Source: Cristatella mucedo
Lineage: Eukaryota > Bryozoa > Phylactolaemata > Cristatellidae
Direction: 5' to 3'
Length of the DNA stretch: 64,000 nt
Assembly (NCBI GenBank): GCA_009760855.2
Contig: WPIO01000008.1
Location: 5,897,501 to 5,961,500, forward strand
This document shows, piece after piece, positions 1 to 64,000 of the stretch. A program made the position numbers and the translations under genes. The notes beneath the pieces are model-generated. The model worked only from the letters and a program-made list of their open reading frames with translations, had not been told where the DNA came from and made no database searches. The number at the start of each line of letters is the position of its first letter. The stretch's first letter is position 1.

Positions 1-167
1 GGGTCTATGTGATCCGTTCTTAGTGTACGTGTACCTTCTTACACTGACCCTGCTGCTTGCGAATGTTGCCACCAATCGTGCGGTAAAGCTTTCTGTACAG
101 CATATGTAAAGTGCCTTAGAAATAGATAAAGTTTTCTGAGGGCGCTATACAAACTATTATTATAACT
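1..167 (+). mobile_element. LINE-A 3' end, 5'-truncated, older subfamily
   Basis: This is the 3' untranslated end of the window's main LINE family. It contains the GTGCCTTAGAAATAGAT ... GAGGGCGCTATAC hairpin and then CAAACTATTATTAT. The preceding 'tgaccctgctgcttgcgaatgttgccaccaa'-type sequence is a decayed form of the 3' UTR seen intact at 24950-25175. The ending GCTATACAAA places it with the older copies. The left edge is cut by the window. Confidence 0.75.
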
Positions 168-865
168 ACGTGTGAGTCAACTTCAGTCCGTCAGTCTTTT
201 CCACTAGCCACGCCATCAAAGGAATTTGGCTTAATAGATGTGTTAAACGAAGATCCTCAAGGAGCACCTTGGCTGATACATACACCGAAGTCGGGCGAGC
301 TGATCATAAAACTTCGGTGGGACAAACTTGACCAGCTTCCTTTGACCATCACCAACGTTAGTCGAGGCTCACGGGTAAGTTCTTTCGACGATCTCGCTAC
401 TTTTCGAGATCGCCTTATGGAAGTTGGATGGTGTCAAGAGAGCCCAATTGGCTCGCCAACCGTCGCCCTTCGGACTCCACGGCCACCTTTGGACGCGTTT
501 CGTCGCTAGCTTGTGCAGTCGCTGTTGCTTAAGACGCTGGGTCGATTTAGCATTTCGGTACATACTAATGCCAATACTACCGCAATACATGCCCCCATAC
601 CAAGGTGGGCGTCGAAGCCAAAGAAAAACGTCATTGATGCTCAGGTCATCCGCAAGGATGCGAGCCAAGATCAGCACCCCAGCCGGCCAGTAATACATTC
701 TTGCAACTTGTCAACGAACTCGATCTCTTTCTAGGCATTTTACACGTACTGGAAATGAAGTTTTTCAACTCCCATTTAGTTGTTATAGGGTTTTTCAGAC
801 GGAGATGACGGTCCTATATACCTGCATTTATGCGTACATGTACGTATACAAATGTATACAGCAAA
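168..865. other. No gene recognised
   Basis: Several overlapping short ORFs lie at 240-734 on both strands. None has a recognisable domain, a signal peptide or supporting splice signals, and they overlap one another in different frames as expected by chance. I see no RNA gene or clear repeat here. Confidence 0.5.
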
Positions 866-1150
866 TATAATAATAATAATACATTTGCATAGCACCTCAG
901 AGAACTGAATCTCTTTCTAGGCACTTTACAGATGATATTAAAGAAAGCATGACCAAGTGATTAGTGGTAACATTCGCAATTGTCATCAAGCATGACCTTT
1001 TTAGATGTAGCATGCACAGGGTCAACACGTAGATATGGTTAGTAGCAGCAGCCACACTGTCAGCACGCTTAAGAACACAAAAGACGAATCACAGTGACCC
1101 ACTACAAGCTACAAGCTCTCATAAACAGGTGTGTTTAAAACTTACGTGTA
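866..1150 (-). mobile_element. LINE-A 3' UTR fragment, minus strand
   Basis: Starts on the plus strand with (ATA)n, then the reverse complement of the LINE tail (GAGAACTGAATCTCTTTCTAGG, split here only as description) and the UTR blocks that in reverse read as tgctgac/ccctgtgcatgctg. The order matches the copies at 16450 and 22538. No coding part is left. It is a 5'-truncated insertion of moderate age. Confidence 0.75.
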
Positions 1151-1188
1151 TACCTTATACTTTTAAATATGGGCATAGTGTATATACA

Positions 1189-1322
<134 letters not shown>

Positions 1323-1489
1323 GTTTATGTGTACATTAGGTTATATACGTAAATCTAGACACACTTATAGATTAGTAGGCGCCGGTTAACGAACCTTATG
1401 TCCGTTTGCCCCGAAGTCACGTGGCTAGTGCTCATTATTACGCGCTTCGCGTAGCACTGCCAATGCAATCCGGCTCTAGGTGAATTTTC

Positions 1490-1585
1490 AAAACATAATT
1501 CATCAAAAATTAGTTCGTCAAAAATTATTCTCAAAAAAGTAATTCATCAAAAGTTAATTAATCGAAAATTATTTTATCAATTATC
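1490..1585. repeat. Degenerate AT-rich tandem repeat
   Basis: About six diverged copies of a 14-17 bp unit resembling ATTCATCAAAAATTA occur in a row (aattcatcaaaaattag, ttcgtcaaaaattatt, attcatcaaaagttaa, taatcgaaaattatt). Unit length and sequence vary, so it is an old or slipped array. Confidence 0.6.
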
Positions 1586-3744
1586 TTTTATTTCAAAAAG
1601 TGAAGCACGATGTAACCGATATAAAGATATAACCCCTGTTTTGCTTTCAGCTATTCTTGGTCTCAATCAGGGAGATTGATTTTTTAATAACTAATAAGTC
1701 TTCCAGGTGGCTGAATTGCTCTGTTATTTTCCGACTAGCTACTGTAGCAGTGCGGTCTCAATGACTCTGTAGCCAGTCCGGACATCGGTAGCTTTAGCGG
1801 TATCGCTCAAGCTTCAACCAGAAATAACATCGTTATGTGAGCTATAGCTCTGACAAAGGACCCGAGTTTAGGAGCTGCTCTAATGTTTAGCACCACTATA
1901 GAGCCGCGACGGCGATAAGGCCGCTGCATCGGCACTCGCTCGCTTCATCATCATCAAGGAAAAATATAACTAAACAGTGGTTATATACTTGCCTGAGGCG
2001 TCTCCTAAGCTATTTGCTGATTTTTGAACCTTCTCTGAAAAGAGCTATTTAGAGAAAGATCACAAGTAAAAACTAAAAAGTGCCAACAATGGGGTGATTT
2101 TGCGTTTAAAAATAATTTTAAATTCCTAAGTGAACTAGTCTCTCCCCGATGTACACGTAAGCAGAGGCGTGGCCAGGATTCCAATTTATGGGTAAAAAAC
2201 TCCAAGACTTCCTTGTAGGGGACAAAACCACAAGTAATAAAAACTATAGCTCACAGTTGTGGTATTTATTTGTCACGAACTCGGCGGTTGCATATCGAGT
2301 GACAGCACGACATTATTTCATCATTGGTGACGGCGGTCGGGCTGGGGAGCCAAGGAATAGCGTTGGCCCCGCTATAGGGGGGGGGAGAGGAAAATGTTCC
2401 ACTGTCTTCCCCTCCAAGCTCCGCCAGTGCACGTGTGTAATAGATGTGTTAATTTATCATTCTTAAAAACTTATTTAAATCAAACCGTACTGCTGTACGA
2501 CAGCAGTCGCAGGGCTCCTCTGAGGCTGACGGAATTTATCCTAACCGTATCGAGCCACGAGGTCTGATTGTGGGCTTCTGTGGCAACCTGCTGCTAGGCA
2601 CGTTAGGACGCGCGGGTCGCAAGTTTGTAAGTGAAGTACCGCGCTAGATTTCGCTGCCCGGTGTAGATCAGTTAGCCAGTGCAACGGCGCGCCGTGGAGC
2701 AGAATAGCCCCATGTCGCGCCTGATTCGCACAAATATGCTGTGGCGACGAAACGTGTTCACCAATCACGGGATGACCATTTTTTGCCTTCTTTATCAAGT
2801 CGTCATGTACCCGCAACGAGGTTCCAGAAACCTCGATACTTTCCGAGCATTAGGCATCAGAATCGATCGGTTGCCGATAGCGCAGCCAGAATTGACTGCA
2901 CTCGTATGATGACGATCTTCATAGTTTCTCTCGTGGTTTCTAGTCCTAAAAGAGCATGAATAATGAATGAGACAACGATCGCCTGGAACTGAGCTCGAAT
3001 CAGTTATGACACATCCGCGTGCGTATAAGCTTTCGCTAATCGCGGTAACCTGCAAATGTCAATCCTGCGGCCATTTTTTCAGTACAACGCTTGTCAGCTT
3101 TGCCAATTTAAGCGGAAATTTAACCTGAAATCTCAGTCTCGACGGCGCTATTCGTTGCATGTTTACACGCCGCTAAACTTAAAACAGCCGCTAGTCACGT
3201 GACTTTCGGCCCTTGCATCGCCTTTTCGCCACGAGCGGTAAAATAACTGAGAAGACAAAATTACCAACCGGATATTCCCCTTTCTCCTCCTAACTACTGC
3301 GTGTAGTAGAAGCGGCAGCAAAAAAAAACAATTATTCTAGCCCCGACAGTCTAGCTGACTACATGCAGTAGCTTCCGCCATATTCTTAATGGAATGGTTA
3401 GGACAAGATTTTCAGCCTCCTATTCATTAACTCACTTTGGCTAGAAAACGCCGCTTCAATTTCTCGGCTGCTATGCGTCGTATCGAATCAAACGTTTGGC
3501 GAAGGAGCCGTATCTCGCAGCTTGCCAGACGGCGTAGCCAACTGCCGAGCGCCTTCGCTCGGTGCGCTAAACGCACGCGCGGCGACAGCCGCGTCGCCAC
3601 GCCTACGGCGCATCCGGCGCTCCCTTACCTACCACCGCTGAGGGGTTAGTTGGCACGAACTGGACCGAAATACCGAGCTTAAATAGGGGGATTCTACTTA
3701 ACTCTATTCGCAAGCGCAAGGCGTCACTGCACGTCTTAAGTCTT
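1586..3744. other. No gene recognised
   Basis: Mixed-composition sequence with only short overlapping ORFs on both strands, none with a domain or convincing splice structure. A short G run lies near 2376-2390. The 3437-3649 ORF is arginine-rich because of local GC content, and I do not treat it as a gene. Confidence 0.45.
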
Positions 3745-3885
3745 AGGGTTTTTGCCCAGCGTTTAAGGTGCTCGCCCCAGCCAAGGTCTGGCCGAGTTTG
3801 TAGGCTCGAGCCCTGCGGCGGCGCATGTGAAGCGCCTGAATAGAGACGTAAGTTCTCTTAGGGCGCTATACAAATGAATCGATAG
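3745..3885 (+). mobile_element. S1 SINE: tRNA-like head plus LINE-type hairpin tail
   Basis: The head keeps an A-box-like segment (agcgtttaaggtgctcg) and a B-box-like segment (aggctcgagccc). It is followed by gaagcgcctgaatagagacg, aagttctcttagggcgct and atacaaatgaat. The stem GCGCC/GGCGC and the inner AGAGA/TCTCT pairing are both intact. Same architecture as the copies at 23300, 26865 and 50094. It is transcribed by RNA polymerase III if active. Confidence 0.8.
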
Positions 3886-4249
3886 TTTCTTTTATATTTT
3901 ATCCCGACACTCCCCTCAAACGCTCGCTAAGACAAACGCACGGACCTCGCAGCGTACACCGGGCTCTACTGCATAGGTAGCGGCTCGCCGGTAAAGGCTC
4001 CCGGCTAAGGCTCAGCAGAAACCCCTAGTGCTTGCCGAGTCGCCCCCTCTCTCCGCGCGGAGAGCGGGGGGGGGGGGGTGGGTGACTCGGTGGGCTCTCG
4101 AGCGCTCTCTGCGCGCCCGACAGCCTCTTCGCTTAACGCCCTTCGCGTCCGGAGAGAAAAGGCGCGGGAGAGAGCGATGCTCAAACGCTAGCAGCAGTCC
4201 GCGAAAAGCGGGCTCGGTTAAACGGAAGTAGCCTAATAGCTCAGGGACC

Positions 4250-4440
4250 GTCTTACTAATTGGGCCGGGTTAGCCCAGGAGTTAAGGTGCTGCCTCTTGA
4301 CAAACGAGGTTATGGGTTCGAATCCTGCAGTTGGGCGATCCCGTATTGCCAACTGCAAGCGATGGTGACAGCCGACGGTCCTTCTGCCGCTAAACAAATG
4401 AGGCTGTTAAATCAGCTAAGATCTATTTACTTATCGCCCG
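4250..4440 (+). mobile_element. S2 SINE: tRNA-like head plus distinct 3' domain
   Basis: The head has a good B box (GGGTTCGAATCC, near 4315) and an A-box-like segment (ttagcccaggagttaagg). It is followed by gggcgatcccgtattgcc, then the family-specific 3' domain (gtccttctgccgctaaacaa, gaggctgttaaatcagct) and a short T/A-rich tail. The head resembles a tRNA but lacks a proper acceptor stem and continues into the SINE body, so it is not a functional tRNA gene. Confidence 0.8.
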
Positions 4441-5534
4441 TGGCTCGAGGCGCCGAACTTTGGAAGGAAATTTACATCTGTCAGAAGAAAATTTAAAGCA
4501 CGCAGCGCGCGATGCCGGACTAATTAAAAAAAATTACGAATTACAGCTGAAATGGATAAAATGAATGAAATTCAGCCGGGCGGCGCCCGCACGGAAGTGA
4601 CTCGGGCAACGCCACTTGAGCATGCGCCGTGTGCTCGAGAAGTGCTGCATGAACAGAGGGAGGAGGACCCGTGGACAGCCCCCCGGCCCGGCCCGGCCCC
4701 CCGAAACCCTCCCCGGCTCCCCTGTGAAGCTCCGCGAGCGACCGGCTCACTGGCCATCGAGCGTCCGGGCCATCGAGAGACGAGGACGAAGACTCTCTGG
4801 TGGGGGGATAATTCTACGGGGCGGCCGGGCGCCGCGATTCCACTGGGTGCTGCGCTCGATCCGCGATGCTGCAGTCAGCATCGCTGGCGGCTCCGCCACC
4901 TGAGTCGCTCGCGGCGGCCGATCGTTGTGGTTTGTGTTTCTGTGTAGGTGGCGCACGATCCTAAATCATTGGACTCGCCGCGATCGTTCAGTGCAGGCAG
5001 GCCGGTAGTGCTCTGCACCAACCCAGGGCCGAACAGCTGGTGGATGTGGCCTAGGGACCGGCCAGTGCCCAGCTGTGGTCTGGCGGCTGCGGTTTGGACA
5101 CGGGCCGGCTTTGTTCTTCCGCTAACCCACGGGGATGAGCTGTGGCTGGGAGGGAGTGAAGAGATTGGAGCCCCGGCCAGGAGAGAACGGCTGCGTTGGG
5201 AAGCGCTGTAGGTGCCTTCGAAAATGCACGATTTGTGCCAAATCCGTTATGATACGTTTCCTTCTAAGCGAGGATTGAGCTTGCTGCTCAGCCTAATAAT
5301 GTACCGCAACGTATTTCCGCCTGCGGCTCCACAGAGCCCCCAGAGACCAAGCGGTCGTTGCGTAGGCAGGCGAGTTTTCTGCAGCATTTGTTGCACACTC
5401 GGAGTCCGAGCGGCTCGCAGTGTGCAACTTAACTGCACGCCGGTCACAACGGACCGAAATGGCGGCTAACATCCGTTCGGGCGTGGCCGCCGCTCTTGGT
5501 CCTCTGCTTGAAGCCAGCCGCCGAACCGTACAGA

Positions 5535-5558
5535 GGGGGGGGGGGGGGGGGGGGGGGG
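5535..5558. repeat. Poly(G) run
   Basis: An almost uninterrupted run of about 24 G, followed by TGGGGG. It could form G-quadruplexes and is error-prone in sequencing. Shorter G runs occur at 4064-4078, 12217-12228 and 41556-41567. Confidence 0.9.
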
Positions 5559-5676
5559 TGGGGGAGCTCTTAAGCACCGGCATACCGTCCACTGCATTGG
5601 ACTCGCTCGAGAGCACTCGCTGACCGACTGTCTGACCCTGGGCGGCGATCACCTAGGACGGTCTACCGTGTAGCGG

Positions 5677-5715
5677 GCGCTCCGCTGACCGGAGGCTGGC
5701 CGGTCAGCGGAGCGC
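5677..5715. repeat. Perfect 16-bp inverted repeat, 7-nt loop
   Basis: The left arm GCGCTCCGCTGACCGG (5677-5692) is exactly reverse-complementary to the right arm (5700-5715), with spacer AGGCTGG. It is very GC-rich and stable as a hairpin or cruciform. It is not followed by a T run, and no adjacent gene is defined. Confidence 0.9.
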
Positions 5716-5928
5716 TGCAGTGAGGAGGGGAGGCGGCTCGGCCGCCGGGCCGAGCCGAGTGAAACTAGATGACTGCTCAGTTGCTGCTTGGGATAGAACG
5801 CGTGGGATAGAGGCTGGCCGTGTTTTGTTAGCGTGTTCAGTTTCGGGGGCATCTAGTGCTTACGCATATGCCCACGTGCCCCCTCGTTCGCCGTTTCGAC
5901 AGACCTCTTTCCCTTAATCATTCTCTGC

Positions 5929-5940
5929 TCTCTCCCTCTC

Positions 5941-5991
<51 letters not shown>

Positions 5992-6003
5992 TCTCTCTCT
6001 CTT
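5929..6003. repeat. (TC)n microsatellite
   Basis: An almost pure CT repeat, interrupted by a few TCCC and TTTC variants at the edges. Confidence 0.95.
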
Positions 6004-7690
6004 TATCCGCTCTGCATTTTCTTATTTTTCGCTTTCATAACCTCCCTCACTTATTTTCGGGTTCTGCGCTTCCAAGAAGGTCGCCGACATCGCGTCCTTT
6101 AAGTCGGTCCATAATGGCCCTCGCCATGTTGTACCTCAAGCGTAGCTTCGGGCAGCTGGAAAGTCATCAGAGCCTTCCGTTCCATCATTATCGCCAATGA
6201 TTTCGAACAGACTCCTTTGTCTTTGGGCACTCGGCAGGCATTTGGTAAGCCATTATGTGCTTCCATTTGCTCTTTGGTCCGGTCACATCCCTGCGCTACT
6301 CAGCAAGTATTTGCACAGCCGGCTTGTGCTTCGATTGCTTTTGTCAATACCCGCACACTTCGGCCCAGCCTGCGAGCTCTTCTCCGCGCTCTCACCCATG
6401 CGCTCACACCGGCTCACTTTTCAGTGGCTGCAGCTCGTAGGCGGTGGAGTGGGATGGGCCAGCAGCAAGAGCGCTGTGGATCCATCCGCCCTCCGATTCA
6501 AGTTTGCTGCAGCTACAGGTCTGAAATAGCTTACGTAGCCATAGGAACGGCCTTGACTGCGTAGCCACCATGCTTGCAGGTGCGTGACAGGTGGAAGGCG
6601 ACTGAAGAGCCACGAGGCACAGCTAGCGAGTCCAGTGCGAGCGCCAAGGCACGCGTTTGCGGCGATGACTGCAGGCAGCGCGACGGCGGCAAAAATTGAA
6701 TGCCCAGACCTTAAAACCAAGCCCGCGTCCTTAACGCAGAGGAGTCGCATTTTCCAAAGACACCGAGGTCTGCATCTGCGCAGTGCCACTCACAGCGTCC
6801 GACTACCGCCATTGCAAATTGCTTCTAATAGGGTCTCGACTGCAGAGTAGGAAGCATCCAATTCCTTATTATTATAACTCAATAATCGCTCGCCGCCTCT
6901 GGAACTGTCGCAATCTGACAGATTTAGCATGCCAGCGTTTCCCCACTCCCCCTAACAAGAATGCCGACCTCGAGCAGACTAACTAAAGAAGCCTCACATA
7001 ACCATATGAGGTACATGTCCAGGCTTTCCTATTTTGGCAACTTTGGCTACTTCTCTAAGCTCTAACATTAATAACTTCGGAGGATTTCCCTCGTCTTATC
7101 CGCATCAGTTGCTATAGCAATATTGTCTTCATCGTCGTAACTGGCTGCCATCACAGCACCGAGAGCTTCAGCGCTTCGCTGTCTAAAACACTGGCCTGTT
7201 CAGTTCAACGGCACTTTACTTGGCCCGACACTGGCGAAGACCTTCAGCCTTACATATTGAGAGGCCTCAAAAGCTAGAGCCAGATTAAGGCTCAGTGCAC
7301 AGGCGAGTAAGAGCAGCCATCCACGACCCGTTGCACAGGCGATTGCGATTGCGACTTTTTCTGCTCGTTCGTGAATACATCTCACCGGTATAGTCATGTC
7401 CGCCTTAAATTCAATTAGACAATGAGCTGTGACAGACACAATCCAGCTAATCTATCAGCTTAACACACACCCACCTGAAGACCTTCGAATTACAGTGAGC
7501 AATTAATTACGGCGAATCGGAGTAGGACATCCAATCCTTTCGCTTTTAAGCTCACGGCGTGGCTTCCTGCACGTCGTGAGTTTTTCCAGCTATCGTATGA
7601 ACTGGTAGTACATACTTCAAGAGCAGCATGATCGAAGATTAAAAATGCAAAGCAGCTTGAGCAGAAGATTACAAATATAAAGCTTCGGAG
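6004..7690. other. No gene recognised
   Basis: Short overlapping ORFs on both strands, none above about 120 codons and none with a recognisable motif. The minus ORF 7439-7200 has a hydrophobic segment (GWLLLLACALSLNLALA) but no other support. Confidence 0.4.
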
Positions 7691-7698
7691 CCGCATAG

Positions 7699-8102
7699 GA
7701 GCAGCATCGGAGCAGCCTCAGAGCAGCATCGGAGCAGCCTCAGAGCAGCATCGGAGCAGCATCGGAGCAGCTTCGGAGCAGCTTCGGAGCAGCTTCGGAG
7801 CAGCATCGGAGCAGCTTCGGAGCAGCATCGGAGCAGCATCGGAGCAGCATCGGAGCAGCTTCGGAGCAGCATCGGAGCAGCCTCAGAGCAGCATCGGAGC
7901 AGCTTCGGAGCAGCATCGGAGCAGCATCGGAGCAGCCTCAGAGCAGCATCGGAGCAGCCTCAGAGCAGCATCGGAGCAGCCTCAGAGCAGCATCGGAGCA
8001 GCTTCGGAGCAGCATCGGAGCAGCCTCAGAACAGCATCGGAGCAGCCTCAGAGCAGCATCGGAGCAGCTTCGGAGCAGCATCGGAGCAGCTTTGGAGCAG
8101 CA
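7699..8102. repeat. 11-bp minisatellite, about 37 copies
   Basis: The unit is GAGCAGC plus one of three 4-base endings: ATCG, CTCA or TTCG. The phase is kept through about 400 bp with very few other changes (one GAACAGC, one TTTG). Because 11 is not a multiple of 3, the minus-strand frames read an 11-residue repeat (SEAAPMLLRCC-like) without stops, producing the apparent ORFs 7872-7669 and 8210-7938. I treat these as repeat translations. Confidence 0.95.
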
Positions 8103-8569
8103 GTGAATCGTCCCATCAATTGGAGTAGCGGTCACGGGGCAAGTTACCACCGTTGCGAACTCGATAACATCAATGGCCGGCACTGCAAGAGCGATCGTTT
8201 CGTGCATCACTTCGGTCAGTCAGGGTATCAGGGTATCAAACTCCTGAACGCTACCTGTCGCCAGTTTCACGCCCTCGCCTGTAAAACCATGCACCCCGCT
8301 GAAGCCAGCAAATGATTCCGTGTTTTCAAAAGCCAGTGCAAAAGTTGTCTTCGGAAGGGGGTTAGAGGGGATTACAACCGAATCGCGCTCGCTGTGCGGA
8401 TGCGATATGGAGTCAGCTCAAACGGCTCACGATTCGAGATGATCAACTTTCACTCAAATAAATTCTAAGTAATCATAAAATACGATGCCCGCGGTCGGCC
8501 TGAGCTCGTAGACGTGTCAACATGCATCTATCGAAAAGCGGCAGGCAGTGGTCGCAGAGAGTTTAGAGT

Positions 8570-8616
8570 ACGTCGAGCAGAGAAGCAGCTGGTCGGGCTG
8601 CGGCTCTGCTCGACGT
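8570..8616. repeat. Hairpin: 13-bp plus 5-bp stem, 7-nt loop
   Basis: The arm ACGTCGAGCAGAG (8570-8582) pairs perfectly with CTCTGCTCGACGT (8604-8616). Inside it, GCAGC pairs with GCTGC across a 2x2 internal loop, leaving loop TGGTCGG (8590-8596). A few further pairs can form outside. It is shorter than a usual miRNA precursor. No coding gene is adjacent. Confidence 0.85.
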
Positions 8617-9229
8617 GCGATTCTCCGAGGCTTTAACATTTTACAGCTGAGTTGAGAGATTTCACGGCCAGTTGAGCTACGCAGAGCCAAATGATTGCAA
8701 TATAAAATCCACGGCCTTCATGTTAACTTTTCTCAGCGTCTTGACATGGTCCGAACGCGGATCCCGAACAAATCTGCTCAGCTACTACACTGTCGTAGCG
8801 CTAATCAGGCCGATTAATCGAAGGCTAATTGTGTCGCCAGAGAAAGACGTTTCGCATCCGCCGATGAGCTGGCGTGTCTGCCGTCATGCGCTACTGCCGC
8901 CCTTCTACCAATCTCAGCATATTAGAGCTATTTCCTACTAATTTCCTCGTCTCTTTCTGCTTAGTTCAAATATAGCTATTCCCGCTCGCGAAGCATCCTG
9001 CCCGGTGCATGCCGCCCGTTAGGCGGCTATCGCTTCTGCGACAGGTCCGCTGTCTGCGTGGGACACCATTTACGTGGTGCAGATGATGTAAGAAAAAAGA
9101 GCTGCGGCTGGGATACTCCGAAAGGGATTGCTTTGCTGTGCCATCTTGTCCTTGCCTCCTAGGATGTCGCCTTATACTCACGAGACAGACTTTCTAAGCG
9201 ATGCTAAATCTGCACGCGGATTAAATACA

Positions 9230-9345
9230 ATTTCAGTACAGTATTTTTCATGTATGGCACCCTAAGAGCTAGAAATCTCTTTCTGAGCACAGCACAAATG
9301 GCAGAATGCAAGCACTTGAGCTGCTCATAACAGTAACGTGTACAA
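9230..9345 (-). mobile_element. Decayed LINE-A tail, minus strand
   Basis: The reverse complement of the tail is still visible (tggcaccctaagagc, aaatctctttctgagcac), followed by weakly similar UTR sequence. It is strongly diverged, so an old copy. Confidence 0.5.
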
Positions 9346-9619
9346 TCGGAGCGCGAGCAAGCACACTGACGGAAAATTCGCCAACTCGGTGAGGAGCGGA
9401 CGCATTTTCAGTGTCACTTTAAATGTTGTCCAATTAGAATGTGTCTCAATGTTAGTCAGTAGCGAGCTTTAGGGTTTAAATGCACAGCAACTCAAGGTGC
9501 GGGTCCAGGAGCAGGTTAGAGGTTTTGAGAACCGTCAGCGAAGCAGGCGACGAGACGGGAAGCTGCCCGGGGAGCATTTCCGGTTGGCGAGTCCCAGCAA
9601 GAGAATGAAACGAATTTTC

Positions 9620-10806
9620 ATTTTTATGCAGACGAAACGCTTACTTAGCCTTGCTTTGTCCTTGCCTACCTTCTAGCATGTCGAAATCTTTCAACTACTG
9701 TGCAGCATTTGTCGATGACAATGGCGCTTCAATGGTCCAACACTTACTCAAATTAAATAACAATGAAACCGACTTACAACTCATTGAAAAACCTAGCTTT
9801 TTATTGCAGATTCATCCCTGTCGCTATTACGAATTTGTCCCCAACTGTGTATCCCACCGTGCATTCGACCGGAAATTCTTTTCAGGCTGACTGCTGGCGA
9901 CATACAGACCAACGGTCTCCCAAGTGTTTGTTCTTACCTGAATACTGCGGGGGAGGGGTTCCACTATCTTGTATACGCGCCCGCGGCATTTATGCACGAC
10001 AATTTGTTTTACTCACAGATTGGAAGGTCAAAAAGCTTAAAATGGGTTATGCCTGTCGCATTTCACGCAATTTGGGTGTCTTGTTCCAAAGTGACCTTTC
10101 ATAAGACCGCATTAGCTTGACTGTCAAGTCAGCCTGATTTCAGCTAGGTACCGCTACAAATTCGGGCCTGTTTATTTAAGGACGCCGCAGCCAAGCTAGT
10201 TCATGTATCCGTGAGATACCATCTAAGCTTCTGTAATTCACTCGCACGTCTTCCCGACTGTGCAATAAGGCTCTTACAGTTGGTACGAAACTCCGCATCC
10301 AGGCGTGTCTGTCGTGATCGCCGCTAATGCCACATGACACCACTACTCATCGACGCGTAGCAACTATTCATCAAGCAGCAGCCACGTGACTTTAGTTTTC
10401 GATAACTCGCTTGCAGTTTCCTTCGCTCTCTTGCTTTTGTCTACCTATCAGAAATACTTCCTAATCAGGTTTCGCTTTGTAACCTTCTAACTCAAGTCAC
10501 CTAACTTTGCAAGCAACAAACCCCAAGTTTTCTGTAGACCATGCCTTCAGTTCGTACGCTTATTAAAGCCAAGGGAATCATGGACGAAGAATGTCCCGAC
10601 ATCCACTAACTTGAGAAAGTTTGAGAAGATGCTAAAAACTCAACTGTTCCTTACAATATTCGCCCTGAAGTGGGAATTGTCTTTTGTGCACTTATGCACG
10701 CTGGAACTGCGAATTTTCTCACTAGTAAATAGATGTGCATCTTTTTCCAGTGTACAAAAAATCCCTAGAAAAAGATTTAGTTTTCTAAGGGCATTATACA
10801 AAGTCT
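9620..10806 (+). pseudogene. Old LINE-A copy: reverse-transcriptase end to 3' tail
   Basis: Reading across frames, the piece starts at the catalytic region (FHFYADE, near 9625) and continues through a badly decayed stretch. It then shows the conserved segment NLGVLFQSDLS (10065-10100), a 'FKLVH...SRLDFCNSL'-like stretch near 10190-10250, and the 3' UTR ending at 10750-10806 with ccctagaaaaagat ... tctaagggcattatacaaa. The order matches the better copy at 36063-37493. Many stops and frameshifts show it is long dead. The tail ends ATACAAA, the older form shared with S1 SINEs. Confidence 0.7.
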
Positions 10807-11484
10807 AATTCTTATCTGTCATACCTAAAAGCGGTGAGCACGACCTTTCAGTGCGCTGCTTCATGCGGAACCAGTGCAGGTCGGTTAGAAATGGTGTAAT
10901 ATTGAAGTCTAGATGGAATGCCAAAAAAGTTCTTGGACTAACTTGGCTGTGATGTCTGTTTCCAGGCATGCACACATTTCTGCAGAATTAGTTGCTGAGA
11001 ATAGACTGAATTGACTGCGAAGCTGCCACGGTCGACAAGCGAACGGTATTTTTAGAGCACGGTACGATGCGTCCGTGCAGAGGCTGCATGAGATATCCTG
11101 GCTGAGCCAATTTTTAGGGTAAGGCTTTCCCATTTTCTCCAGGTCATCGAGGCCGCGCATATCCGCAGCCATGGCGTCCGCCGCTGTCATTTCGAGCTTT
11201 TCCGGCGACATTGCATTGACTGACGCCAATCGTCCGCCAATGCTAAGGGTCCGCTAATTTAGGCACGCGGCTACTCGGCTATAAGTGGATGCTGGATGCC
11301 CTTCTGCCGAAGACTGATTTCCATATGCGCTTGCGTTCGGCGCTCCTGAAATGGTAACTTTCCTTCGTAGCGCAGGTCTGCGCTTCCTCGGCCCTCGCCC
11401 ACGCTTGCCGGCGAACGTTCGAGCGACCAGAGATACAGTCAAACTGATCCTGGCCGGAAGTGGAACCACAGCGGATTGCTCATA

Positions 11485-11940
11485 ATAATAATAATAATAC
11501 ACTTGATAAAGCACTCTCAGAGAACTCAATTTCTTTCTAGGCTCTTTACATTTGCTGAAAAGGAAGCACGATCGAATGGTGAGTGGAAATATGCTTGATA
11601 AGCGATATGAATGACATGGTTAGGGGTTACGTGTACAGTGTCAGCATGCAAGTGTGGTCAGTGGCAGCATGCATAGTGTCAGCATGCATAAGCACATAAA
11701 GGACAAATCACAGGGACCCTCTAAATGCTGGCATAAATATGTGCGTTTTTAATTTCTTATTAAATGTGGTCGTCAGGAATGCTGTGACGCAAGTCGGGAG
11801 TGAGTTCCAGGTTTTGGGAGCATACGAACTACAGACACGGTCTCTAACTGATTTGAGGTTTGTACGAGGTATAGATAAACAGTTAGATTACGAAAAGCGG
11901 GTGGTACGATTCTTGGCCTGGTGGGGGAGTAGATATATAT
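11485..11940 (-). mobile_element. LINE-A 3' fragment, minus strand
   Basis: Plus-strand order is (AAT)n, reversed tail hairpin (gcactctcagagaactcaat, ttctttctaggc), the UTR blocks, then the end of the coding region. That coding end includes the reversed conserved C-terminal stretch (gagttccaggttttgggagc, corresponding to APKTWNS on the minus strand). The 5' part is missing, typical of truncated reverse transcription. Confidence 0.75.
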
Positions 11941-12759
11941 TAGAGTATTTATAGAGAATAATATTAACCGTTTTCAGAAACAGTTTGGACAGCGGTCCGC
12001 CTATTTGAGATCTCTTGCTCCCCAACTGATCCGAACACAGGGCAGACCATCCGCAGTAAGCGGCACTGCTTGCGGCCGCGTAGCCGCATCGAGCTTCAAC
12101 CACCTGCCGAGTTCGCACATCGTCGCGCACCACCTGGTGTTGTACACTACGCTCCCGCTTGTCATCCATCGACTGTCGCAGGTCCTACGAACCGGGAGCG
12201 CGGGTGTCGCTCTTGCGGGGGGGGGGGGAGGGGAGGATTTCGCACAGGGCTTAATACTCACGTGTACAGACTCGCTAAAAGAACGTATCCGGCGGATGTA
12301 TTCCAGCGAGTTTGTCTATAGCTCCGTCCTGCAGCAGCCGTGAATAAAAATGACGTGCTTTGTCCCCATTCTACATAGGTGTTCCTTATTAAAGTTGGAA
12401 GCACCGGTCGGGTGTAAAGCCACGCCGTTAGACTGCTTCTGTTTAAGCACGAAGCTTGATATTACTTTTGTGTGTGCCTCTAAGACGGTAAATAATATTA
12501 ATACATGTCGTATTGAGCTTTTGTGCCTCACTTTTACTTGACTTGTAGCATGAAATTCTTATTCCAGACCACTGTGAGCCATGTTGAAGGACTTCGTAAA
12601 CACTGAGCCGACGGCCTAATAGATCAGCCAGGTTAGGACTACAGAAATATTATTCGAGGTTCATAAATTATTGCTGCTGGGAACCAGGTATGCCACAATC
12701 CATGGTTTGACGGTACAGAAGCCCAAATCATGTCAAGTCAAGGCAGTCAGTTGCGCTTA

Positions 12760-12960
12760 GGCATTAAGCAGGCAGAGAGTGAGTTTCTGCTTGAACACTA
12801 AAGCCAGGTGTTCTGCTGTGCTCCGGGTATCGTGCAGGAGGTGTAGTACACTACGGCTGGTGCTGGATACGTGTAACCCTCGATGTCTGTCGAATAGACT
12901 TCTCTGACTTGCAGATTTCGACGTGTAATGTTAAGATACGGGGGCTCGCTCGTCGTTGCT
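12760..12960. repeat. Dispersed repeat C, copy 1
   Basis: A segment near 12840-12910 (gtacactacggctggtgctg, then tgtctgtcgaatagacttct) matches 61695-61760 in the same orientation. It is of unknown type. In the second location it lies downstream of LINE-B, so it could be a LINE-associated segment or an independent element. Confidence 0.5.
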
Positions 12961-13574
12961 GCCATATCGTCCCAGCACGTGTCGGGGCACCTGCGTGCGT
13001 TGGTGCTGCACCTACAAGTCACTGCTATAGAGGCTCGGGGCTTCACCGGTGGGTGTTACTCGTTGGCAAGTACTAGCACCGTTAAGAGAGCTGTGCCATC
13101 GGCTTAAAGACGCCAGTGCAGAAGCCGGTACAGCGACGCGCTGGTAACGTTTTCTCGTCTGACACCGAGTGTTGCCGTCGCGATGTCGACGCTTCTGCAC
13201 TTGTGTCCTTAAGTGAAAGCAAAAATGGACGCACGTTTGCTGCAGACACTATTTAAGTCAAGGTACTTGATGTTTCTTTGACTGGTTAGAGTTATAGATG
13301 ACGGAACAGAAGTGAGCTCCACTGAGAACGAAATCCGCATGCGATCAAATATGCTCCTCACAGGGGTGACTATGCGCCCGAGCTGAACGGCGGAACCGCC
13401 GAGTCGTAGGAGGCAGAGGCAGTCGTCCGTCAACCGCCGAAGCAATAGCAGCTGGTGCTTTCGGCGAATGCCGCTCGATTGCTCGATTCGTCGAAAGGTG
13501 CTCGAGCATCGGCCGAGGATCCAAAGGAAATCCACTCACAATCACCCGCAGGACAGTGAAGATGATCGGCACGT

Positions 13575-13900
13575 GCTCGTCGAGCTTGCAGTGGCTCAAT
13601 TCCGAAAAGCTGGCAACCGAGCTCGTCTTATGCTCAATGACCGCCGGCGGCAGAAGCTTTCGCTCTGCAGGTCCGGAGACTGCGGAGCTCACTTCTACGA
13701 TTCGTATGCAACGACAACTACTCTCCCTCCTGCTGCCGACTGTGGCACACCGTTTCCCGCCGTCCTCGAGTTGCTACTCCAATGCTACTCACTACCTCAA
13801 CTGCTCTCACACAGCTACACTTTTCACTTAATCTTTGCTGCGTGCAGTGAAGCCTGTTGGCTACTGGCTGAGGCTTCCACCATCATCTTCTACAAGTATC
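13575..13900 (+). mobile_element. LINE-B 3' fragment
   Basis: The sequence from cagaagctttcgctctgcagg (described in pieces) through tatgcaacgacaactact and ctcaactgctctc parallels 60985-61200 in the LINE-B copy. The 198-codon ORF 13468-14064 runs through it and beyond. Because its middle is repeat-derived, I do not call it a host gene. Confidence 0.6.
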
Positions 13901-14594
13901 TAAGCACGGGTATTTTAGTACAGGCGTGTGCGAAACTCAGATCCTGCAGAGGCCCTCCACAGATGACAGCGTCTGATCTGAGCATGGCTATCAGCCTGCG
14001 AGGCTTTCTGCCTGCTAACCTCGTCAGTTACCTGAATTCTGTTTTCCTTCGATTTCTTATCTAGCGTGCTGCACTTCTGGCTGGCAGCTCTTAGGAGCTC
14101 TTTGGAGGTGTCTCCTCCCGTACGCCTGCCGCGGCTGAGACGCTCTCGATCGCTAAGCTCAGCCAGCAAACTTAGGCCACGAACTAGCTTTGGCTCGCTC
14201 GGCGTCGTGCGCGCTTGCGTCTGGCTGGCTGGGTCGGCTGCGTCTAGCAGTCGACCTTGCAAGGTCGGCTCTGCCTAGCAGTCGCCCAGCCACTTCTCGG
14301 ATGGGTCGTTAGGGCCAGGCGCACGACTCTCTAGCCTCTTCAGTGAGGAGGCGAGGTCACGTGGCTCGCTAAGAGGCGGGCGCTAGCTGGTTGTTGGCGG
14401 AGGTTTTGACCTCAGCAGAGTGTCGCCGCCGAAGTTGTGCGAAGGCAACGTAGGGTTGGCGGGCAATATTCGTGCCGCTGAAGCAATTTACCGTTGTTTG
14501 CATCAGCATTTCACACCTTGCTAGACGGACAACGACTTTGTCTGCCATATTTACTGCCGGTTTACTCTGCAATCTTGGAAGTACAGCAATCGGA

Positions 14595-14670
14595 GGTTAG
14601 TCTTGGATGCAATGCAATGCATCTCCGTCTGTAACGCCCACAGAGCCACAAAGACCAAGTGGGTGCTGAG
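14595..14670 (-). mobile_element. LINE-B extreme 3' end, minus strand
   Basis: gcatctccgtctgtaacgcc followed by acagagccacaaagacca is the reverse complement of the LINE-B terminal block (tctttgtggctttgtgg ... agttacagacggagat) at 61260-61290. The same block occurs at 32010-32060 and 45290-45325. Confidence 0.6.
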
Positions 14671-14904
14671 CTGGATAGGTTTTCTACAGCTCTACACTCA
14701 AAGCCAAAGCGGCTATCGGTACGAATGGGGTAATTGAGGTAATGATTAGCACGGAAGTGTATTACTGCGTCATTTGACGCTTTGTTCACAAGTGCATTAT
14801 GTCAAGCCTTCGGCAGCATTCGCTTGACAACTTTTAGCAAGGTTTTAAGGGCTTACAAAAGTCAACTGTCGACTGTATTAAATTTCTACCGCGAACAGGT
14901 GTCA

Positions 14905-15345
14905 ATCTACTCCCCCCACCAGGCCAAGCTTCGTACCACCGGCTTTTCAGAATTTAACAGTTTACCAATACCTCGTACAAGCTTCAGATCCTTTGGAGAC
15001 CGTGCATTTAGTTCGTATGCTCCCAAAGCCTGAAACTCATTCCCGACTTGCATCACAACATTCCCTAACTTGACCGCGTTTAAAAGAAACTTAAAAATGC
15101 ACCTATTTAGGATAGGATTTAGTGGGTCCCTGTGATTCGTCCTTTATGTGCTTATGTGTGCTAACACGGCGGATGCTGCCACTAACCACACTTGCATGCT
15201 GACCCTGTGCATGTCACCCCTAACCATGTTATTCATGTTGTTTATCATGCATGGTATTACTCACCATTCAATCGCGTTTCCCTTTGCAGCAAATGTAAAG
15301 CGCCTTGAAAGAGATCTCTGAGGGCGCTTTATCAAATGTATTAAT
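14905..15345 (+). mobile_element. LINE-A 3' fragment
   Basis: Starts within the C-terminal coding part (tctactccccccaccaggcc; YAPKA before a stop near 15030), continues through the UTR (accatgttattcatgttg) and ends in aagcgccttgaaagagat, tgagggcgctttatcaaatg and an AT-rich tail. The ending CTTTATCAA places it with the younger subfamily. 5'-truncated. Confidence 0.8.
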
Positions 15346-15394
15346 ATTATAATTAATATTGTAGACGTGTAGGATGGGATGTCAGCGTTTATAA

Positions 15395-15721
15395 TCACTC
15401 TTTGCAATTAGCCATCCTGAAGGCTAGATAGTTCGCCCTGGAGGCCTTTTGATCGGTTCCAACACATTTGCACGATCGCCTAGCACTTGATTCGATCCGA
15501 GTCCTTTCGATGAGGTCACACAATTTCTCCGGCGTAGTACACCCCCTTGTATTTCGGTTAAGTGATCGCGGATCATGCATGAGAGAATTTTCACCAGCTA
15601 AATGGTCTGTTCGATAGCCGTCGTCTTTTGTATTGACGAGCATGCTGTTCATTGCAACGTACGCACCGCCAGCAAGGAGCGCAGCGGTGACTCGTACAAC
15701 AAAGCTGGCGGCCGATTTCAT
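15395..15721 (-). CDS. Candidate small secreted or membrane protein (uncertain)
   Basis: I do not recognise this protein. The minus-strand ORF is open for 269 codons (16201-15395), long for this AT-balanced region. The ATG at 15721 would start a 108-residue protein with a positively charged N-terminus and a hydrophobic stretch (about residues 5-27, FVVRVTAALLAGGAYVAM). A hydrophilic tail with four cysteines follows, including an SCKC motif near the C-terminus. A TATAAA-type polyadenylation variant lies just downstream on the minus strand near 15390. The upstream 160 codons are low-complexity and serine/arginine-rich and may be chance. No splice partner is identified, so this could equally be a random open frame. 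Confidence 0.3.
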   Translation of the reverse strand: MKSAASFVVRVTAALLAGGAYVAMNSMLVNTKDDGYRTDHLAGENSLMHDPRSLNRNTRGCTTPEKLCDLIERTRIESSARRSCKCVGTDQKASRANYLAFRMANCKE

Positions 15722-16449
15722 ACGTCGACAAACAGTGTCAAGTAGACGGTAAGGAATACGACGGTGAACAGCGGATGACACGAAAAGGGTACGCCCAGGG
15801 CTACTGCAACAGCTAGTGGCAGCGCGTACAGTAGCGTCGTGCCGCCGTCCTCCACCGCCCGAACACCTGCAGCAGCCAGCCCGACTGTCGCTGTCGCATG
15901 TTGCTTTCGTCGTCGCTGCAGCTGGAAAAGTCAAAGAGGACAGAGCTCCGATTTGATGACAGCTTTGGCCTTTTGCGGCGCGCTCGCGAGTGCAGAGTTT
16001 CTCTCTCGCGGCTTTACTGCGCAGCAATTGCTCTTGGAATGACCGTACCAATCGGCTTGCGCTATAGCTGAATAAACATTTTTCCTTTAGCAGCACCGGC
16101 AGGCCCCAAGAGAAACTAGTAGCTGCGGCTGTGTTCTCGCAAATACTTAACAGGTCACATTTCCCACTGATAGGAGAACTGCTTCCAAAATAGCGAACCA
16201 CCTTTTCCCCTTGGGATAGACAAATGGGGAGATAACAAGAATCGTCTTAATCGTAACAAAGTTTAGCCAGATGCCCACCAACAGTACGTCTTACCCAGTT
16301 AAAATTCCCACGTTCTCGCTTTCGCCTTATAAGGATTAAGAAAACTTTCTATGCCCGCGCCTGGCGATACCGCGAATTACAATACAGGTGAATGGCTTCA
16401 CGGATGAGTAAAACAAAATCTCCTTAACACGTTTTTGAACCAAGCCAGC

Positions 16450-16705
16450 AATAATAATAATAATAATAATAATATTGCACTTGATAAAGCGCCCTCAGAG
16501 AACTTAATCTCTTTCTAGGCGCTTTACATTTGCTGCAAAGTGATACGCAATAGAATAGTAAGTAAAATCATGCTTGAAAAACAAACAAAATGAATAATAT
16601 GGTTAGGGGTGACATGCACAGGGTCAGCATGCAAATGTGGTTAGTGGCAGCATGCACAGTGTCAGCACGCATAAGCACAACAAGGACGAATCACAGGGCA
16701 AGGGG
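16450..16705 (-). mobile_element. LINE-A 3' UTR fragment, minus strand
   Basis: (ATA)n, then ttgataaagcgccctcagag and aatctctttctaggcgcttt, then the UTR blocks including tagtggcagcatgcacagtg. This is the younger tail form (CTTTATCAA in reverse). No coding region is left. Confidence 0.85.
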
Positions 16706-16930
16706 AGTTGTATCAGGAATCTAAATTTAGAATGTAGCTAGCTTCGCTTAAACAGAAAACCTGTGCGGGGAACAGCCCACCTCCAATTAATTTTCTACAC
16801 TCTGCCGAAAGCCTACTCCATCCACCCATCAATCAGGTATCTCCCATATTGGACTGGTGTGCCAAGGTAATAGCGGACGAGGTGAAATTACTTCTGCAAT
16901 GTCGCCGAACCGACTAAGCCGAGTCTGAGT

Positions 16931-17043
16931 GATGTATCTGAGTGATGCATCTGAGTGGTGCATCTGAGTAGTGCATCTGAGTGGTGCATCTGAGTGGTGC
17001 ATCTGAGTGGTGCATCTGAGTGGTGCATCTGAGTGGTGCATCT
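16931..17043. repeat. 13-bp minisatellite, about 9 copies
   Basis: The unit is GGTGCATCTGAGT with variants GATG, GATGTA and AGTG at the start. Copies are exactly in phase, the last is partial, and TCGTCTGAGT follows. Minus-strand translation gives the MHHSDAPLRCTTQ-like repeat inside the 17158-16829 ORF, which is therefore not a gene. Confidence 0.95.
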
Positions 17044-17605
17044 CGTCTGAGTCTCGGGTAAAAGCTAAAGTACTGAGGAGAGCGTTCAAAGTTACAAGGC
17101 TGCCAGGTCGGATGGAGAAAGCACCAGCCACTGGTTTATTCGGAAAAGTCTGCTGCAATTATCGCCGTCGATACCCCTCGAGCCGGCCACGACGCGGGCA
17201 GGACTAGCTTGCAGTGCTTACGCCTCGAAAAGCGCAGAAAGCGAAACCAAGAACTCCCTCGTCTCACTTGGCCATTATTTGCCACCTCTGGGCCTACAGC
17301 ACACGCTAAGAGTGCAGGAAAATGTGGGTCCATCTCAATCATGTATCGCTCATTTTGGAGACGGTATGCGTGCAAGTAGGTAGAGAATCGTTTCCGGCAG
17401 CGGTTCTGGGTAAAGACCAGCGGGCGGCAGAGAGCTCTCTCGGGGGTCATTTGCAAAGAGCGCTACTGCTGCCCTCGTTCGCTACCGGCGCAAGTCCATT
17501 TCGAGCCTATTGCCAGGCCTCGGCCTAGAACGCGCGCCGATTACGCATGCGGTGAGCGCTCGGCGTCTCTTTCGTACTCTCTGCGGAGAATCGAAAATCT
17601 TGTGC

Positions 17606-17816
17606 GACATTTCTGGCTTGGAGCTCGCTCTGGCGGACGGACTACTGCAGCGGCCTCTAGCAACGACATTTCTGGCTACTGCAGCGGCCTCTAGCGACGA
17701 TATTTCTGGCTTGGAGCTCGCTCTGGCGGACGGACTACTGCAGCGGCCTCTAGCGACGACATTTCTGGCTTGGAGCTCGCTCTGGCGGACGGACTACTGC
17801 AGCGGCCTCTAACGCA
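17606..17816. repeat. 59-bp minisatellite with one deleted unit
   Basis: The unit is GACATTTCTGGCTTGGAGC ... CGGCCTCTAGCGAC. Copy 2 (17665-17698) lacks about 25 bp, the middle of the unit from the TTGGAGC segment to GGACGGAC. Copies 1, 3 and 4 are nearly identical, so the array is young. The plus ORF through it (17510-17812) repeats DISGLELALADGLLQRPLA. Confidence 0.95.
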
Positions 17817-18720
17817 GACACCGTGCAAGTATTGCTTCTACACACCGCGGTCAGGGCATTAGCGCAGCAAAAATAACAAGCGAATAAATCGATTACGAAC
17901 GTGCTGGCGCTTAGGACGGAGTCTGCGTCTCATGCGTGCATGTGGGAGAGTGCTTTCGTGACGCTGTCTTTGTCTGACGTCACGGGTTCGGGTGACTCGC
18001 ACGCTTCATTCTGCTCTTACGAAGTTTTCCTCCATAAATTATTCTCAGTCTTATGGCTGGCTTTGCACATGCATTAACTCTTGACCAAAGCACGAAACCG
18101 AGACGTCCGCAAGCACCCACGAGCTATAAAGTATACTAAGTATATCGCCACGGTAAAAATATTCAAAGTAATAATTTTTAATAAAATTAAGATTTCAGCT
18201 CCAGAGGAATGAGTTTTATAAGCATGGAAGTAGTGGTACTTCTATTTCATTAACCGTGTGAATGGTCTAGGATTGCCCACACTGTTCAGAGTGGATTTTT
18301 TTCGGCCGCCTTAACGCCCGACGGACTCAGAAGCACCAATAAGTACATAAGTGCATAACTGCTCGCAATGCTAAAAACACGCAGATAACGCTTTTCACTA
18401 ACTTTGGGCCGCTTCGGGAAAAGAGCGTGAAATTATTCTGTACCTCGTATTCCGACACGTAAGTCGGTTACCGTCTATACCGCAAACGCGAAGCACGTCA
18501 TAGAGCACATTTGTGCGACGCGTCCTTCTCACGCTCTGAAGTTCAGGAAGCCACTTGAACGTAACGGATTGGAAACCCAACTAAATGGCGATATCAGCAG
18601 GAGAGTAGTTGTCGTTGCGTAAGGATTATGGAAGCGAGTTCCACAGTCTAGGACCTGCAGAGCTAAAGCTTCTGTCGCCAATGACGATATAATGCTTAGC
18701 TTGCTCTATTTTCACTTACC
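17817..18720. other. No gene recognised
   Basis: AT-rich sequence with short ORFs only. No motif, repeat pair or RNA gene was noticed. Confidence 0.4.
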
Positions 18721-18725
18721 TTACA

Positions 18726-18800
18726 ACAATAAGAATAATAAATCGTTTGTGTAGCACCCTAAAAGAACCAAATCTCAATCAAGTATCACGAGTGCCTCAA
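18726..18800 (-). mobile_element. Decayed S1/LINE-type tail, minus strand
   Basis: aataagaataataaatcg, then gtgtagcaccctaaaagaac and aaatctcaatc is a diverged reverse complement of the shared tail (GTTCTCTTAGGGTGCTATAC). There is no recognisable head, so I cannot say whether it came from the SINE or the LINE. Confidence 0.45.
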
Positions 18801-18942
18801 AATACGATTATATTTTCATCGGTTTTAGGGTCTATGGTTGTCTGGACAGAAAAGCTTATTCTTGGGTTTCTCAAGTTGATTTAGGTTCAAGTTAATTAGG
18901 GCTGGGCAATTCTTGTAAGCTTTAGCCTACCGGAGCTTATAT

Positions 18943-18945
<3 letters not shown>

Positions 18946-19036
<91 letters not shown>
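18946..19036. repeat. (AC)n-(AT)n microsatellite
   Basis: About 38 AC dinucleotides followed by ATATATATATAT. It directly abuts the S1 SINE at 19040 and may have grown from that element's 3' end. Confidence 0.97.
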
Positions 19037-19039
19037 CAT

Positions 19040-19172
19040 TCGAGTGTGTAACGCCGTAAGAGAACTTAATCCCTATTCAGGAGCCTCACGTATGCCACGG
19101 GACTCGTGTCCACGACCTCGGCAATACGGCCTTGGGCGGGTCGAACATCTTGACCACTGGGCCAAACCAGCG
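19040..19172 (-). mobile_element. S1 SINE, minus strand
   Basis: gtaacgccgtaagagaactt, aatccctattcaggagcc is the reversed hairpin tail. cgggactcgtgtccacgacc carries the reversed B-box region, and ccttgggcg ... tcttgaccactgggccaaac carries the reversed A-box side. The A/B spacing matches the other S1 copies. Confidence 0.75.
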
Positions 19173-19785
19173 AGGATTGCAGTTGCTGGCCAAGAGGCAA
19201 TATTTTGGTACCGCTGAACAAGCATGCCTGCGCTGTTTAATGGTGGTGAACACATTTCAAGGTGAGACTGCGTCATGCACCACTCTCGTCGAGCGACCGC
19301 TCTAGCAATGGCTACGGTGGGTCGATGGCTTGGAGCCGTCGGAAGCAGCGGCGACAACGTCATTGGGGTACCGGCTTAATTGCGCACAGGCTGTTTTTTA
19401 TGTAGTTTGATAGTCTCCAGACCGCACGTACACGATATCACGCAGAACACCGAAGCGGGCTCAAAGAGACGTCTATTCACACGGACGCCGCAACGGGCCA
19501 GTACGCGATCGCTCTACCTGGCGTCCTCGTTGTAACTGAGGCCCATCGTGATCTGTGCCCTAGGCAGCTGGTGTCAAGATAATGAAGCCTGCCTGGTGGA
19601 CCGCGGCATTGTGCGCGTGGAACGAACGGCATTGCGGTGGTTCTGCGTCTCGGACGCCATCTCCGGTTCGGAAGCCGTGCGGTTCCTGTTTTTGAACCGG
19701 GTGTGGCGGGTAGCCCACCGAGGCCCCGGCAGCGCAGGACGTGGCTCCACAGGCTAATTTTTATATCTATTATAAAACTTTAAAA

Positions 19786-19839
19786 AATCAGTATATATAT
19801 ATAAATATATATGGTAGCGGAGATTGTGAATAGGGATTT

Positions 19840-19876
<37 letters not shown>

Positions 19877-19880
19877 ATAT
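19786..19880. repeat. (AT)n microsatellite blocks
   Basis: Two AT-repeat blocks, 19790-19812 and 19840-19874, separated by ggtagcggagattgtgaat. Confidence 0.9.
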
Positions 19881-20204
19881 ATAGTTTTTATTCACAAGCT
19901 CTGTGAGCGGGCCTGTACACGCATCTGAATTCTGTTCCATTGTACATGTGGTGGAGCGCACTTGGCAAGGGCCAAGTTCTGTGTACAGCTTCCGGCGATC
20001 TGATCGATGCCTGCATCTAGTTTCCCTCAGTGAGCTGCAGTTTATGCGATAGGCCTCGTCCCTAGGGTAGCTAATCTTGTGTGCGAGCCCATCACAGTAT
20101 TCTTTACTCTGTCTACAGCTACAGAGCCGCTAAATCGGAAAAAGTTAACAGTAGCTGGAGGCCAAGGGTAGATCCTTATTCGCCGACTAGCTTCTATAGG
20201 GTAT

Positions 20205-20575
20205 ACACTTCCTAATCAGGCTTTGCATCGTACCCCCACTCGTCTGACTTCAGTCGTCATTTAACGGTGCCTCAAACTGACCTCAAATGCTTTGGAGACC
20301 GTGCCATCGGTTCGTATGCTCCCAAAGCATGGAGATCACACCCGACTAGCGTCGCGACATTCCCTGACTTGACGACATTTAAAAAGATACTAAAATCCGA
20401 TTTATTCCTCACAGCATTCACTAGTGCCTTATGAACTATCCGTTACACGCTTATATGTGCTGACCCATGCATGCTATAACTAACCATATTGACATGCTTC
20501 CTTAACAGCATTTCTAAAGTGCCTAGAAAGAGACTTAGTTATCTTAAAATGCTATACAAATTTATTATTATTATT
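20205..20575 (+). mobile_element. LINE-A 3' fragment, older subfamily
   Basis: The C-terminal coding remnant (ggagaccgtgccatcggttc, then gctcccaaagc) is followed by the UTR. The tail is gtgcctagaaagagacttag and atgctatacaaatttattat. The ATACAAA ending is of the older type. Stops occur in all frames. Confidence 0.75.
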
Positions 20576-21166
20576 ATCATAGCAACACTAGGGTTACGAT
20601 AGAAAGAGACAAGCAACAAAGCTGCAAGAGGAAACCACAAAGCGACCTGGATAGCCAAATAATTTGAAGGCCCTTAATTAGTTGCTTATAAAGATGTTTA
20701 TGTTTTACTCTCACATGTCTATAAGTTTCTCACTAAATGTGTGAGGGAAAGTTTGCAAGCAGTGTGATAGTTTCCTGCACATGTTTTCTATGTATGAACG
20801 AACTGCAAAAACATGCATGCTTAGCCGGACGTACTGCCCTTGTTGTAGATGACCTCTTGAGACATTCGGGGACTGCTTCTGTAAAGAACAGTCGGTCATT
20901 ACTTACTCTTTGAATGGGTAGCCAATTCCTTTAGCCGTCGCAGTACAAGTTCCAGCCGTTCTGGTCTTCACTGGATAACTATACCAACAAAATGAAGCCA
21001 GCCAGTGGCATTTCGACAGTCGCTTTACACTTGAACAAATGTGCCGCACAAAAAGGGTTTCCGATAGCTATTTTAACTTGCATCGATGCAAATATGTCTT
21101 ACCTTCTGCCCCTGCTGTTGATTACATGACAAGAACTCCAGAGCGTCCTGTAGTGCGAGCACGTAC

Positions 21167-21478
21167 ATGCTTGCGATCGTTAGCGCTGTACTGTGCCTTA
21201 TTCTTTCAGTCGTCTGCTCCAATGCAAGCTCATGCGTGGAGATGAGGGATTATTTTGGTATTACCCAGCATACCCTAGCCGCTCACTCACCTCGAGCTCG
21301 CCTCGGGGCGCTTTGTCAAACCGGCTTCACTGTCAAGCCTCCATCTTACACATACATTGGCACGTCGACCAAACAAGATGGCTACTGGTGCTGGCTAAGT
21401 AGCTCAGAGAGCTCAGTGACCTCGCTGAGTTGTCCTACTTGGTCTCCCCGGTTTAGACCGCTACATATTTTACTTTAA
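21167..21478 (+). CDS. Candidate small secreted protein, four-cysteine (uncertain)
   Basis: I do not recognise this protein. The ORF gives 103 residues. The first 22 or so form a convincing signal peptide (MLAIVSAVLCLILSVVC with a small-residue cleavage region SNASS). The mature part has four cysteines (SSCVEM, ALCQTG, YWCWL, LSCPTW), enough for two disulfides, and is not low-complexity. The frame closes with TAA at 21476. No canonical AATAAA is close downstream and no splice partner was found. A repeat-free ORF with a signal peptide and even cysteines is more than expected by chance, but a window this size offers many tries. Confidence 0.35.
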   Translation: MLAIVSAVLCLILSVVCSNASSCVEMRDYFGITQHTLAAHSPRARLGALCQTGFTVKPPSYTYIGTSTKQDGYWCWLSSSESSVTSLSCPTWSPRFRPLHILL

Positions 21479-21835
21479 GAAGCAAATGTTCTTGCAATTC
21501 CCTATTCAGAAGACTCGGAATTGGAGAGCTGCCTCTTCAGCTCCCGGCATGCGTCGCGTTCGCCTGCGGCTTCTGCTGTAATTAGCGAAGCGCCCGACAC
21601 TAATGCACATGCCTCACCTGTGGCCAATAGTTAAGTCATTGAAGCAGTGTAACTTCGGGCCACTAATGCAGGTTGTATTTCGTGTCGTCTGCTGCGATCG
21701 ATCGAGCTCTCATATATGTGCCCGCTGAGAGGAATGAAGCAGTCTCGTTTACCGCGAACGTGCGGCCGTTGTGTCTCCGTGAGACTCCCACTAGAACATT
21801 CGCTGCTGGAGACACCGTCACACAACACATGCCTG

Positions 21836-21897
21836 GTTGCTACCGCCATGCCCGGTCGCTCCCGCCATGCCCGGTCGGTCCCGTCATGCCTGGTTGC
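21836..21897. repeat. Short 19-bp tandem repeat, about 3-4 copies
   Basis: Units resembling GCCATGCCCGGTCGCTCCC are repeated with TGGTTGC and GGTCGGT variants. Confidence 0.7.
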
Positions 21898-22087
21898 TTT
21901 CGCGTAAAAGGACAGTGGAGCTGGCGTTGCCGGCGCACTACCGTGCAGTCCTCCTTAGCAATTGATAAAACATTTAGCCTAGCCAAGGAAAAGAGAAGGC
22001 TATCGATAAAAAATACTCGCTGAGTCTTACGTCCGGCAGGCCTCGTCTTAGCCCCATCGCTAGAAAACTGGTGGCATCACCCTGAAA

Positions 22088-22355
22088 GAACGCCTCTGCG
22101 TCTTAGCCAAGGAGGTAATGTACTCGCTCTTCCCGACGCGGATTGTGGGTTCGAGTCCCGCAGTGGGCGATCCTATATTGATCCAATCGTGTTTCCTTTG
22201 CAGCAAATGTAAAGCGCCTAGAAAGAGATTGAGTTCTCTGAGGGCGCTTTATCAAGTGTGTTATCATTATTATAGTGTCCACTACCGGCGGTGATGATAG
22301 CCATTAAGGCTCTTCTGCCGCTACGGAAATGAGACTGTTAAATCAGTTGACCTTT
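22088..22355 (+). mobile_element. S2 SINE interrupted by a LINE-A tail
   Basis: The head (tcttagccaaggaggtaatg, B box gggttcgagtcc) runs to gggcgatcctatattg. The S2 body resumes at ctaccggcggtgatgatagc and continues with ggctcttctgccgctac and gagactgttaaatcagttg. The interruption is the separate element at 22179-22266. Confidence 0.85.
22179..22266 (+). mobile_element. LINE-A tail (about 88 bp) nested in an S2 SINE
   Basis: Contains only the last UTR bases (tttcctttgcagcaaatg), the full hairpin (aagcgcctagaaagagattg ... gagggcgctttatcaagtg) and ttatcattattat. It is of the younger tail form. It landed in the body of the SINE at 22088, so it is the later insertion. Confidence 0.85.
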
Positions 22356-22537
22356 AAATATTCACAGAGAAGGCGGACAGCCCGACCAGCCAAAACCTGC
22401 AAGTTCGCTAAAGGGTGCGACAAGTCTCAATAACATCAGCGTTAGTCACGCCGTCTGCATTTGCGTCGATTGACGCGGAACTGGTTTCGGGTGGCGACGC
22501 GCAGAAAAAGCTGCAGGTATCCAAAAAAAGAAATAAT

Positions 22538-22985
22538 GATACATTAGATATCACGCCATCAGAGAATTCAATCTCTTTCTAGGCACTTTACATTCGCTGC
22601 AAAGGAAGCACGATCGAAAGGTTAGTAGCATCATGCTTGATAAGCAACAAGAATAACACTGTTAGGGGTAACATTCACAGGGTCAGCATGCAAGTTTGGT
22701 TAGTGGCAGCATGCACAGTGTCAGCACGCATAAGCATCTACAGGACTAATCACAGGGACCCGCTAAAGGCTGTGATAAATAGGTGCATTTTTTAGTTTCT
22801 TTTTAAATTTTAATAAGTCAGGAGATATCTTAACGCAAGTCGGGTGTGAGTTCCAGGCTTTTGGAGCATATGAAATAAAGGCACGGTTTCCAAATAATTT
22901 GAGGTTTGTACGAGGTATAGGTAAGCAGTCAAGTTTCCGAAAAGTGGGTGGTACGATGCTAAGTCTGGTAGGGGAGTGGAACTGA
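22538..22985 (-). mobile_element. LINE-A 3' fragment, minus strand
   Basis: The reversed tail (atcacgccatcagagaattc, tctctttctaggcacttt) is followed by the UTR and the C-terminal coding remnant (gagttccaggcttttggagc). It ends abruptly near 22985, typical 5' truncation. Confidence 0.8.
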
Positions 22986-23299
22986 TAGGTAGGCTGCGAG
23001 GACGCGTAATTTTGGGGAAATACGCCCGACTCTTTTGCGGACGAAAGTGGAGAGTGTAGGCACTGCCGCCGGTGCGCGGAAAGGAAGTCAGCTGAATGTA
23101 ATGCGATAAAGTCATAAAACGATCACGCTGCATTCTTTGCTTTGAGCAGCAAGCTCGTACGGTATAGTAAACTGTCAGCTTACCAGATCAGACAGTTTTT
23201 GTAATTTCTTTAACATTATTAGCGTTTCCGGAGTTATTATCATTGGACAGTTGATATATATTAACCTTATAGTTTATAACTTATATAAGACGATATTCC

Positions 23300-23455
23300 G
23301 TTTTAGTTTAGCTCAGTGGTTAAGACGCTCGCCCCGACCTAGGTCAAGGTGAAGGTACACTACGGCCGATGTCGTGGGCTCGAGCACAGCGGCATATGGG
23401 AAGCGCCTAAATAGAGATTCAGTTCTCTTAGGGTGTTATGCAAATAAATTATAGA
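23300..23455 (+). mobile_element. S1 SINE
   Basis: A clear A-box segment (tagctcagtggttaagacg) is followed by cgccccgacctaggtc, then a B-box region (gtcgtgggctcgagcac) and the tail ggaagcgcctaaatagagat, cagttctcttagggtgtt, atgcaaataaat. The tRNA head is the best preserved of the S1 copies. Confidence 0.85.
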
Positions 23456-24190
23456 TATACATTATATATTTAGTGATTCTTAATCATTTTTACTTAGCGT
23501 AACGTCGTGGTAGGATACAGATCTCTCCGGGTGCGGATCACAGAGCTATACGTCAGGAACTTGGACATATCGTAATGGCAGGGCGTTGTTGATTGCTGCC
23601 GCGTTCTACTATCGCCTTCATACATATGCATGCATCGATGCGGCTTCGCCGACTCGCCAGCCGTGCATCGAGGTACTAGTTCTACTTCTGCTGGCTAGAA
23701 TGCGTCTGTAAGTACTATTTCGGTTACGCCGCTGTGCATTAGTAGCAATGCACACGTACGTACTGAATGGACAGGTACGTAATACACCGGTGCGGCCTGA
23801 CTATTTTTTCCTGACGGAATAGATAAAGAATTTTTTAAGGCTCGACTCGCAGGCACAAAATTCGCGAGTCCCTGTGGCCTTGCTGACCTCATTAGCCTTG
23901 CTGACCTCGTTTGGCCTTGTCGACTTTGATGACTTTGCGGTAGTTACGACTGGCGTTTGTTCTTGTGACTATTGTTGTAAGGGGCACACCTGCCCTCAGG
24001 CTGGATAGTGCGACAGTGCGACAAGCTCAGTGCTGCCACCTAGAGAAGCCGCAGTCTGAGCCGTCGAGACGGATGAGGGCTCTGTCGTCCTTAGTTCACA
24101 GCATAGACTCTGCCTTATCTAAGACAGATTAATCTGATCTGCCATGGGCAATCAGTCGATACATACACTTAGTCCCGAGTGCATGTACAT
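23456..24190. other. No gene recognised
   Basis: Only short ORFs, with no motif or repeat recognised. If the terminal exon at 24359-24228 is real, its transcript would end at the right edge of this stretch. Confidence 0.35.
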
Positions 24191-24196
24191 GCATCG

Positions 24197-24202
24197 TTTA
24201 TT
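24197..24202 (-). terminator. Polyadenylation signal AATAAA (minus strand)
   Basis: TTTATT on the plus strand reads AATAAA on the minus strand, 25 nt downstream of the stop codon of the candidate terminal exon at 24359-24228. This is a normal position for a short 3' UTR. Confidence 0.45.
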
Positions 24203-24227
24203 ACAAGCTTCAGCTCAGCAGTCTTAG

Positions 24228-24359
24228 CTAGCCTGATTTGCCTGGCAGCATAAGTTGCAATACGCTGTTTAAGGCGTGCTGCATTTTGGCGACGACTAGC
24301 TTACGCCGAGTCAGAAGACAAAACTCGTCCAGAGCATTGGCCAGTGTCTCGCTGAAGGA
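24228..24359 (-). CDS. Candidate terminal exon of an unidentified gene
   Basis: Minus-strand sequence approaching 24360 is a long pyrimidine-rich tract (ctctcctcccccctccgacc and similar, about 60 nt) ending in GATGCAG, a strong 3' splice-site pattern. After it, 43 codons stay open to TAG at 24228, reading SFSETLANALDEF ... MLPGKSG. The peptide is not low-complexity and looks helical and amphipathic. An AATAAA follows 25 nt after the stop. Earlier exons would lie at higher coordinates on the minus strand, beyond a LINE-A copy sitting at 24445-25175 in what would be the last intron. I could not find them. The family is unknown. The combination of signals is better than chance, but the exon is short. 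Confidence 0.4.
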   Translation of the reverse strand, partial: SFSETLANALDEFCLLTRRKLVVAKMQHALNSVLQLMLPGKSG

Positions 24360-24444
24360 CTGCATCAGCGTGGTAAGGTCGGAGGGGGTAGGAAAGGGGA
24401 GAGGTCGGAGGGGGGAGGAGAGAGCAGGGGCGGGAGAATGTAAT

Positions 24445-25175
24445 GATAAGGATACCACGTCCAAGTTGGTCCATGCATTCGTGACATCCCGTCTTGACTT
24501 CTGCAGCTCACTGCTTACTGGCCTACCAGCATGTGCGATCGGGCGATTGCAGCTAGTGCAAAACTCCGCAGCTAGGCTTGTCTGTCGTGAGCGTCGCAGT
24601 TGCCACATCAAACCACTTCTCGCCGACCTGCACTGGCTACCAGTCAAGCAACGGATTGACTTCAAGGTTTTGTCGCTCACTTTTAGGTCACTTCATTCTT
24701 TGGCTCCAGCCTACCTTTCAGATCTACTCCCCCACCAGGGCCAAGCTTTGTACCACCCGCTTTTCGGAATCCAACAGTCTACCAATATCTCGTACAAACC
24801 TCAAGTCTTTTGGAGACCGTGCATTTAGTTCGTATGCTCTCAAAGCCTGGAACTCCCTCCCGACCTGCGTCAGAACATCCCCTGACCTGACCACATTTAA
24901 AAGGAACTTAAAAACACGCCTATTTAGGACAGCATTTAGTAGGTCCCTGGGATTCGTTCTTCTGTTCTTATGTTTGCTGACATTATGCATGCTGCCACTA
25001 ACCACATTTGCATGCTTACCCTGTGCATGTCACCCCTAACCATGTTATTCATTTCGTTTGTTTTTCAAGCATGATTTTACTTACCATTCAATTGCATTTC
25101 ACTTTACAGCAAATGTAAAGCGCCTAGAGAGAGATTGAGTTCTCTGAGGGCGCTTTATCAATTGCATTATTATTA
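24445..25175 (+). pseudogene. LINE-A copy, 5'-truncated, well preserved
   Basis: Begins in the region following the reverse-transcriptase core (TSKLVHAFVTSRLDF, from about 24457). It continues through the conserved segments QLVQNSAARLVCRER and DLHWLPVKQRIDFK, then needs one frameshift near 24740 to continue to LKAWNSLPTCVR (24840-24870). The UTR and the younger tail (cgcctagagagagattgag ... gggcgctttatcaattgc) end at (ATT)n. It is close in sequence to the copies at 36063 and 34463, so a young insertion, but it cannot move by itself. Confidence 0.9.
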
Positions 25176-25850
25176 TTTTGTCAATACAGACAGCTGTGGT
25201 TTCGCGATTCGTTGAATATTTTAAATGGCGAAGCCGACTCACAGAGTGAATGAGACTCGCTGAGGGAATGAGGTTCGCTTTTGCTTAGATGCTGCACGAG
25301 ATTCGTTGATAATTGAGTTCTTGGCTGCTCTTGCGATTGCTTGCCTTCGTGCCGCTGCGGCTACCTAAAAGGACTCTTATTTCAGATATACGTGCCAGAT
25401 CCTTAAATAGAGCAGCCGCGAGTTAACAAAGAAACCACCGAACGGGCTGTACTGCGCCAGTACTGCTACAGTACTGCGTACTGGGCCGCACTGCGAAAGG
25501 CAGGCGGCTCGCTGCTGCTCGCTCTATCTCCCGACTATCGACGATCCAGACTAACTCTCGTGACTGTCGAGTGTCATGACTACCGCGGCGTTATCTGCTT
25601 GGCCTTATTCGCTAGAGCGGTGATAACTTTAACTCGGTCGAAGGTCGACCTCGCGCATTGATTCGAGGGCTTGTGACTCAGCATCCCGTGAGCATTGGAC
25701 GAAGGCCCTGCGCTCTCGAGCGGTTGAGAGGCAGACAGTGGCTCTCTGTGGATGACTCGGCAGTCCTGCACACATCCACGCATTGGCGGCATCTGTGGGG
25801 GGGGGGGCATCGCGAAGCGTCCAAACCATTCGCCCCCTCGCGTATACTTA
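25176..25850. other. No gene recognised
   Basis: No repeat or gene is clear. A short repeated phrase (gagactcgctgagggaatga / gaggttcgctt) occurs near 25250. ORFs here are short and overlap on both strands. Confidence 0.4.
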
Positions 25851-25854
25851 TAAA

Positions 25855-25990
25855 TTATCTGATTTAGCAGCCTCGCTAGTGTAGCGACAGAAGAGCCTAA
25901 ACGGTTACCGCCGCCGCTTGCCGTGGGCAATAAAGGATCGCCCACCGCAGAATTCGAACCCACCGCCCCTCAATCGTGAAGAGCGAGCAC
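25855..25990 (-). mobile_element. S2 SINE, minus strand
   Basis: gatttagcagcctcgctag and agcgacagaagagcctaaac are the reversed 3' domain. gatcgcccaccgcagaattc and gaacccaccgcc are the reversed body junction and B box. cgtgaagagcgagcacctta is the reversed A-box side. All S2 landmarks are in the right order. Confidence 0.85.
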
Positions 25991-26750
25991 CTTAGCTTCC
26001 CCCTCTCGCGTATCCCTCCGCTCTTTCATCCGAGCCGAGCTCGCGCGCCCAGAGTAGGCGCACCGCTCCGAAGCTCGAGGCGCACGAGACGCGAGCGGCT
26101 CTCCGAGACTCCGGCTCGACCGACCGCGCGAGAGCCGAGTCGCGAGGCGGCGCCCCCGCCGCCGCTCGCGTGCTCGCGGACGTTCGATGACATTCGCCAG
26201 ACGGCCTTGCCGCGCTCGCGAACGCCCAGAGTCGCCTCACGCGAACGCCACGCAACGCGTCGCTCGCCGACTAGGCCGGCTTATCTAAGCCGGCTTTCGC
26301 TGCGCTGACAGACGAAGAGCGAGCTTCGCAGCAGCAGCGGCAGCAGCGGCGGGCGCACTCGGCGCTCAGCGGGCGGGCGCACTCGGCGCGTAACGCCGAT
26401 GCTTTTCGCGCTGCTCTGCACCAGCGCGCTTAGGGACTCTTCAGCGCCGAGTCCTAAGGCGTGTCGTGAGTGCGGATGCATCGCTAGTTTCGCCGACGCT
26501 GACCTGAAGTGTTCCGCTCAGTTTCTTTTTTAGCGCTGCACTGCGAGCGATACGCGAGGCCGCCGTTTCCACGCGACTGCTGCCGACGCTTTTCGACGCA
26601 CACCGGTTGGCACCCCTGCGGAGGCTGCCTAAAACTGAACGGGTTCGGCGGCGCGAGCGCCTTGCTGCGTCTAAGGGCAATTCCCGACAGCATGCCTCGG
26701 AGCGTCGCGGTGCGGCCACAGATGTGGTCCGCGAGAAAAATAAATTGTTG
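25991..26750. other. GC-rich block, no gene resolved
   Basis: CpG-rich sequence with arginine/alanine-rich ORFs on both strands (for example 26441-26719 minus). It contains a near-perfect palindrome at 26275-26294 (GCCGGCTTA TC TAAGCCGGC) and a small duplication ggcgggcgcactcggcgc near 26350-26390. It could be a promoter CpG island, but no exon is supported. Confidence 0.4.
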
Positions 26751-26864
26751 AGCGCCCCTTAGTCGCGTCGTGTGCGATAAGCGCGTAAAGTTAAGAAAGC
26801 GCAGCTGTCGAGGTAGTAATGCTCAGCAGGAAGACAGATAGTAAGCAGGCTGGGTGTATCTGGT

Positions 26865-26998
26865 TTGTCCCAGTGGTTAAGGTGCTCGCCCCTACCAAGG
26901 TCTGGCCGAGGTCGTGGACTCGTGCCCCAAGGTATACGCGAAGCGCCTGAATAGAGATTAACTTCTCTTATGGCGCTATACAAAAACAAAATTGTCAT
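26865..26998 (+). mobile_element. S1 SINE
   Basis: gtcccagtggttaaggtgct, then cgcccctaccaaggtctggc, then gtcgtggactcgtgccc, then the tail gcgaagcgcctgaatagaga, acttctcttatggcgctata, caaaaacaaa. The hairpin stems are largely retained. Confidence 0.85.
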
Positions 26999-27354
26999 TA
27001 TTTAATCTTTGTTATCATTCAAGTGGTGAGAAGCGCCCCACTAAAGTTTTCCTTGAATCGCCACGCCTCTGAAACCTCGGCTGGGCGCTCCTCCAGCTTC
27101 TTTTTCAATTGTCCGACATAAATTTAAGAAACGGTCACTGGATCCCTTTTACAAGAGCGCAAGGCGTGCAACCTGCGAATTAGCTCTGCATCGATTTTTT
27201 GTAAGCTTAGGATCGGATAGGAGATTGTCTAGCCGGGTAATAGCGCCGAAAGCTAAATCACTGCCATCACGGGCTGAATGATAACTGGGAGTGGCGGTTC
27301 ATTTTAACATTACAGGAGCACAGCTCGCGGCGAAATGATGCGACTGAGATTGCA

Positions 27355-27575
27355 AGTGATGCTAATGATTGAACAACATTTGCATTGCCTCTCGGAGAAT
27401 TAAATCTCTGTCTAGGAACTGCATCCAGGAAAGAAAGCAAACCACCCGGCAAGTGATAGAATGCCCGATGCCTACGCGCGCTAGAGCATGAAGAACGACT
27501 ATTCGCAAAGACTGCTGAGCAAATCTTACGAGAAACAGACGGGCACCTGGCTTCCTTTTAAATATCGTCGTCAAA
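27355..27575 (-). mobile_element. Decayed LINE-A 3' fragment, minus strand
   Basis: cattgcctctcggagaatta, aatctctgtctaggaactgc is the reversed tail with several changes. The remaining UTR is hard to align. It ends near a ttttaaatatcgtcgtcaaa segment that matches the end of the coding part in the copy at 34510. Confidence 0.55.
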
Positions 27576-27599
27576 TAACGAGATGTCGTGAGGGGCGCT

Positions 27600-28360
27600 T
27601 ACTCGATCGAGCACGAGGTGGACGTTCCGACGCAGCGCGCGACTGGTGGCTATTCGTCGCCCGTTGCTTCAAGGTAACGGCCCAAAACAAAATCGATCGC
27701 TCGCTCTAACGAGCGACTTTACTCGCATTGAAGCCCGGCGCTCCCGTGGACCCCGGCGGCGGCGGCGGCTGCGGCGGCGGCTGCTGCTGCGGAGTTCTCT
27801 TTTGAGGTAAAGCCAAGCGGCTTGTCGCGCGTGATGCGGACGAACGCCCGCCTGCCCGCGCGTCCCTCGCAATTGTATCTCGCGGCTCAGCTGCTGCGCC
27901 GCCTCGCTCGAGGCGTTCCGCAAGTGCTCCCGCAGCTACCGCCCCAGCGCCGGCCCGCGGCTGTCGCCGCCGGCGAGCGCCGCAAGAAGGGCGGCTGCGT
28001 GCTTCATCCGAGTCGATTACGGCGCGCGCAGCGCAGTGCAGCTCGCCACAGCGAATTTCGATTATTTACGCAGATTATTACAGCGACAGATTACACAGAT
28101 TACGGCGCGAGAAGCTCGCGGCAGCTACGACCGGCTTGCCAGCCGACCAGACGAACGCGTGCTCGTTCGCCCGTCTGCCGCTCGCCCCGCTCGGGTTGCC
28201 CCCCGCCCCGGCCGCGACCGACACGGAGCGAAGCTCGCGAGTCACCGCCAGGTGGCGTGCATCTCGGCGTGTCCTCGCGCGCCAGTCGCTCGCATCGCGA
28301 TGGCGCAGGTCACGCCTAGGTCGAATGCAGAAAATGCATTGTCGCATCCGTCCGGCTGCT
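27600..28360. other. GC-rich block with CGG/CTG repeats
   Basis: Contains ggcggcggcggcggctgcgg and ctgctgctgcgg near 27755-27790. Plus ORFs 27822-28319 and 28036-28455 are arginine/proline-rich and overlap in two frames, so composition explains them. No exon-intron structure is convincing. Confidence 0.4.
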
Positions 28361-29480
28361 GCCTACCTAGCTGTTCAAGACTGACAACGAAGGTGGACGT
28401 GGCAAGCAGGAATCGCATTCAGTCTGTGATTGACCGACAAACCAGTATAGCATAAGAACAGTGCATCCGTCCTCCTGGAAACTTGGAGACCGTCTTGACA
28501 TAGAATAGTTGGTTTCTGTAACGGCGGTGCAGATTTCGCGACACATAGGCTACAAGTATTGTCACAGCTGTTCCTTTAATTAGGGGCATATAGAATAAAC
28601 TGCTTTATCTATCAATGTCTCCATACCCGCATACGACTATGCCTTTGTCACTCAATCTCGACTTTCTTCCATTTTCTTTCCCGTCTTGTCTCGTAGCTTC
28701 CTCTCAGTCTAACCTGGTCTCTAATGGTGTCTGCTGTCTCTCACAGACGATACGACGTTTTCTCTCTTTTACCGTTTCATTACATAACACTGCTGCACCG
28801 CTGAGGAGCCGCCGTCGACAGGCCGACGGGCATCATACACCGACGGCTTGCGCTATTGGCCGCCTGAGGCTCATCCCCGATGCCGATCGGGCAACAAATG
28901 ACTGCCCGCCGTATTATTACAAACGGGGTGTCGAGGCTTCCGCGTCCGGACAGGACTAGGCCGCAACCGCAGCGCTTGTAATGGCGCGCCCCCAGCGCGA
29001 CAAATACGGCGGAAGCCTGAACCTCTGAACCGCGGCTAGCGATTTTGTTTAGCCATTTGAGATGTCGCGGCTAGCGACACCTCCCTCCAATGGCTTGTTA
29101 GTGCAGCCCCAATGAGCGCAGGAATGCCGACATGCCGCACAGGAATTCCGGCAATCTCGGAACACGGCGGCAACGAAGAGCCCCCTTACCTTAAGACAGC
29201 GAGTCCATATCCAAAGCATAGAGAAGTCTCTTCGTAAGCCGCGGAGGTTTGCAGGCTTCGTGAACCAGCCGTGGTGTATAGTACAGTAACTCTCGTAGGC
29301 CGCAAAAAATAGAGCACAACTCAGCAAATTTGCTAAGGCGAAACTCACTGCCTACTTCGTGGCTTCGACTTTTTATGCTGAATAACCTTGGATTATCACA
29401 TAACCGGCTCCAAATCATTGCAATTCAGAAAATTAACGCTAATAAATATCTCTGCAGTCGCAATCCGGCTGATTTATCGC
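28361..29480. other. No gene recognised
   Basis: Moderately AT-rich sequence followed by unassigned sequence up to the promoter region of the gene at 29657. The minus ORF 29348-29049 is cysteine-containing with a hydrophobic start but has no further support. Confidence 0.35.
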
Positions 29481-29481
29481 A

Positions 29482-29510
29482 CCGCCATTTCAGTATTCAC
29501 AAAATGGCGG
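29482..29510. promoter_or_regulatory. Inverted pair of YY1-like motifs upstream of the 29657 gene
   Basis: CCGCCATTT (29482-29490) and AAAATGGCGG (29501-29510) form an inverted pair about 150 bp upstream of the start codon at 29657. AANATGGCGNC is the known binding consensus of the zinc-finger protein YY1, often found near transcription starts of TATA-less animal genes. No TATA box is visible here. A similar motif stands at 5457. Confidence 0.45.
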
Positions 29511-29656
29511 CTCGCTGCAGAGAGAACCTTGTTGACTTGGGTGAGTGAGGCACGTGCACGCGACAATTATCTCGCCGCCTATCGCAGGCGCGGCCAAATC
29601 TCAGCCATCCCAGTGTAAGTAGCGAGCCGCCGGAGACAGGCACCAGTATCACTGCG

Positions 29657-32507
29657 ATGGCGGCTATGCGAAAGGTCGTGGCGTTCGTCGCTGCGGCAGC
29701 AGCGTTGTTCGGAAGCTTTGCCGCCGCGGCTCCGGACGCAGCGTGCGAGCAGGTACGCTCGGGCTTTCCACTGCTTCCGGCCGCTAAAAGAGCGCGGCCG
29801 GGAGCTTGAGTCGCGCGCACGCGTGCGCTCGCCGTTGCGAACGGGCAGAGTTCGTTCGTCGCACGCAGGTCTTCGAGCGGCATGGACTGTCGCCGAACTT
29901 CAACGAGACGGTCGCCCACGCTATCCATTCGATGACGGCCGCCGACCTGCGCCTGTTCAACCCCAGAGCCACGGCCAACAACAACAAGGTGCCCGTCGTC
30001 AACCCGCGACTCAACGACCCGCGCGAGACCGAGCAGGTTCTGCCGTTCGCTCCCGAGTCTGCGATCGGTGAGAGCCAGGCGAATCCGGGAAAAGTCCGGC
30101 TTCCGCCGACGCGGCAGGCGGAAGTGTGCGACGTGCCCTTCGGCCTGCGGCGGCGCGGACCGCCGCGACAACGGCGCGTCCTTCGCATCTGTCGCTCACG
30201 TCCTGTCGCCGATTATTTTTCAGGTCACGACTTCCATGGCGAGGCAATGAACGCCATCGACACCATTTTGACGGGTTTCGGGAAAGCTGATGACGGACTG
30301 GGGCCGCACTGGTCACCCCTGGAGCGCCTCGTGCACAGGTTCCACATGAAGGACCTGTGGAGCAAAGTGCTAGACTTCCAGGCCAAGGTGATTGCGCCGC
30401 GCGTAGACGGCTGCGGCAGCGCGACGCCGCCGCCGGTCGAGGTGCAGCAGTGCGACGCCACCTGTCGGATCTTTGGCGGTGGGCGACGCGCGTGCGCGGC
30501 AGCCGGGCACGTACCGGGTCAGCCCCCAGCCGCCTTTCGGCGAACGAACGTCCTGTGAGAACGCTGAAGGCTGCGATGCGGCCTGTCGAGAAGCGTCGCG
30601 ACTGTGCGGGTGCACCGCGTTGTAGCTGCCCAAATGGCTTCCGCTTGCCCGTGCTCGGCGCGCTGCAATTTCACGACGCGGGGGGGGGGTGCGCAGTGCG
30701 CGGGCGGTAGCGCCGACGAGCTATTTTGCAAGGCAACTCCGAAGCTGAAAATTATCACCAGTTTATTTTATTCGTAAACCACCCGCTAACTATCCATCCC
30801 AGCGGGCAGTGGCGATGGGGCGCGTGCCACCGGATGCGATGCAGCAGCTCGAGTTGAACTCGAGCGAATGTCGCCTCGCCTGCCAAGCGCAGCCGAGAGC
30901 CGCACGAACGCGTGCTAACGCTCCTCCCGAGAATCGCGTCGGCTGCCCGGTGCTGCCCTGCCCCTCTCCGTAATTATTGGCCACTATGTTCCTAAGATGA
31001 CTGCACTATTGCTTTTGCACCAGCCAGCTAATGCCTGTGAAAAATCACGAGAAATTTCACGTGGCTTCTGCTCCTTCGCCAGCCTCTCCGGCACGTTGCT
31101 GCTGGCGCCACTCACGAGCGGCTTCAGCTACGCGAATTCGTTGTGCTTCAATTTCTTCGCCAGTCTCTCCGGCCCGCCGTTACTTGCAAGAGCGTCTCAT
31201 TCTTTCGGCTTCTGCAGCGCCCCATTCGGCAGCCTCGTCTGGGGTATCCCCTACCTTTTGTTGATGGCGAGAAGCCCTTTCAGCTTTTGCCGATACTGAA
31301 AGCGGCTGGAATGCCACGGCCACTCTTTGTAAACCTTTTAATTTCAAACCCGTTTTAAGTGTTAGTAAAATAGGTAAGTAGTTTTTAAGTTTTAGCATTC
31401 AAATGTTTAATTTTAAGTACGACTGTAAATTCTGCCCTTTCTTTCACCGCCTATTTTTTTACACTCAAATCATTTTGTCGTACCTTCATTGTGTGACTAT
31501 ATATATACATTACGAAAAATTATTTGATGTACATGTGACGCTCGGGACGGACAAACAGACTAACTAGCTAAAAACCTAGCTTATTGATATGAATTAATAA
31601 ATAGGCAACTGCAGCACCCGTAGCTGTGAGAGCCCGAGGTTGGGAACGCCACGGTAGGAACGCAACGCCAGCCTGCCGCTGCGCCTGCGGACCGCCTCGC
31701 ATCCGGCTGCATTTTCATTCCTTTATTCTCGTCGCCAAATAGAAAAGCGTGTGGATAAGAGGTAGACAGAATTTAAGGCGTCGCTCAAACGTCCCGTTGG
31801 TTCTCTTTTTGAATGCAGTCGTCTACAATCTTGCTGCCGACTCTGGCACATCCTGTCATGCTACTTACTTCCTCGATTGCCCTCCAGACTAAGCTATGCT
31901 TCCCACTTTGTCGTTGTTGCAAGAGATGAAGTCCTTCAGTTATCGCATAGGCAACGAAAGTCATGTAGGCTTTGAATGCACAGTAGACCACTCTCCGGAG
32001 TAACGCCCACCAAGTCCTTGTGGCTTAGTGTTTACAGGCGGAGATACATTTCACCGTATTACTCGGGCGATCTCCTCTGTCTTTTCTCCGGATGTCCTAT
32101 CACATGCAATCTCTTTTCTCTATTGTTTCTCGTTTCCTCTCTGCTCAAGCTGCTCTTTCATACACACAGGTGAACGCTGAGCTGCGACATTTCGCTGAGA
32201 GGTGCCGATGGCGAGGGCTCTCTCCGCCATATTTGCTTCTTTGCAGATGGACTTGGCCAGCGTGCAAGAAGACGAGCTGTGTCCGTGTCTGAGCGACACG
32301 CGCAGCAATGGCATTCACGCCGCCGTGTCGTGGATCGCCCAGCATTACAAGAGAGGCACGCCCATAACGCTGCTCAACCGGCCCATCCCGAAGCTCGTCG
32401 ACGCTGAGTCGTGGGACGTGTGGCGAGTTCGACTGCTGCACTACTACAGCGAAGCTGCTCTCAGGGACGCCACGCTATTTTTGCGCTGCGCAACGAAGAG
32501 CATGTGA
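29657..32507 (+). CDS. Predicted secreted protein, four exons, about 239 residues
   Basis: I do not recognise the family. Exons: 29657-29752, 29869-30067, 30224-30387, 32247-32507 (TGA). Donors are gtacgc, gtgaga and gtgatt, and acceptors are cgcacgcag, tttttcag and ctttgcag. Phases are 0, 1 and 0, and the joined frame is open. Introns are 116, 156 and 1859 bp. The start ATG opens a signal peptide (KVVAFVAAAAALFGSFAAAA, cleavage likely about residue 25). The mature chain has four cysteines (about 30, 165, 167, 234), an NET glycosylation site near 44, and a non-repetitive sequence with helical character at the end (WRVRLLHYYSEAALRDATLF). If the third donor is not used, exon 3 runs on to a stop at 30558 with a poor glycine/arginine-rich tail. 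An AATAAA lies at 32994. It is probably exported, role unknown. The large third intron holds a repeat copy and a LINE-B fragment. Confidence 0.65.
31436..31668. repeat. Dispersed repeat D, copy 1 (in intron 3)
   Basis: About 235 bp, roughly 90% identical by eye to 33906-34143 in the same orientation. It shares tcaaatcattttgtcgtacc, acgctcgggacggacaaaca and aactgcagcacccgtagctg, among others. It contains a short (AT)n. No terminal repeats or tRNA-like boxes were seen, so its class is unknown. Confidence 0.85.
31795..32062 (+). mobile_element. LINE-B 3' fragment (intronic)
   Basis: From ctgccgactctggcacatcc through acttcctcgattgccctcc to the terminal block gtccttgtggcttagtg and acaggcggagatacat. 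The order matches 61060-61290. It lies inside the third intron of the gene at 29657. Confidence 0.65.
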
Positions 32508-33460
32508 CAGCGGCAGCCAATATCTGGGGACAGGGGGCGGTGTGCAGATAGCAGCAACTCGGCGGCAGCTCCTGGCGCTCGACTGCTACTGCAATCGAGC
32601 GAAGCCGCTACGAGCACTGGTCGGCGCTCGGCTTCGCACGCACCAGATTAACCCGCCAGCGGTGGGAGATTTCCGTGGCAATAGCACTCTTTCGTGTTGT
32701 CGCTACCTTAGTCAGCTGAATAGAGACGATTCACAGCACGAAACACCAAGTGAAACAGCCCGCTTGCTGCAGCTCGCCGCTGATCACCGCTCCGTTCACC
32801 ACTTCTCGAGCTCCCGTTACTCTGCTTCGAGGATCTTCGAGAATGCGCTGTGCGGTGCAGGCCGTGCTAGAGTTTGAGCCGCTTAGAGTGAGCTTAGAGT
32901 TAAAGTGGCTAGTATTTTCCTGAATATTATCTACGTCAGACCGATTGGATTATCCAAAGGGGGTCAATGGCTGCCTCGCGTGTGCTGAACATTAATAAAT
33001 CCTGCACCAGCCAAGTTCGAAAGCCAAAGCGTAACCAAGCATTGATGCGCTAGGGAGAAAAGAATGAGGGGCATCATAGTCTCGATGGATGGGGTGCCCA
33101 CTTGGCCAGCAAACCTTTTCCTTAACAGCTGAAACGCCCATCTCATAAAAACCGTAGGTCAAAGCGCAGAGCACTGTGCTCTCTTTCATTCCAAAGTGCA
33201 CGCACCCGAGCATTTAATCATTTGGCACAGGACGGCTTCTGCTCCCGGCAGAGGCCCGAAGCCAGCAGCAGGAGTAAAGCACAGCCATTGAGATTGATAA
33301 TCGCAGATGCCGACTAGGAGGCGGCGCCGTCCTGTAGTCACGAGATGAGGCACTGATGTGTACAAGGCTCGAACCGGTTATCTCTCTTACAAACTAAAAA
33401 ACTCGTAGTGAGTGAAGGTTTGCGAAAAGCTATGCCATCAAACCGCATCACACTGACAGA
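32508..33460. other. Probable 3' UTR and unassigned sequence
   Basis: Follows the stop at 32507. AATAAA at 32994-32999 could end the transcript. No further exon, RNA gene or repeat was recognised. Confidence 0.35.
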
Positions 33461-33464
33461 TATA

Positions 33465-33650
33465 TTTGTCACAGCTGCCACTAGCCATATTTGCATGCTG
33501 ACCCTGTGCATGCCCCCTCTAATCAAGTCATGCTTGCTGTCGTTGGGCATGCTACCACTAACCAGTCAACCATGCTTACTTTGCAGCAAATGTAAGGTGC
33601 CTAGAAAGAGATAGAGTCCTCTCATGGCGCTATAACAAGTTTATTACTGT
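33465..33650 (+). mobile_element. LINE-A 3' UTR fragment
   Basis: gctgccactagccatatttg, gctgaccctgtgcatgcccc, then the tail gcaaatgtaaggtgcctaga, aagagatagagtcctctcat and ggcgctataacaagtttatt. The tail is intermediate between the older and younger forms. Confidence 0.75.
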
Positions 33651-33905
33651 TATATATTTGGAACCTTAACAAATTTAACATATTCGCTTTCGATATAAGC
33701 CAAATTAAGGGTGACCATCCGTTGGTAAGACTGCAATTATAAATCGTTGCTTATGCTTAATTTTCTGTACTTAGCTTCCTGAGGCCGCGCCTCCTAGCTA
33801 TGCATAAGGCAATACGTAGCTCAGCAATAATTAGAATACGCTGTAACCATTACCCCAGGCTTTCAATGAAAGCTACAGCAACATATGCAAATTTGAAAAT
33901 TATCT

Positions 33906-34143
33906 CCCCTCTTTCACTACCTATTCTTTGTACACTCAAATCATTTTGTCCTACCTTCATTGTGTGACTATATATATATATACATTACGAAAAGTTAATT
34001 GATGTACATGTGACGCTCGGGACGGACAAACAGACTAACTAGCTAAAAAACCTAGCTTATTAATAGGAATTGATAAATATGCAACTGCAGCACCCGTAGC
34101 TGTGAGTGACCGAGGTTGGGAACGCAACGGTAGGAACCCAACG
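33906..34143. repeat. Dispersed repeat D, copy 2
   Basis: See the copy at 31436-31668. Together they form direct repeats about 2.5 kb apart that bracket the last exon (32247-32507) of the gene at 29657. Confidence 0.85.
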
Positions 34144-34462
34144 CTTATTGACACGATTCCGGGGGCTCACCAAGGTGAACGGTGGCCAAGATACGTTGTG
34201 CTACTCTTGGCTTTGAACTTAAAATGCATTCTTATCAACTTAATTAAAATTAGAAGTGAATGGGTCATCCCTTTGATCCGAAGGAATCGGCAGAGTGCTG
34301 ACGCTGCTACGCTGTAGAGCCAGGCGGCGCTGCCGTATGGGTTTTATCACTACCGCTCAATGATGACGGCCATCAGCACCAGGCGTGACCTGGTCTTGAC
34401 CCGTTGTATTGCCTTACTCTAGGTCCACCTTAAAACTCCAGTCAGCAGTTTGCCAAACCAGA

Positions 34463-34930
34463 AGGATGAATCACAGGGACCCACCAAATGCTGTCCTATA
34501 TAGGTGTGTTTTTAAGTTGTTTTTTTAAATATCGTCAAGTCAGGGGATGTTCTGGCGAAAGTTGGGAGGGAGTTCCAGGCTGTGTGAGCATACGAACTAA
34601 ATGCACGGTCTCCAAAGGATTTGAGGTTTATACGAGGTATTGGTAAACTGTTGGATTCCAAAAAGTGGGTGGTACGATGCTTGGCCTGGTGGGTGAGTGG
34701 ATCTGAGAGATAGGCGGGAGCCAAAGAATGAAGTGACCTAAAAGTGAGCGACAGAACCTTGAAGTCGATCCGTTGCTTGACTGGTAGCCAGTGCAGGTCG
34801 GCGAGAAGTGGTGCGACGTGGCAACTGCGACGCTCACGACAGACAAGCCTAGCTGCCGAGTTTTGCACCAGCTGTAATCGCCTGATTGCACATGCCGGTA
34901 GGCCAGCAAGCAGTGAGTTACAGAAGTCAA
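34463..34930 (-). pseudogene. LINE-A fragment, both ends missing, minus strand
   Basis: The minus ORF 34868-34512 reads MQNSAARLVCRERRSC, then DLHWLPVKQRIDFK and a continuation to AHTAWNSLPTFAR, in one frame for 118 codons. This is the longest intact stretch of the LINE-A C-terminus in the window. The 3' hairpin and (ATT)n are absent, ending near atgaatcacagggaccca, so it was truncated or deleted at the 3' side too. Confidence 0.85.
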
Positions 34931-35069
34931 CATATACCCGAAAATGTGTCCATTAGTGCTTAGCCATACATGTGTGCTCTGTCTCTGATCACACCATCGC
35001 GTAGCACATGTTGAGATCTAGGTGTATGTCTTGAGATCGGCGGATGTACAAAAGGGTTGAGAATTTTCA

Positions 35070-35150
35070 TAATAATAAGAATAGATCGCTTGTATAGCAT
35101 GCTAAGAGAACTAGATCTAAATACAGGCGCTTTACAGCTCCACGGCAAGA
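35070..35150 (-). mobile_element. S1/LINE-type tail, minus strand
   Basis: aataataagaatagatcgct, tgtatagcatgctaagagaa and ctagatctaaatacaggcgc read in reverse as GCGCCTGTATTTAGAT ... TTCTCTTAGCATGCTATAC. The 'CCTG..T' side is closer to the S1 form than to LINE-A, but no tRNA head is found. Confidence 0.5.
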
Positions 35151-35159
35151 AACTCGATG

Positions 35160-36060
35160 CCCGAGGGTCAGTGATTTGCATGATATCAAGCATGCAAAGC
35201 AATCAAGTATCAGGCTTGGGCCAGCCCTGCTAAAGCAAATAAGAAGGCACTCACATCCACCGGTCAGTATAACCTCTGGCTAGTAACATGCACTGAATCA
35301 TGCACATGTACGAACTCAAAGCCTGCTGGAACAAAAAAGACAAGTTAACTGGGTTGAGAGGAAAGCTTACCGGAATAGATTCGTCTGTATCTATGACTTA
35401 TAAATTGCAAAGGCACTAGATGTAGTGACCGCAGCTAGAAGCGAGTTCTAGGTGCATCTGAACAGGAGATTTGATCACCCGAGGATTAGCATTCGGTGGT
35501 ATCCAGGCACAACGATACAATGCAAGTTTTGCAACACATATCACACTCAATGAATAGTAATTTTTTTGGGAAAATGATAAAAAAAGAAACTGATCGACAG
35601 CGCGTTAGTTAAATTCAAAGCTGTCCAGCGAGAGCCAGTAATATGTGATACTTCGGAAACAACTGCTGGAAAAGAAGTCAAACTGAACAAAGACTCCTTG
35701 ACAAAACCTCGTCGCGAGAGTTAGGGCCCAGAGGTCCATGACATGTACACGTCTCGGCGACTCCTCCATCGCACTACTTTTCGCAGGACAACTGGGTGCC
35801 CATATGTGTCAGATAATGAATTGCTGGTCGGTGACATATGTCTGCTCCTGGTGTGACACATTAGCAGTCAAGATCTTGCGTGCTTGTGCCTGACACAATA
35901 AAAAGACTGCCTCTACAAGGCAATAAAACAGAAAACTCACGTAAGCATTAGTCTAAAGTTATGACACATACGACATATCAGTTCCAATACGAAGTAGTAA
36001 CTTAGACATTGCAAAAAAAGGTTTAGCGAACCCTGATTGACTAGTTTCGCCAATACAACT
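35160..36060. other. No gene recognised
   Basis: AT-rich sequence with no ORF of note and no repeat recognised. Confidence 0.45.
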
Positions 36061-36062
36061 AA

Positions 36063-37493
36063 CTCAAGCTTAGGGTAAACAACGACCTACTTAAGAATGC
36101 AGACATGGGTAGAGTGTCTCTGCTTGTTTTGCTTGATCTTTCGGCAGCTTTTGATACTATCGATCACAAAGTTCTTTTAGAGCGCCTCTCATCTCGCCTG
36201 GGCATCACTGGCACTGCTCTGCAATGGTTCAGATCCTATCTCAGCGGGAGACTCCACAGTATTGACGTAAATGGACGAAGATCATCTGAGGAACCTCTGA
36301 AATATGGTCTACCTCAGGGCTCCGTGCTAGGTCCGGTTCTTTTCACGGTTTATACTCTCCCTCTTGCTGATGTGATTGCCAAGCACAATCTAGGCTTTCA
36401 CTTCTATGCGGGTGACACTCATTTGTACCTTTGCTTTGATCCCTCACAGTCTTCGAGCACCTCAAATTCTCTCAACTCACTTGCTGCATGTATTGATGAC
36501 ATCCGCACATGGATGGCAGCAAATTTTCTAAAACTGAACGGTGATAAAACTAACTTACTAGTTATGGGCAAACCCAGTGTGCTTCAGAATTGGAAAGGCT
36601 GACGCTCAAAATTGGTTCTGCCAGCATATCTCCTGTTGAATCAGCTCGAAATCTAGGTGTCATGTTCCAAAGTGACTTCTCGCTAGACGACCACGTCAGC
36701 TCCACAGTCAAATCTGCCTACTTTCAGCTACATAACATTGCTAAAATTCGGGCTTGTTTAGATAAGGATGCCACGTTCAAGTTGGTCCATGCATTCGTGA
36801 CATCCCGTCTCGACTTCTGCAACTCACTGCTTACTGGCCTACCAGCATGTGCGATCAGGCGATTGCAGCTGGTGCAAAACTCGGCAGCTAGACTTGTCTG
36901 TCATGAGCGTCGCAGTTGCCACATTACTCCACTTCTCGCCGACCTGCACTGGCTACCAGTCAAGCAACGGATTGACTTCAAGGTTTTTTCGCTCACTTTT
37001 AGGTCCCTTCATTCTTTTGCTCCAGCCTATCTCTCAGATCAACTCCCCCACTAGGCCAAGCATCGTACCACCTGCTTTTCGGAATCCAACAGTCTCCCAA
37101 TACCTCGTACAAACCTCAAATCCGTTGGAGACCGTGCATTTAGTTCGTATGCTCCCAAAGCCTGGAACTCCCTCCCGACTTGCGTCAGAACATCCCCTGA
37201 CTTGACCACATTTTAAAAAGAACTTAAAAACACACCTATTTAGGACAGCATTTGGTGGGTCCCTGTTATTCGTCCTTCTGTTCTTATGTTTGCTGACATT
37301 ATGCATGCTGCCACTAATCACATTTGCATGCTGACTCTGTGCATGTCACCCCTAACCATGTTATTCATGTTGTTTATCAAGCATGATATTACTCACCATT
37401 CAATTGCATTTCCCTTGGCAGCAAATGTAAAGCGCCTAGAAAGAGATTAGGTTCTCTGAGGGTGTTTTATCAAGTACATTTTTATTATTATTA
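36063..37493 (+). pseudogene. LINE-A retrotransposon, best copy, reverse transcriptase mutated
   Basis: A 5'-truncated non-LTR retrotransposon of the CR1/L2/Rex1-type group. The reverse transcriptase region shows LLDLSAAFDTIDH (near 36130), QWFRSYLSGR, LPQGSVLGPVLF (near 36310) and the catalytic box as FYAGD (near 36400). The family has Y/FADD, so the first of the paired aspartates is replaced by glycine and the enzyme should be inactive. NFLKLNGDKTN follows. A frameshift near 36595 leads to NLGVMFQSDFSLDDHV, QNSAARLVCHERRSC and LHWLPVKQRIDFK, and a second near 37052 leads to the C-terminal end. The UTR and younger-type hairpin end in a T/A-rich tail. No endonuclease domain is present. Confidence 0.92.
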
Positions 37494-38765
37494 GCAATTT
37501 TTCAGAAAAACGGTATGTGTTTCAAGGTTACTGCAACGAAAGAGTGTTTTATTTTCGAATTTTCCAATACTTATAGCCTTGAAACATAAACACATTTACA
37601 ATGTTCGGGTGCCGAGAAGCTTTAAGTTCGTTCATTACAATATCCTCAGACACATAATAGCACAAAGATTGTACCCGGATCTATGCTAGCCACAAACTAA
37701 GTCTCACGCCACACCACGAGCAGCGTCATTCGATTCAATTTTTAGTTCGTCAATCCTTAGGGGGTAATATAGTCACCCATACCCATGAGAAAATCTACAA
37801 GTGTGGACGAAGATAGGCAGAAAATCTACAAGTGTGGGCGAAGATAGGCAGGGTTAAGAATTAGATATAATTTCTAATATAATCCAACTATTTTTTCGTC
37901 TTAGCCAACCGAAGCTTCCTTGCATGTCAATGATGACCCACTCAATAGCAGTACTAAATACCACAACTGCTAGAATAGATTCTCCTCCACAATGCAAAAA
38001 GGAATGGAAACACGTCACGCTATAACGAACAAGCGATGCATTTATTGATTTTTTAAATGTTTGGAAAATGTGGGTAGAAAAAATAATTGTTCTTCACAAT
38101 CTTGGTTTAAGCTGTGAGATTGTGGGTTAGTGCCACTATTAAATTACGGATGTTATGTTACGATCGGTGACTGCGACGGTCTAGCGAACAATGCAGTGTT
38201 CATTCAATTGTTTTAGTCAAGCAATGACCTGCAAAGTGGGGACAAATGAGAAAACTCAGCGTCAAAAACAGTTCGCCGTCAACCTACCCATATAATTGAT
38301 GCCAAAATAGACGCAGCCTAAAAACTGTCGTTTTATTTAACATGTATCCGGATGAGAAGGTGCACTCACCACAATCCGTCTTCTGCCCGGTGACAATAGC
38401 AGGTAATGTTACCCTTCCAAAAGCTGCTTGCTCTTAACCCGGCTTTTTGCTATTGACTTTTATTTATAAGGATCAACAAGATTTGCTGTAAAACAGCGAT
38501 ACTAAACAGTGTTCTAGACTTTCAAGCTGACGTTTCTTCAGAATTTAAATCAAGCACCAGCACAATTTCAGAGCGACGCGAGTTGTGCAATCAGCCAGAG
38601 GGCAGCAGTCCTTGGACGCTGTCCACTAGACCTCATAATCTTACTGATGGAATCACTGCTACGAAGGCAGCACCACTCCTAGCATGGCCGTTACAATCCA
38701 ACCGTCTAATCCAACCCAAATTCATCCGTTGGAATCCAACACCGGACTGTTCATGGAACGCTGCT
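37494..38765. other. No gene recognised; one 31-bp duplication
   Basis: AT-rich. A 31-bp unit beginning GAAAATCTACAAGTGTGG and ending AGATAGGCA is present twice in tandem at about 37789-37851. Nothing else recognised. Confidence 0.45.
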
Positions 38766-38767
38766 TA

Positions 38768-38850
38768 GTCCCATAATAATAATAATAACACTACAAATAA
38801 TTTACTTATATGGCACCATAGGAGAACTTAATCTCTATCTACGTATGTGC
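38768..38850 (-). mobile_element. S1/LINE-type tail, minus strand
   Basis: (ATA)n, then ttatatggcaccataggaga, acttaatctctatctacgta, tgtgcttcaca is a reversed tail with stem changes. The head is missing. Confidence 0.55.
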
Positions 38851-40180
38851 TTCACAGGATTAGTTAGAACTTCATAATGCCGGTGAACCACTCGTTATCA
38901 TCAATCCTTAAGCATACAACGCTTAAATTTGGCTGACAATATTCAATTAATCCGAACGTATGGTACCCCTTCGGTTGCAATGACTCATTCGATAGACAAG
39001 ACTTACGTGCAGTTGGTCGGCTGAAGATCGAAACCACTCAAACTATCAAACTTGTCTAAAATGCTTTCTCCCACCAAGTCTAGACGTTGCACTGAGCGAC
39101 CGGTAGTCGCAGCAAATAAAAGGGTGACAAGCAAACCTTATAGCTAAAACATAGCTGTCCTCAAGTCAGCAGTATAATTGCACTCCAAACCCCATCTCTA
39201 AGTTGAAGCTGCCCATAAAACAACATAAAGATAGACCACATGGCCTTTTTACTTTTGCCTCTGTAGTGCTTAAACTATTAGGAAGGATCAATGTAGCTAA
39301 AACTCAAGAGCTTGAACCAAGCACCGATAACGAAAGGTAAAGCACAGCCAAGGGGAAGTGGCTTGGTGTCAAAATTAAGTGGAGAGAGAAACCGTAGAAG
39401 ATGCTTTGGCTGATGCTGCCAAACGTACACAATGCGACAAAGACGCGGTGTTTCTCATCACTTCCAGGTTTGCTTATTCCCCCCCCAGCACACAACTAAA
39501 ATAAATTAAGTAGCTTAAGCAAGACTTTGCAAGGTGACAGCTAGACCTGGACCATGAAAGGTTAAGCAATCCTAAGAGACGTATTATTTGGTTTTTAACA
39601 AGTACAGTATAAACCTTTAAGGTAACCGGTGGACTTCTAATAAAACTATTGATTGGTATCACCCTGCTACTTCCTACTGTCGATAGGATTGTACGGCAGT
39701 GGTTTAAGCAGGAAAACGGGTCAGAGCACGCAGAAAGTTCTCATCATGCTATGTATGGCAAATTGTACATACTAAGTCTGGGAGGACAAATATCGTGACA
39801 CAAAGCCTCCACCCGCACTACAAGGATCAACGAGTTCATACAGAATTGTACAAACTTTGTCAGCCTAATATTGGGAATACATTAAGATCGAGGGGGAGGA
39901 TTAGGTGAGCTATCGCTGTAAGATTTACATGTTTTGAATAGGTTTCTCAGGTGGAATAAGGAGATTACTTTAAGCATTCACCAGGAGAAAGAAGTCTGTA
40001 GCTTTGTGACAAAATTCTTGTAAAAAAAAAGTTCAGCTCTTTGTGCTCTTTCTGGTAGCCCACAACTGCTGTAATCCAAACAAAAACGATACAGCCATCA
40101 AAGTGGCAGAGAGATTTTAGCAACAACAAAAACTCTAACGGCTCATACGCATTCTTCAAACTGTCAAAGAATATATGCTG
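38851..40180. other. No gene recognised
   Basis: AT-rich sequence. The minus ORFs 39495-39304, 39662-39474 and 40159-39965 have hydrophobic stretches, but all are below 65 codons and lack other support. Confidence 0.45.
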
Positions 40181-40182
40181 AT

Positions 40183-40330
40183 TTAACAGCCTCTTTTATA
40201 TAGCGACAGAAGACTCTTTGCGGTTATCAACACTGGTTGCATTGGCATTAAAGGCTCGCCCACCACAAGATTCGAACCCACGACCTCAGGACCGAGGTCG
40301 TGAAAAGCAACAGCCTTAGCTAAGGAGCCA
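40183..40330 (-). mobile_element. S2 SINE, minus strand
   Basis: gatttaacagcctcttttat, atagcgacagaagactcttt, the body, then gctcgcccaccacaagattc, gaacccacgacctcaggacc, gaggtcgtg. The inverted arms CACGACCTC ... GAGGTCGTG stand where a tRNA anticodon arm would be. Confidence 0.85.
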
Positions 40331-40384
40331 TCACAGCTATACACTCACTAAACAGCACTTGAGGCCAGTGACTCCTTCAGCTAC

Positions 40385-40490
40385 AGCACAAGGCTGTGAC
40401 CACACTTTGCAGCAAATGTAAAGCGTCTAGAAAGATATTAAGTTCTCTGAGGGCGCTTTATCAAGCGCATTATTATTATTATTATTACCA
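40385..40490 (+). mobile_element. LINE-A tail only (about 105 bp)
   Basis: ccacactttgcagcaaatgt, aaagcgtctagaaagatatt, aagttctctgagggcgcttt, atcaagcgcattattattat. A very short 5'-truncated insertion of the younger type, next to the S2 SINE. Confidence 0.85.
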
Positions 40491-41990
40491 ACACCCTGCT
40501 TTTCAGTTCATGTCTTAGCAGCGGTCAGACGGTTATGTTATAGCCCAGTGGCCTTCATTGCTAACTGAGACCTTACCTTTTGTGGCTCGGACAGAAAACT
40601 TATTACATGAACACGAAAAGAATGATTTTGGTTATCGAGCTTTGATTAGAATGGAAGCAGCTCAAGTTTGACATGAGTGTCAAACTTGATGATAAGCAAA
40701 TGCTGGCTGCTGAGCAAGCACTCTATATGGCCACACATACTTTAGAAGTCGGTCGGTACACCCGGCTCGTAAGTGCTTAGCTATGGCAGTGCTGCACTTT
40801 TTTTGGGTATGAACATACAAATGTGCACCAGACATACCCCAATTGTCAAGCAAGGGAACTCTTTATCCAATCCCAAGTTCTAGCTGCATTCCGTCACAGC
40901 TACTTGGACCATTTTAAAAGCTAAATTTTTTAAGCTTGCTGAGATTGCAAATGGTCTCGGCAGGTTTTGTTAGTGACGTCTGTCACACACCATATAATCT
41001 CCACATAGTTTTTAGTTTCGTTTCTCTAGATGTGGCCTGTGCGTCTGTCAAAGCTGCAGCCACTTTAGCGAGTTTTTTCTTTGTGCCTTCTTTGCAATGT
41101 TTTCAAGACAGGTTTTCCCAGGCTTTTTTTATCACTCAAATCCTTACGTAAGGCTCGAGTCAGAAGCCAGGTCAGTCAGTAGGCTGCTCAAAGGACTCAA
41201 TAGCTGAATCGGACGGCTCTCGCTGCTCTTGGGATACTTGTTCTGCTCCTGAGTGAACGCAATGGCCGAGTCGAGCGGCTTGGGGGGGGGTCTGTGGTCT
41301 GCTGTAATGTCAGCATCAAGCAAGCAAGAGGGTTCTCTTCAGACGGTCAAGCGCCAACAACGTTCAATTGCCCGTCCTGAAAGTCTGACGGCGATCTGAT
41401 GGGGCAAGCAGCTAGCTGCTTTAGTGCTCAGTGCAGCAATTGCAAGCCGGGTCTATGCTCTAGCTGGATAGGGTTCCGGCAGAGCTCTATCTTTCTTCAT
41501 CCGAGTGCTGGTAGCCCGCCTTTGAGCGGGCTGTTCGGCCGGCCGCTGGCAAGGGGGGGGGGGGTTGGGTGGGGACTACCGAACGGTTGCTGAGTGGGTC
41601 AAATGGCGGTGAAGACCATCCGGATCCGACGGGCTAAGCAGCTGCCGAATGGGTCCTATAACTCCAGTTCCATACTATCGAACCCACCCAAGAGGTGTGC
41701 TATACCAAGCAAAAAGGGTCAGATCACCCCTGCTTTTCCCCCTTTGATCAGAGGAGCAAGCTACGCATCTGTTCCGTGAGTGATCAGGACAAGCTGGCCC
41801 CCCTCCTTCAGCATGACCACCACCGACGTGGCTTTAGCCTCTCTAGTCTGCCTTATTGTATCCGTATTGTATGCCCCTAAAGGTACGGAGCCACTGGCTC
41901 AACATCACCACGCCCTGCTGCTGCGGTGCAATGTGAATGGCAGGAGGTCTTGTACACGGTAGCGTCGGGTAAACCGCCCTAGGTGGCCTC
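40491..41990. other. No gene recognised
   Basis: Unassigned sequence, becoming GC-richer after 41200, with G runs at 41281 and 41556. ORFs are short and overlapping. Confidence 0.4.
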
Positions 41991-41996
41991 CGCTAA

Positions 41997-42611
41997 AGCT
42001 GCGTTTACACTATCGACTGCCCTCCTTGCCGACGCCGACTTGCCTGCTAGTCAGTGCCTTTACACTACCGATTCAGGAAACACTGATGGCCAACTTATCT
42101 CGGGGGTATAAAAGAGGGTTTCCCGGGAAACTGCCAGACCGACGTCAGCGGAAGTTGAGTTCGCCGTTGCAGTCATCATTGTAGATGCACATGAGATGAG
42201 CAGAAAGAGAGGGAAGATGGGCAATACAAACATATTTTTCGGGAATGTTTATAGTACTAAGTAATGTGTGCAATTACAGGTGTTTTGGTGTAAACTGATA
42301 AGTAATATTCGCAGTTACAACGCATAAACATCCTACGTTCGTAGACTAGCTGTGAACGCCCCAATATAACTCGAGCCTACGAAGGTAGGCCGCTGAAAGT
42401 ATTGGCCTGGGGTGTATGCGACGAGCCTGGGAGCTTTGATTGGTCGCCTGGTACAATTAGAGGAGGCCTAAAGTAGAAGCAGTTTCTCCTTCATGACAAC
42501 CGGCCGATTTGGTTCCTGCCCACATGTGGTAACGTCGTAGCCTAAATCAGCGGGAAATCGGCACAGAATCGGCGAAAATTTAGGAGAAAAGTCGATAGTG
42601 TAAGCGCAGTT
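41997..42611. mobile_element. 615-bp MITE with 22-bp terminal inverted repeats
   Basis: The left end AGCTGCGTTTACACTATCGACT (41997-42018) and the reverse complement of the right end AACTGCGCTTACACTATCGACT (42590-42611) differ at only two positions. Both sides are flanked by TAA (41994-41996 and 42612-42614), a 3-bp target duplication as seen with PIF/Harbinger transposons (TWA). There is no transposase ORF, so it is non-autonomous. It carries a strong TATA box (42107). A second partial copy of the terminal motif (TTTACACTACCGATT) lies at 42059. Confidence 0.8.
42107..42114 (+). promoter_or_regulatory. TATA box inside the MITE
   Basis: GGGGGTATAAAAGAG is a textbook TATA box with a G-rich upstream element. 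A cytosine-flanked A at 42136 lies 29 nt downstream, a normal start distance. No long ORF follows, only a 22-codon one starting near 42196. It may drive transcription out of the element. Confidence 0.4.
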
Positions 42612-42712
42612 TAAGAGAGGCGCAGGAGCTAAGTAGCGTCGTCGGCAGCCTTTCAGCATCATAGGCTAGCCGGCTCACCAGCTCCAACGCGAAGCTGGCG
42701 GGCAGCAAAATC

Positions 42713-43125
42713 TTACTTCCGGCCAAACGGCACCTTTAGCCCGGAGACTTCTAGCGTGCTGACGTCCTCATCTTCGTCGCCATCGTCCTCGTTATAAGAA
42801 ATTGTTGACGAAAGGTGGACACCGAAATATGAGCCCTCGCTGCTGGCCACGCGCAGATCCGGAAGAAGGGACAGCCCGCTGATTCTGCAGAAGACCCGAC
42901 GCTGCTTCTCGCGAGCGACACCCGAAAAAGAGCCCTGCGGTCGTCTCGAGAGCGGCTCTCGCAGGGTATAAAATCGGCAGCGCGGAAAGCTGCATACCTT
43001 AGAGCGACGGCCGGCGCCGCGCGATATCGCAAAACGCACGTGCAGACGACGCACGTCGCTATTATCAGCGTTAGCAGTACCGACGCGACTAGTAAGTCGT
43101 AACGGAAGTAGAATGTCAGCCGCAT
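42713..43125 (-). CDS. Candidate small single-pass membrane protein, two exons
   Basis: I do not recognise this protein. On the minus strand, exon 1 (43125-42998) ends at the donor AAG|GTATGC. A 113-bp intron ends at TCTTCTGCAG, and exon 2 (42884-42713) ends with TAA. The phase-2 junction rebuilds an arginine codon and the frame is open, giving 99 residues. Residues 11-33 form one strong membrane segment (LLVASVLLTLIIATCVVCTCV), preceded by basic residues (FRYD) and followed by RYRAAP. The C-terminal part is polar with an acidic run (NEDDGDEDED) and ends KVPFGRK. Intron size fits the two better genes. The start is uncertain: an upstream ATG in another frame (GTCCATGG, near 43182) opens only a 22-codon ORF. 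A further 5' exon is possible. Confidence 0.45.
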
Positions 43126-43199
43126 CTGATACACGACGGTCCCGGCGCATAACAACGCTCTCCGCCGCTGCCAGCAGCAGCCATGGACGTCCGTGACCT

Positions 43200-44260
43200 T
43201 TCAGAGCGGCGCTGCGCTGAGAGTTGTGAGTTGGCCGCCTGGCCGATCGACTGCTACGACGGGCTCGTGGCTGACGACGGCCACCTATGACCTCGCGAGG
43301 ACTTTCCTTGCGATTCCCTACATATTCCCCTGCTTTGCGCGGCCGATGGACTAGTCTTAACCGAAAGAACTATCCTTATCGGTGGAGCCTCTCGTTCCTG
43401 TTAACTAAGCCCATCTTACGAAAGCCCTGACGATTCAGAAAGGCCGCTGGTTCTCCCACCAGCCTCGAACTGCAACGCTGTGCACTTGCAACCCTGCCAA
43501 TTTTTGAAATTCAGATTCAGCCTTCCTCTGCAATCCGAGTCTACAGCAGAGTGAACGATAGTTTTGTGAATAGAAACCGCACGTTGACTGTAAAGCCTCA
43601 AACACGACGGCTGAGCCAGGACATTGGGATTGCATGCAAAAAAGCGCTACAAAAATTGCAAAAGAGCATACATTAACGTTGAGTGCTTACAAGAACGAGC
43701 GAGAGGCAGGAGGGGCCTTTAACGAGTTGTCTCTCGGCAGCTCGTGTCCATATACTACCTAGCCCCTCATCTTGAACGCTGTCGGCAAAGCTTCATCTAT
43801 CGGCCAATTCACTTGTCCAACTTGCAGCGAGAATATTTCAGATGCATTCGCGGTGAGTCATAGATAAGAATTAATATTAGAATTCCGTAAAGTGAGAGCT
43901 CCTCTTTGCGCTGCATGGTTTTTCGCGCCTGGACCGACTAAGCTGTACAAGCCACCGTCTTCCGGGCATTAGCAGAGAACCAAGTACTCGGAAGCCCTCC
44001 CCCCAATAAATGGCCGACCTAGAGAACCATTCATCACCCCTCGCTGCGCCTGCAGGCGAGGTGCTGTTTCGTGGCGAGAACGGGCTTGCTGTACCTACAC
44101 GTGCCGGAAACTACGGAGCATTTGCCTTGCAAGGCACGTTCGGGTTAATCGAAGTTCGGCGCTGGAAAAGTGTAGAGCACGAGCTGGCGAGTGCTAGAAT
44201 TTACAGGGCAGCAGCAGCTCAGCGTGGCGATCTGACGGGCCCACTCGCTAGCCGCGCTGA
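43200..44260. other. No gene recognised
   Basis: Unassigned. The plus ORF from 44010 (MADLENHSS ...) runs into the purine repeat and has no recognisable domain. It is not supported as a gene. Confidence 0.35.
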
Positions 44261-44261
44261 G

Positions 44262-44430
44262 AGGAAGAGAGACAGACAGACAGACAGAGAAACAAAGAGG
44301 CAAAGAGAGAGAGAGAGACAGAGAAAGAGACAGCGAGAGAAAAAGAGACACGGAGAGAGTAAAGAGGCAGAGAGAGACTGAAAGACAGAGAAAGGGACAA
44401 GGAGAGAAACAGAGAGAGAGAAAGGGAGAC

Positions 44431-44491
<61 letters not shown>

Positions 44492-44530
44492 CAGAGACAG
44501 CGATAGAGACAGAGAGAGACAGAGGCAGGC
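44262..44530. repeat. Purine-rich (GA)n tract
   Basis: Interrupted GACA/GAGA sequence, with a pure (GA)n block of about 27 units at 44435-44488. The serine/leucine-rich minus ORFs here are repeat translations. Confidence 0.95.
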
Positions 44531-44544
44531 AAACGGACGGACAA

Positions 44545-44605
44545 CCTAAGCAAATGTGAAGCGCCTAGAAAGAGATTGAGTTCTCTGAGGACGCTTTATC
44601 AAGTG

Positions 44606-44640
<35 letters not shown>
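44545..44640 (+). mobile_element. LINE-A tail only
   Basis: caaatgtgaagcgcctagaa, agagattgagttctctgagg, acgctttatcaagtgcatta, (TTA)n of about 10 units. Younger tail type, inserted next to the purine tract. Confidence 0.88.
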
Positions 44641-44643
<3 letters not shown>

Positions 44644-44999
44644 AGCATGTAACCACGAGCTGTTCCAGCGGACAGCCTTCGCATTGACTGGGTGTAAGTG
44701 GCAGTCACCGGCGTTCAAGAACAGGGAAAAAGTGACGCCACAAGGCCCACTGCTGTTCTGTCCTCACAGCTCAGCTCAAGCCATCAGCAGCCGCATCTCT
44801 AAAATGAGCGCAACGAATTCGCTCAAACGAACTGCGGTTCGTACGGCAGAGCTCGCGAAGGCTCCACGTCCTCACTTGGGCTACGCCGAGGAAGCGGAAG
44901 TCATAATTACTGTCGACCACTAGTACTCGCAGCAGTCGCGCTATGTTTCGGGAAAATAATCTGTCTTCAACAGGAAGCCGTCGATGATTGCTTAAAGAT

Positions 45000-45325
45000 C
45001 GTTGGCAATTGAAGCTTTTGCTCGGCCAGTCCTAGACTGCGTAACTCGCTTTCGCAATTCTCACCCAACGACATCTACTCTCCAGCTGCCGAACGTGGCA
45101 GATTCTTTCCAGCCGTCGTGAGCTGCTGCGTCAATGCTACGTCACTTCCTCGACTGCCCTCCTGGCTCAGCTATGCTTCTCGCTTCCCTTCTTGCGTGAT
45201 GTGAAGTCTGTTGGCTACCGTGTGCGCACTGAAAGCCGCTTAGGCTTCGTGTGCGCTACATAAAACTCGCCTGCGTAACAGCCCCGTTAGTTAGTCCTTA
45301 TCGCTTTCTGGAGTTACAGACGGAG
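45000..45325 (+). mobile_element. LINE-B 3' fragment
   Basis: ggccagtcctagactgcg, tacttcctcgactgccctcc-like sequence, and the terminal block ggagttacagacggagagct. Parallels 61000-61290. Confidence 0.65.
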
Positions 45326-45557
45326 AGCTATTGCATCGCGAGCACTTTTGCTGCTAATCAAGGAACCGGAGCAGCGCAGCTCAATGACTAAAGCCTCTAA
45401 AAAAACGAGATGGAGCGTCCCAGAATGTTCCCCTGGAAAAAACTCTGGATCTGCACGCTGGAGAATTTCTTTTAAGACATATTTTTGTAGAGCCTGGAGC
45501 CTCCCGATAGTTTCTTCGGATCTAAAGAGAAATAGAAACTGGCTGCCCCTCTGCAGC

Positions 45558-45872
45558 CATGGTTTGGCCCAGGGGTGAGTGCTGGCCTCAAACGACCGAG
45601 CTCGTTGTCCCGAGGTCTCCTGCGGCATATGCAAAGCGCCTGGATAGCCGTGATGGCACACTGGGTAAGGCGGTTGCTTTCAAGACCTCGGTCCCGAGGT
45701 CGTGGGTTCGATTCCTGTGGTGGACGATCCTTTATCGCCACTGCAAGCGGCGCGATAGCCATAAAGGCTCTTCTGTCGCTATACAAAAAGAGGCTGTTTA
45801 AGCAGCTAGGATTTATTTATTTATTTATTTTTATTTATTTATTTAAGTTCTCCTATGGCGCTATACAAATAA
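45558..45872 (+). mobile_element. S1 SINE split by an S2 SINE
   Basis: The S1 head and first half of the tail occupy 45558-45645 (tttggcccaggggtgagtgc ... atgcaaagcgcctggatag). The second half of the S1 hairpin reappears at 45845-45872 (aagttctcctatggcgctat, acaaataaat). Everything between is a complete S2 SINE, so S2 entered the loop of the S1 hairpin. Confidence 0.8.
45646..45845 (+). mobile_element. S2 SINE nested in S1, with (TTTA)n tail
   Basis: gatggcacactgggtaaggc is the A-box side. The perfect arms GACCTCGG/CCGAGGTC sit at the anticodon-arm position. The B box (gggttcgattcctg) is followed by gatcctttatcgccactgca, the 3' domain (ggctcttctgtcgctataca, gaggctgtttaagcagct) and (TTTA)n. 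This is the most complete S2 copy and shows what its true 3' tail is. Confidence 0.88.
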
Positions 45873-46467
45873 ATATATAAATAATTGACATATATATGCA
45901 TACAAATAAAAAATATATATATATAAATCAAAAAATATATATACATATGTATGCAGTTGGAGAGCCTACAGCTGCGCACCGAAGGCACAACGTTCCACAC
46001 GCTTACAAAGTAACATACCCAGAAAAACGCTTCGGAGAAACGCTTCAGACATGCATGAGAAGGACCAGGCATGCCTCTTTAGATGCGTCTAGAAATAATT
46101 ACCTCTTTAATCTCTCCAAAAATTTAATCAGCCTCTTTTAGAAAAGTGCACGCCCCATCTCCGTAGACCAACTCCGAACGTGTGCCGCGAATGCTGCAGC
46201 ACCACTCCAACGTCACGCAGAGGGACATTGTCAAGGTCATCTTGCGGGCTAGAGAAGCAAAAGATTAATGCACCGAGGCTAGCGGACAAAATATCGAACG
46301 AAGCTGGCATTCGACTATTTAACAAAAACGCAAGCTGCCAGCATGAGCAGGAGTCGCCAAAGCGAATTACCTTAAAACGCGCGCAAACAGCGTCGCGTAA
46401 CTTTCCGCCGGTAGTCGCGCGCTCGTCGTCTTCCGTCGCAAGGCTGGGTGGGGGCACCTACGGGAAA

Positions 46468-46505
46468 CCGCCGCCGCCGCAGCCGCAGCCGCAGCCGCCG
46501 CCGCA

Positions 46506-46540
<35 letters not shown>

Positions 46541-46575
46541 AGCCGCCGCCGCCGCCGCAGCCGCCGCCGCCAGTC
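46468..46575. repeat. (CCG)n trinucleotide repeat with CAG/GCA interruptions
   Basis: About 35 triplets, mostly CCG, with CAG steps. The plus ORF 46180-46641 would read a proline/glutamine run here, and the minus strand reads arginine. The upstream part of that ORF has no known domain, so I leave it as a repeat. Confidence 0.9.
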
Positions 46576-46639
46576 AACAGGCAACGGAGCAACCCCGGCG
46601 GCGGCGGCCTTAGGACGTTGGCGGCGGTCTTAGGACGTT

Positions 46640-47035
46640 AGCGGCAGCTCGCGATAAGAGTAAATTTGATTTCTCGATTGTGCTGGCTTTGATTAAAGCG
46701 AAAGTCTTCTGGCGGTCGGGTCATCCGCCGTTCAACGGCAAGACGTATCGCTGTTTACACCCCATTCACCCGTGCCAGTTACGTCAACTGGCTCGGGGTC
46801 CATGTCGCATTCAAAGAAAAGCCCGACTGCAGCCCAAGCTTCCGAAATTAGCGCCCGATGAAAAAATTAGCCGCTGAGACAAATATATCGCCGCCAGCGG
46901 CAATGGTGGCCGTGGTGGTTGCGGGCCCAACCGTGTTTTTGTAACCATTGCGTCTCTTGGAAGACAGCAAAGGGAAGCCTGCGATGCCGATGCGTCGTAA
47001 ACATGGGTGGGACCTGCTAATTCAGTTAAGAAAGA
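46640..47035. other. No gene recognised
   Basis: Mixed sequence with no repeat or exon recognised. Confidence 0.35.
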
Positions 47036-47037
47036 CG

Positions 47038-47117
<80 letters not shown>

Positions 47118-47214
47118 GGGCGAGAGAGAGGGACAGAGAGGACGAGAGAGATGACGAGAGAGCGAGAGAGGGAGATATGAAGAGAAAGTGAAAGAGAGAG
47201 AGAGAGATTGAGAA

Positions 47215-47260
<46 letters not shown>

Positions 47261-47424
47261 AGAGAGAAAGAGAGAAATAGAGATGGAGAGAAATAGAGAT
47301 GGAGAGAAAGAGAGAGATGGAGAGAGAGAGAACGAGAGAGATGGAGAGAGAGAGAGAGAGAGGTGGAGGAGAGAGAGAGAGAGAGAGATGGAGGAGAGAG
47401 AGATGGAGGAAAGAGAGATGAAGG

Positions 47425-47520
<96 letters not shown>

Positions 47521-47572
47521 GAGAGAGAGATGGAGAGACAAGAAAGAGATGGAACGAGAGAGAGAGAGAGAG
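47036..47572. repeat. Long homopurine (GA)n tract, about 540 bp
   Basis: Nearly all purine on the plus strand with only scattered T or C (GAGATGGAG blocks). The pure (GA)n core is at 47425-47514. It is mirror-symmetric in many places, so able to form triplex DNA. All ORFs across it (up to 225 codons) are repeat translations. Confidence 0.95.
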
Positions 47573-48475
47573 AAGGCGGGCGATTGGCCGCAGTCACCGA
47601 CGAAGCCAAGTCCGGTGCACACGAATGTACGCCCGCATCGACCTTGCAAGTTGGCTTTGAATTGAGGACGCATCATCTGTGTTTTTGCCTCTTTTCTGCG
47701 CATCAGAGTTTATCATGCGAATAGCAGCTGAGTTTGGCTCATTTCCGTGAAATCGAAGGGTCTACTGCCGGTCGCCGCTTCCGATATGTTGCAAGCACTT
47801 TCTCGACTAGCGGGTGCTACGCGCGTTGAAGACGAGGAATGCGAATGCATTTTGGCCAAATATCGGCCCCTGCAGCTTAAATCCCAATAAGTCAGAATAA
47901 GTTCCAATCCAACCGGAAGCATTTACTTCAACAAGCCGCTAGTGATTCGCTCTCCACCCGCGAGTAGCGCAGCGGCGCGTCGTCTGGTGCTCGTCCTCCG
48001 CCAACTGCGTCTAAAATAAGCGTGCGCTCCAACCAGCGGTTAAAGTAGTGTCAGCCTCTTTGCGACCAAACTCGCTGCGGAGCGCATGTCCCCAGTAGAC
48101 GCCACAAACCTGTTGTGGAAGCTGCTGGCTACCGTAGACCTACTTGTCTTTGTCTCCCGTCATGCTTCACGCCGGTCGGTCTCTTCTCTAAGCATCCTGT
48201 GCAATCTAGGTCTAGTGAATCATGGGATTCGCAAGTTCGCAACTTCCTAACTGCATGCCAAACTATTTCTTTGAGTTGATCCTCGTGACGATTTTTATTT
48301 CGTACTGCTGAGGGTACCAATTTGAATTCTCGCACCGCCGACTGACAAGCTGCGCCATCTAGCGACCCGACAGCAGCGCCACGGAAAGATCCAGTTAGTT
48401 TGCTGCCTTGTCACTTCCGATGCCGCAATCGCTTCAAGGGGGCGCCTGGGTGTGAATAAAAAATAGAGCGAGAGA
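47573..48475. other. No gene recognised
   Basis: Unassigned sequence with short ORFs only. Confidence 0.35.
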
Positions 48476-48479
48476 AATT

Positions 48480-48590
48480 ACTGAATGCAAATCCCGCGGT
48501 CAGAATTTGAACCCGAGACCGCGGAGCCACTACTACGCGGCAGCGTCTGCTCGAGACCGCTCGTTATCAATACTTTCGACAGCGCTCTGC
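48480..48590 (-). mobile_element. tRNA-like sequence (possible SINE head or tRNA pseudogene)
   Basis: On the minus strand, AACGAGCGGTCTCGAGCAG resembles the A-box side of a long-arm tRNA (Leu/Ser-like). About 50 nt later, TCGGGTTCAAATTCTG resembles a B box. An inverted pair CCGCGGTC/GACCGCGG surrounds the B box. The acceptor stem is not closed, and no S1 or S2 body follows. It could be a third SINE family or a decayed tRNA copy. Confidence 0.4.
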
Positions 48591-50093
48591 CGTCAAGGTG
48601 GCTGTCCTTAGCCAAACTCGGCATGCACGGTGTGCAAGTGAATAAGTTCCTGCTGAGTAAAGAGCAGCGCTGGTCATTCAACTCACAGCTAGCTCAGCAA
48701 AATTTAGAACTCCGTAGGCACGAGCCGCAGACGGGAGGTCGACGAGGCCTGAGCGACCATAACCGGAAGTAAGACCTCGCGTCCAAGGCGGCGCTGCCAT
48801 TGCGCTCAAGCTGCTCGCATCCGCCTTTGCTTACGACGCAGGGTGTAAATGCTCGACAATTCGAAAGCCGTTGGGTCCTCTGAACTCACGCGGGCACGAG
48901 TCGCTTCCGGCAGAAGTCTCTGCCGAAGAACAGCGAGCCCATTCATTAAATTTTGTACTCCTGTACGAGATCGGCCAGCCGCGGGGCCATTAGCTTCCGC
49001 GTGGGCTCCTGGGATTAGTAAAAACAGCCACGCCGTCCATACGATCTTCTGACGTGTGCAACTGGTCGCCCACGTAAGAGCAAAACAGGTGCAGTTCCTG
49101 TCGAGCTTCGAGACGAAAAGCCTTGAGGCTTTGAGTGACTCACAGGAAACTCCCTAAGCACACTACGTTCGCAGTGTCGTTTAATGACTAGCAGGTTCGC
49201 GTATGTTAAAAATATTCCTCCGTCGTCCCGTACTGTTCCTCCGAAATAGCATCCGGTAACACGAACGCGTATGACCCGGGACACAACCGGAGGCGGCATC
49301 TCTAAGGGCACCGACCAAGAGCGGATGTGAACTGCCTAGTGAGCCATGAGTGGTTTAACTTAGATTAACCGGAAGTGAGCGAAATGCTATCGGATGGGGG
49401 TCAGCAATGCATTGCGACCGCTGCTGCATACACGAACTCGCCGTATTTAGTGAATTTCGAAATTATTTCATTTTTAAGGCTTCGCACCTCCACTCGGTTC
49501 ACTCGACATTTTCGCGATCTCCGACGAACGAAAGGTAAAACTTATTCTTTGCAGATTCGACGCGAGACTTAAGTCACGTGACCACTGTCGGAGCAGGAGC
49601 GCACGCGCGCTGCTCGAGCGCACGTAACATCACTGACAATGGGCAGATCCAGTGGCGAGATTGCGCGCTCTTTACCGTGCGATACTTATTTACTCTGAAT
49701 GGGCCCAAGTTCCGCACGGAGCTTTCCTTCGCTCGCTTTCGTTCGCTGTCGCGCTCCTCCTTGACTCGCAGCTGCACTTCGCCGTCCCGGCGCAGGAGCA
49801 CCTCTGGAAGCGACGCTGCAAACCCCCCCCCCCGCGAAGCTGAATCGATCCTCGCGAAGAGAAGCCGGCTGCTCGGCCGACCCGAACGCTTCGCCCGGCT
49901 GTACGATGGGTCGGTACCGAGCGCCAGCCTCCAGCCAGCGCCAGGCGCGTGGGCGGCGGCGCAGCCACGCACCATCGAGGCTCGAGGGCGCCAAGACTGA
50001 GCCAGGGAAGGGAGAGCGCACCACGACCCCTGGCGAGCCGCCGCCAACGATCGCAGGCCGGACGCTTAGAACGCGCGAAGAGAAGGAAACGCG

Positions 50094-50228
50094 CTGGGTT
50101 GGTCCAGCGGTTAAGGTGCTCGCCCCGACCAAGGTCTTGCCATGGTCGTGGGCTCGAGCCCCGCGGCAGATGTGAAGCGCCTGAATACAGATTAAGTTCT
50201 CTTGGGGTGCTATACCAACGAATTACAT
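50094..50228 (+). mobile_element. S1 SINE
   Basis: gggttggtccagcggttaag, gtgctcgccccgaccaaggt, catggtcgtgggctcgagcc, then ccgcggcagatgtgaagcgc, ctgaatacagattaagttct and cttggggtgctataccaacg. A complete head and tail, with one arm change in the hairpin. Confidence 0.88.
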
Positions 50229-51131
50229 GAAGGCGCTTCGCTGCTGGCTGCGCCGTACGCCCGTAGCCAAGCGGCACGGCGGCGTACTGATTGGTGCAAG
50301 GCCCGCGCGCCGTGCGCCGTTCTCGCGGCAGAGCGAGATGGCAGATGTGACGCACCTGAATGCGACGACGGCGCGGAGCATCCCTCGTGCGAACGCGGGC
50401 GCAGTACGAGCGTCCATACCGCCGTCACCTGCGTACCGGCGCTTCCTCGCCGCCGCGCCGCCGCCGCGCCGCCGCCGCCGCCGCCGCCGCCACGGCACCG
50501 CAACCTCGAAACTTGGCAACCGCCGCGCGCCGTGGAGCGCTACAACTGCCCGCCCCACCGCCCACCCGCCCGCGGATCGCTTGGGCGGGCGCGGCGGCAG
50601 CGCCGCTCGCCACGAGTCATTGTTCCTCGCCAAAGCACGACGTGGCGTTCACGCCAGCGACAGTGGAAGTAAGCGGAAGCACGCGACGCGTCGAGCGCGC
50701 GCCTCCACGGCTCGCTTGTGCGGCGCCCGCGGATCGGCGGGCGGTGCAGGCGTCAGCGCCCGCACGGGCGCGGCAGAGGCCTCGTTTGGAGGAGCTCGCA
50801 CGTTGACTACTAAAAGGAGAGAGGCAGGCAGCTAGACAGATAGAGCGAACCAGAAGGAAACCAACGCGGCGAAGCTCCGCGGGCGCGACGCTTCAGACGA
50901 CGGCTAGCGCTCGACGACGAGCGCTCAAGGTTGTTTTTGACGGCTCAGGCCATTGCCGATGCGCGGTCGTCCAGCGATCGCACTGACGCGTTCACGGAGG
51001 TCGCTTTAAGTGCCACTTACCGGCTGCCCGCTCGTGATGGCGAGAGCGTTTTCGACTCTCAGAGGAAAGTCGCCGCTCTCACGGCCCGCCGCTGCCGAAG
51101 CCAATCGAATTAGTTTGTTGTTGTCTTCCAA

Positions 51132-51165
51132 AACTTCGGCGCACGCGCGCAGGCGCGCCGAAGTT
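51132..51165. repeat. 11-bp perfect inverted repeat, 12-nt loop
   Basis: AACTTCGGCGC (51132-51142) and GCGCCGAAGTT (51155-51165) are perfectly complementary, and the loop is ACGCGCGCAGGC. No T run follows. Function unknown. Confidence 0.85.
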
Positions 51166-51794
51166 GGGGAGCGCCCGCTCTTCCGGCTCACGTCGCCAAA
51201 TTATCGTACGATTGCAGCGACACGCTTGTAAATGCCACTGTGCTTTTTTCCAGCACACCAATTTTTACACAACCTACGTGAGCATATGTAAGTAAGTAAG
51301 TGCGCACGCTTCGCGCTGAAGAGTGTTTTCCTTCGACCGTTCACTGGACTCGCTCCGTCGCAGCTTTCACCCACGAATCTTCTTACACCGGCGTCGGCGA
51401 TGGTACAGAGCGCGAAATTCCCTAAGTGGAAATCGTCGCGCAAAGACGCGTCTTTTCATTACTCTACGCATCGTTACCGGAAGACGAGACGCGACGAAAC
51501 GGTAGCATTCCTGTTGAAGCTGCGTCTACACTGACGAACGCTGGCACTCGAGACACGCGAGAACTCTGGTGTCGTGCACATCGCTCAGGGCTGAAGGCGC
51601 TCGCGGCACGGCCGTGCCGCCGCGGCGGTGGCGCGGCCTGCACTGGGCACAGCCTGAACGCTAGCCGCGCCGGCTAACCCCTTCGGTTCGACAAGTGCGC
51701 ATTCAACGAGGTATCGAAAATGGACGCTGCCGCGTTAAATAAGTCTCGTTGTGTTCATTCAAGCTCGTTCAATTGTTAAAAAAGGTTGATACTG

Positions 51795-51915
51795 TTCATA
51801 CTACCACTGAACACGTGTTCGTGCCTCTTGTACAGCAACTGTAAAGTGCCTAGAAAGAGATTGAATTCCAAGAGGGGTGCTATACCATTGTATTATTATT
51901 ATTATTATTAATATA
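51795..51915 (+). mobile_element. LINE-A tail only, older type
   Basis: cctcttgtacagcaactgta, aagtgcctagaaagagattg, aattccaagaggggtgctat, acc then (ATT)n. The stem changes AGCGCC to AGTGCC and GGCGCT to GGTGCT leave G-T pairs, so the fold is kept. Confidence 0.8.
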
Positions 51916-53190
51916 AATCCTGCTTTTTTCGGCATTGACGGATCGACCAGACTCGTCTCGCTGACCTATGAACTGGTCGCCTGCATGCTACTGATTTTTT
52001 GGGTACCATATCGGCTCTTAGCTGAATTACACGTCCTGCTCAGCAGTGTGGTTACTAGGATAGGAAGGATGTCTAAAGCTCTTTTTACAGGCAAGGAGTG
52101 TGACCAACTTGCAGCGTCTGGGGTTTTGAGTAAAATTAGCATTTGATGAGGATGCTTGACTGGCTTCTCAGCAAGCGGACGTATCCCAAAAATCTCAAGG
52201 CAGTGCGTCAATATAAAGTGGGTCTGATTGCACAAGTCTGTGGTCAGGACAGTGATACTTTGAAATTTTTGGTTTTGCTGTTAGGCACGGTGCGGACGCC
52301 AGCTTCACACGTAGCACCTGTAGCATGCATCGTCCGCTACCCGAATTAATGAGCGTTAGGCAAGCAAAATACTTTTGATTAGTAATCATACAAGTGTCAC
52401 AGTGCAGGTGCCCTACATAAATGTTTCAGCTATGTTCTGGCATATTAAGAAAAAGCGAATAGCTATATTTGACATTTGACACGGACTCAAGAGTTGATAT
52501 TTGACCTGAACCCAGAAAATACAATCTGCTACGTATATCGCGGACAATTTATCAAGAGTACATTTCTACGTGCGTCGCGGACAATGTAATATGAAGAGTG
52601 AAGTGTTTTGTGAGAGCGTCTGTTAAAATGTGCGAGGCCTACAAAGCATACTCTAACGAGCCTTTCGAGAATCAAAACAAGTCCTCATTTCACATGCGAA
52701 GACTGCGAGAGATCTCTTGAAGTTCAGGTGAACAACTGCTGCTCAGTAGATTAGATTTCTTGGACACTACTAGGTAGCGCATGGCACATCATTCTATAAT
52801 TCTGATATTTATATGAGCTAGTGCCGGGAAGAAGAGAGAGAAGTGAAGTCTGCTATCGAAAGAATTCGGCCACCAGACTGATGGACCAGTCAAGCAACTG
52901 CAACTTCTGTACGGCGGACCCTACCAAACGCCCAAGTGGCCGGAGCGCGCTTCCCACCACGTATCCGCGCATGCTATCATCCATCCTTCGCCCGGATGTA
53001 GTAGGCAGCCCAGAACTACCTGTCCCTGACCCCTTCCCAGCGTCCTTGACCCATTTCCTCCATCCCTGACCACTTCGGAGAGAGACGAGCCAGGCTTCAG
53101 GAGAGCGCGGCAGGTCAGACAGCGAGGACCTTGCAGCAGCAGATCCAGGCTCCCATTTCAGGGATGAGGCGGAGGAGAGAAAGTCGTATC
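51916..53190. other. No gene recognised
   Basis: Both strands carry moderately long ORFs at 51960-52240 (for example minus 52235-51966) that look like decayed coding sequence. I cannot name them. The rest is AT-rich and unassigned. Confidence 0.35.
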
Positions 53191-53194
53191 TCTC

Positions 53195-54345
53195 CAGCTA
53201 GGAAGATCTCAACAATCTTACGTCGGTCTAACATTGTCAAATGCTGAGAGCTTTCGAAATAAAAACTTTTTGACGGAAGTGCGAAAGACGCAGATCAGAG
53301 AGAGCGTCAGCAACTTTTTTCAACTTCTTCAGTGGGCCCGATTGGCTGTGCTTCTGTAACAATATGGCCGACATATTCGAGGCCACAGGAATCGCCCGTA
53401 ACCCAAGTGAGTGGCGTTTGTTCATAGACAGCTCATCCAGGAGCCTCAAGACCAATGCTGTTTCATAACGGTAACAATTGTTTGTATTTCCATACGGTTC
53501 ACTCTGAGTATCTTAAATTGGGCCGTGCCACTAGTGTCGAGCTGTTGAGGAGTGCCGTGAAGTATGCTGGAATAAAGCTGGGAGGCCATCGGAGACTTCG
53601 AAATGGTGTCACTCCTGATTGGCCTCCACGGCGTTTAACAAAGCTTCCTTGCTTTCCTTTCCATTGAGAATTACGCCAGAAAATTACGGCATGAATTATC
53701 ATGAAAGTCTTATGTAGGGAAAAACATCAGGTTGAAGCCGCAGGTCATACCCTCGCAAGGCGCCGATGCTTCCACTGCACATTAAGATAGGCCTTATCGA
53801 CCCATTTTATTGTTCACAGCTCTTGACAACAATTCAGAAGCTGTCAAGTTTCTCCAGCATGTCTTTCCATTGCTTTCGAAGGCACAGGCACAGGTCAAAG
53901 GTCGAAAGCGCCGATCAAAGCTGGTATCGTCATTGGACCGCAGCTAAAAATCAGAGCGTGCCGACTTTGCAAAGCTAAACTTGGCGGAGAAAGCGGCTCG
54001 GAGCTGTTTCATTGCCGTGGTTGGCGGCTTTTTTTGGTAATCAAAGTCTGAAAACTATGAGCACCTAGTTCAGGGTCTCATAAAGAGCTATTCCAAAATG
54101 GTATGTAGACTGTCCCCCAAAGTACTGGAATTCGACGGCCATCTTGACAAATTCAGGCAGCATTCGGGGCTCAAGTATTCTGGGGGAGCAAAGCGTGCGC
54201 TTTCACCAGGACTTACTGGTCATTGGACGTCGTCACCAAAGACAGTATGACGTAAAAAGCATAATGGGGAATATGCTGGGGGCGTCTATGAGAATATGAT
54301 TTGCAGTACAACCGCAATGCTTGAACATCTACTCCTTTCTGTACC
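53195..54345 (+). pseudogene. Broken copy of a repeat-associated invertebrate protein family
   Basis: Segments in three frames line up in order with a protein family that I know from many Hydra and arthropod genomes, where it is multicopy and usually named only as uncharacterized. Seen here: LTLSNAESFRNKNFL (near 53230), FFNFFSGPDWLCFCNNM (53310-53370), FEATGIARNPSEWRLFIDSS (53373-53433), VLLHNGN-like sequence (53450), a TKLPCF segment (53640), LPLHIKIGLI (53769), SENYEHLVQGLIKSYSKM (about 54047-54100) and LDKFRQHSG (54145). Stops and frameshifts separate them, so it is dead. The order and spacing fit the family well. It is probably transposon-derived. I do not know which superfamily it belongs to, and no terminal repeats were found. 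Confidence 0.65.
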
Positions 54346-55140
54346 CTTTTGAGTGATCATGTTCTTGTATGACTTCAGAGTAAATAATGCCAATTTTGAC
54401 TCACTAGCTGTTATTTCTGACTAAAGGGGAATAACAAGACAAGACACGAGTTTTTCAGCTTTCTCATTGGAGAAGGGTTAATTTCATAGCAATCGCTGTC
54501 TCGGTCACATAAGCAAAGTTTTCAGAAAATAATTGTCACTTTCCACACTGCTGAGGTCTAAGCAATTGGGAAATAACCATTACTACCTGCAGACAAAAGA
54601 ATTGTGCAGCACACCATTCGTGGTTATTGAGCTAATTTTAAATACCACCCAAATGGCTATGACCGCTCTTAAAACTTCCGGCGCCAGTCAGGTCGGCCAC
54701 TCCAGTCAGCCAGCCGGTCACGTGACCCACAGTCCTCATTAGCTGGCCGCTCACCGAACGCTATCACGTTTCCCGTCGCCGCCGGTTTGCGCGAGCGGAG
54801 GCGCAACGAAGCCCGGAAGCCGAGCGATCGCTAATCGATTCAGGCGAACGACCGCAGAAGGACCGAGCCGGAAGCGAAATTGGCGTAACCAGCAGCACAT
54901 CTGCTGCCTCTTAAACCGGCCCACGGCTAGCAGCAGCAGCAACAGCGATCGCCTCCGCCGCCTCGGCTGCTGCAGCGCCAGTGTGACTCAGAGCGGAAGC
55001 GGGAGCGTCATCGGCAGCGGCTCGGGTGGCGGTCAAATCCGCCGAAAGTGCCCGTGCGGCGAAGTAAACGGCGGCTCGTCGTCTTCAATTATCCGTCGCC
55101 CCCCCCCCCCCGCCCCAGCTCGCCCCTCCCCTTCGAAGTG
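54346..55140. other. Upstream region of the 55259 gene
   Basis: AT-rich to about 54700, then GC-rich with CAGCAG repeats (54925-54945) and a C run (55096-55110). No exon recognised. Confidence 0.35.
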
Positions 55141-55148
55141 CCCGCTAG

Positions 55149-55154
55149 TATAAA
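55149..55154 (+). promoter_or_regulatory. TATA box of the 55259 gene
   Basis: AGTATAAATGCG stands alone in a GC-rich setting. An initiator-like TCAGACTT has its A at 55174, 25 nt downstream. The 5' UTR would be about 85 nt with no upstream ATG before 55259. Confidence 0.5.
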
Positions 55155-55258
55155 TGCGCCGCCTGCCGCCGTCAGACTTCATACCGCCGCTTGCCCCGTC
55201 GAGGTGTTCAAAGTCAGAGGGCTTTCTTTGACGACCCTTGCGGACCGACGCGACAGAC

Positions 55259-56589
55259 ATGCTGCTGCTTTCGAGAACAGCGTCCGACTCTTTCCTCCTC
55301 GCCGCCGCCTCCGCCGTCACCGCCGCTCTGCTGCTGCTGCTGGCCACCGACGGCGCCTCAGCGTCGTCGCTCGGTTTCTTCTCGAGGCCGCCGACGGTAC
55401 GTGCGCGCGCTTGAACGCCGCGCGCCGTCTCGCCACGCGCTCGCCGGCAGCGGCGTCTCAACGATTTATCGTTTATCGCTTCGTGTCGCGCTAATATTTA
55501 ACCTTTTTCGTTGCTCCTCTCACGCCGCAGGAATCCAACGACGAGGTCGCTCTTGCCGCTGCCCTATCGGAGCCGCAACTGCAGCCTGACGCACTAGCCG
55601 CCACCGCCGCCGCGAGCGGCGACGCGCCTGCCGCTGACGCGCTGCTTCTAGGACATCTGGAGCAGCCGAACGTGGTCGGCGTGGCCGCTCACCCGACCGC
55701 CGCCGGCAAGGTCCTCTACGCCGACGAGACGTCCGTCTACGAGCTGGACGCGGCGACTGGCGTCAGCCGGCGTCTCGCCGGCGCCGCAACGTCGGGCCTG
55801 CTCGCCGCTCGCCGCCCCGTCGACGGCCGCGGCCTGCTGGCGCGCTTCGTCTACATCACCAAGCTGGTCGTGCGCGGCAGCCGCGTGTTCGTGTTCGATA
55901 ACGACCGCCTGCGCGAGCTCGGCGCGCGCACGCTCGCCGTACGCACGCTGGCGAAGCTGCCGGCCGAGCCGCGCGGCCCCGTCACCGGCACGGTCGCGTG
56001 GGACGCTTCGTGCGTCTACTGGTTCGGCACGGCCGCGGCGGCGGGACACGCCGTGATGCGAATGAGCCTCGCTTCGCAGCGGCCGCCGTCGCAGCCGTCG
56101 GGCGCCACCGCCGCCGCCGAGCTCGTCGCTGTCGGTGGCTCGCCGGTCGCCTACGCCGACATAACCGCCGACGGCCGGTACCTGCTGCTGTCCGACATGG
56201 AGGCGAACGCCGTGCAACGAGTGGACCTGACTGGCGGCGACGGCGGCGCGGCGAGCGTTCGCTCGTCGCCGTCCCAGTCGTCGTCGTCTGACGCCGACGG
56301 CGACGCATTCGCTCCCGGGCCGGTGGCTACGCGGCGAAACGGCGACATATTGGTCGTGAACAGCGAGCAAAAGACGGTCGAGCTCGTGCGCTGCGCTAAA
56401 GACGAGCGCGGCGCCGCCGACGACGACGACGATGACACGAAGTGCGCGGTGAGGCGCACAATCGAAGGGCTCGACAATCCGCAGGATGTCGCCATTAGCG
56501 TCGATGACGAGTTCGCCTTCGTCCTGGACTCAGCGTTCCACGCACGACTGCCCACGTACAGTTACTCCATCAAGCGCGTGCAACTTTGA
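55259..56589 (+). CDS. Predicted secreted NHL-type beta-propeller protein, two exons, 398 residues
   Basis: Exon 1 is 55259-55396 (donor ACG|GTACGT) and exon 2 is 55531-56589 (acceptor CACGCCGCAG, stop TGA). The intron is 134 bp, phase 0. The start ATG follows the TATA box by about 110 bp and opens a signal peptide ending near residue 35 (SAVTAALLLLLATDGASA). From about residue 90 there are five to six repeated units of propeller type: NVVGVAAHPTAAGKVLYAD, then DGRGLLARFVYITKLVVRG with VFVFDNDRLREL, then AWDASCVYWFG, YADITADGRYLLLSDMEANA, PVATRRNGDILVVNSEQ and NPQDVAISVDDEFAFVLDSA. The DG..ARF..I..L.V....V.V.DN.RLR pattern is typical of NHL blades. An acidic loop (ADDDDDDTK) lies between the last two. 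Codon usage is strongly G/C-ending. AATAAA at 57108 is a possible end. NHL propellers bind proteins, RNA or small ligands; a secreted one suggests an extracellular role. The exact family is unknown. Confidence 0.8.
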
Positions 56590-57240
56590 AGGCTCGCCAG
56601 TCACGTTGATGTCATTCCTTTTTTAACCGTTGTCAGCTTGTTTTTTAATTTTATTATTTTATTAACTCGGAGTCTCGCTCTCAGCGTTACGTTGCGCCGT
56701 CGAAGGGAGGCCATCTTGGACCGCCGCTGCCGCGGCTGCAGGGGCTCCTCTCGTACCTGGTCATCGTCTCTCGTCAAAGTGGCGCAGCGCTGCTGTGCTA
56801 GCCATGTGCTGAATTTACAATATCTAATAATACACTCAAAAACTGCGATTAGAACCGAATCCTAGTGAGCAGTAAGCAATAGCAAGCAGCGGCAAACTAG
56901 TGGAACCGGTGCTAACAGGTACGATTCTAATGCCGAGAGTCGGGGACCTCGGCGCAGCATCGAGTTTCCTCTCTTCGCAGTATACGTGTAAGCGTTCGGA
57001 CGAACTAATAAGGCATGTCAACAGCTGGCGGCAAGCGAACACTTCCGGCGAGCGAAGATTGACGCTTCAACGAGTTGGCGCGCTCGTCTACGGGGCGAGC
57101 GAGTACTAATAAAAAGAGCAAGAAGAAAAACCAGTCTCCGTCAACTCAAATGTGCTGTACAGAAAGCGCATCTATATGGTTATTGATAACATGCACAGCA
57201 TCAGCTTGCATGAGAGCCAAAAGGAAACGGTCGCTAAGCG
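56590..57240. other. 3' flank of the 55259 gene
   Basis: T-rich sequence after the stop, with AATAAA at 57108-57113. Nothing else recognised. Confidence 0.4.
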
Positions 57241-57259
57241 CCAGCGAAGCTTAATTCAC

Positions 57260-57270
57260 ACTCACACACG

Positions 57271-57315
<45 letters not shown>

Positions 57316-57475
57316 ACACGCACACATACACACGCACAGACACGCACACACACACACACAGACACACACACACACACACACAGACACACACACACACACA
57401 CGCACACGCACACGCTCACGCGCACATGCACATGCGCGCGAGCACATGCACACGCACGCGCACATATGCACACTC
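57260..57475. repeat. (CA)n microsatellite with GACACA and CGCA interruptions
   Basis: About 215 bp of mostly CA dinucleotides on the plus strand. All ORFs through it are histidine/threonine or valine/cysteine runs from the repeat. The 227-codon ORF 57426-58109 starts in its edge and has no domain. Confidence 0.95.
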
Positions 57476-58400
57476 ATTTTACTTAATTCATACTACGCCC
57501 GGGCGTGGAAGCGCAGGCCATTATCGCGGCCGGCCCGGGGGGGGGAAGCGGTGGGTGGACATATACATGTCCAAGGGCATGGCATTGCTTAAGCGCTACG
57601 GTCACTCATGCAAAGACTGTTGTTTTCTGGGGACTGGGGAAGAAATGACTTTTCTTAAGACCCGTACGCTCGCGGGGGGATGGTCCAAAGAACGCGACTG
57701 GGCCAAGCGCGCGCTCGCCGGAAGCTCTCGCGCGCTCGCGCGTTTCAGGCACACGCCGGGGCGTGCTTTTAGCGCAAGCGGACTTGGAAAGATAAAAAAA
57801 AAGGGGGGGCGACGTAATACCGGGCGTCAGCAGCGACATTGTCCCAAACCTTGGCGCAGGGCGTGCTCCAGCATGCAGCTCAGCTCGCAGTTCGCTAGTT
57901 GGCTGGCTGAAGCGGACCAACGTGGGACCGAGCGGGTCGCACGGTCGCCGCTCAGCTGCCTGCGAGAGAGCGATAAAGCGGCGAGAGAGCGCTCGCGTGG
58001 ACGCTCCAAATTGCCTCTAATTAGTCGTCACTTTAACACTCAGGACCAATTGACCGCCGCATGCTGCTGCGGTCGAACTCGTTTTGCGCTACGTCGGAAG
58101 ATTTTTTGAGCCGGGTCACGCCTACAGGTGGCCGGAGCTGTCGTCTGCTTGCTTCCTTGCTTGGTGTCGTTTCTCTTTCTGTCGGGGCGCCGAGGACAGC
58201 TCGAGCCGCCTCCGCCGCGGCGAGGGCGAGTGAAGCTCGCTCTTTCGACTTGCTTATTGACCGTCAAAACGTGGCTGCCCGTCTGCAAACATCTATACAA
58301 TGCACACGGTTCGCTAACTCGCCTCGCCGTCTGCTACAATAGGCTGGCTCGGAAAAGGTCAAGGTTCCGCCATCCCCTTGATAAGCCCTCAAAAGAGTTC
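57476..58400. other. No gene resolved
   Basis: The plus ORF continuing to 58109 and the minus ORF 57920-57606 overlap, and neither has a recognised domain. G and A runs occur at 57537 and 57795. Confidence 0.35.
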
Positions 58401-58409
58401 TCTCTCCAC

Positions 58410-58418
58410 ACACGCACG

Positions 58419-58478
<60 letters not shown>
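58410..58478. repeat. (CA)n microsatellite
   Basis: CGCACGCGCGCGCG followed by about 27 CA units and ATATGCATGC. Confidence 0.97.
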
Positions 58479-58479
<1 letters not shown>

Positions 58480-58611
58480 GCATGCATATATACATACATA
58501 ACTCTTTGTCTTCGGAGCACGGACGTGCGACCGCAATTAGCCTCCCGCCTACGCCTGGCTGCATCTTCTTTGATCGAACTTGCATTTAAATCAAAAATTA
58601 AAAATAAAAAG

Positions 58612-58760
58612 ATTTAACAGCCACATTTGTATAGTGGCAGAACTAAAGGGCTATCACTGTGGCTTGCAGTTGGTAATAGTGGAACGCCACTGCAGGAATC
58701 GGACCAGCGACCTCAGACGTATAGAGCGAGCACCTTACCTCCTGGACTATTACAGCCTTA
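58612..58760 (-). mobile_element. S2 SINE, minus strand
   Basis: gatttaacagccacatttgt, atagtggcagaactaaaggg, then ggaacgccactgcaggaatc, ggaccagcgacctcagacg and gagcgagcaccttacctcct. The B box has changed (reverse GGTCCGATTCC), so this copy is older. Confidence 0.75.
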
Positions 58761-59775
58761 AAGCCGTGTAGATAAGATGCGACCGACGCAATCGATACGG
58801 TCACCGGAGGGGAAGGGTAATGAATGAGAAGCGAGTAACACATCTGTAAAGCGCGTAGCAACGGGGGGGGGGCGCCTGCGAACTGAGTTGCTGAATAAAT
58901 CGCACCGGAGGGGCATGGGGACAGATAGACGCACCACTTTTTTTGCATCAGAATATTCAAAATTTAGCTTTCCGATTACATGCGATCATTCTTTCTCGAT
59001 TTAATAGCGGTCGTATTGCCTTTGTCTGAGGTAACGAGCGCGCTCGAAAGATGCTAGCGAACCATGTCGGCAGCGAGGGTGCGGCGCTGCTCCACGGCCT
59101 TTACCGGAGGGGCGCTCGGTCGCAGCCGGAGACCAGACGACAGCGCAGCGGCGAGTGGCGCGCAGTCTCAGCAGACCGCGAGCTGCTGCGTGTCGCCGCC
59201 TGCGACTACTCGCCGTAGTCAGAGGCGGAGGATCGTTGCCTGCGCTGGTGACCGAAGTGCGATTAAAGCGGCGCCTGCCTTTTACGAAAGTTAAAATATC
59301 GTCTGTCTGTCAGCCAGCAAATGGGGCAATGCGGCGCGAAATGCTGCCGAGCGACACTTGAGCCTTCCGTCATCATACGGGCGTTGCTAGGTCTACTGCT
59401 TGGCTTCCGAATGCCTGTCATGGCGGCCCAACCACTAAGGAAAGCTGAAAAAGGTCAAAGAGCAAAACGACGACCCCCCTAGTGCTGTCCATCTGTGTGC
59501 ATTAAGTGAGCGAATGAAAAAGTCTTTTAGCCAAGTCCTACCGTGAAGTTGGTTTTTCGAGTCTCTCATCGACGAGATTATGCTTTTGCCATTCATTTTA
59601 AGCTAGACGTGCCCTTTAGTGTAAGGCCAAGGTCAGCAAAACGACGGAAGCGATTAGGTCGGATCCACATCGAGGCTGCTACAGGGTTGAGAGCGGCTTC
59701 ACTTCTTATAAGCAAAAGCTTTGCGCTACGGTCTGAGCATTGAACAAGATTCCATAGGCAACCTGAAACTACGAG
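58761..59775. other. No gene recognised
   Basis: Includes a GC-richer part at 59030-59280 with arginine/alanine-rich ORFs in two frames. No supported exon. Confidence 0.35.
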
Positions 59776-59779
59776 AAAG

Positions 59780-61290
59780 AATGCTAAGCAGCTGGTAGCA
59801 CACATGGAAAGGAATGAAATTTCAGAAAATTTCAATTTTTTCAAGCGGCAGCACTCCACTGAAATTACTCTCCTCCGTGTTACCAACGACATCCTATCCA
59901 TCAACGGAGACGAGAATGTCACTGCCCTAGCTCTGCTAGATCTATCAGCTGCCGTCTGCACAATTGATCACCATGTCCTACTTGAACTTTTGAGAACAAC
60001 GATCGGTGTTGCAGACGAGGCACTGGCGTGGCTTACATCGTACTTGTCTGATCGTGTTCGATCAGTGTCGCGTGGGGGTCAGGTCTCATCAACCAGACCA
60101 GTCACCTGTGGGGTCACTCAAGGGTCCGTCCTCGGTCTCTTGCTGTTATTCATTTATAATCAAACTCTGGGAAAAGTGATTAAGGCCCATGGAATAAGAT
60201 ACCACTTGTATGCTGATGATACTCAGCTGTATTTGTCATTCAAACCACCAGAATCTGCTGCCGCAAATGATAAACTGAATGTCCGCCTTGCTGACATTTC
60301 ATTCTGGATGTAGGAGAATTTCGTGAAACTAAACGACGATAAAACTGAACTGCTGCTCATAGGACACCCTAAGCGTGTGGCTGGATTAGAAGGCTTTGCT
60401 TTTCTAATAGGTGATGCTGTTGTGCGACCGTCGTCTTTGACAACTGCTTAAATCTTAAAAGCTTCGTTCAGAAGACTGCTTCTACAGCTAGCCATCACGT
60501 CCAATCCACATCTAAGGTTAGAAACTGTCTTACACATTGGCTTGCAAAAAAGTTAACTAGCTCCTTAGTTCTGTGTGGGCCAGATTATTGTAATTCTCTT
60601 TTGGCTGAGCTACCGACAAAGGTTACTGGGCGATAGTTGCTGCCTATGAACATAGCAAATGTAAAGCGCCTAGAAAGAGATTAAGTTCTCTGAGGGCGCT
60701 TTATCAAGTGCAATATTATTATTATTATTATTATGGCTGCAAGGTTAGTTTGAAAATCCAAGAGGTTTGACCATGTGTCTTCTTTTCTAAAAGATCTAGG
60801 ATGGCTGCCGGTTGATAAACAGATGCAGAGAAAAGTTCTTACGTTGACCCACAAGACGCGCCAACGCATGGCTCATCCGTACCTAGCTGAATTGCTGCAC
60901 CAGTTTCAGCTTCCTCGTGCTCTCCGGTCCTGTATGAACTTTATTAGCTGTCCCATTCCTTCGCATAAGAACCGTTGGTGACAGAAGCTTTTACTCTGCA
61001 GGTCCTAGACTGTGGATCTTACTTCCAAGATTCTTACGCAACGGCAACTACTCTTCAGCTACCGATTATGGCACATCCTTTCCAGCCGTCACGAGCTGCT
61101 AATTCCATGTTACTGATTACCTTAACTGCTCTCCTGACTCAGGTAAGCTTTCCACTTTCTCTTTGTTGAGTGAGATGGTTCGTTGGCTGCCGAATGCATA
61201 CCGAAAGCTGCTTAGGCTGTGAGCACCCAATAGAAAACTCTTCTGCATAACACCCACATCGTCTTTGTGGCTTTGTGGAGTTACAGACGG
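59780..61290 (+). pseudogene. LINE-B retrotransposon, 5'-truncated, YADD present
   Basis: A second non-LTR family of the same broad group. From 59804 the frame reads an HSTEITLLRVTNDIL segment, then LLDLSAAVCTIDHHVLL (near 59935), LAWLTSYLSDRVRS, GVTQGSVLG and YHLYADDTQLYLSF (near 60210). The catalytic YADD is intact, but the AFDTIDH motif reads AVCTIDH. A TAG stop at 60311-60313 interrupts FWM/ENFVKLNDDKTELLL. Further downstream, LGWLPVDKQMQRKVL (near 60790) and YLAELLHQFQLPRAL follow in another frame. A LINE-A tail is inserted near 60645-60735. The 3' end is the block ggctttgtggagttacagac, ggagataaatta. Confidence 0.88.
60640..60735 (+). mobile_element. LINE-A tail nested in LINE-B
   Basis: catagcaaatgtaaagcgcc, tagaaagagattaagttctc, tgagggcgctttatcaagtg, caat then (ATT)n. 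It splits the LINE-B coding region between TELPTKV-like sequence and the 'MAARL' segment. LINE-A was therefore active after this LINE-B insertion. Confidence 0.85.
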
Positions 61291-61559
61291 AGATAAATTA
61301 CATAGATGGGAACACCACCTGATCAGCTAGCTTAAATTTACTTGGAGCAGACAAAGACAGTTCGGCGGGAGGGCTTTCGAACTCTAAACTCATCTTTCAG
61401 ATTTGAAGTCGTGGCACGTCTATCGTCGAAAGAATTCTGTTCATAAAAAAAGACGTACGTATCTTCCGAGATAGTAATCGCAGCTCCTGAATTATAAGTG
61501 CCAGAAGCAGCCAGTTAGGCGATAATCTACGGTCAAGCGTGGCATGCAAGCTGAAGTAA

Positions 61560-61800
61560 TGTGAATAGTCAACCAGTTTTGCTCTAGCTTTTGCACCTCT
61601 CAGCAGTTGAGCTCTAGACGTTTAGCCAGGCTGCTGGAGTTTCGCCATTTAGCCGGTCGGCAGTTCAATGGTACTCTGGGTGCCGCACGTGAGTTGTACA
61701 CCACGGCTGATTCTGGACGCTTGTAATCGTCCTTCACTGTCGAATAGACTTTTCCACGCTATGGATATCAACTTGTTATGATAAGCCACGGGGATGACAT
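61560..61800. repeat. Dispersed repeat C, copy 2
   Basis: gagttgtacaccacggctg, gacgcttgtaatcgtcc and actgtcgaatagacttttcc match 12840-12910 in the same orientation with many substitutions. Confidence 0.5.
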
Positions 61801-62094
61801 CGAGATAAAAGCGAAGGACAAAAAGCACAGACAACAGCGCGCCCCGACAAAAGTGAACTGAGCTAGCACCCTGACACATTCGCTCACGACAAAAGCGTGC
61901 AGTAATAACATTTGTTTAGTATTTGATTTAATTGATTTGATTTAATTTATAGTATTTGATTTAACCGGCTTGTTATCTTCCAAATCAATTACTATTTTAC
62001 CAAAAAGAGACCAATATTGCATTGTACAACTGGCTTGGAAGTCGGAATATTAGTCCAGCTTCGTCATGTATTAACAACGCAAACTCTGATTCCG

Positions 62095-62340
62095 GCAAAT
62101 ACCATGTCAGATTTTGAGAAAGTCAGTCAGAATGCCCGTTCAACCATCTTTCTGGAGCACAGCTATTTGAATTCTTGTTTCATCTTGGCCAGATTATTTG
62201 GCACAAGGTCAGGATTTCAATCTTGCAACAGAATATCGTGACAACGAATACCTGCGAAAGTATGTCAAATTAGTTTTAGCACTGAACTAAGTTCTTATAG
62301 TGGATATTCCTGCTGCTTTTGACGAATTGGTCGATGACTG
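62095..62340 (+). pseudogene. Possible strongly decayed LINE reverse-transcriptase fragment
   Basis: One frame near 62290-62340 reads VLIVDIPAAFDELVDDCPHL, resembling the LLDLSAAFDTIDH motif region of LINE-A and LINE-B. Upstream, nivttntcesm-like sequence could be the 'RVTNDIL' region. The rest is not alignable by eye. Confidence 0.35.
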
Positions 62341-62892
62341 CCCTCATCTAACGGTACTATTGATCAACTACTAGGAAAACGTATACATTGGCAGACAGCT
62401 AAGAGGTCGATGTGCAAATCCAAGGTTTAATTTACAGCTGTTGAGTTTTTGGTATCCCACGAATAACAGCGATACTGCCGCCATTTCCACAATAAACATC
62501 AGAATACTGCGGTTTGGATTCCAAATTGCACAGAACGGTACTACGGGTTTACCCACTAAATTTCATGCAATCACGCTTGTGCGTTCTCTGACTGTGGCCT
62601 CAAATGACCCTGGTCAGTCAGCCTAGCTTCACATTCCAAAGCTTATACAGCTGCCATTTCCAAAAAATTTCAATTCCAAATTACAGAGAACAGTATGAAT
62701 ATCATTATTGTAAATAAAAAATAAATAAATAAATATATATATATATTTTTAGACCAGCATTCCTTTAAATAATATTTTCGCGCTTTTTATACGCCCGCTT
62801 TAGTCCAGCAAACTTTTGTCAGGCTACCTGATTTGATACTTGCTAGAGAGCCAATGAAGCTCGCGAAGAAGTGGTTTAGTGCTGGAAGCTGA

Positions 62893-63006
62893 GCCATTGA
62901 GGCCAGCAGATCATACATTGACAGCACGTCAGACATTGACAGCAGGTCAAGACAGTGACAGCAGGTCAGACATTGATTTCGCCATTGAGGCCAGCAGGTC
63001 AGACGG
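62893..63006. repeat. Degenerate 18-20 bp tandem repeat
   Basis: ACATTGACAGCAGGTCAG-like units occur about four times between 62917 and 62976. A larger unit GCCATTGAGGCCAGCAG(A/G)TCA is present at both ends (62894 and 62981), so the array is partly hierarchical. Confidence 0.75.
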
Positions 63007-63007
63007 G

Positions 63008-63720
63008 CTGCTCAGTTGTTCACTATTTGTGGATGATTGAGGGCACAGGAACGGAGTTCTGAATATAGGAAATTGCAGAAATCTAGGCGCGATATCTCAA
63101 ACAAGTGAACATGTTTTAGTGTCTTACTCTTGTCTAAGCATGCCCAGATTTTTGCAATGTTTCTCAGCTTAAAGTAGTTCGACTTGACAGTAGAAGCAAT
63201 ATGCTCATCCAACAAAAATTCATTTTGGAACAGCACCCTGTGATAAAGGGCAGCCGTGATTGAAGCGATGCTAGGTGAACCAGTAAATCTTGAGGGCGAA
63301 GTCATGCAACCGTCGTGTAAGCATTAGGCTAGCCCATACCAATAAGGTTGGTTTTATCATAGCTAAGCTTATGGAAGTTAATAGCCATTAAATGTCAGCT
63401 GATCAAGCAGCCTCCTGTACATACCGGCAGCGAGTCTTGGCAGTTCACCCAGCTTGCAGCAGGCAATTAAGAATTGTCTACTGCGGGACTAGAACCTGCG
63501 ACCTAGATCGTGAAGAATGAGCACCTTGCCCCAGAGACAAGACCCAGAGACTAAGACCCCGGAGAACCTTTCAAGTGCTCGTGTTGTCGTTGCAGGCTGC
63601 AAGTGAATCAAGTTTGTCGTACGGGGGCTAGTCATAAAAGAATCGAAGGTTAGGTAGAGCTGAGTGCAGTTGGCGTAATAGGTGTAATCGGTCGAGCTGA
63701 GTGTAATCGAAACCACGAGC
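63008..63720 (-). pseudogene. Old LINE-A copy, minus strand, split by an S2 SINE
   Basis: On the minus strand, 63720-63560 reads TYYANCTQLYLTFDS (catalytic YADD region, altered). After the SINE at 63545-63395, the reading resumes with LSYDKTNLIGMG (near 63350), then HRVLFQNEFLLDEHIASTVK and YFKLRNIAKIWACLDKS (63235-63110), and ends near 63008. Compared with the 36063 copy, the order is exact. No 3' tail is present. Stops and frameshifts are frequent. Confidence 0.75.
63395..63545 (-). mobile_element. S2 SINE nested in a LINE-A copy
   Basis: gctgatcaagcagcctcctg, tacataccggcagcgagtct, then tgtctactgcgggactagaa, cctgcgacctagatcgtgaa and gaatgagcaccttgcccc. It interrupts the LINE-A reading at about 63400, so it is later than that LINE. 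Confidence 0.8.
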
Positions 63721-63886
63721 CTCCCTGTACCTCTACAATAATGAGCTGGTGAGGCTGATGAAGAGAAGAAAGCAAGCGAGTTAGCTTCGCTACTCTGGTG
63801 CGGGGGTCGGGAGAGCACTTGAAGAAGCGCGAGAGCCTTTGCAAGCTTTGATCGGTGAGTAATTAGCCAGAACTGCCTGCGGCGAA

Positions 63887-63996
<110 letters not shown>

Positions 63997-64000
63997 ACAA

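Follow-up and report, generated by a model that had tools for sequence, protein, structure and literature searches.

The six S1 elements in the 64,000-nucleotide stretch of Cristatella mucedo DNA analysed here (the window) raise the question of which LINE gave them their 3′ ends and which LINE moves them. Many tRNA-derived SINEs borrow the 3′ end of a partner LINE and are copied by that LINE's reverse transcriptase. The original prediction made S1 a SINE of this kind, with LINE-A as its partner and a shared two-stem hairpin as the recognition signal. Self-comparison, pattern matches and sequence reading place S1 copies at all six positions that it had named, and copy 5 is interrupted in its hairpin by a nested insertion of a second repeat, S2:

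3747..3879, forward strand: S1 copy 1 (self-comparison, pattern matches; tail core 3830-3872)
19045..19172, reverse strand: S1 copy 2, degraded (self-comparison, pattern matches)
23301..23451, forward strand: S1 copy 3, a variant with a longer head, as fetched copies also have (self-comparison, pattern matches)
26860..26984, forward strand: S1 copy 4, with which the first genome search was made (pattern matches, self-comparison)
45557..45880, forward strand: S1 copy 5, ends approximate (sequence reading; the two parts of the tail at about 45625 and 45844)
45648..45843, forward strand: S2, a second SINE-like repeat (self-comparison, sequence reading, fold)
50092..50225, forward strand: S1 copy 6 (self-comparison, pattern matches)

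S2 has a box-B-like head, a 3′ hairpin different from that of S1, and an (ATTT)n end.

S1 is a genome-wide SINE-like family. Its members are about 140 bases long, lack coding capacity, and are dispersed and multicopy, as is general for SINEs. Three genome searches with S1 returned 2152, 1181 and 2502 first-look candidates, 40 of which were scored per search, and patterns made from the S1 core matched the genome 508, 715 and 362 times, the last figure counting exact occurrences of the 44-base core of TTGGGG type; the reversed controls gave 0. Among 36 fetched matches, chosen non-randomly out of the 508 and 715, the S1 B-box region is present in 33, and 13 of 16 in one set of fetched matches were identified as S1. 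A family consensus was built from 18 of 30 loci, plus-strand matches alone being taken. S1-Y is a young subfamily: all 40 scored copies lie at 95-100% identity to its consensus, which was read by eye, and 2 of them are identical to it.

The head of S1 shows putative pol III A and B boxes, identified by eye from their motifs. The Rfam tRNA model found no match in 20 S1 loci (E<=5) or in one short stretch of L014 (E<=10); across the window, ARAGORN reported zero tRNAs and Rfam gave no match at gathering level. The head had been described beforehand as tRNA-like, a description that rests on these boxes.

The proposed partner is represented in the window by the following insertions:

36063..37493, forward strand: LINE-A copy with RT, C-terminal part, 3′ UTR and hairpin tail (RVT_1 2.3e-17; core 37430-37471)
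24445..25177, forward strand: LINE-A 3′ part, hairpin tail present (92% to the copy at 36063; ORF2 fragments; core 25118-25159)
14905..15355, forward strand: LINE-A 3′ part, hairpin shortened (self-comparison)
16450..16698, reverse strand: LINE-A 3′ end (self-comparison, tail assignment)
11483..11934, reverse strand: LINE-A 3′ part, older (self-comparison, tail assignment)
44549..44632, forward strand: LINE-A tail-only insertion of about 80 bp (self-comparison)
60654..60734, forward strand: LINE-A tail-only insertion (81 bases without a difference from the LINE-A tail at 16454-16534)

LINE-A is an abundant and young LINE, apparently of L2 type, with an endonuclease and a reverse transcriptase. 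One 843-residue reading of its ORF2 matches Exo_endo_phos (3.3e-07) and RVT_1 (5.9e-32), and a basic stretch between these domains carries a W, E+16, Y+19 motif that arises in 17 of 5000 shuffles. The L2 designation rests on the spacing of this putative tail-binding motif and on a general resemblance of tail and protein to L2 elements.

A two-stem hairpin is common to the six S1 copies and many of the LINE tails in the window, so that S1 shares its 3′ end with LINEs of the same genome, as expected of a LINE-derived tail. All five consensus tails tested are predicted to form the same hairpin, with folding-energy z scores of -4.0 to -5.5; the predicted folds of S1 (-5.43) and LINE-A (-5.38) bear out the claim that the two ends share one structure. 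In 40 cores hand-picked out of 158, no covariation was detected (paired cells, 88.8%; in shuffles, 89.0%), and covariation was rejected as support for the fold, which is predicted from folding energy and common sequence. The shared hairpin is a natural candidate for the recognition signal.

We consider it probable that S1 is a non-autonomous retrotransposon, composed of an A/B-box head and an L2-type LINE tail, that is partnered with a LINE through the 3′ hairpin. This reading draws on the tail in common, the likeness of the predicted folds, the endonuclease and reverse transcriptase of the LINE ORF2, and the youth of S1-Y. S1 would be transcribed by pol III from its A and B boxes, the hairpin at the 3′ end of its RNA would be bound in trans by an L2-type ORF2 protein, and reverse transcription would begin at that end on a nicked target. 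As for the claim that LINE-A is the LINE in question, the SINE-like nature of S1 and the L2 type of its tail stand, but an origin of the tail from LINE-A is not supported.

Two further LINE families in the window bear on the origin of the tail:

866..1140, reverse strand: LINE-B 3′ end (genome search, alignment)
35081..35330, reverse strand: LINE-C 3′ end (genome search, alignment, tail assignment; core 35091-35132)

LINE-B is an older relative of LINE-A. Of 8 LINE-C copies fetched, 6 show homology to ORF2 upstream of the tail. Over the 44-base hairpin core, LINE-C was the closest family for 51 of 52 S1 copies, with 1 tie, which speaks against the claim that S1 carries the tail of LINE-A. The same method returned LINE-A cores to LINE-A in 43 of 51 cases, LINE-B to LINE-B in 30 of 34 and LINE-C to LINE-C in 22 of 23, these controls including copies used to build each consensus; of the 196 tail hits, 36 were left without an upstream family. 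The S1 consensus core matches LINE-C at 40 of 43 positions and LINE-A at 37 of 44, and LINE-C is preferred over LINE-A in 98.5% of bootstraps without CpG columns and in 88% with them. Three internal-loop bases are shared by S1 and LINE-C alone. The A.A mismatch retained in S1, LINE-B and LINE-C is lost in LINE-A, and the changes specific to LINE-A (an A to T closing this mismatch, an inserted T, and CAAGTG) are missing from the S1 consensus. LINE-C is closest to 33 further S1 copies as well, although these add little, having been found with patterns that contain the S1 core. Over the full tail, S1 consensus identity is 50/62 to LINE-A, 50/61 to LINE-B, 51/61 to B2 and 52/62 to LINE-C, with bootstrap values for LINE-C of 0.68 over LINE-A and 0.56 over B2. 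The original prediction had named a better match to another LINE as grounds for abandoning LINE-A; such a match exists in the core, but the small lead that LINE-C holds over LINE-A across the 62-base tail is not decisive. The most likely source of the S1 tail is the LINE-C lineage, in preference to LINE-A.

S1 ends in an AT-rich stretch or (ATTT)n, whereas LINE-A, B and C end in (ATT)n; ATTATTATT occurs 0.02 times per S1 copy, against 0.47 in LINE-A, 0.35 in LINE-B and 0.60 in LINE-C, and another 19 S1 ends comprised 5 with ATTT, 1 with ATT and 13 of other kinds. A terminal repeat common to S1 and any of these three LINEs was not found, and we therefore do not class S1 as the exact partner of LINE-A, B or C. 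In the eel pair, both the hairpin and the terminal repeat are required (PMC5135761). No clear target-site duplications were seen: the mean shared stretch was 5.31, a slight excess over the controls (4.79, sd 0.16), and reached at least 8 in 3 of 32 cases.

The copy-age comparison proposed at the outset agrees in part with LINE-A as the driver of S1. S1-Y and LINE-A are both young, LINE-A copies reaching 100% of their consensus and being younger than the other three LINE sets examined, and LINE-C, whose best 40 matches show 84-88% identity to consensus, is older than S1 (copies dropped for gaps outside the families' own search sets: S1 3/17, A 3/17, B 2/10, C 1/4; inside them: S1 0/35, A 1/34, B 2/24, C 2/19). 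Identities this low make LINE-C an improbable driver of S1-Y on grounds of age; present-day movement of S1 may depend on LINE-A or on an unseen LINE. We give about an even chance to LINE-A's enzyme having produced the recent S1-Y burst by cross-recognition of the shared stem-loop, and a slightly lower one to an enzyme from an unseen LINE.

That S1 owes its movement to an unseen LINE, with a tail like its own in full, terminal repeat included, is a serious possibility though clearly short of even: it would account for a terminal repeat unmatched in LINE-A, B or C, and two of the 36 fetched matches, L105 and L107, place an S1-like core below LINE-like upstream sequence (in L107 over about 15 bases, called by eye). 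Against it, the S1 B-box region prevails in the same non-random set, and L105 is without sibling copies, its next match being at 81%. A 'LINE-D' family with an S1-identical tail, put forward from L105, was rejected when 20 fetched relatives proved to carry LINE-B-type tails, which makes L105 either a one-off chimera or the product of a secondary event.

It is unlikely that S1 is LINE-A's dedicated SINE with a tail taken from LINE-A. The shared youth of the two and an S1-Y apical stem-loop that agrees with LINE-A's in 16 of 17 columns speak for this reading; the core assignments, the missing LINE-A changes and the unlike terminal repeat speak against it. One candidate for a fusion between a SINE-like head and a LINE-A tail, at 22080-22235, does not stand as a family, as it has no second copy: among its 40 scored matches, no other crosses the junction beyond a few bases. 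It is also conceivable, if distinctly improbable, that the LINE-A tail is drifting from the form copied by the SINE, with the A.A mismatch closed and the linker altered, in an escape from parasitism that S1-Y still crosses. A chance or low-complexity resemblance of the hairpins, which the absence of copy-level covariation would allow, has a negligible likelihood and is refuted by the matches to the two originally quoted strings in the window (13 against 0.06 expected at <=3 mismatches, and 14 against 0.04) and by the genome-wide counts with their empty reversed controls.

Partnership of a LINE and a SINE through a 3′ hairpin is an already known kind of arrangement, and published accounts allow S1 to be set beside it. 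In carp, HAmo SINE and HAmo L2 (PMC2653535) likewise pair a short SINE with an L2-clade LINE through a hairpin tail, of about 42 bases in HAmo. Their tails are one base apart, with a TAAATG terminal repeat and a GGAUA loop in common, whereas S1 lies further from every LINE examined and differs in loop and repeat; the HAmo head is derived from tRNA-Lys, and the S1 head gave no match to the Rfam tRNA model. UnaSINE1 and UnaL2 of the eel (PMC5135761, PMC4176376) resemble S1 in that they have a 3′ stem-loop in common, a small internal loop interrupts its stem, and a short repeat comes after it; use of the tail was demonstrated by experiment for UnaL2, and S1 is known from sequence. The zebrafish elements ZfL2-1 and ZfL2-2 (PMC4176376) have, like LINE-A, a basic region between endonuclease and RT in ORF2, and the W/E/aromatic spacing in LINE-A equals that of the tail-binding W325, E341 and W344 of ZfL2-2 (PMC4176376, section 19), with a conserved Pro replaced by Leu and the last Trp by Tyr. 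Recognition of the cognate loop was demonstrated by experiment for the zebrafish elements and is putative for LINE-A; a SINE partner of the two zebrafish LINEs is not described in the available portion of PMC4176376. If LINE-A moves S1-Y, an L2-type enzyme tolerates a differing internal loop, basal mismatch and terminal repeat, and the 'stringent' recognition of L2 elements would be strict in nature only within that limit; if it does not, another active LINE is still to be found. In either case, this one genome offers natural variants, a SINE tail beside several LINE tails, for tests of which part of the hairpin is recognised.

A two-stem hairpin is common to all five consensus tails that we tested, those of the SINE-like family S1 and of the LINEs A, B, B2 and C (z -4.0 to -5.5), and the LINE-B consensus fold was matched by 1 of 200 shuffles. 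The original observation that the LINE-A 3′ end and the S1 tail share this fold holds at the level of predicted structure. A 1x1 A.A mismatch lies under the lower stem in S1, B, B2 and C and is paired through in LINE-A; for the eel pair, an internal loop of the stem is reported to be crucial (PMC5135761). Copy-level covariation lent the fold no support (88.8% of cells paired vs 89.0% in shuffles); neutral decay of inserted copies would give this result, but it leaves the pairing without independent proof.

The six S1 places named at the outset (3745, 19040, 23300, 26865, 45558 and 50094) are genuine copies, and both quoted hairpin strings recur in the window, with 13 and 14 matches against 0.06 and 0.04 expected. 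In the copy at 45558 the hairpin is broken by an inserted S2, a second SINE-like repeat whose own 3′ hairpin ends CGCTATACAAA. The features of the window concerned here are:

36063-36602, LINE-A reverse transcriptase open reading frame (RVT_1, 2.3e-17)
35081-35330, minus strand, LINE-C copy
45648-45843, plus strand, S2, SINE-like, with its own 3′ hairpin and an (ATTT)n end
40177-40343, minus strand, further S2 copy
25848-25997, minus strand, further S2 copy
58598-58749, minus strand, further S2 copy
4271-4419, plus strand, further S2 copy

Across the 572 Mb genome (688 contigs), first-look candidates numbered 2152 with one S1 copy as query, 1181 with the S1 consensus and 2502 with the consensus of S1-Y, a young subfamily encountered among fetched pattern matches; 40 candidates were scored per query. 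Three patterns for the core, the 44-base hairpin part of the tail, matched 508 times (3 mismatches allowed), 715 times (1 allowed) and 362 times (none allowed), and their reversed controls 0 times each. The S1 head was described as tRNA-like, and A and B boxes are indeed visible, but the Rfam tRNA model found no match to it.

LINE-A, the proposed partner, yielded 66660 candidates genome-wide; 146 of 150 scored matches were stop-free and 4 had one stop, and an 843-residue reading from a fetched locus (L050) contains both Exo_endo_phos and RVT_1. Thirty LINE-A tails, the window copy included, fit a single consensus with an (ATT)n end. Some LINE-A insertions are barely longer than the tail (~75-85 bases: 44549-44632, 60654-60734, 40405-40487), as early 5′ truncation would produce, or perhaps represent a minimal element. 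At 22080-22273 a head with box B is joined to a LINE-A tail; the other matches among 40 scored cross this junction by a few bases at most.

Scanning the window and fetched loci revealed further hairpin-bearing lineages: LINE-B, an older relative of LINE-A (20 loci, window copy included), its sister set LINE-B2 (20 copies), and LINE-C, with 20 fetched copies besides that in the window. ORF2 homology lies 5′ of the tail in 6 of 8 fetched LINE-C copies examined, five with C-terminal matches (~29-67% identity in pieces) and one, L139, matching across the endonuclease part and beyond it; L142 and L144 showed none there. A reverse transcriptase of a different LINE, ~47% identical to LINE-A across 220 residues, lies at 59744-60313, and we take the RT and tail types in the window to be animal-like. 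The window also holds a 364-codon open reading frame with no Pfam match (55495-56589) and a tandem repeat with an open frame (7681-8102; 11-base unit, 38 copies).

That S1 took its tail from LINE-A is probably wrong. When 196 tails scoring >15 bits were assigned to families by upstream sequence (S1 52, A 51, B 34, C 23, unassigned 36), the core of 51 of the 52 S1 copies was nearest LINE-C, with 1 tie, and control cores returned to their own families in 43/51 (A), 30/34 (B) and 22/23 (C) cases. Identity of the S1 consensus core was 37/44 to A, 35/43 to B, 36/43 to B2 and 40/43 to C; over the full tail (~62 bases) it was 50/62, 50/61, 51/61 and 52/62, respectively, with nearly equal figures for S1-Y. 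C came ahead of A in 68% of bootstraps over the full tail, 88% over the core and 98.5% over the core without CpG columns, and ahead of B2 over the full tail in only 56%. The hairpin thus points to LINE-C as the S1 match, the flanks not being decisive. Terminal repeats fit poorly with A, B or C as the exact partner, a real discrepancy: ATTATTATT occurs 0.02 times per copy in S1 (48 copies), 0.47 in A (17), 0.35 in B (26) and 0.60 in C (15), and ATTTATTT 0.10 times in S1 and never in A, B or C. Among 19 further S1 ends, 5 carry ATTT repeats, 1 ATT repeats and 13 neither.

Outside each family's own search set, median identity to consensus was 88.0% for S1 (14 of 17 copies), 89.1% for A (14 of 17), 82.3% for C (3 of 4) and 78.5% for B (8 of 10; younger LINE-B copies may exist). 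Top copies within those sets reached 95.6% for S1, 100% for A, 94.3% for B and 90.8% for C. Identity to consensus peaks at 96% in main-type S1 and spans 95-100% in the 40 scored S1-Y copies, two of which are 100% identical across 145 and 147 bases; the best 40 LINE-C matches lie at 84-88%. Given these identities, S1-Y overlaps LINE-A in time; LINE-C does not obviously overlap with S1-Y.

Tail form may itself have changed within the LINE-A lineage. For 49 A-assigned tails the upstream match spans 60 bases or more. The present form accounts for 41 of them (median identity to consensus 97.2%), a B/S1-like form for 4 (median 82.5%) and an intermediate form for 2, and the other 2 tie. Of the six older-form tails, five sit on copies less than 90% identical but the sixth on a 93% copy, and the present form also occurs on six copies at just 81-87%, making the change suggestive only.

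In zebrafish L2, the 3′ stem-loop is reported to be bound by a region between endonuclease and RT, and swapping the whole stem-loop to abolish activity; in ZfL2-1, activity fell sharply when the loop was replaced and by about half when the stem was, and a loop mutation inactivated ZfL2-2 (PMC4176376). The W, E+16, aromatic +19 spacing of the zebrafish tail-binding region recurs in a basic stretch of LINE-A, a spacing found in 17 of 5000 shuffles, and the apical stem-loop of S1-Y equals LINE-A in 16/17 columns and LINE-C in 17/17. Taken together, these observations make it plausible that an L2-type ORF2 would take S1 RNA as template. For carp, template switching has been proposed as the route of tail acquisition (PMC2653535); the singleton L105 (1-361), in which a LINE-B2 3′ UTR runs into an S1-like tail, is a possible lone example. 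SINE/LINE pairs of this kind are described as widespread (survey of 58 SINEs cited in PMC3747384), and S1 is an ordinary, well-supported instance of this known type of partnership.
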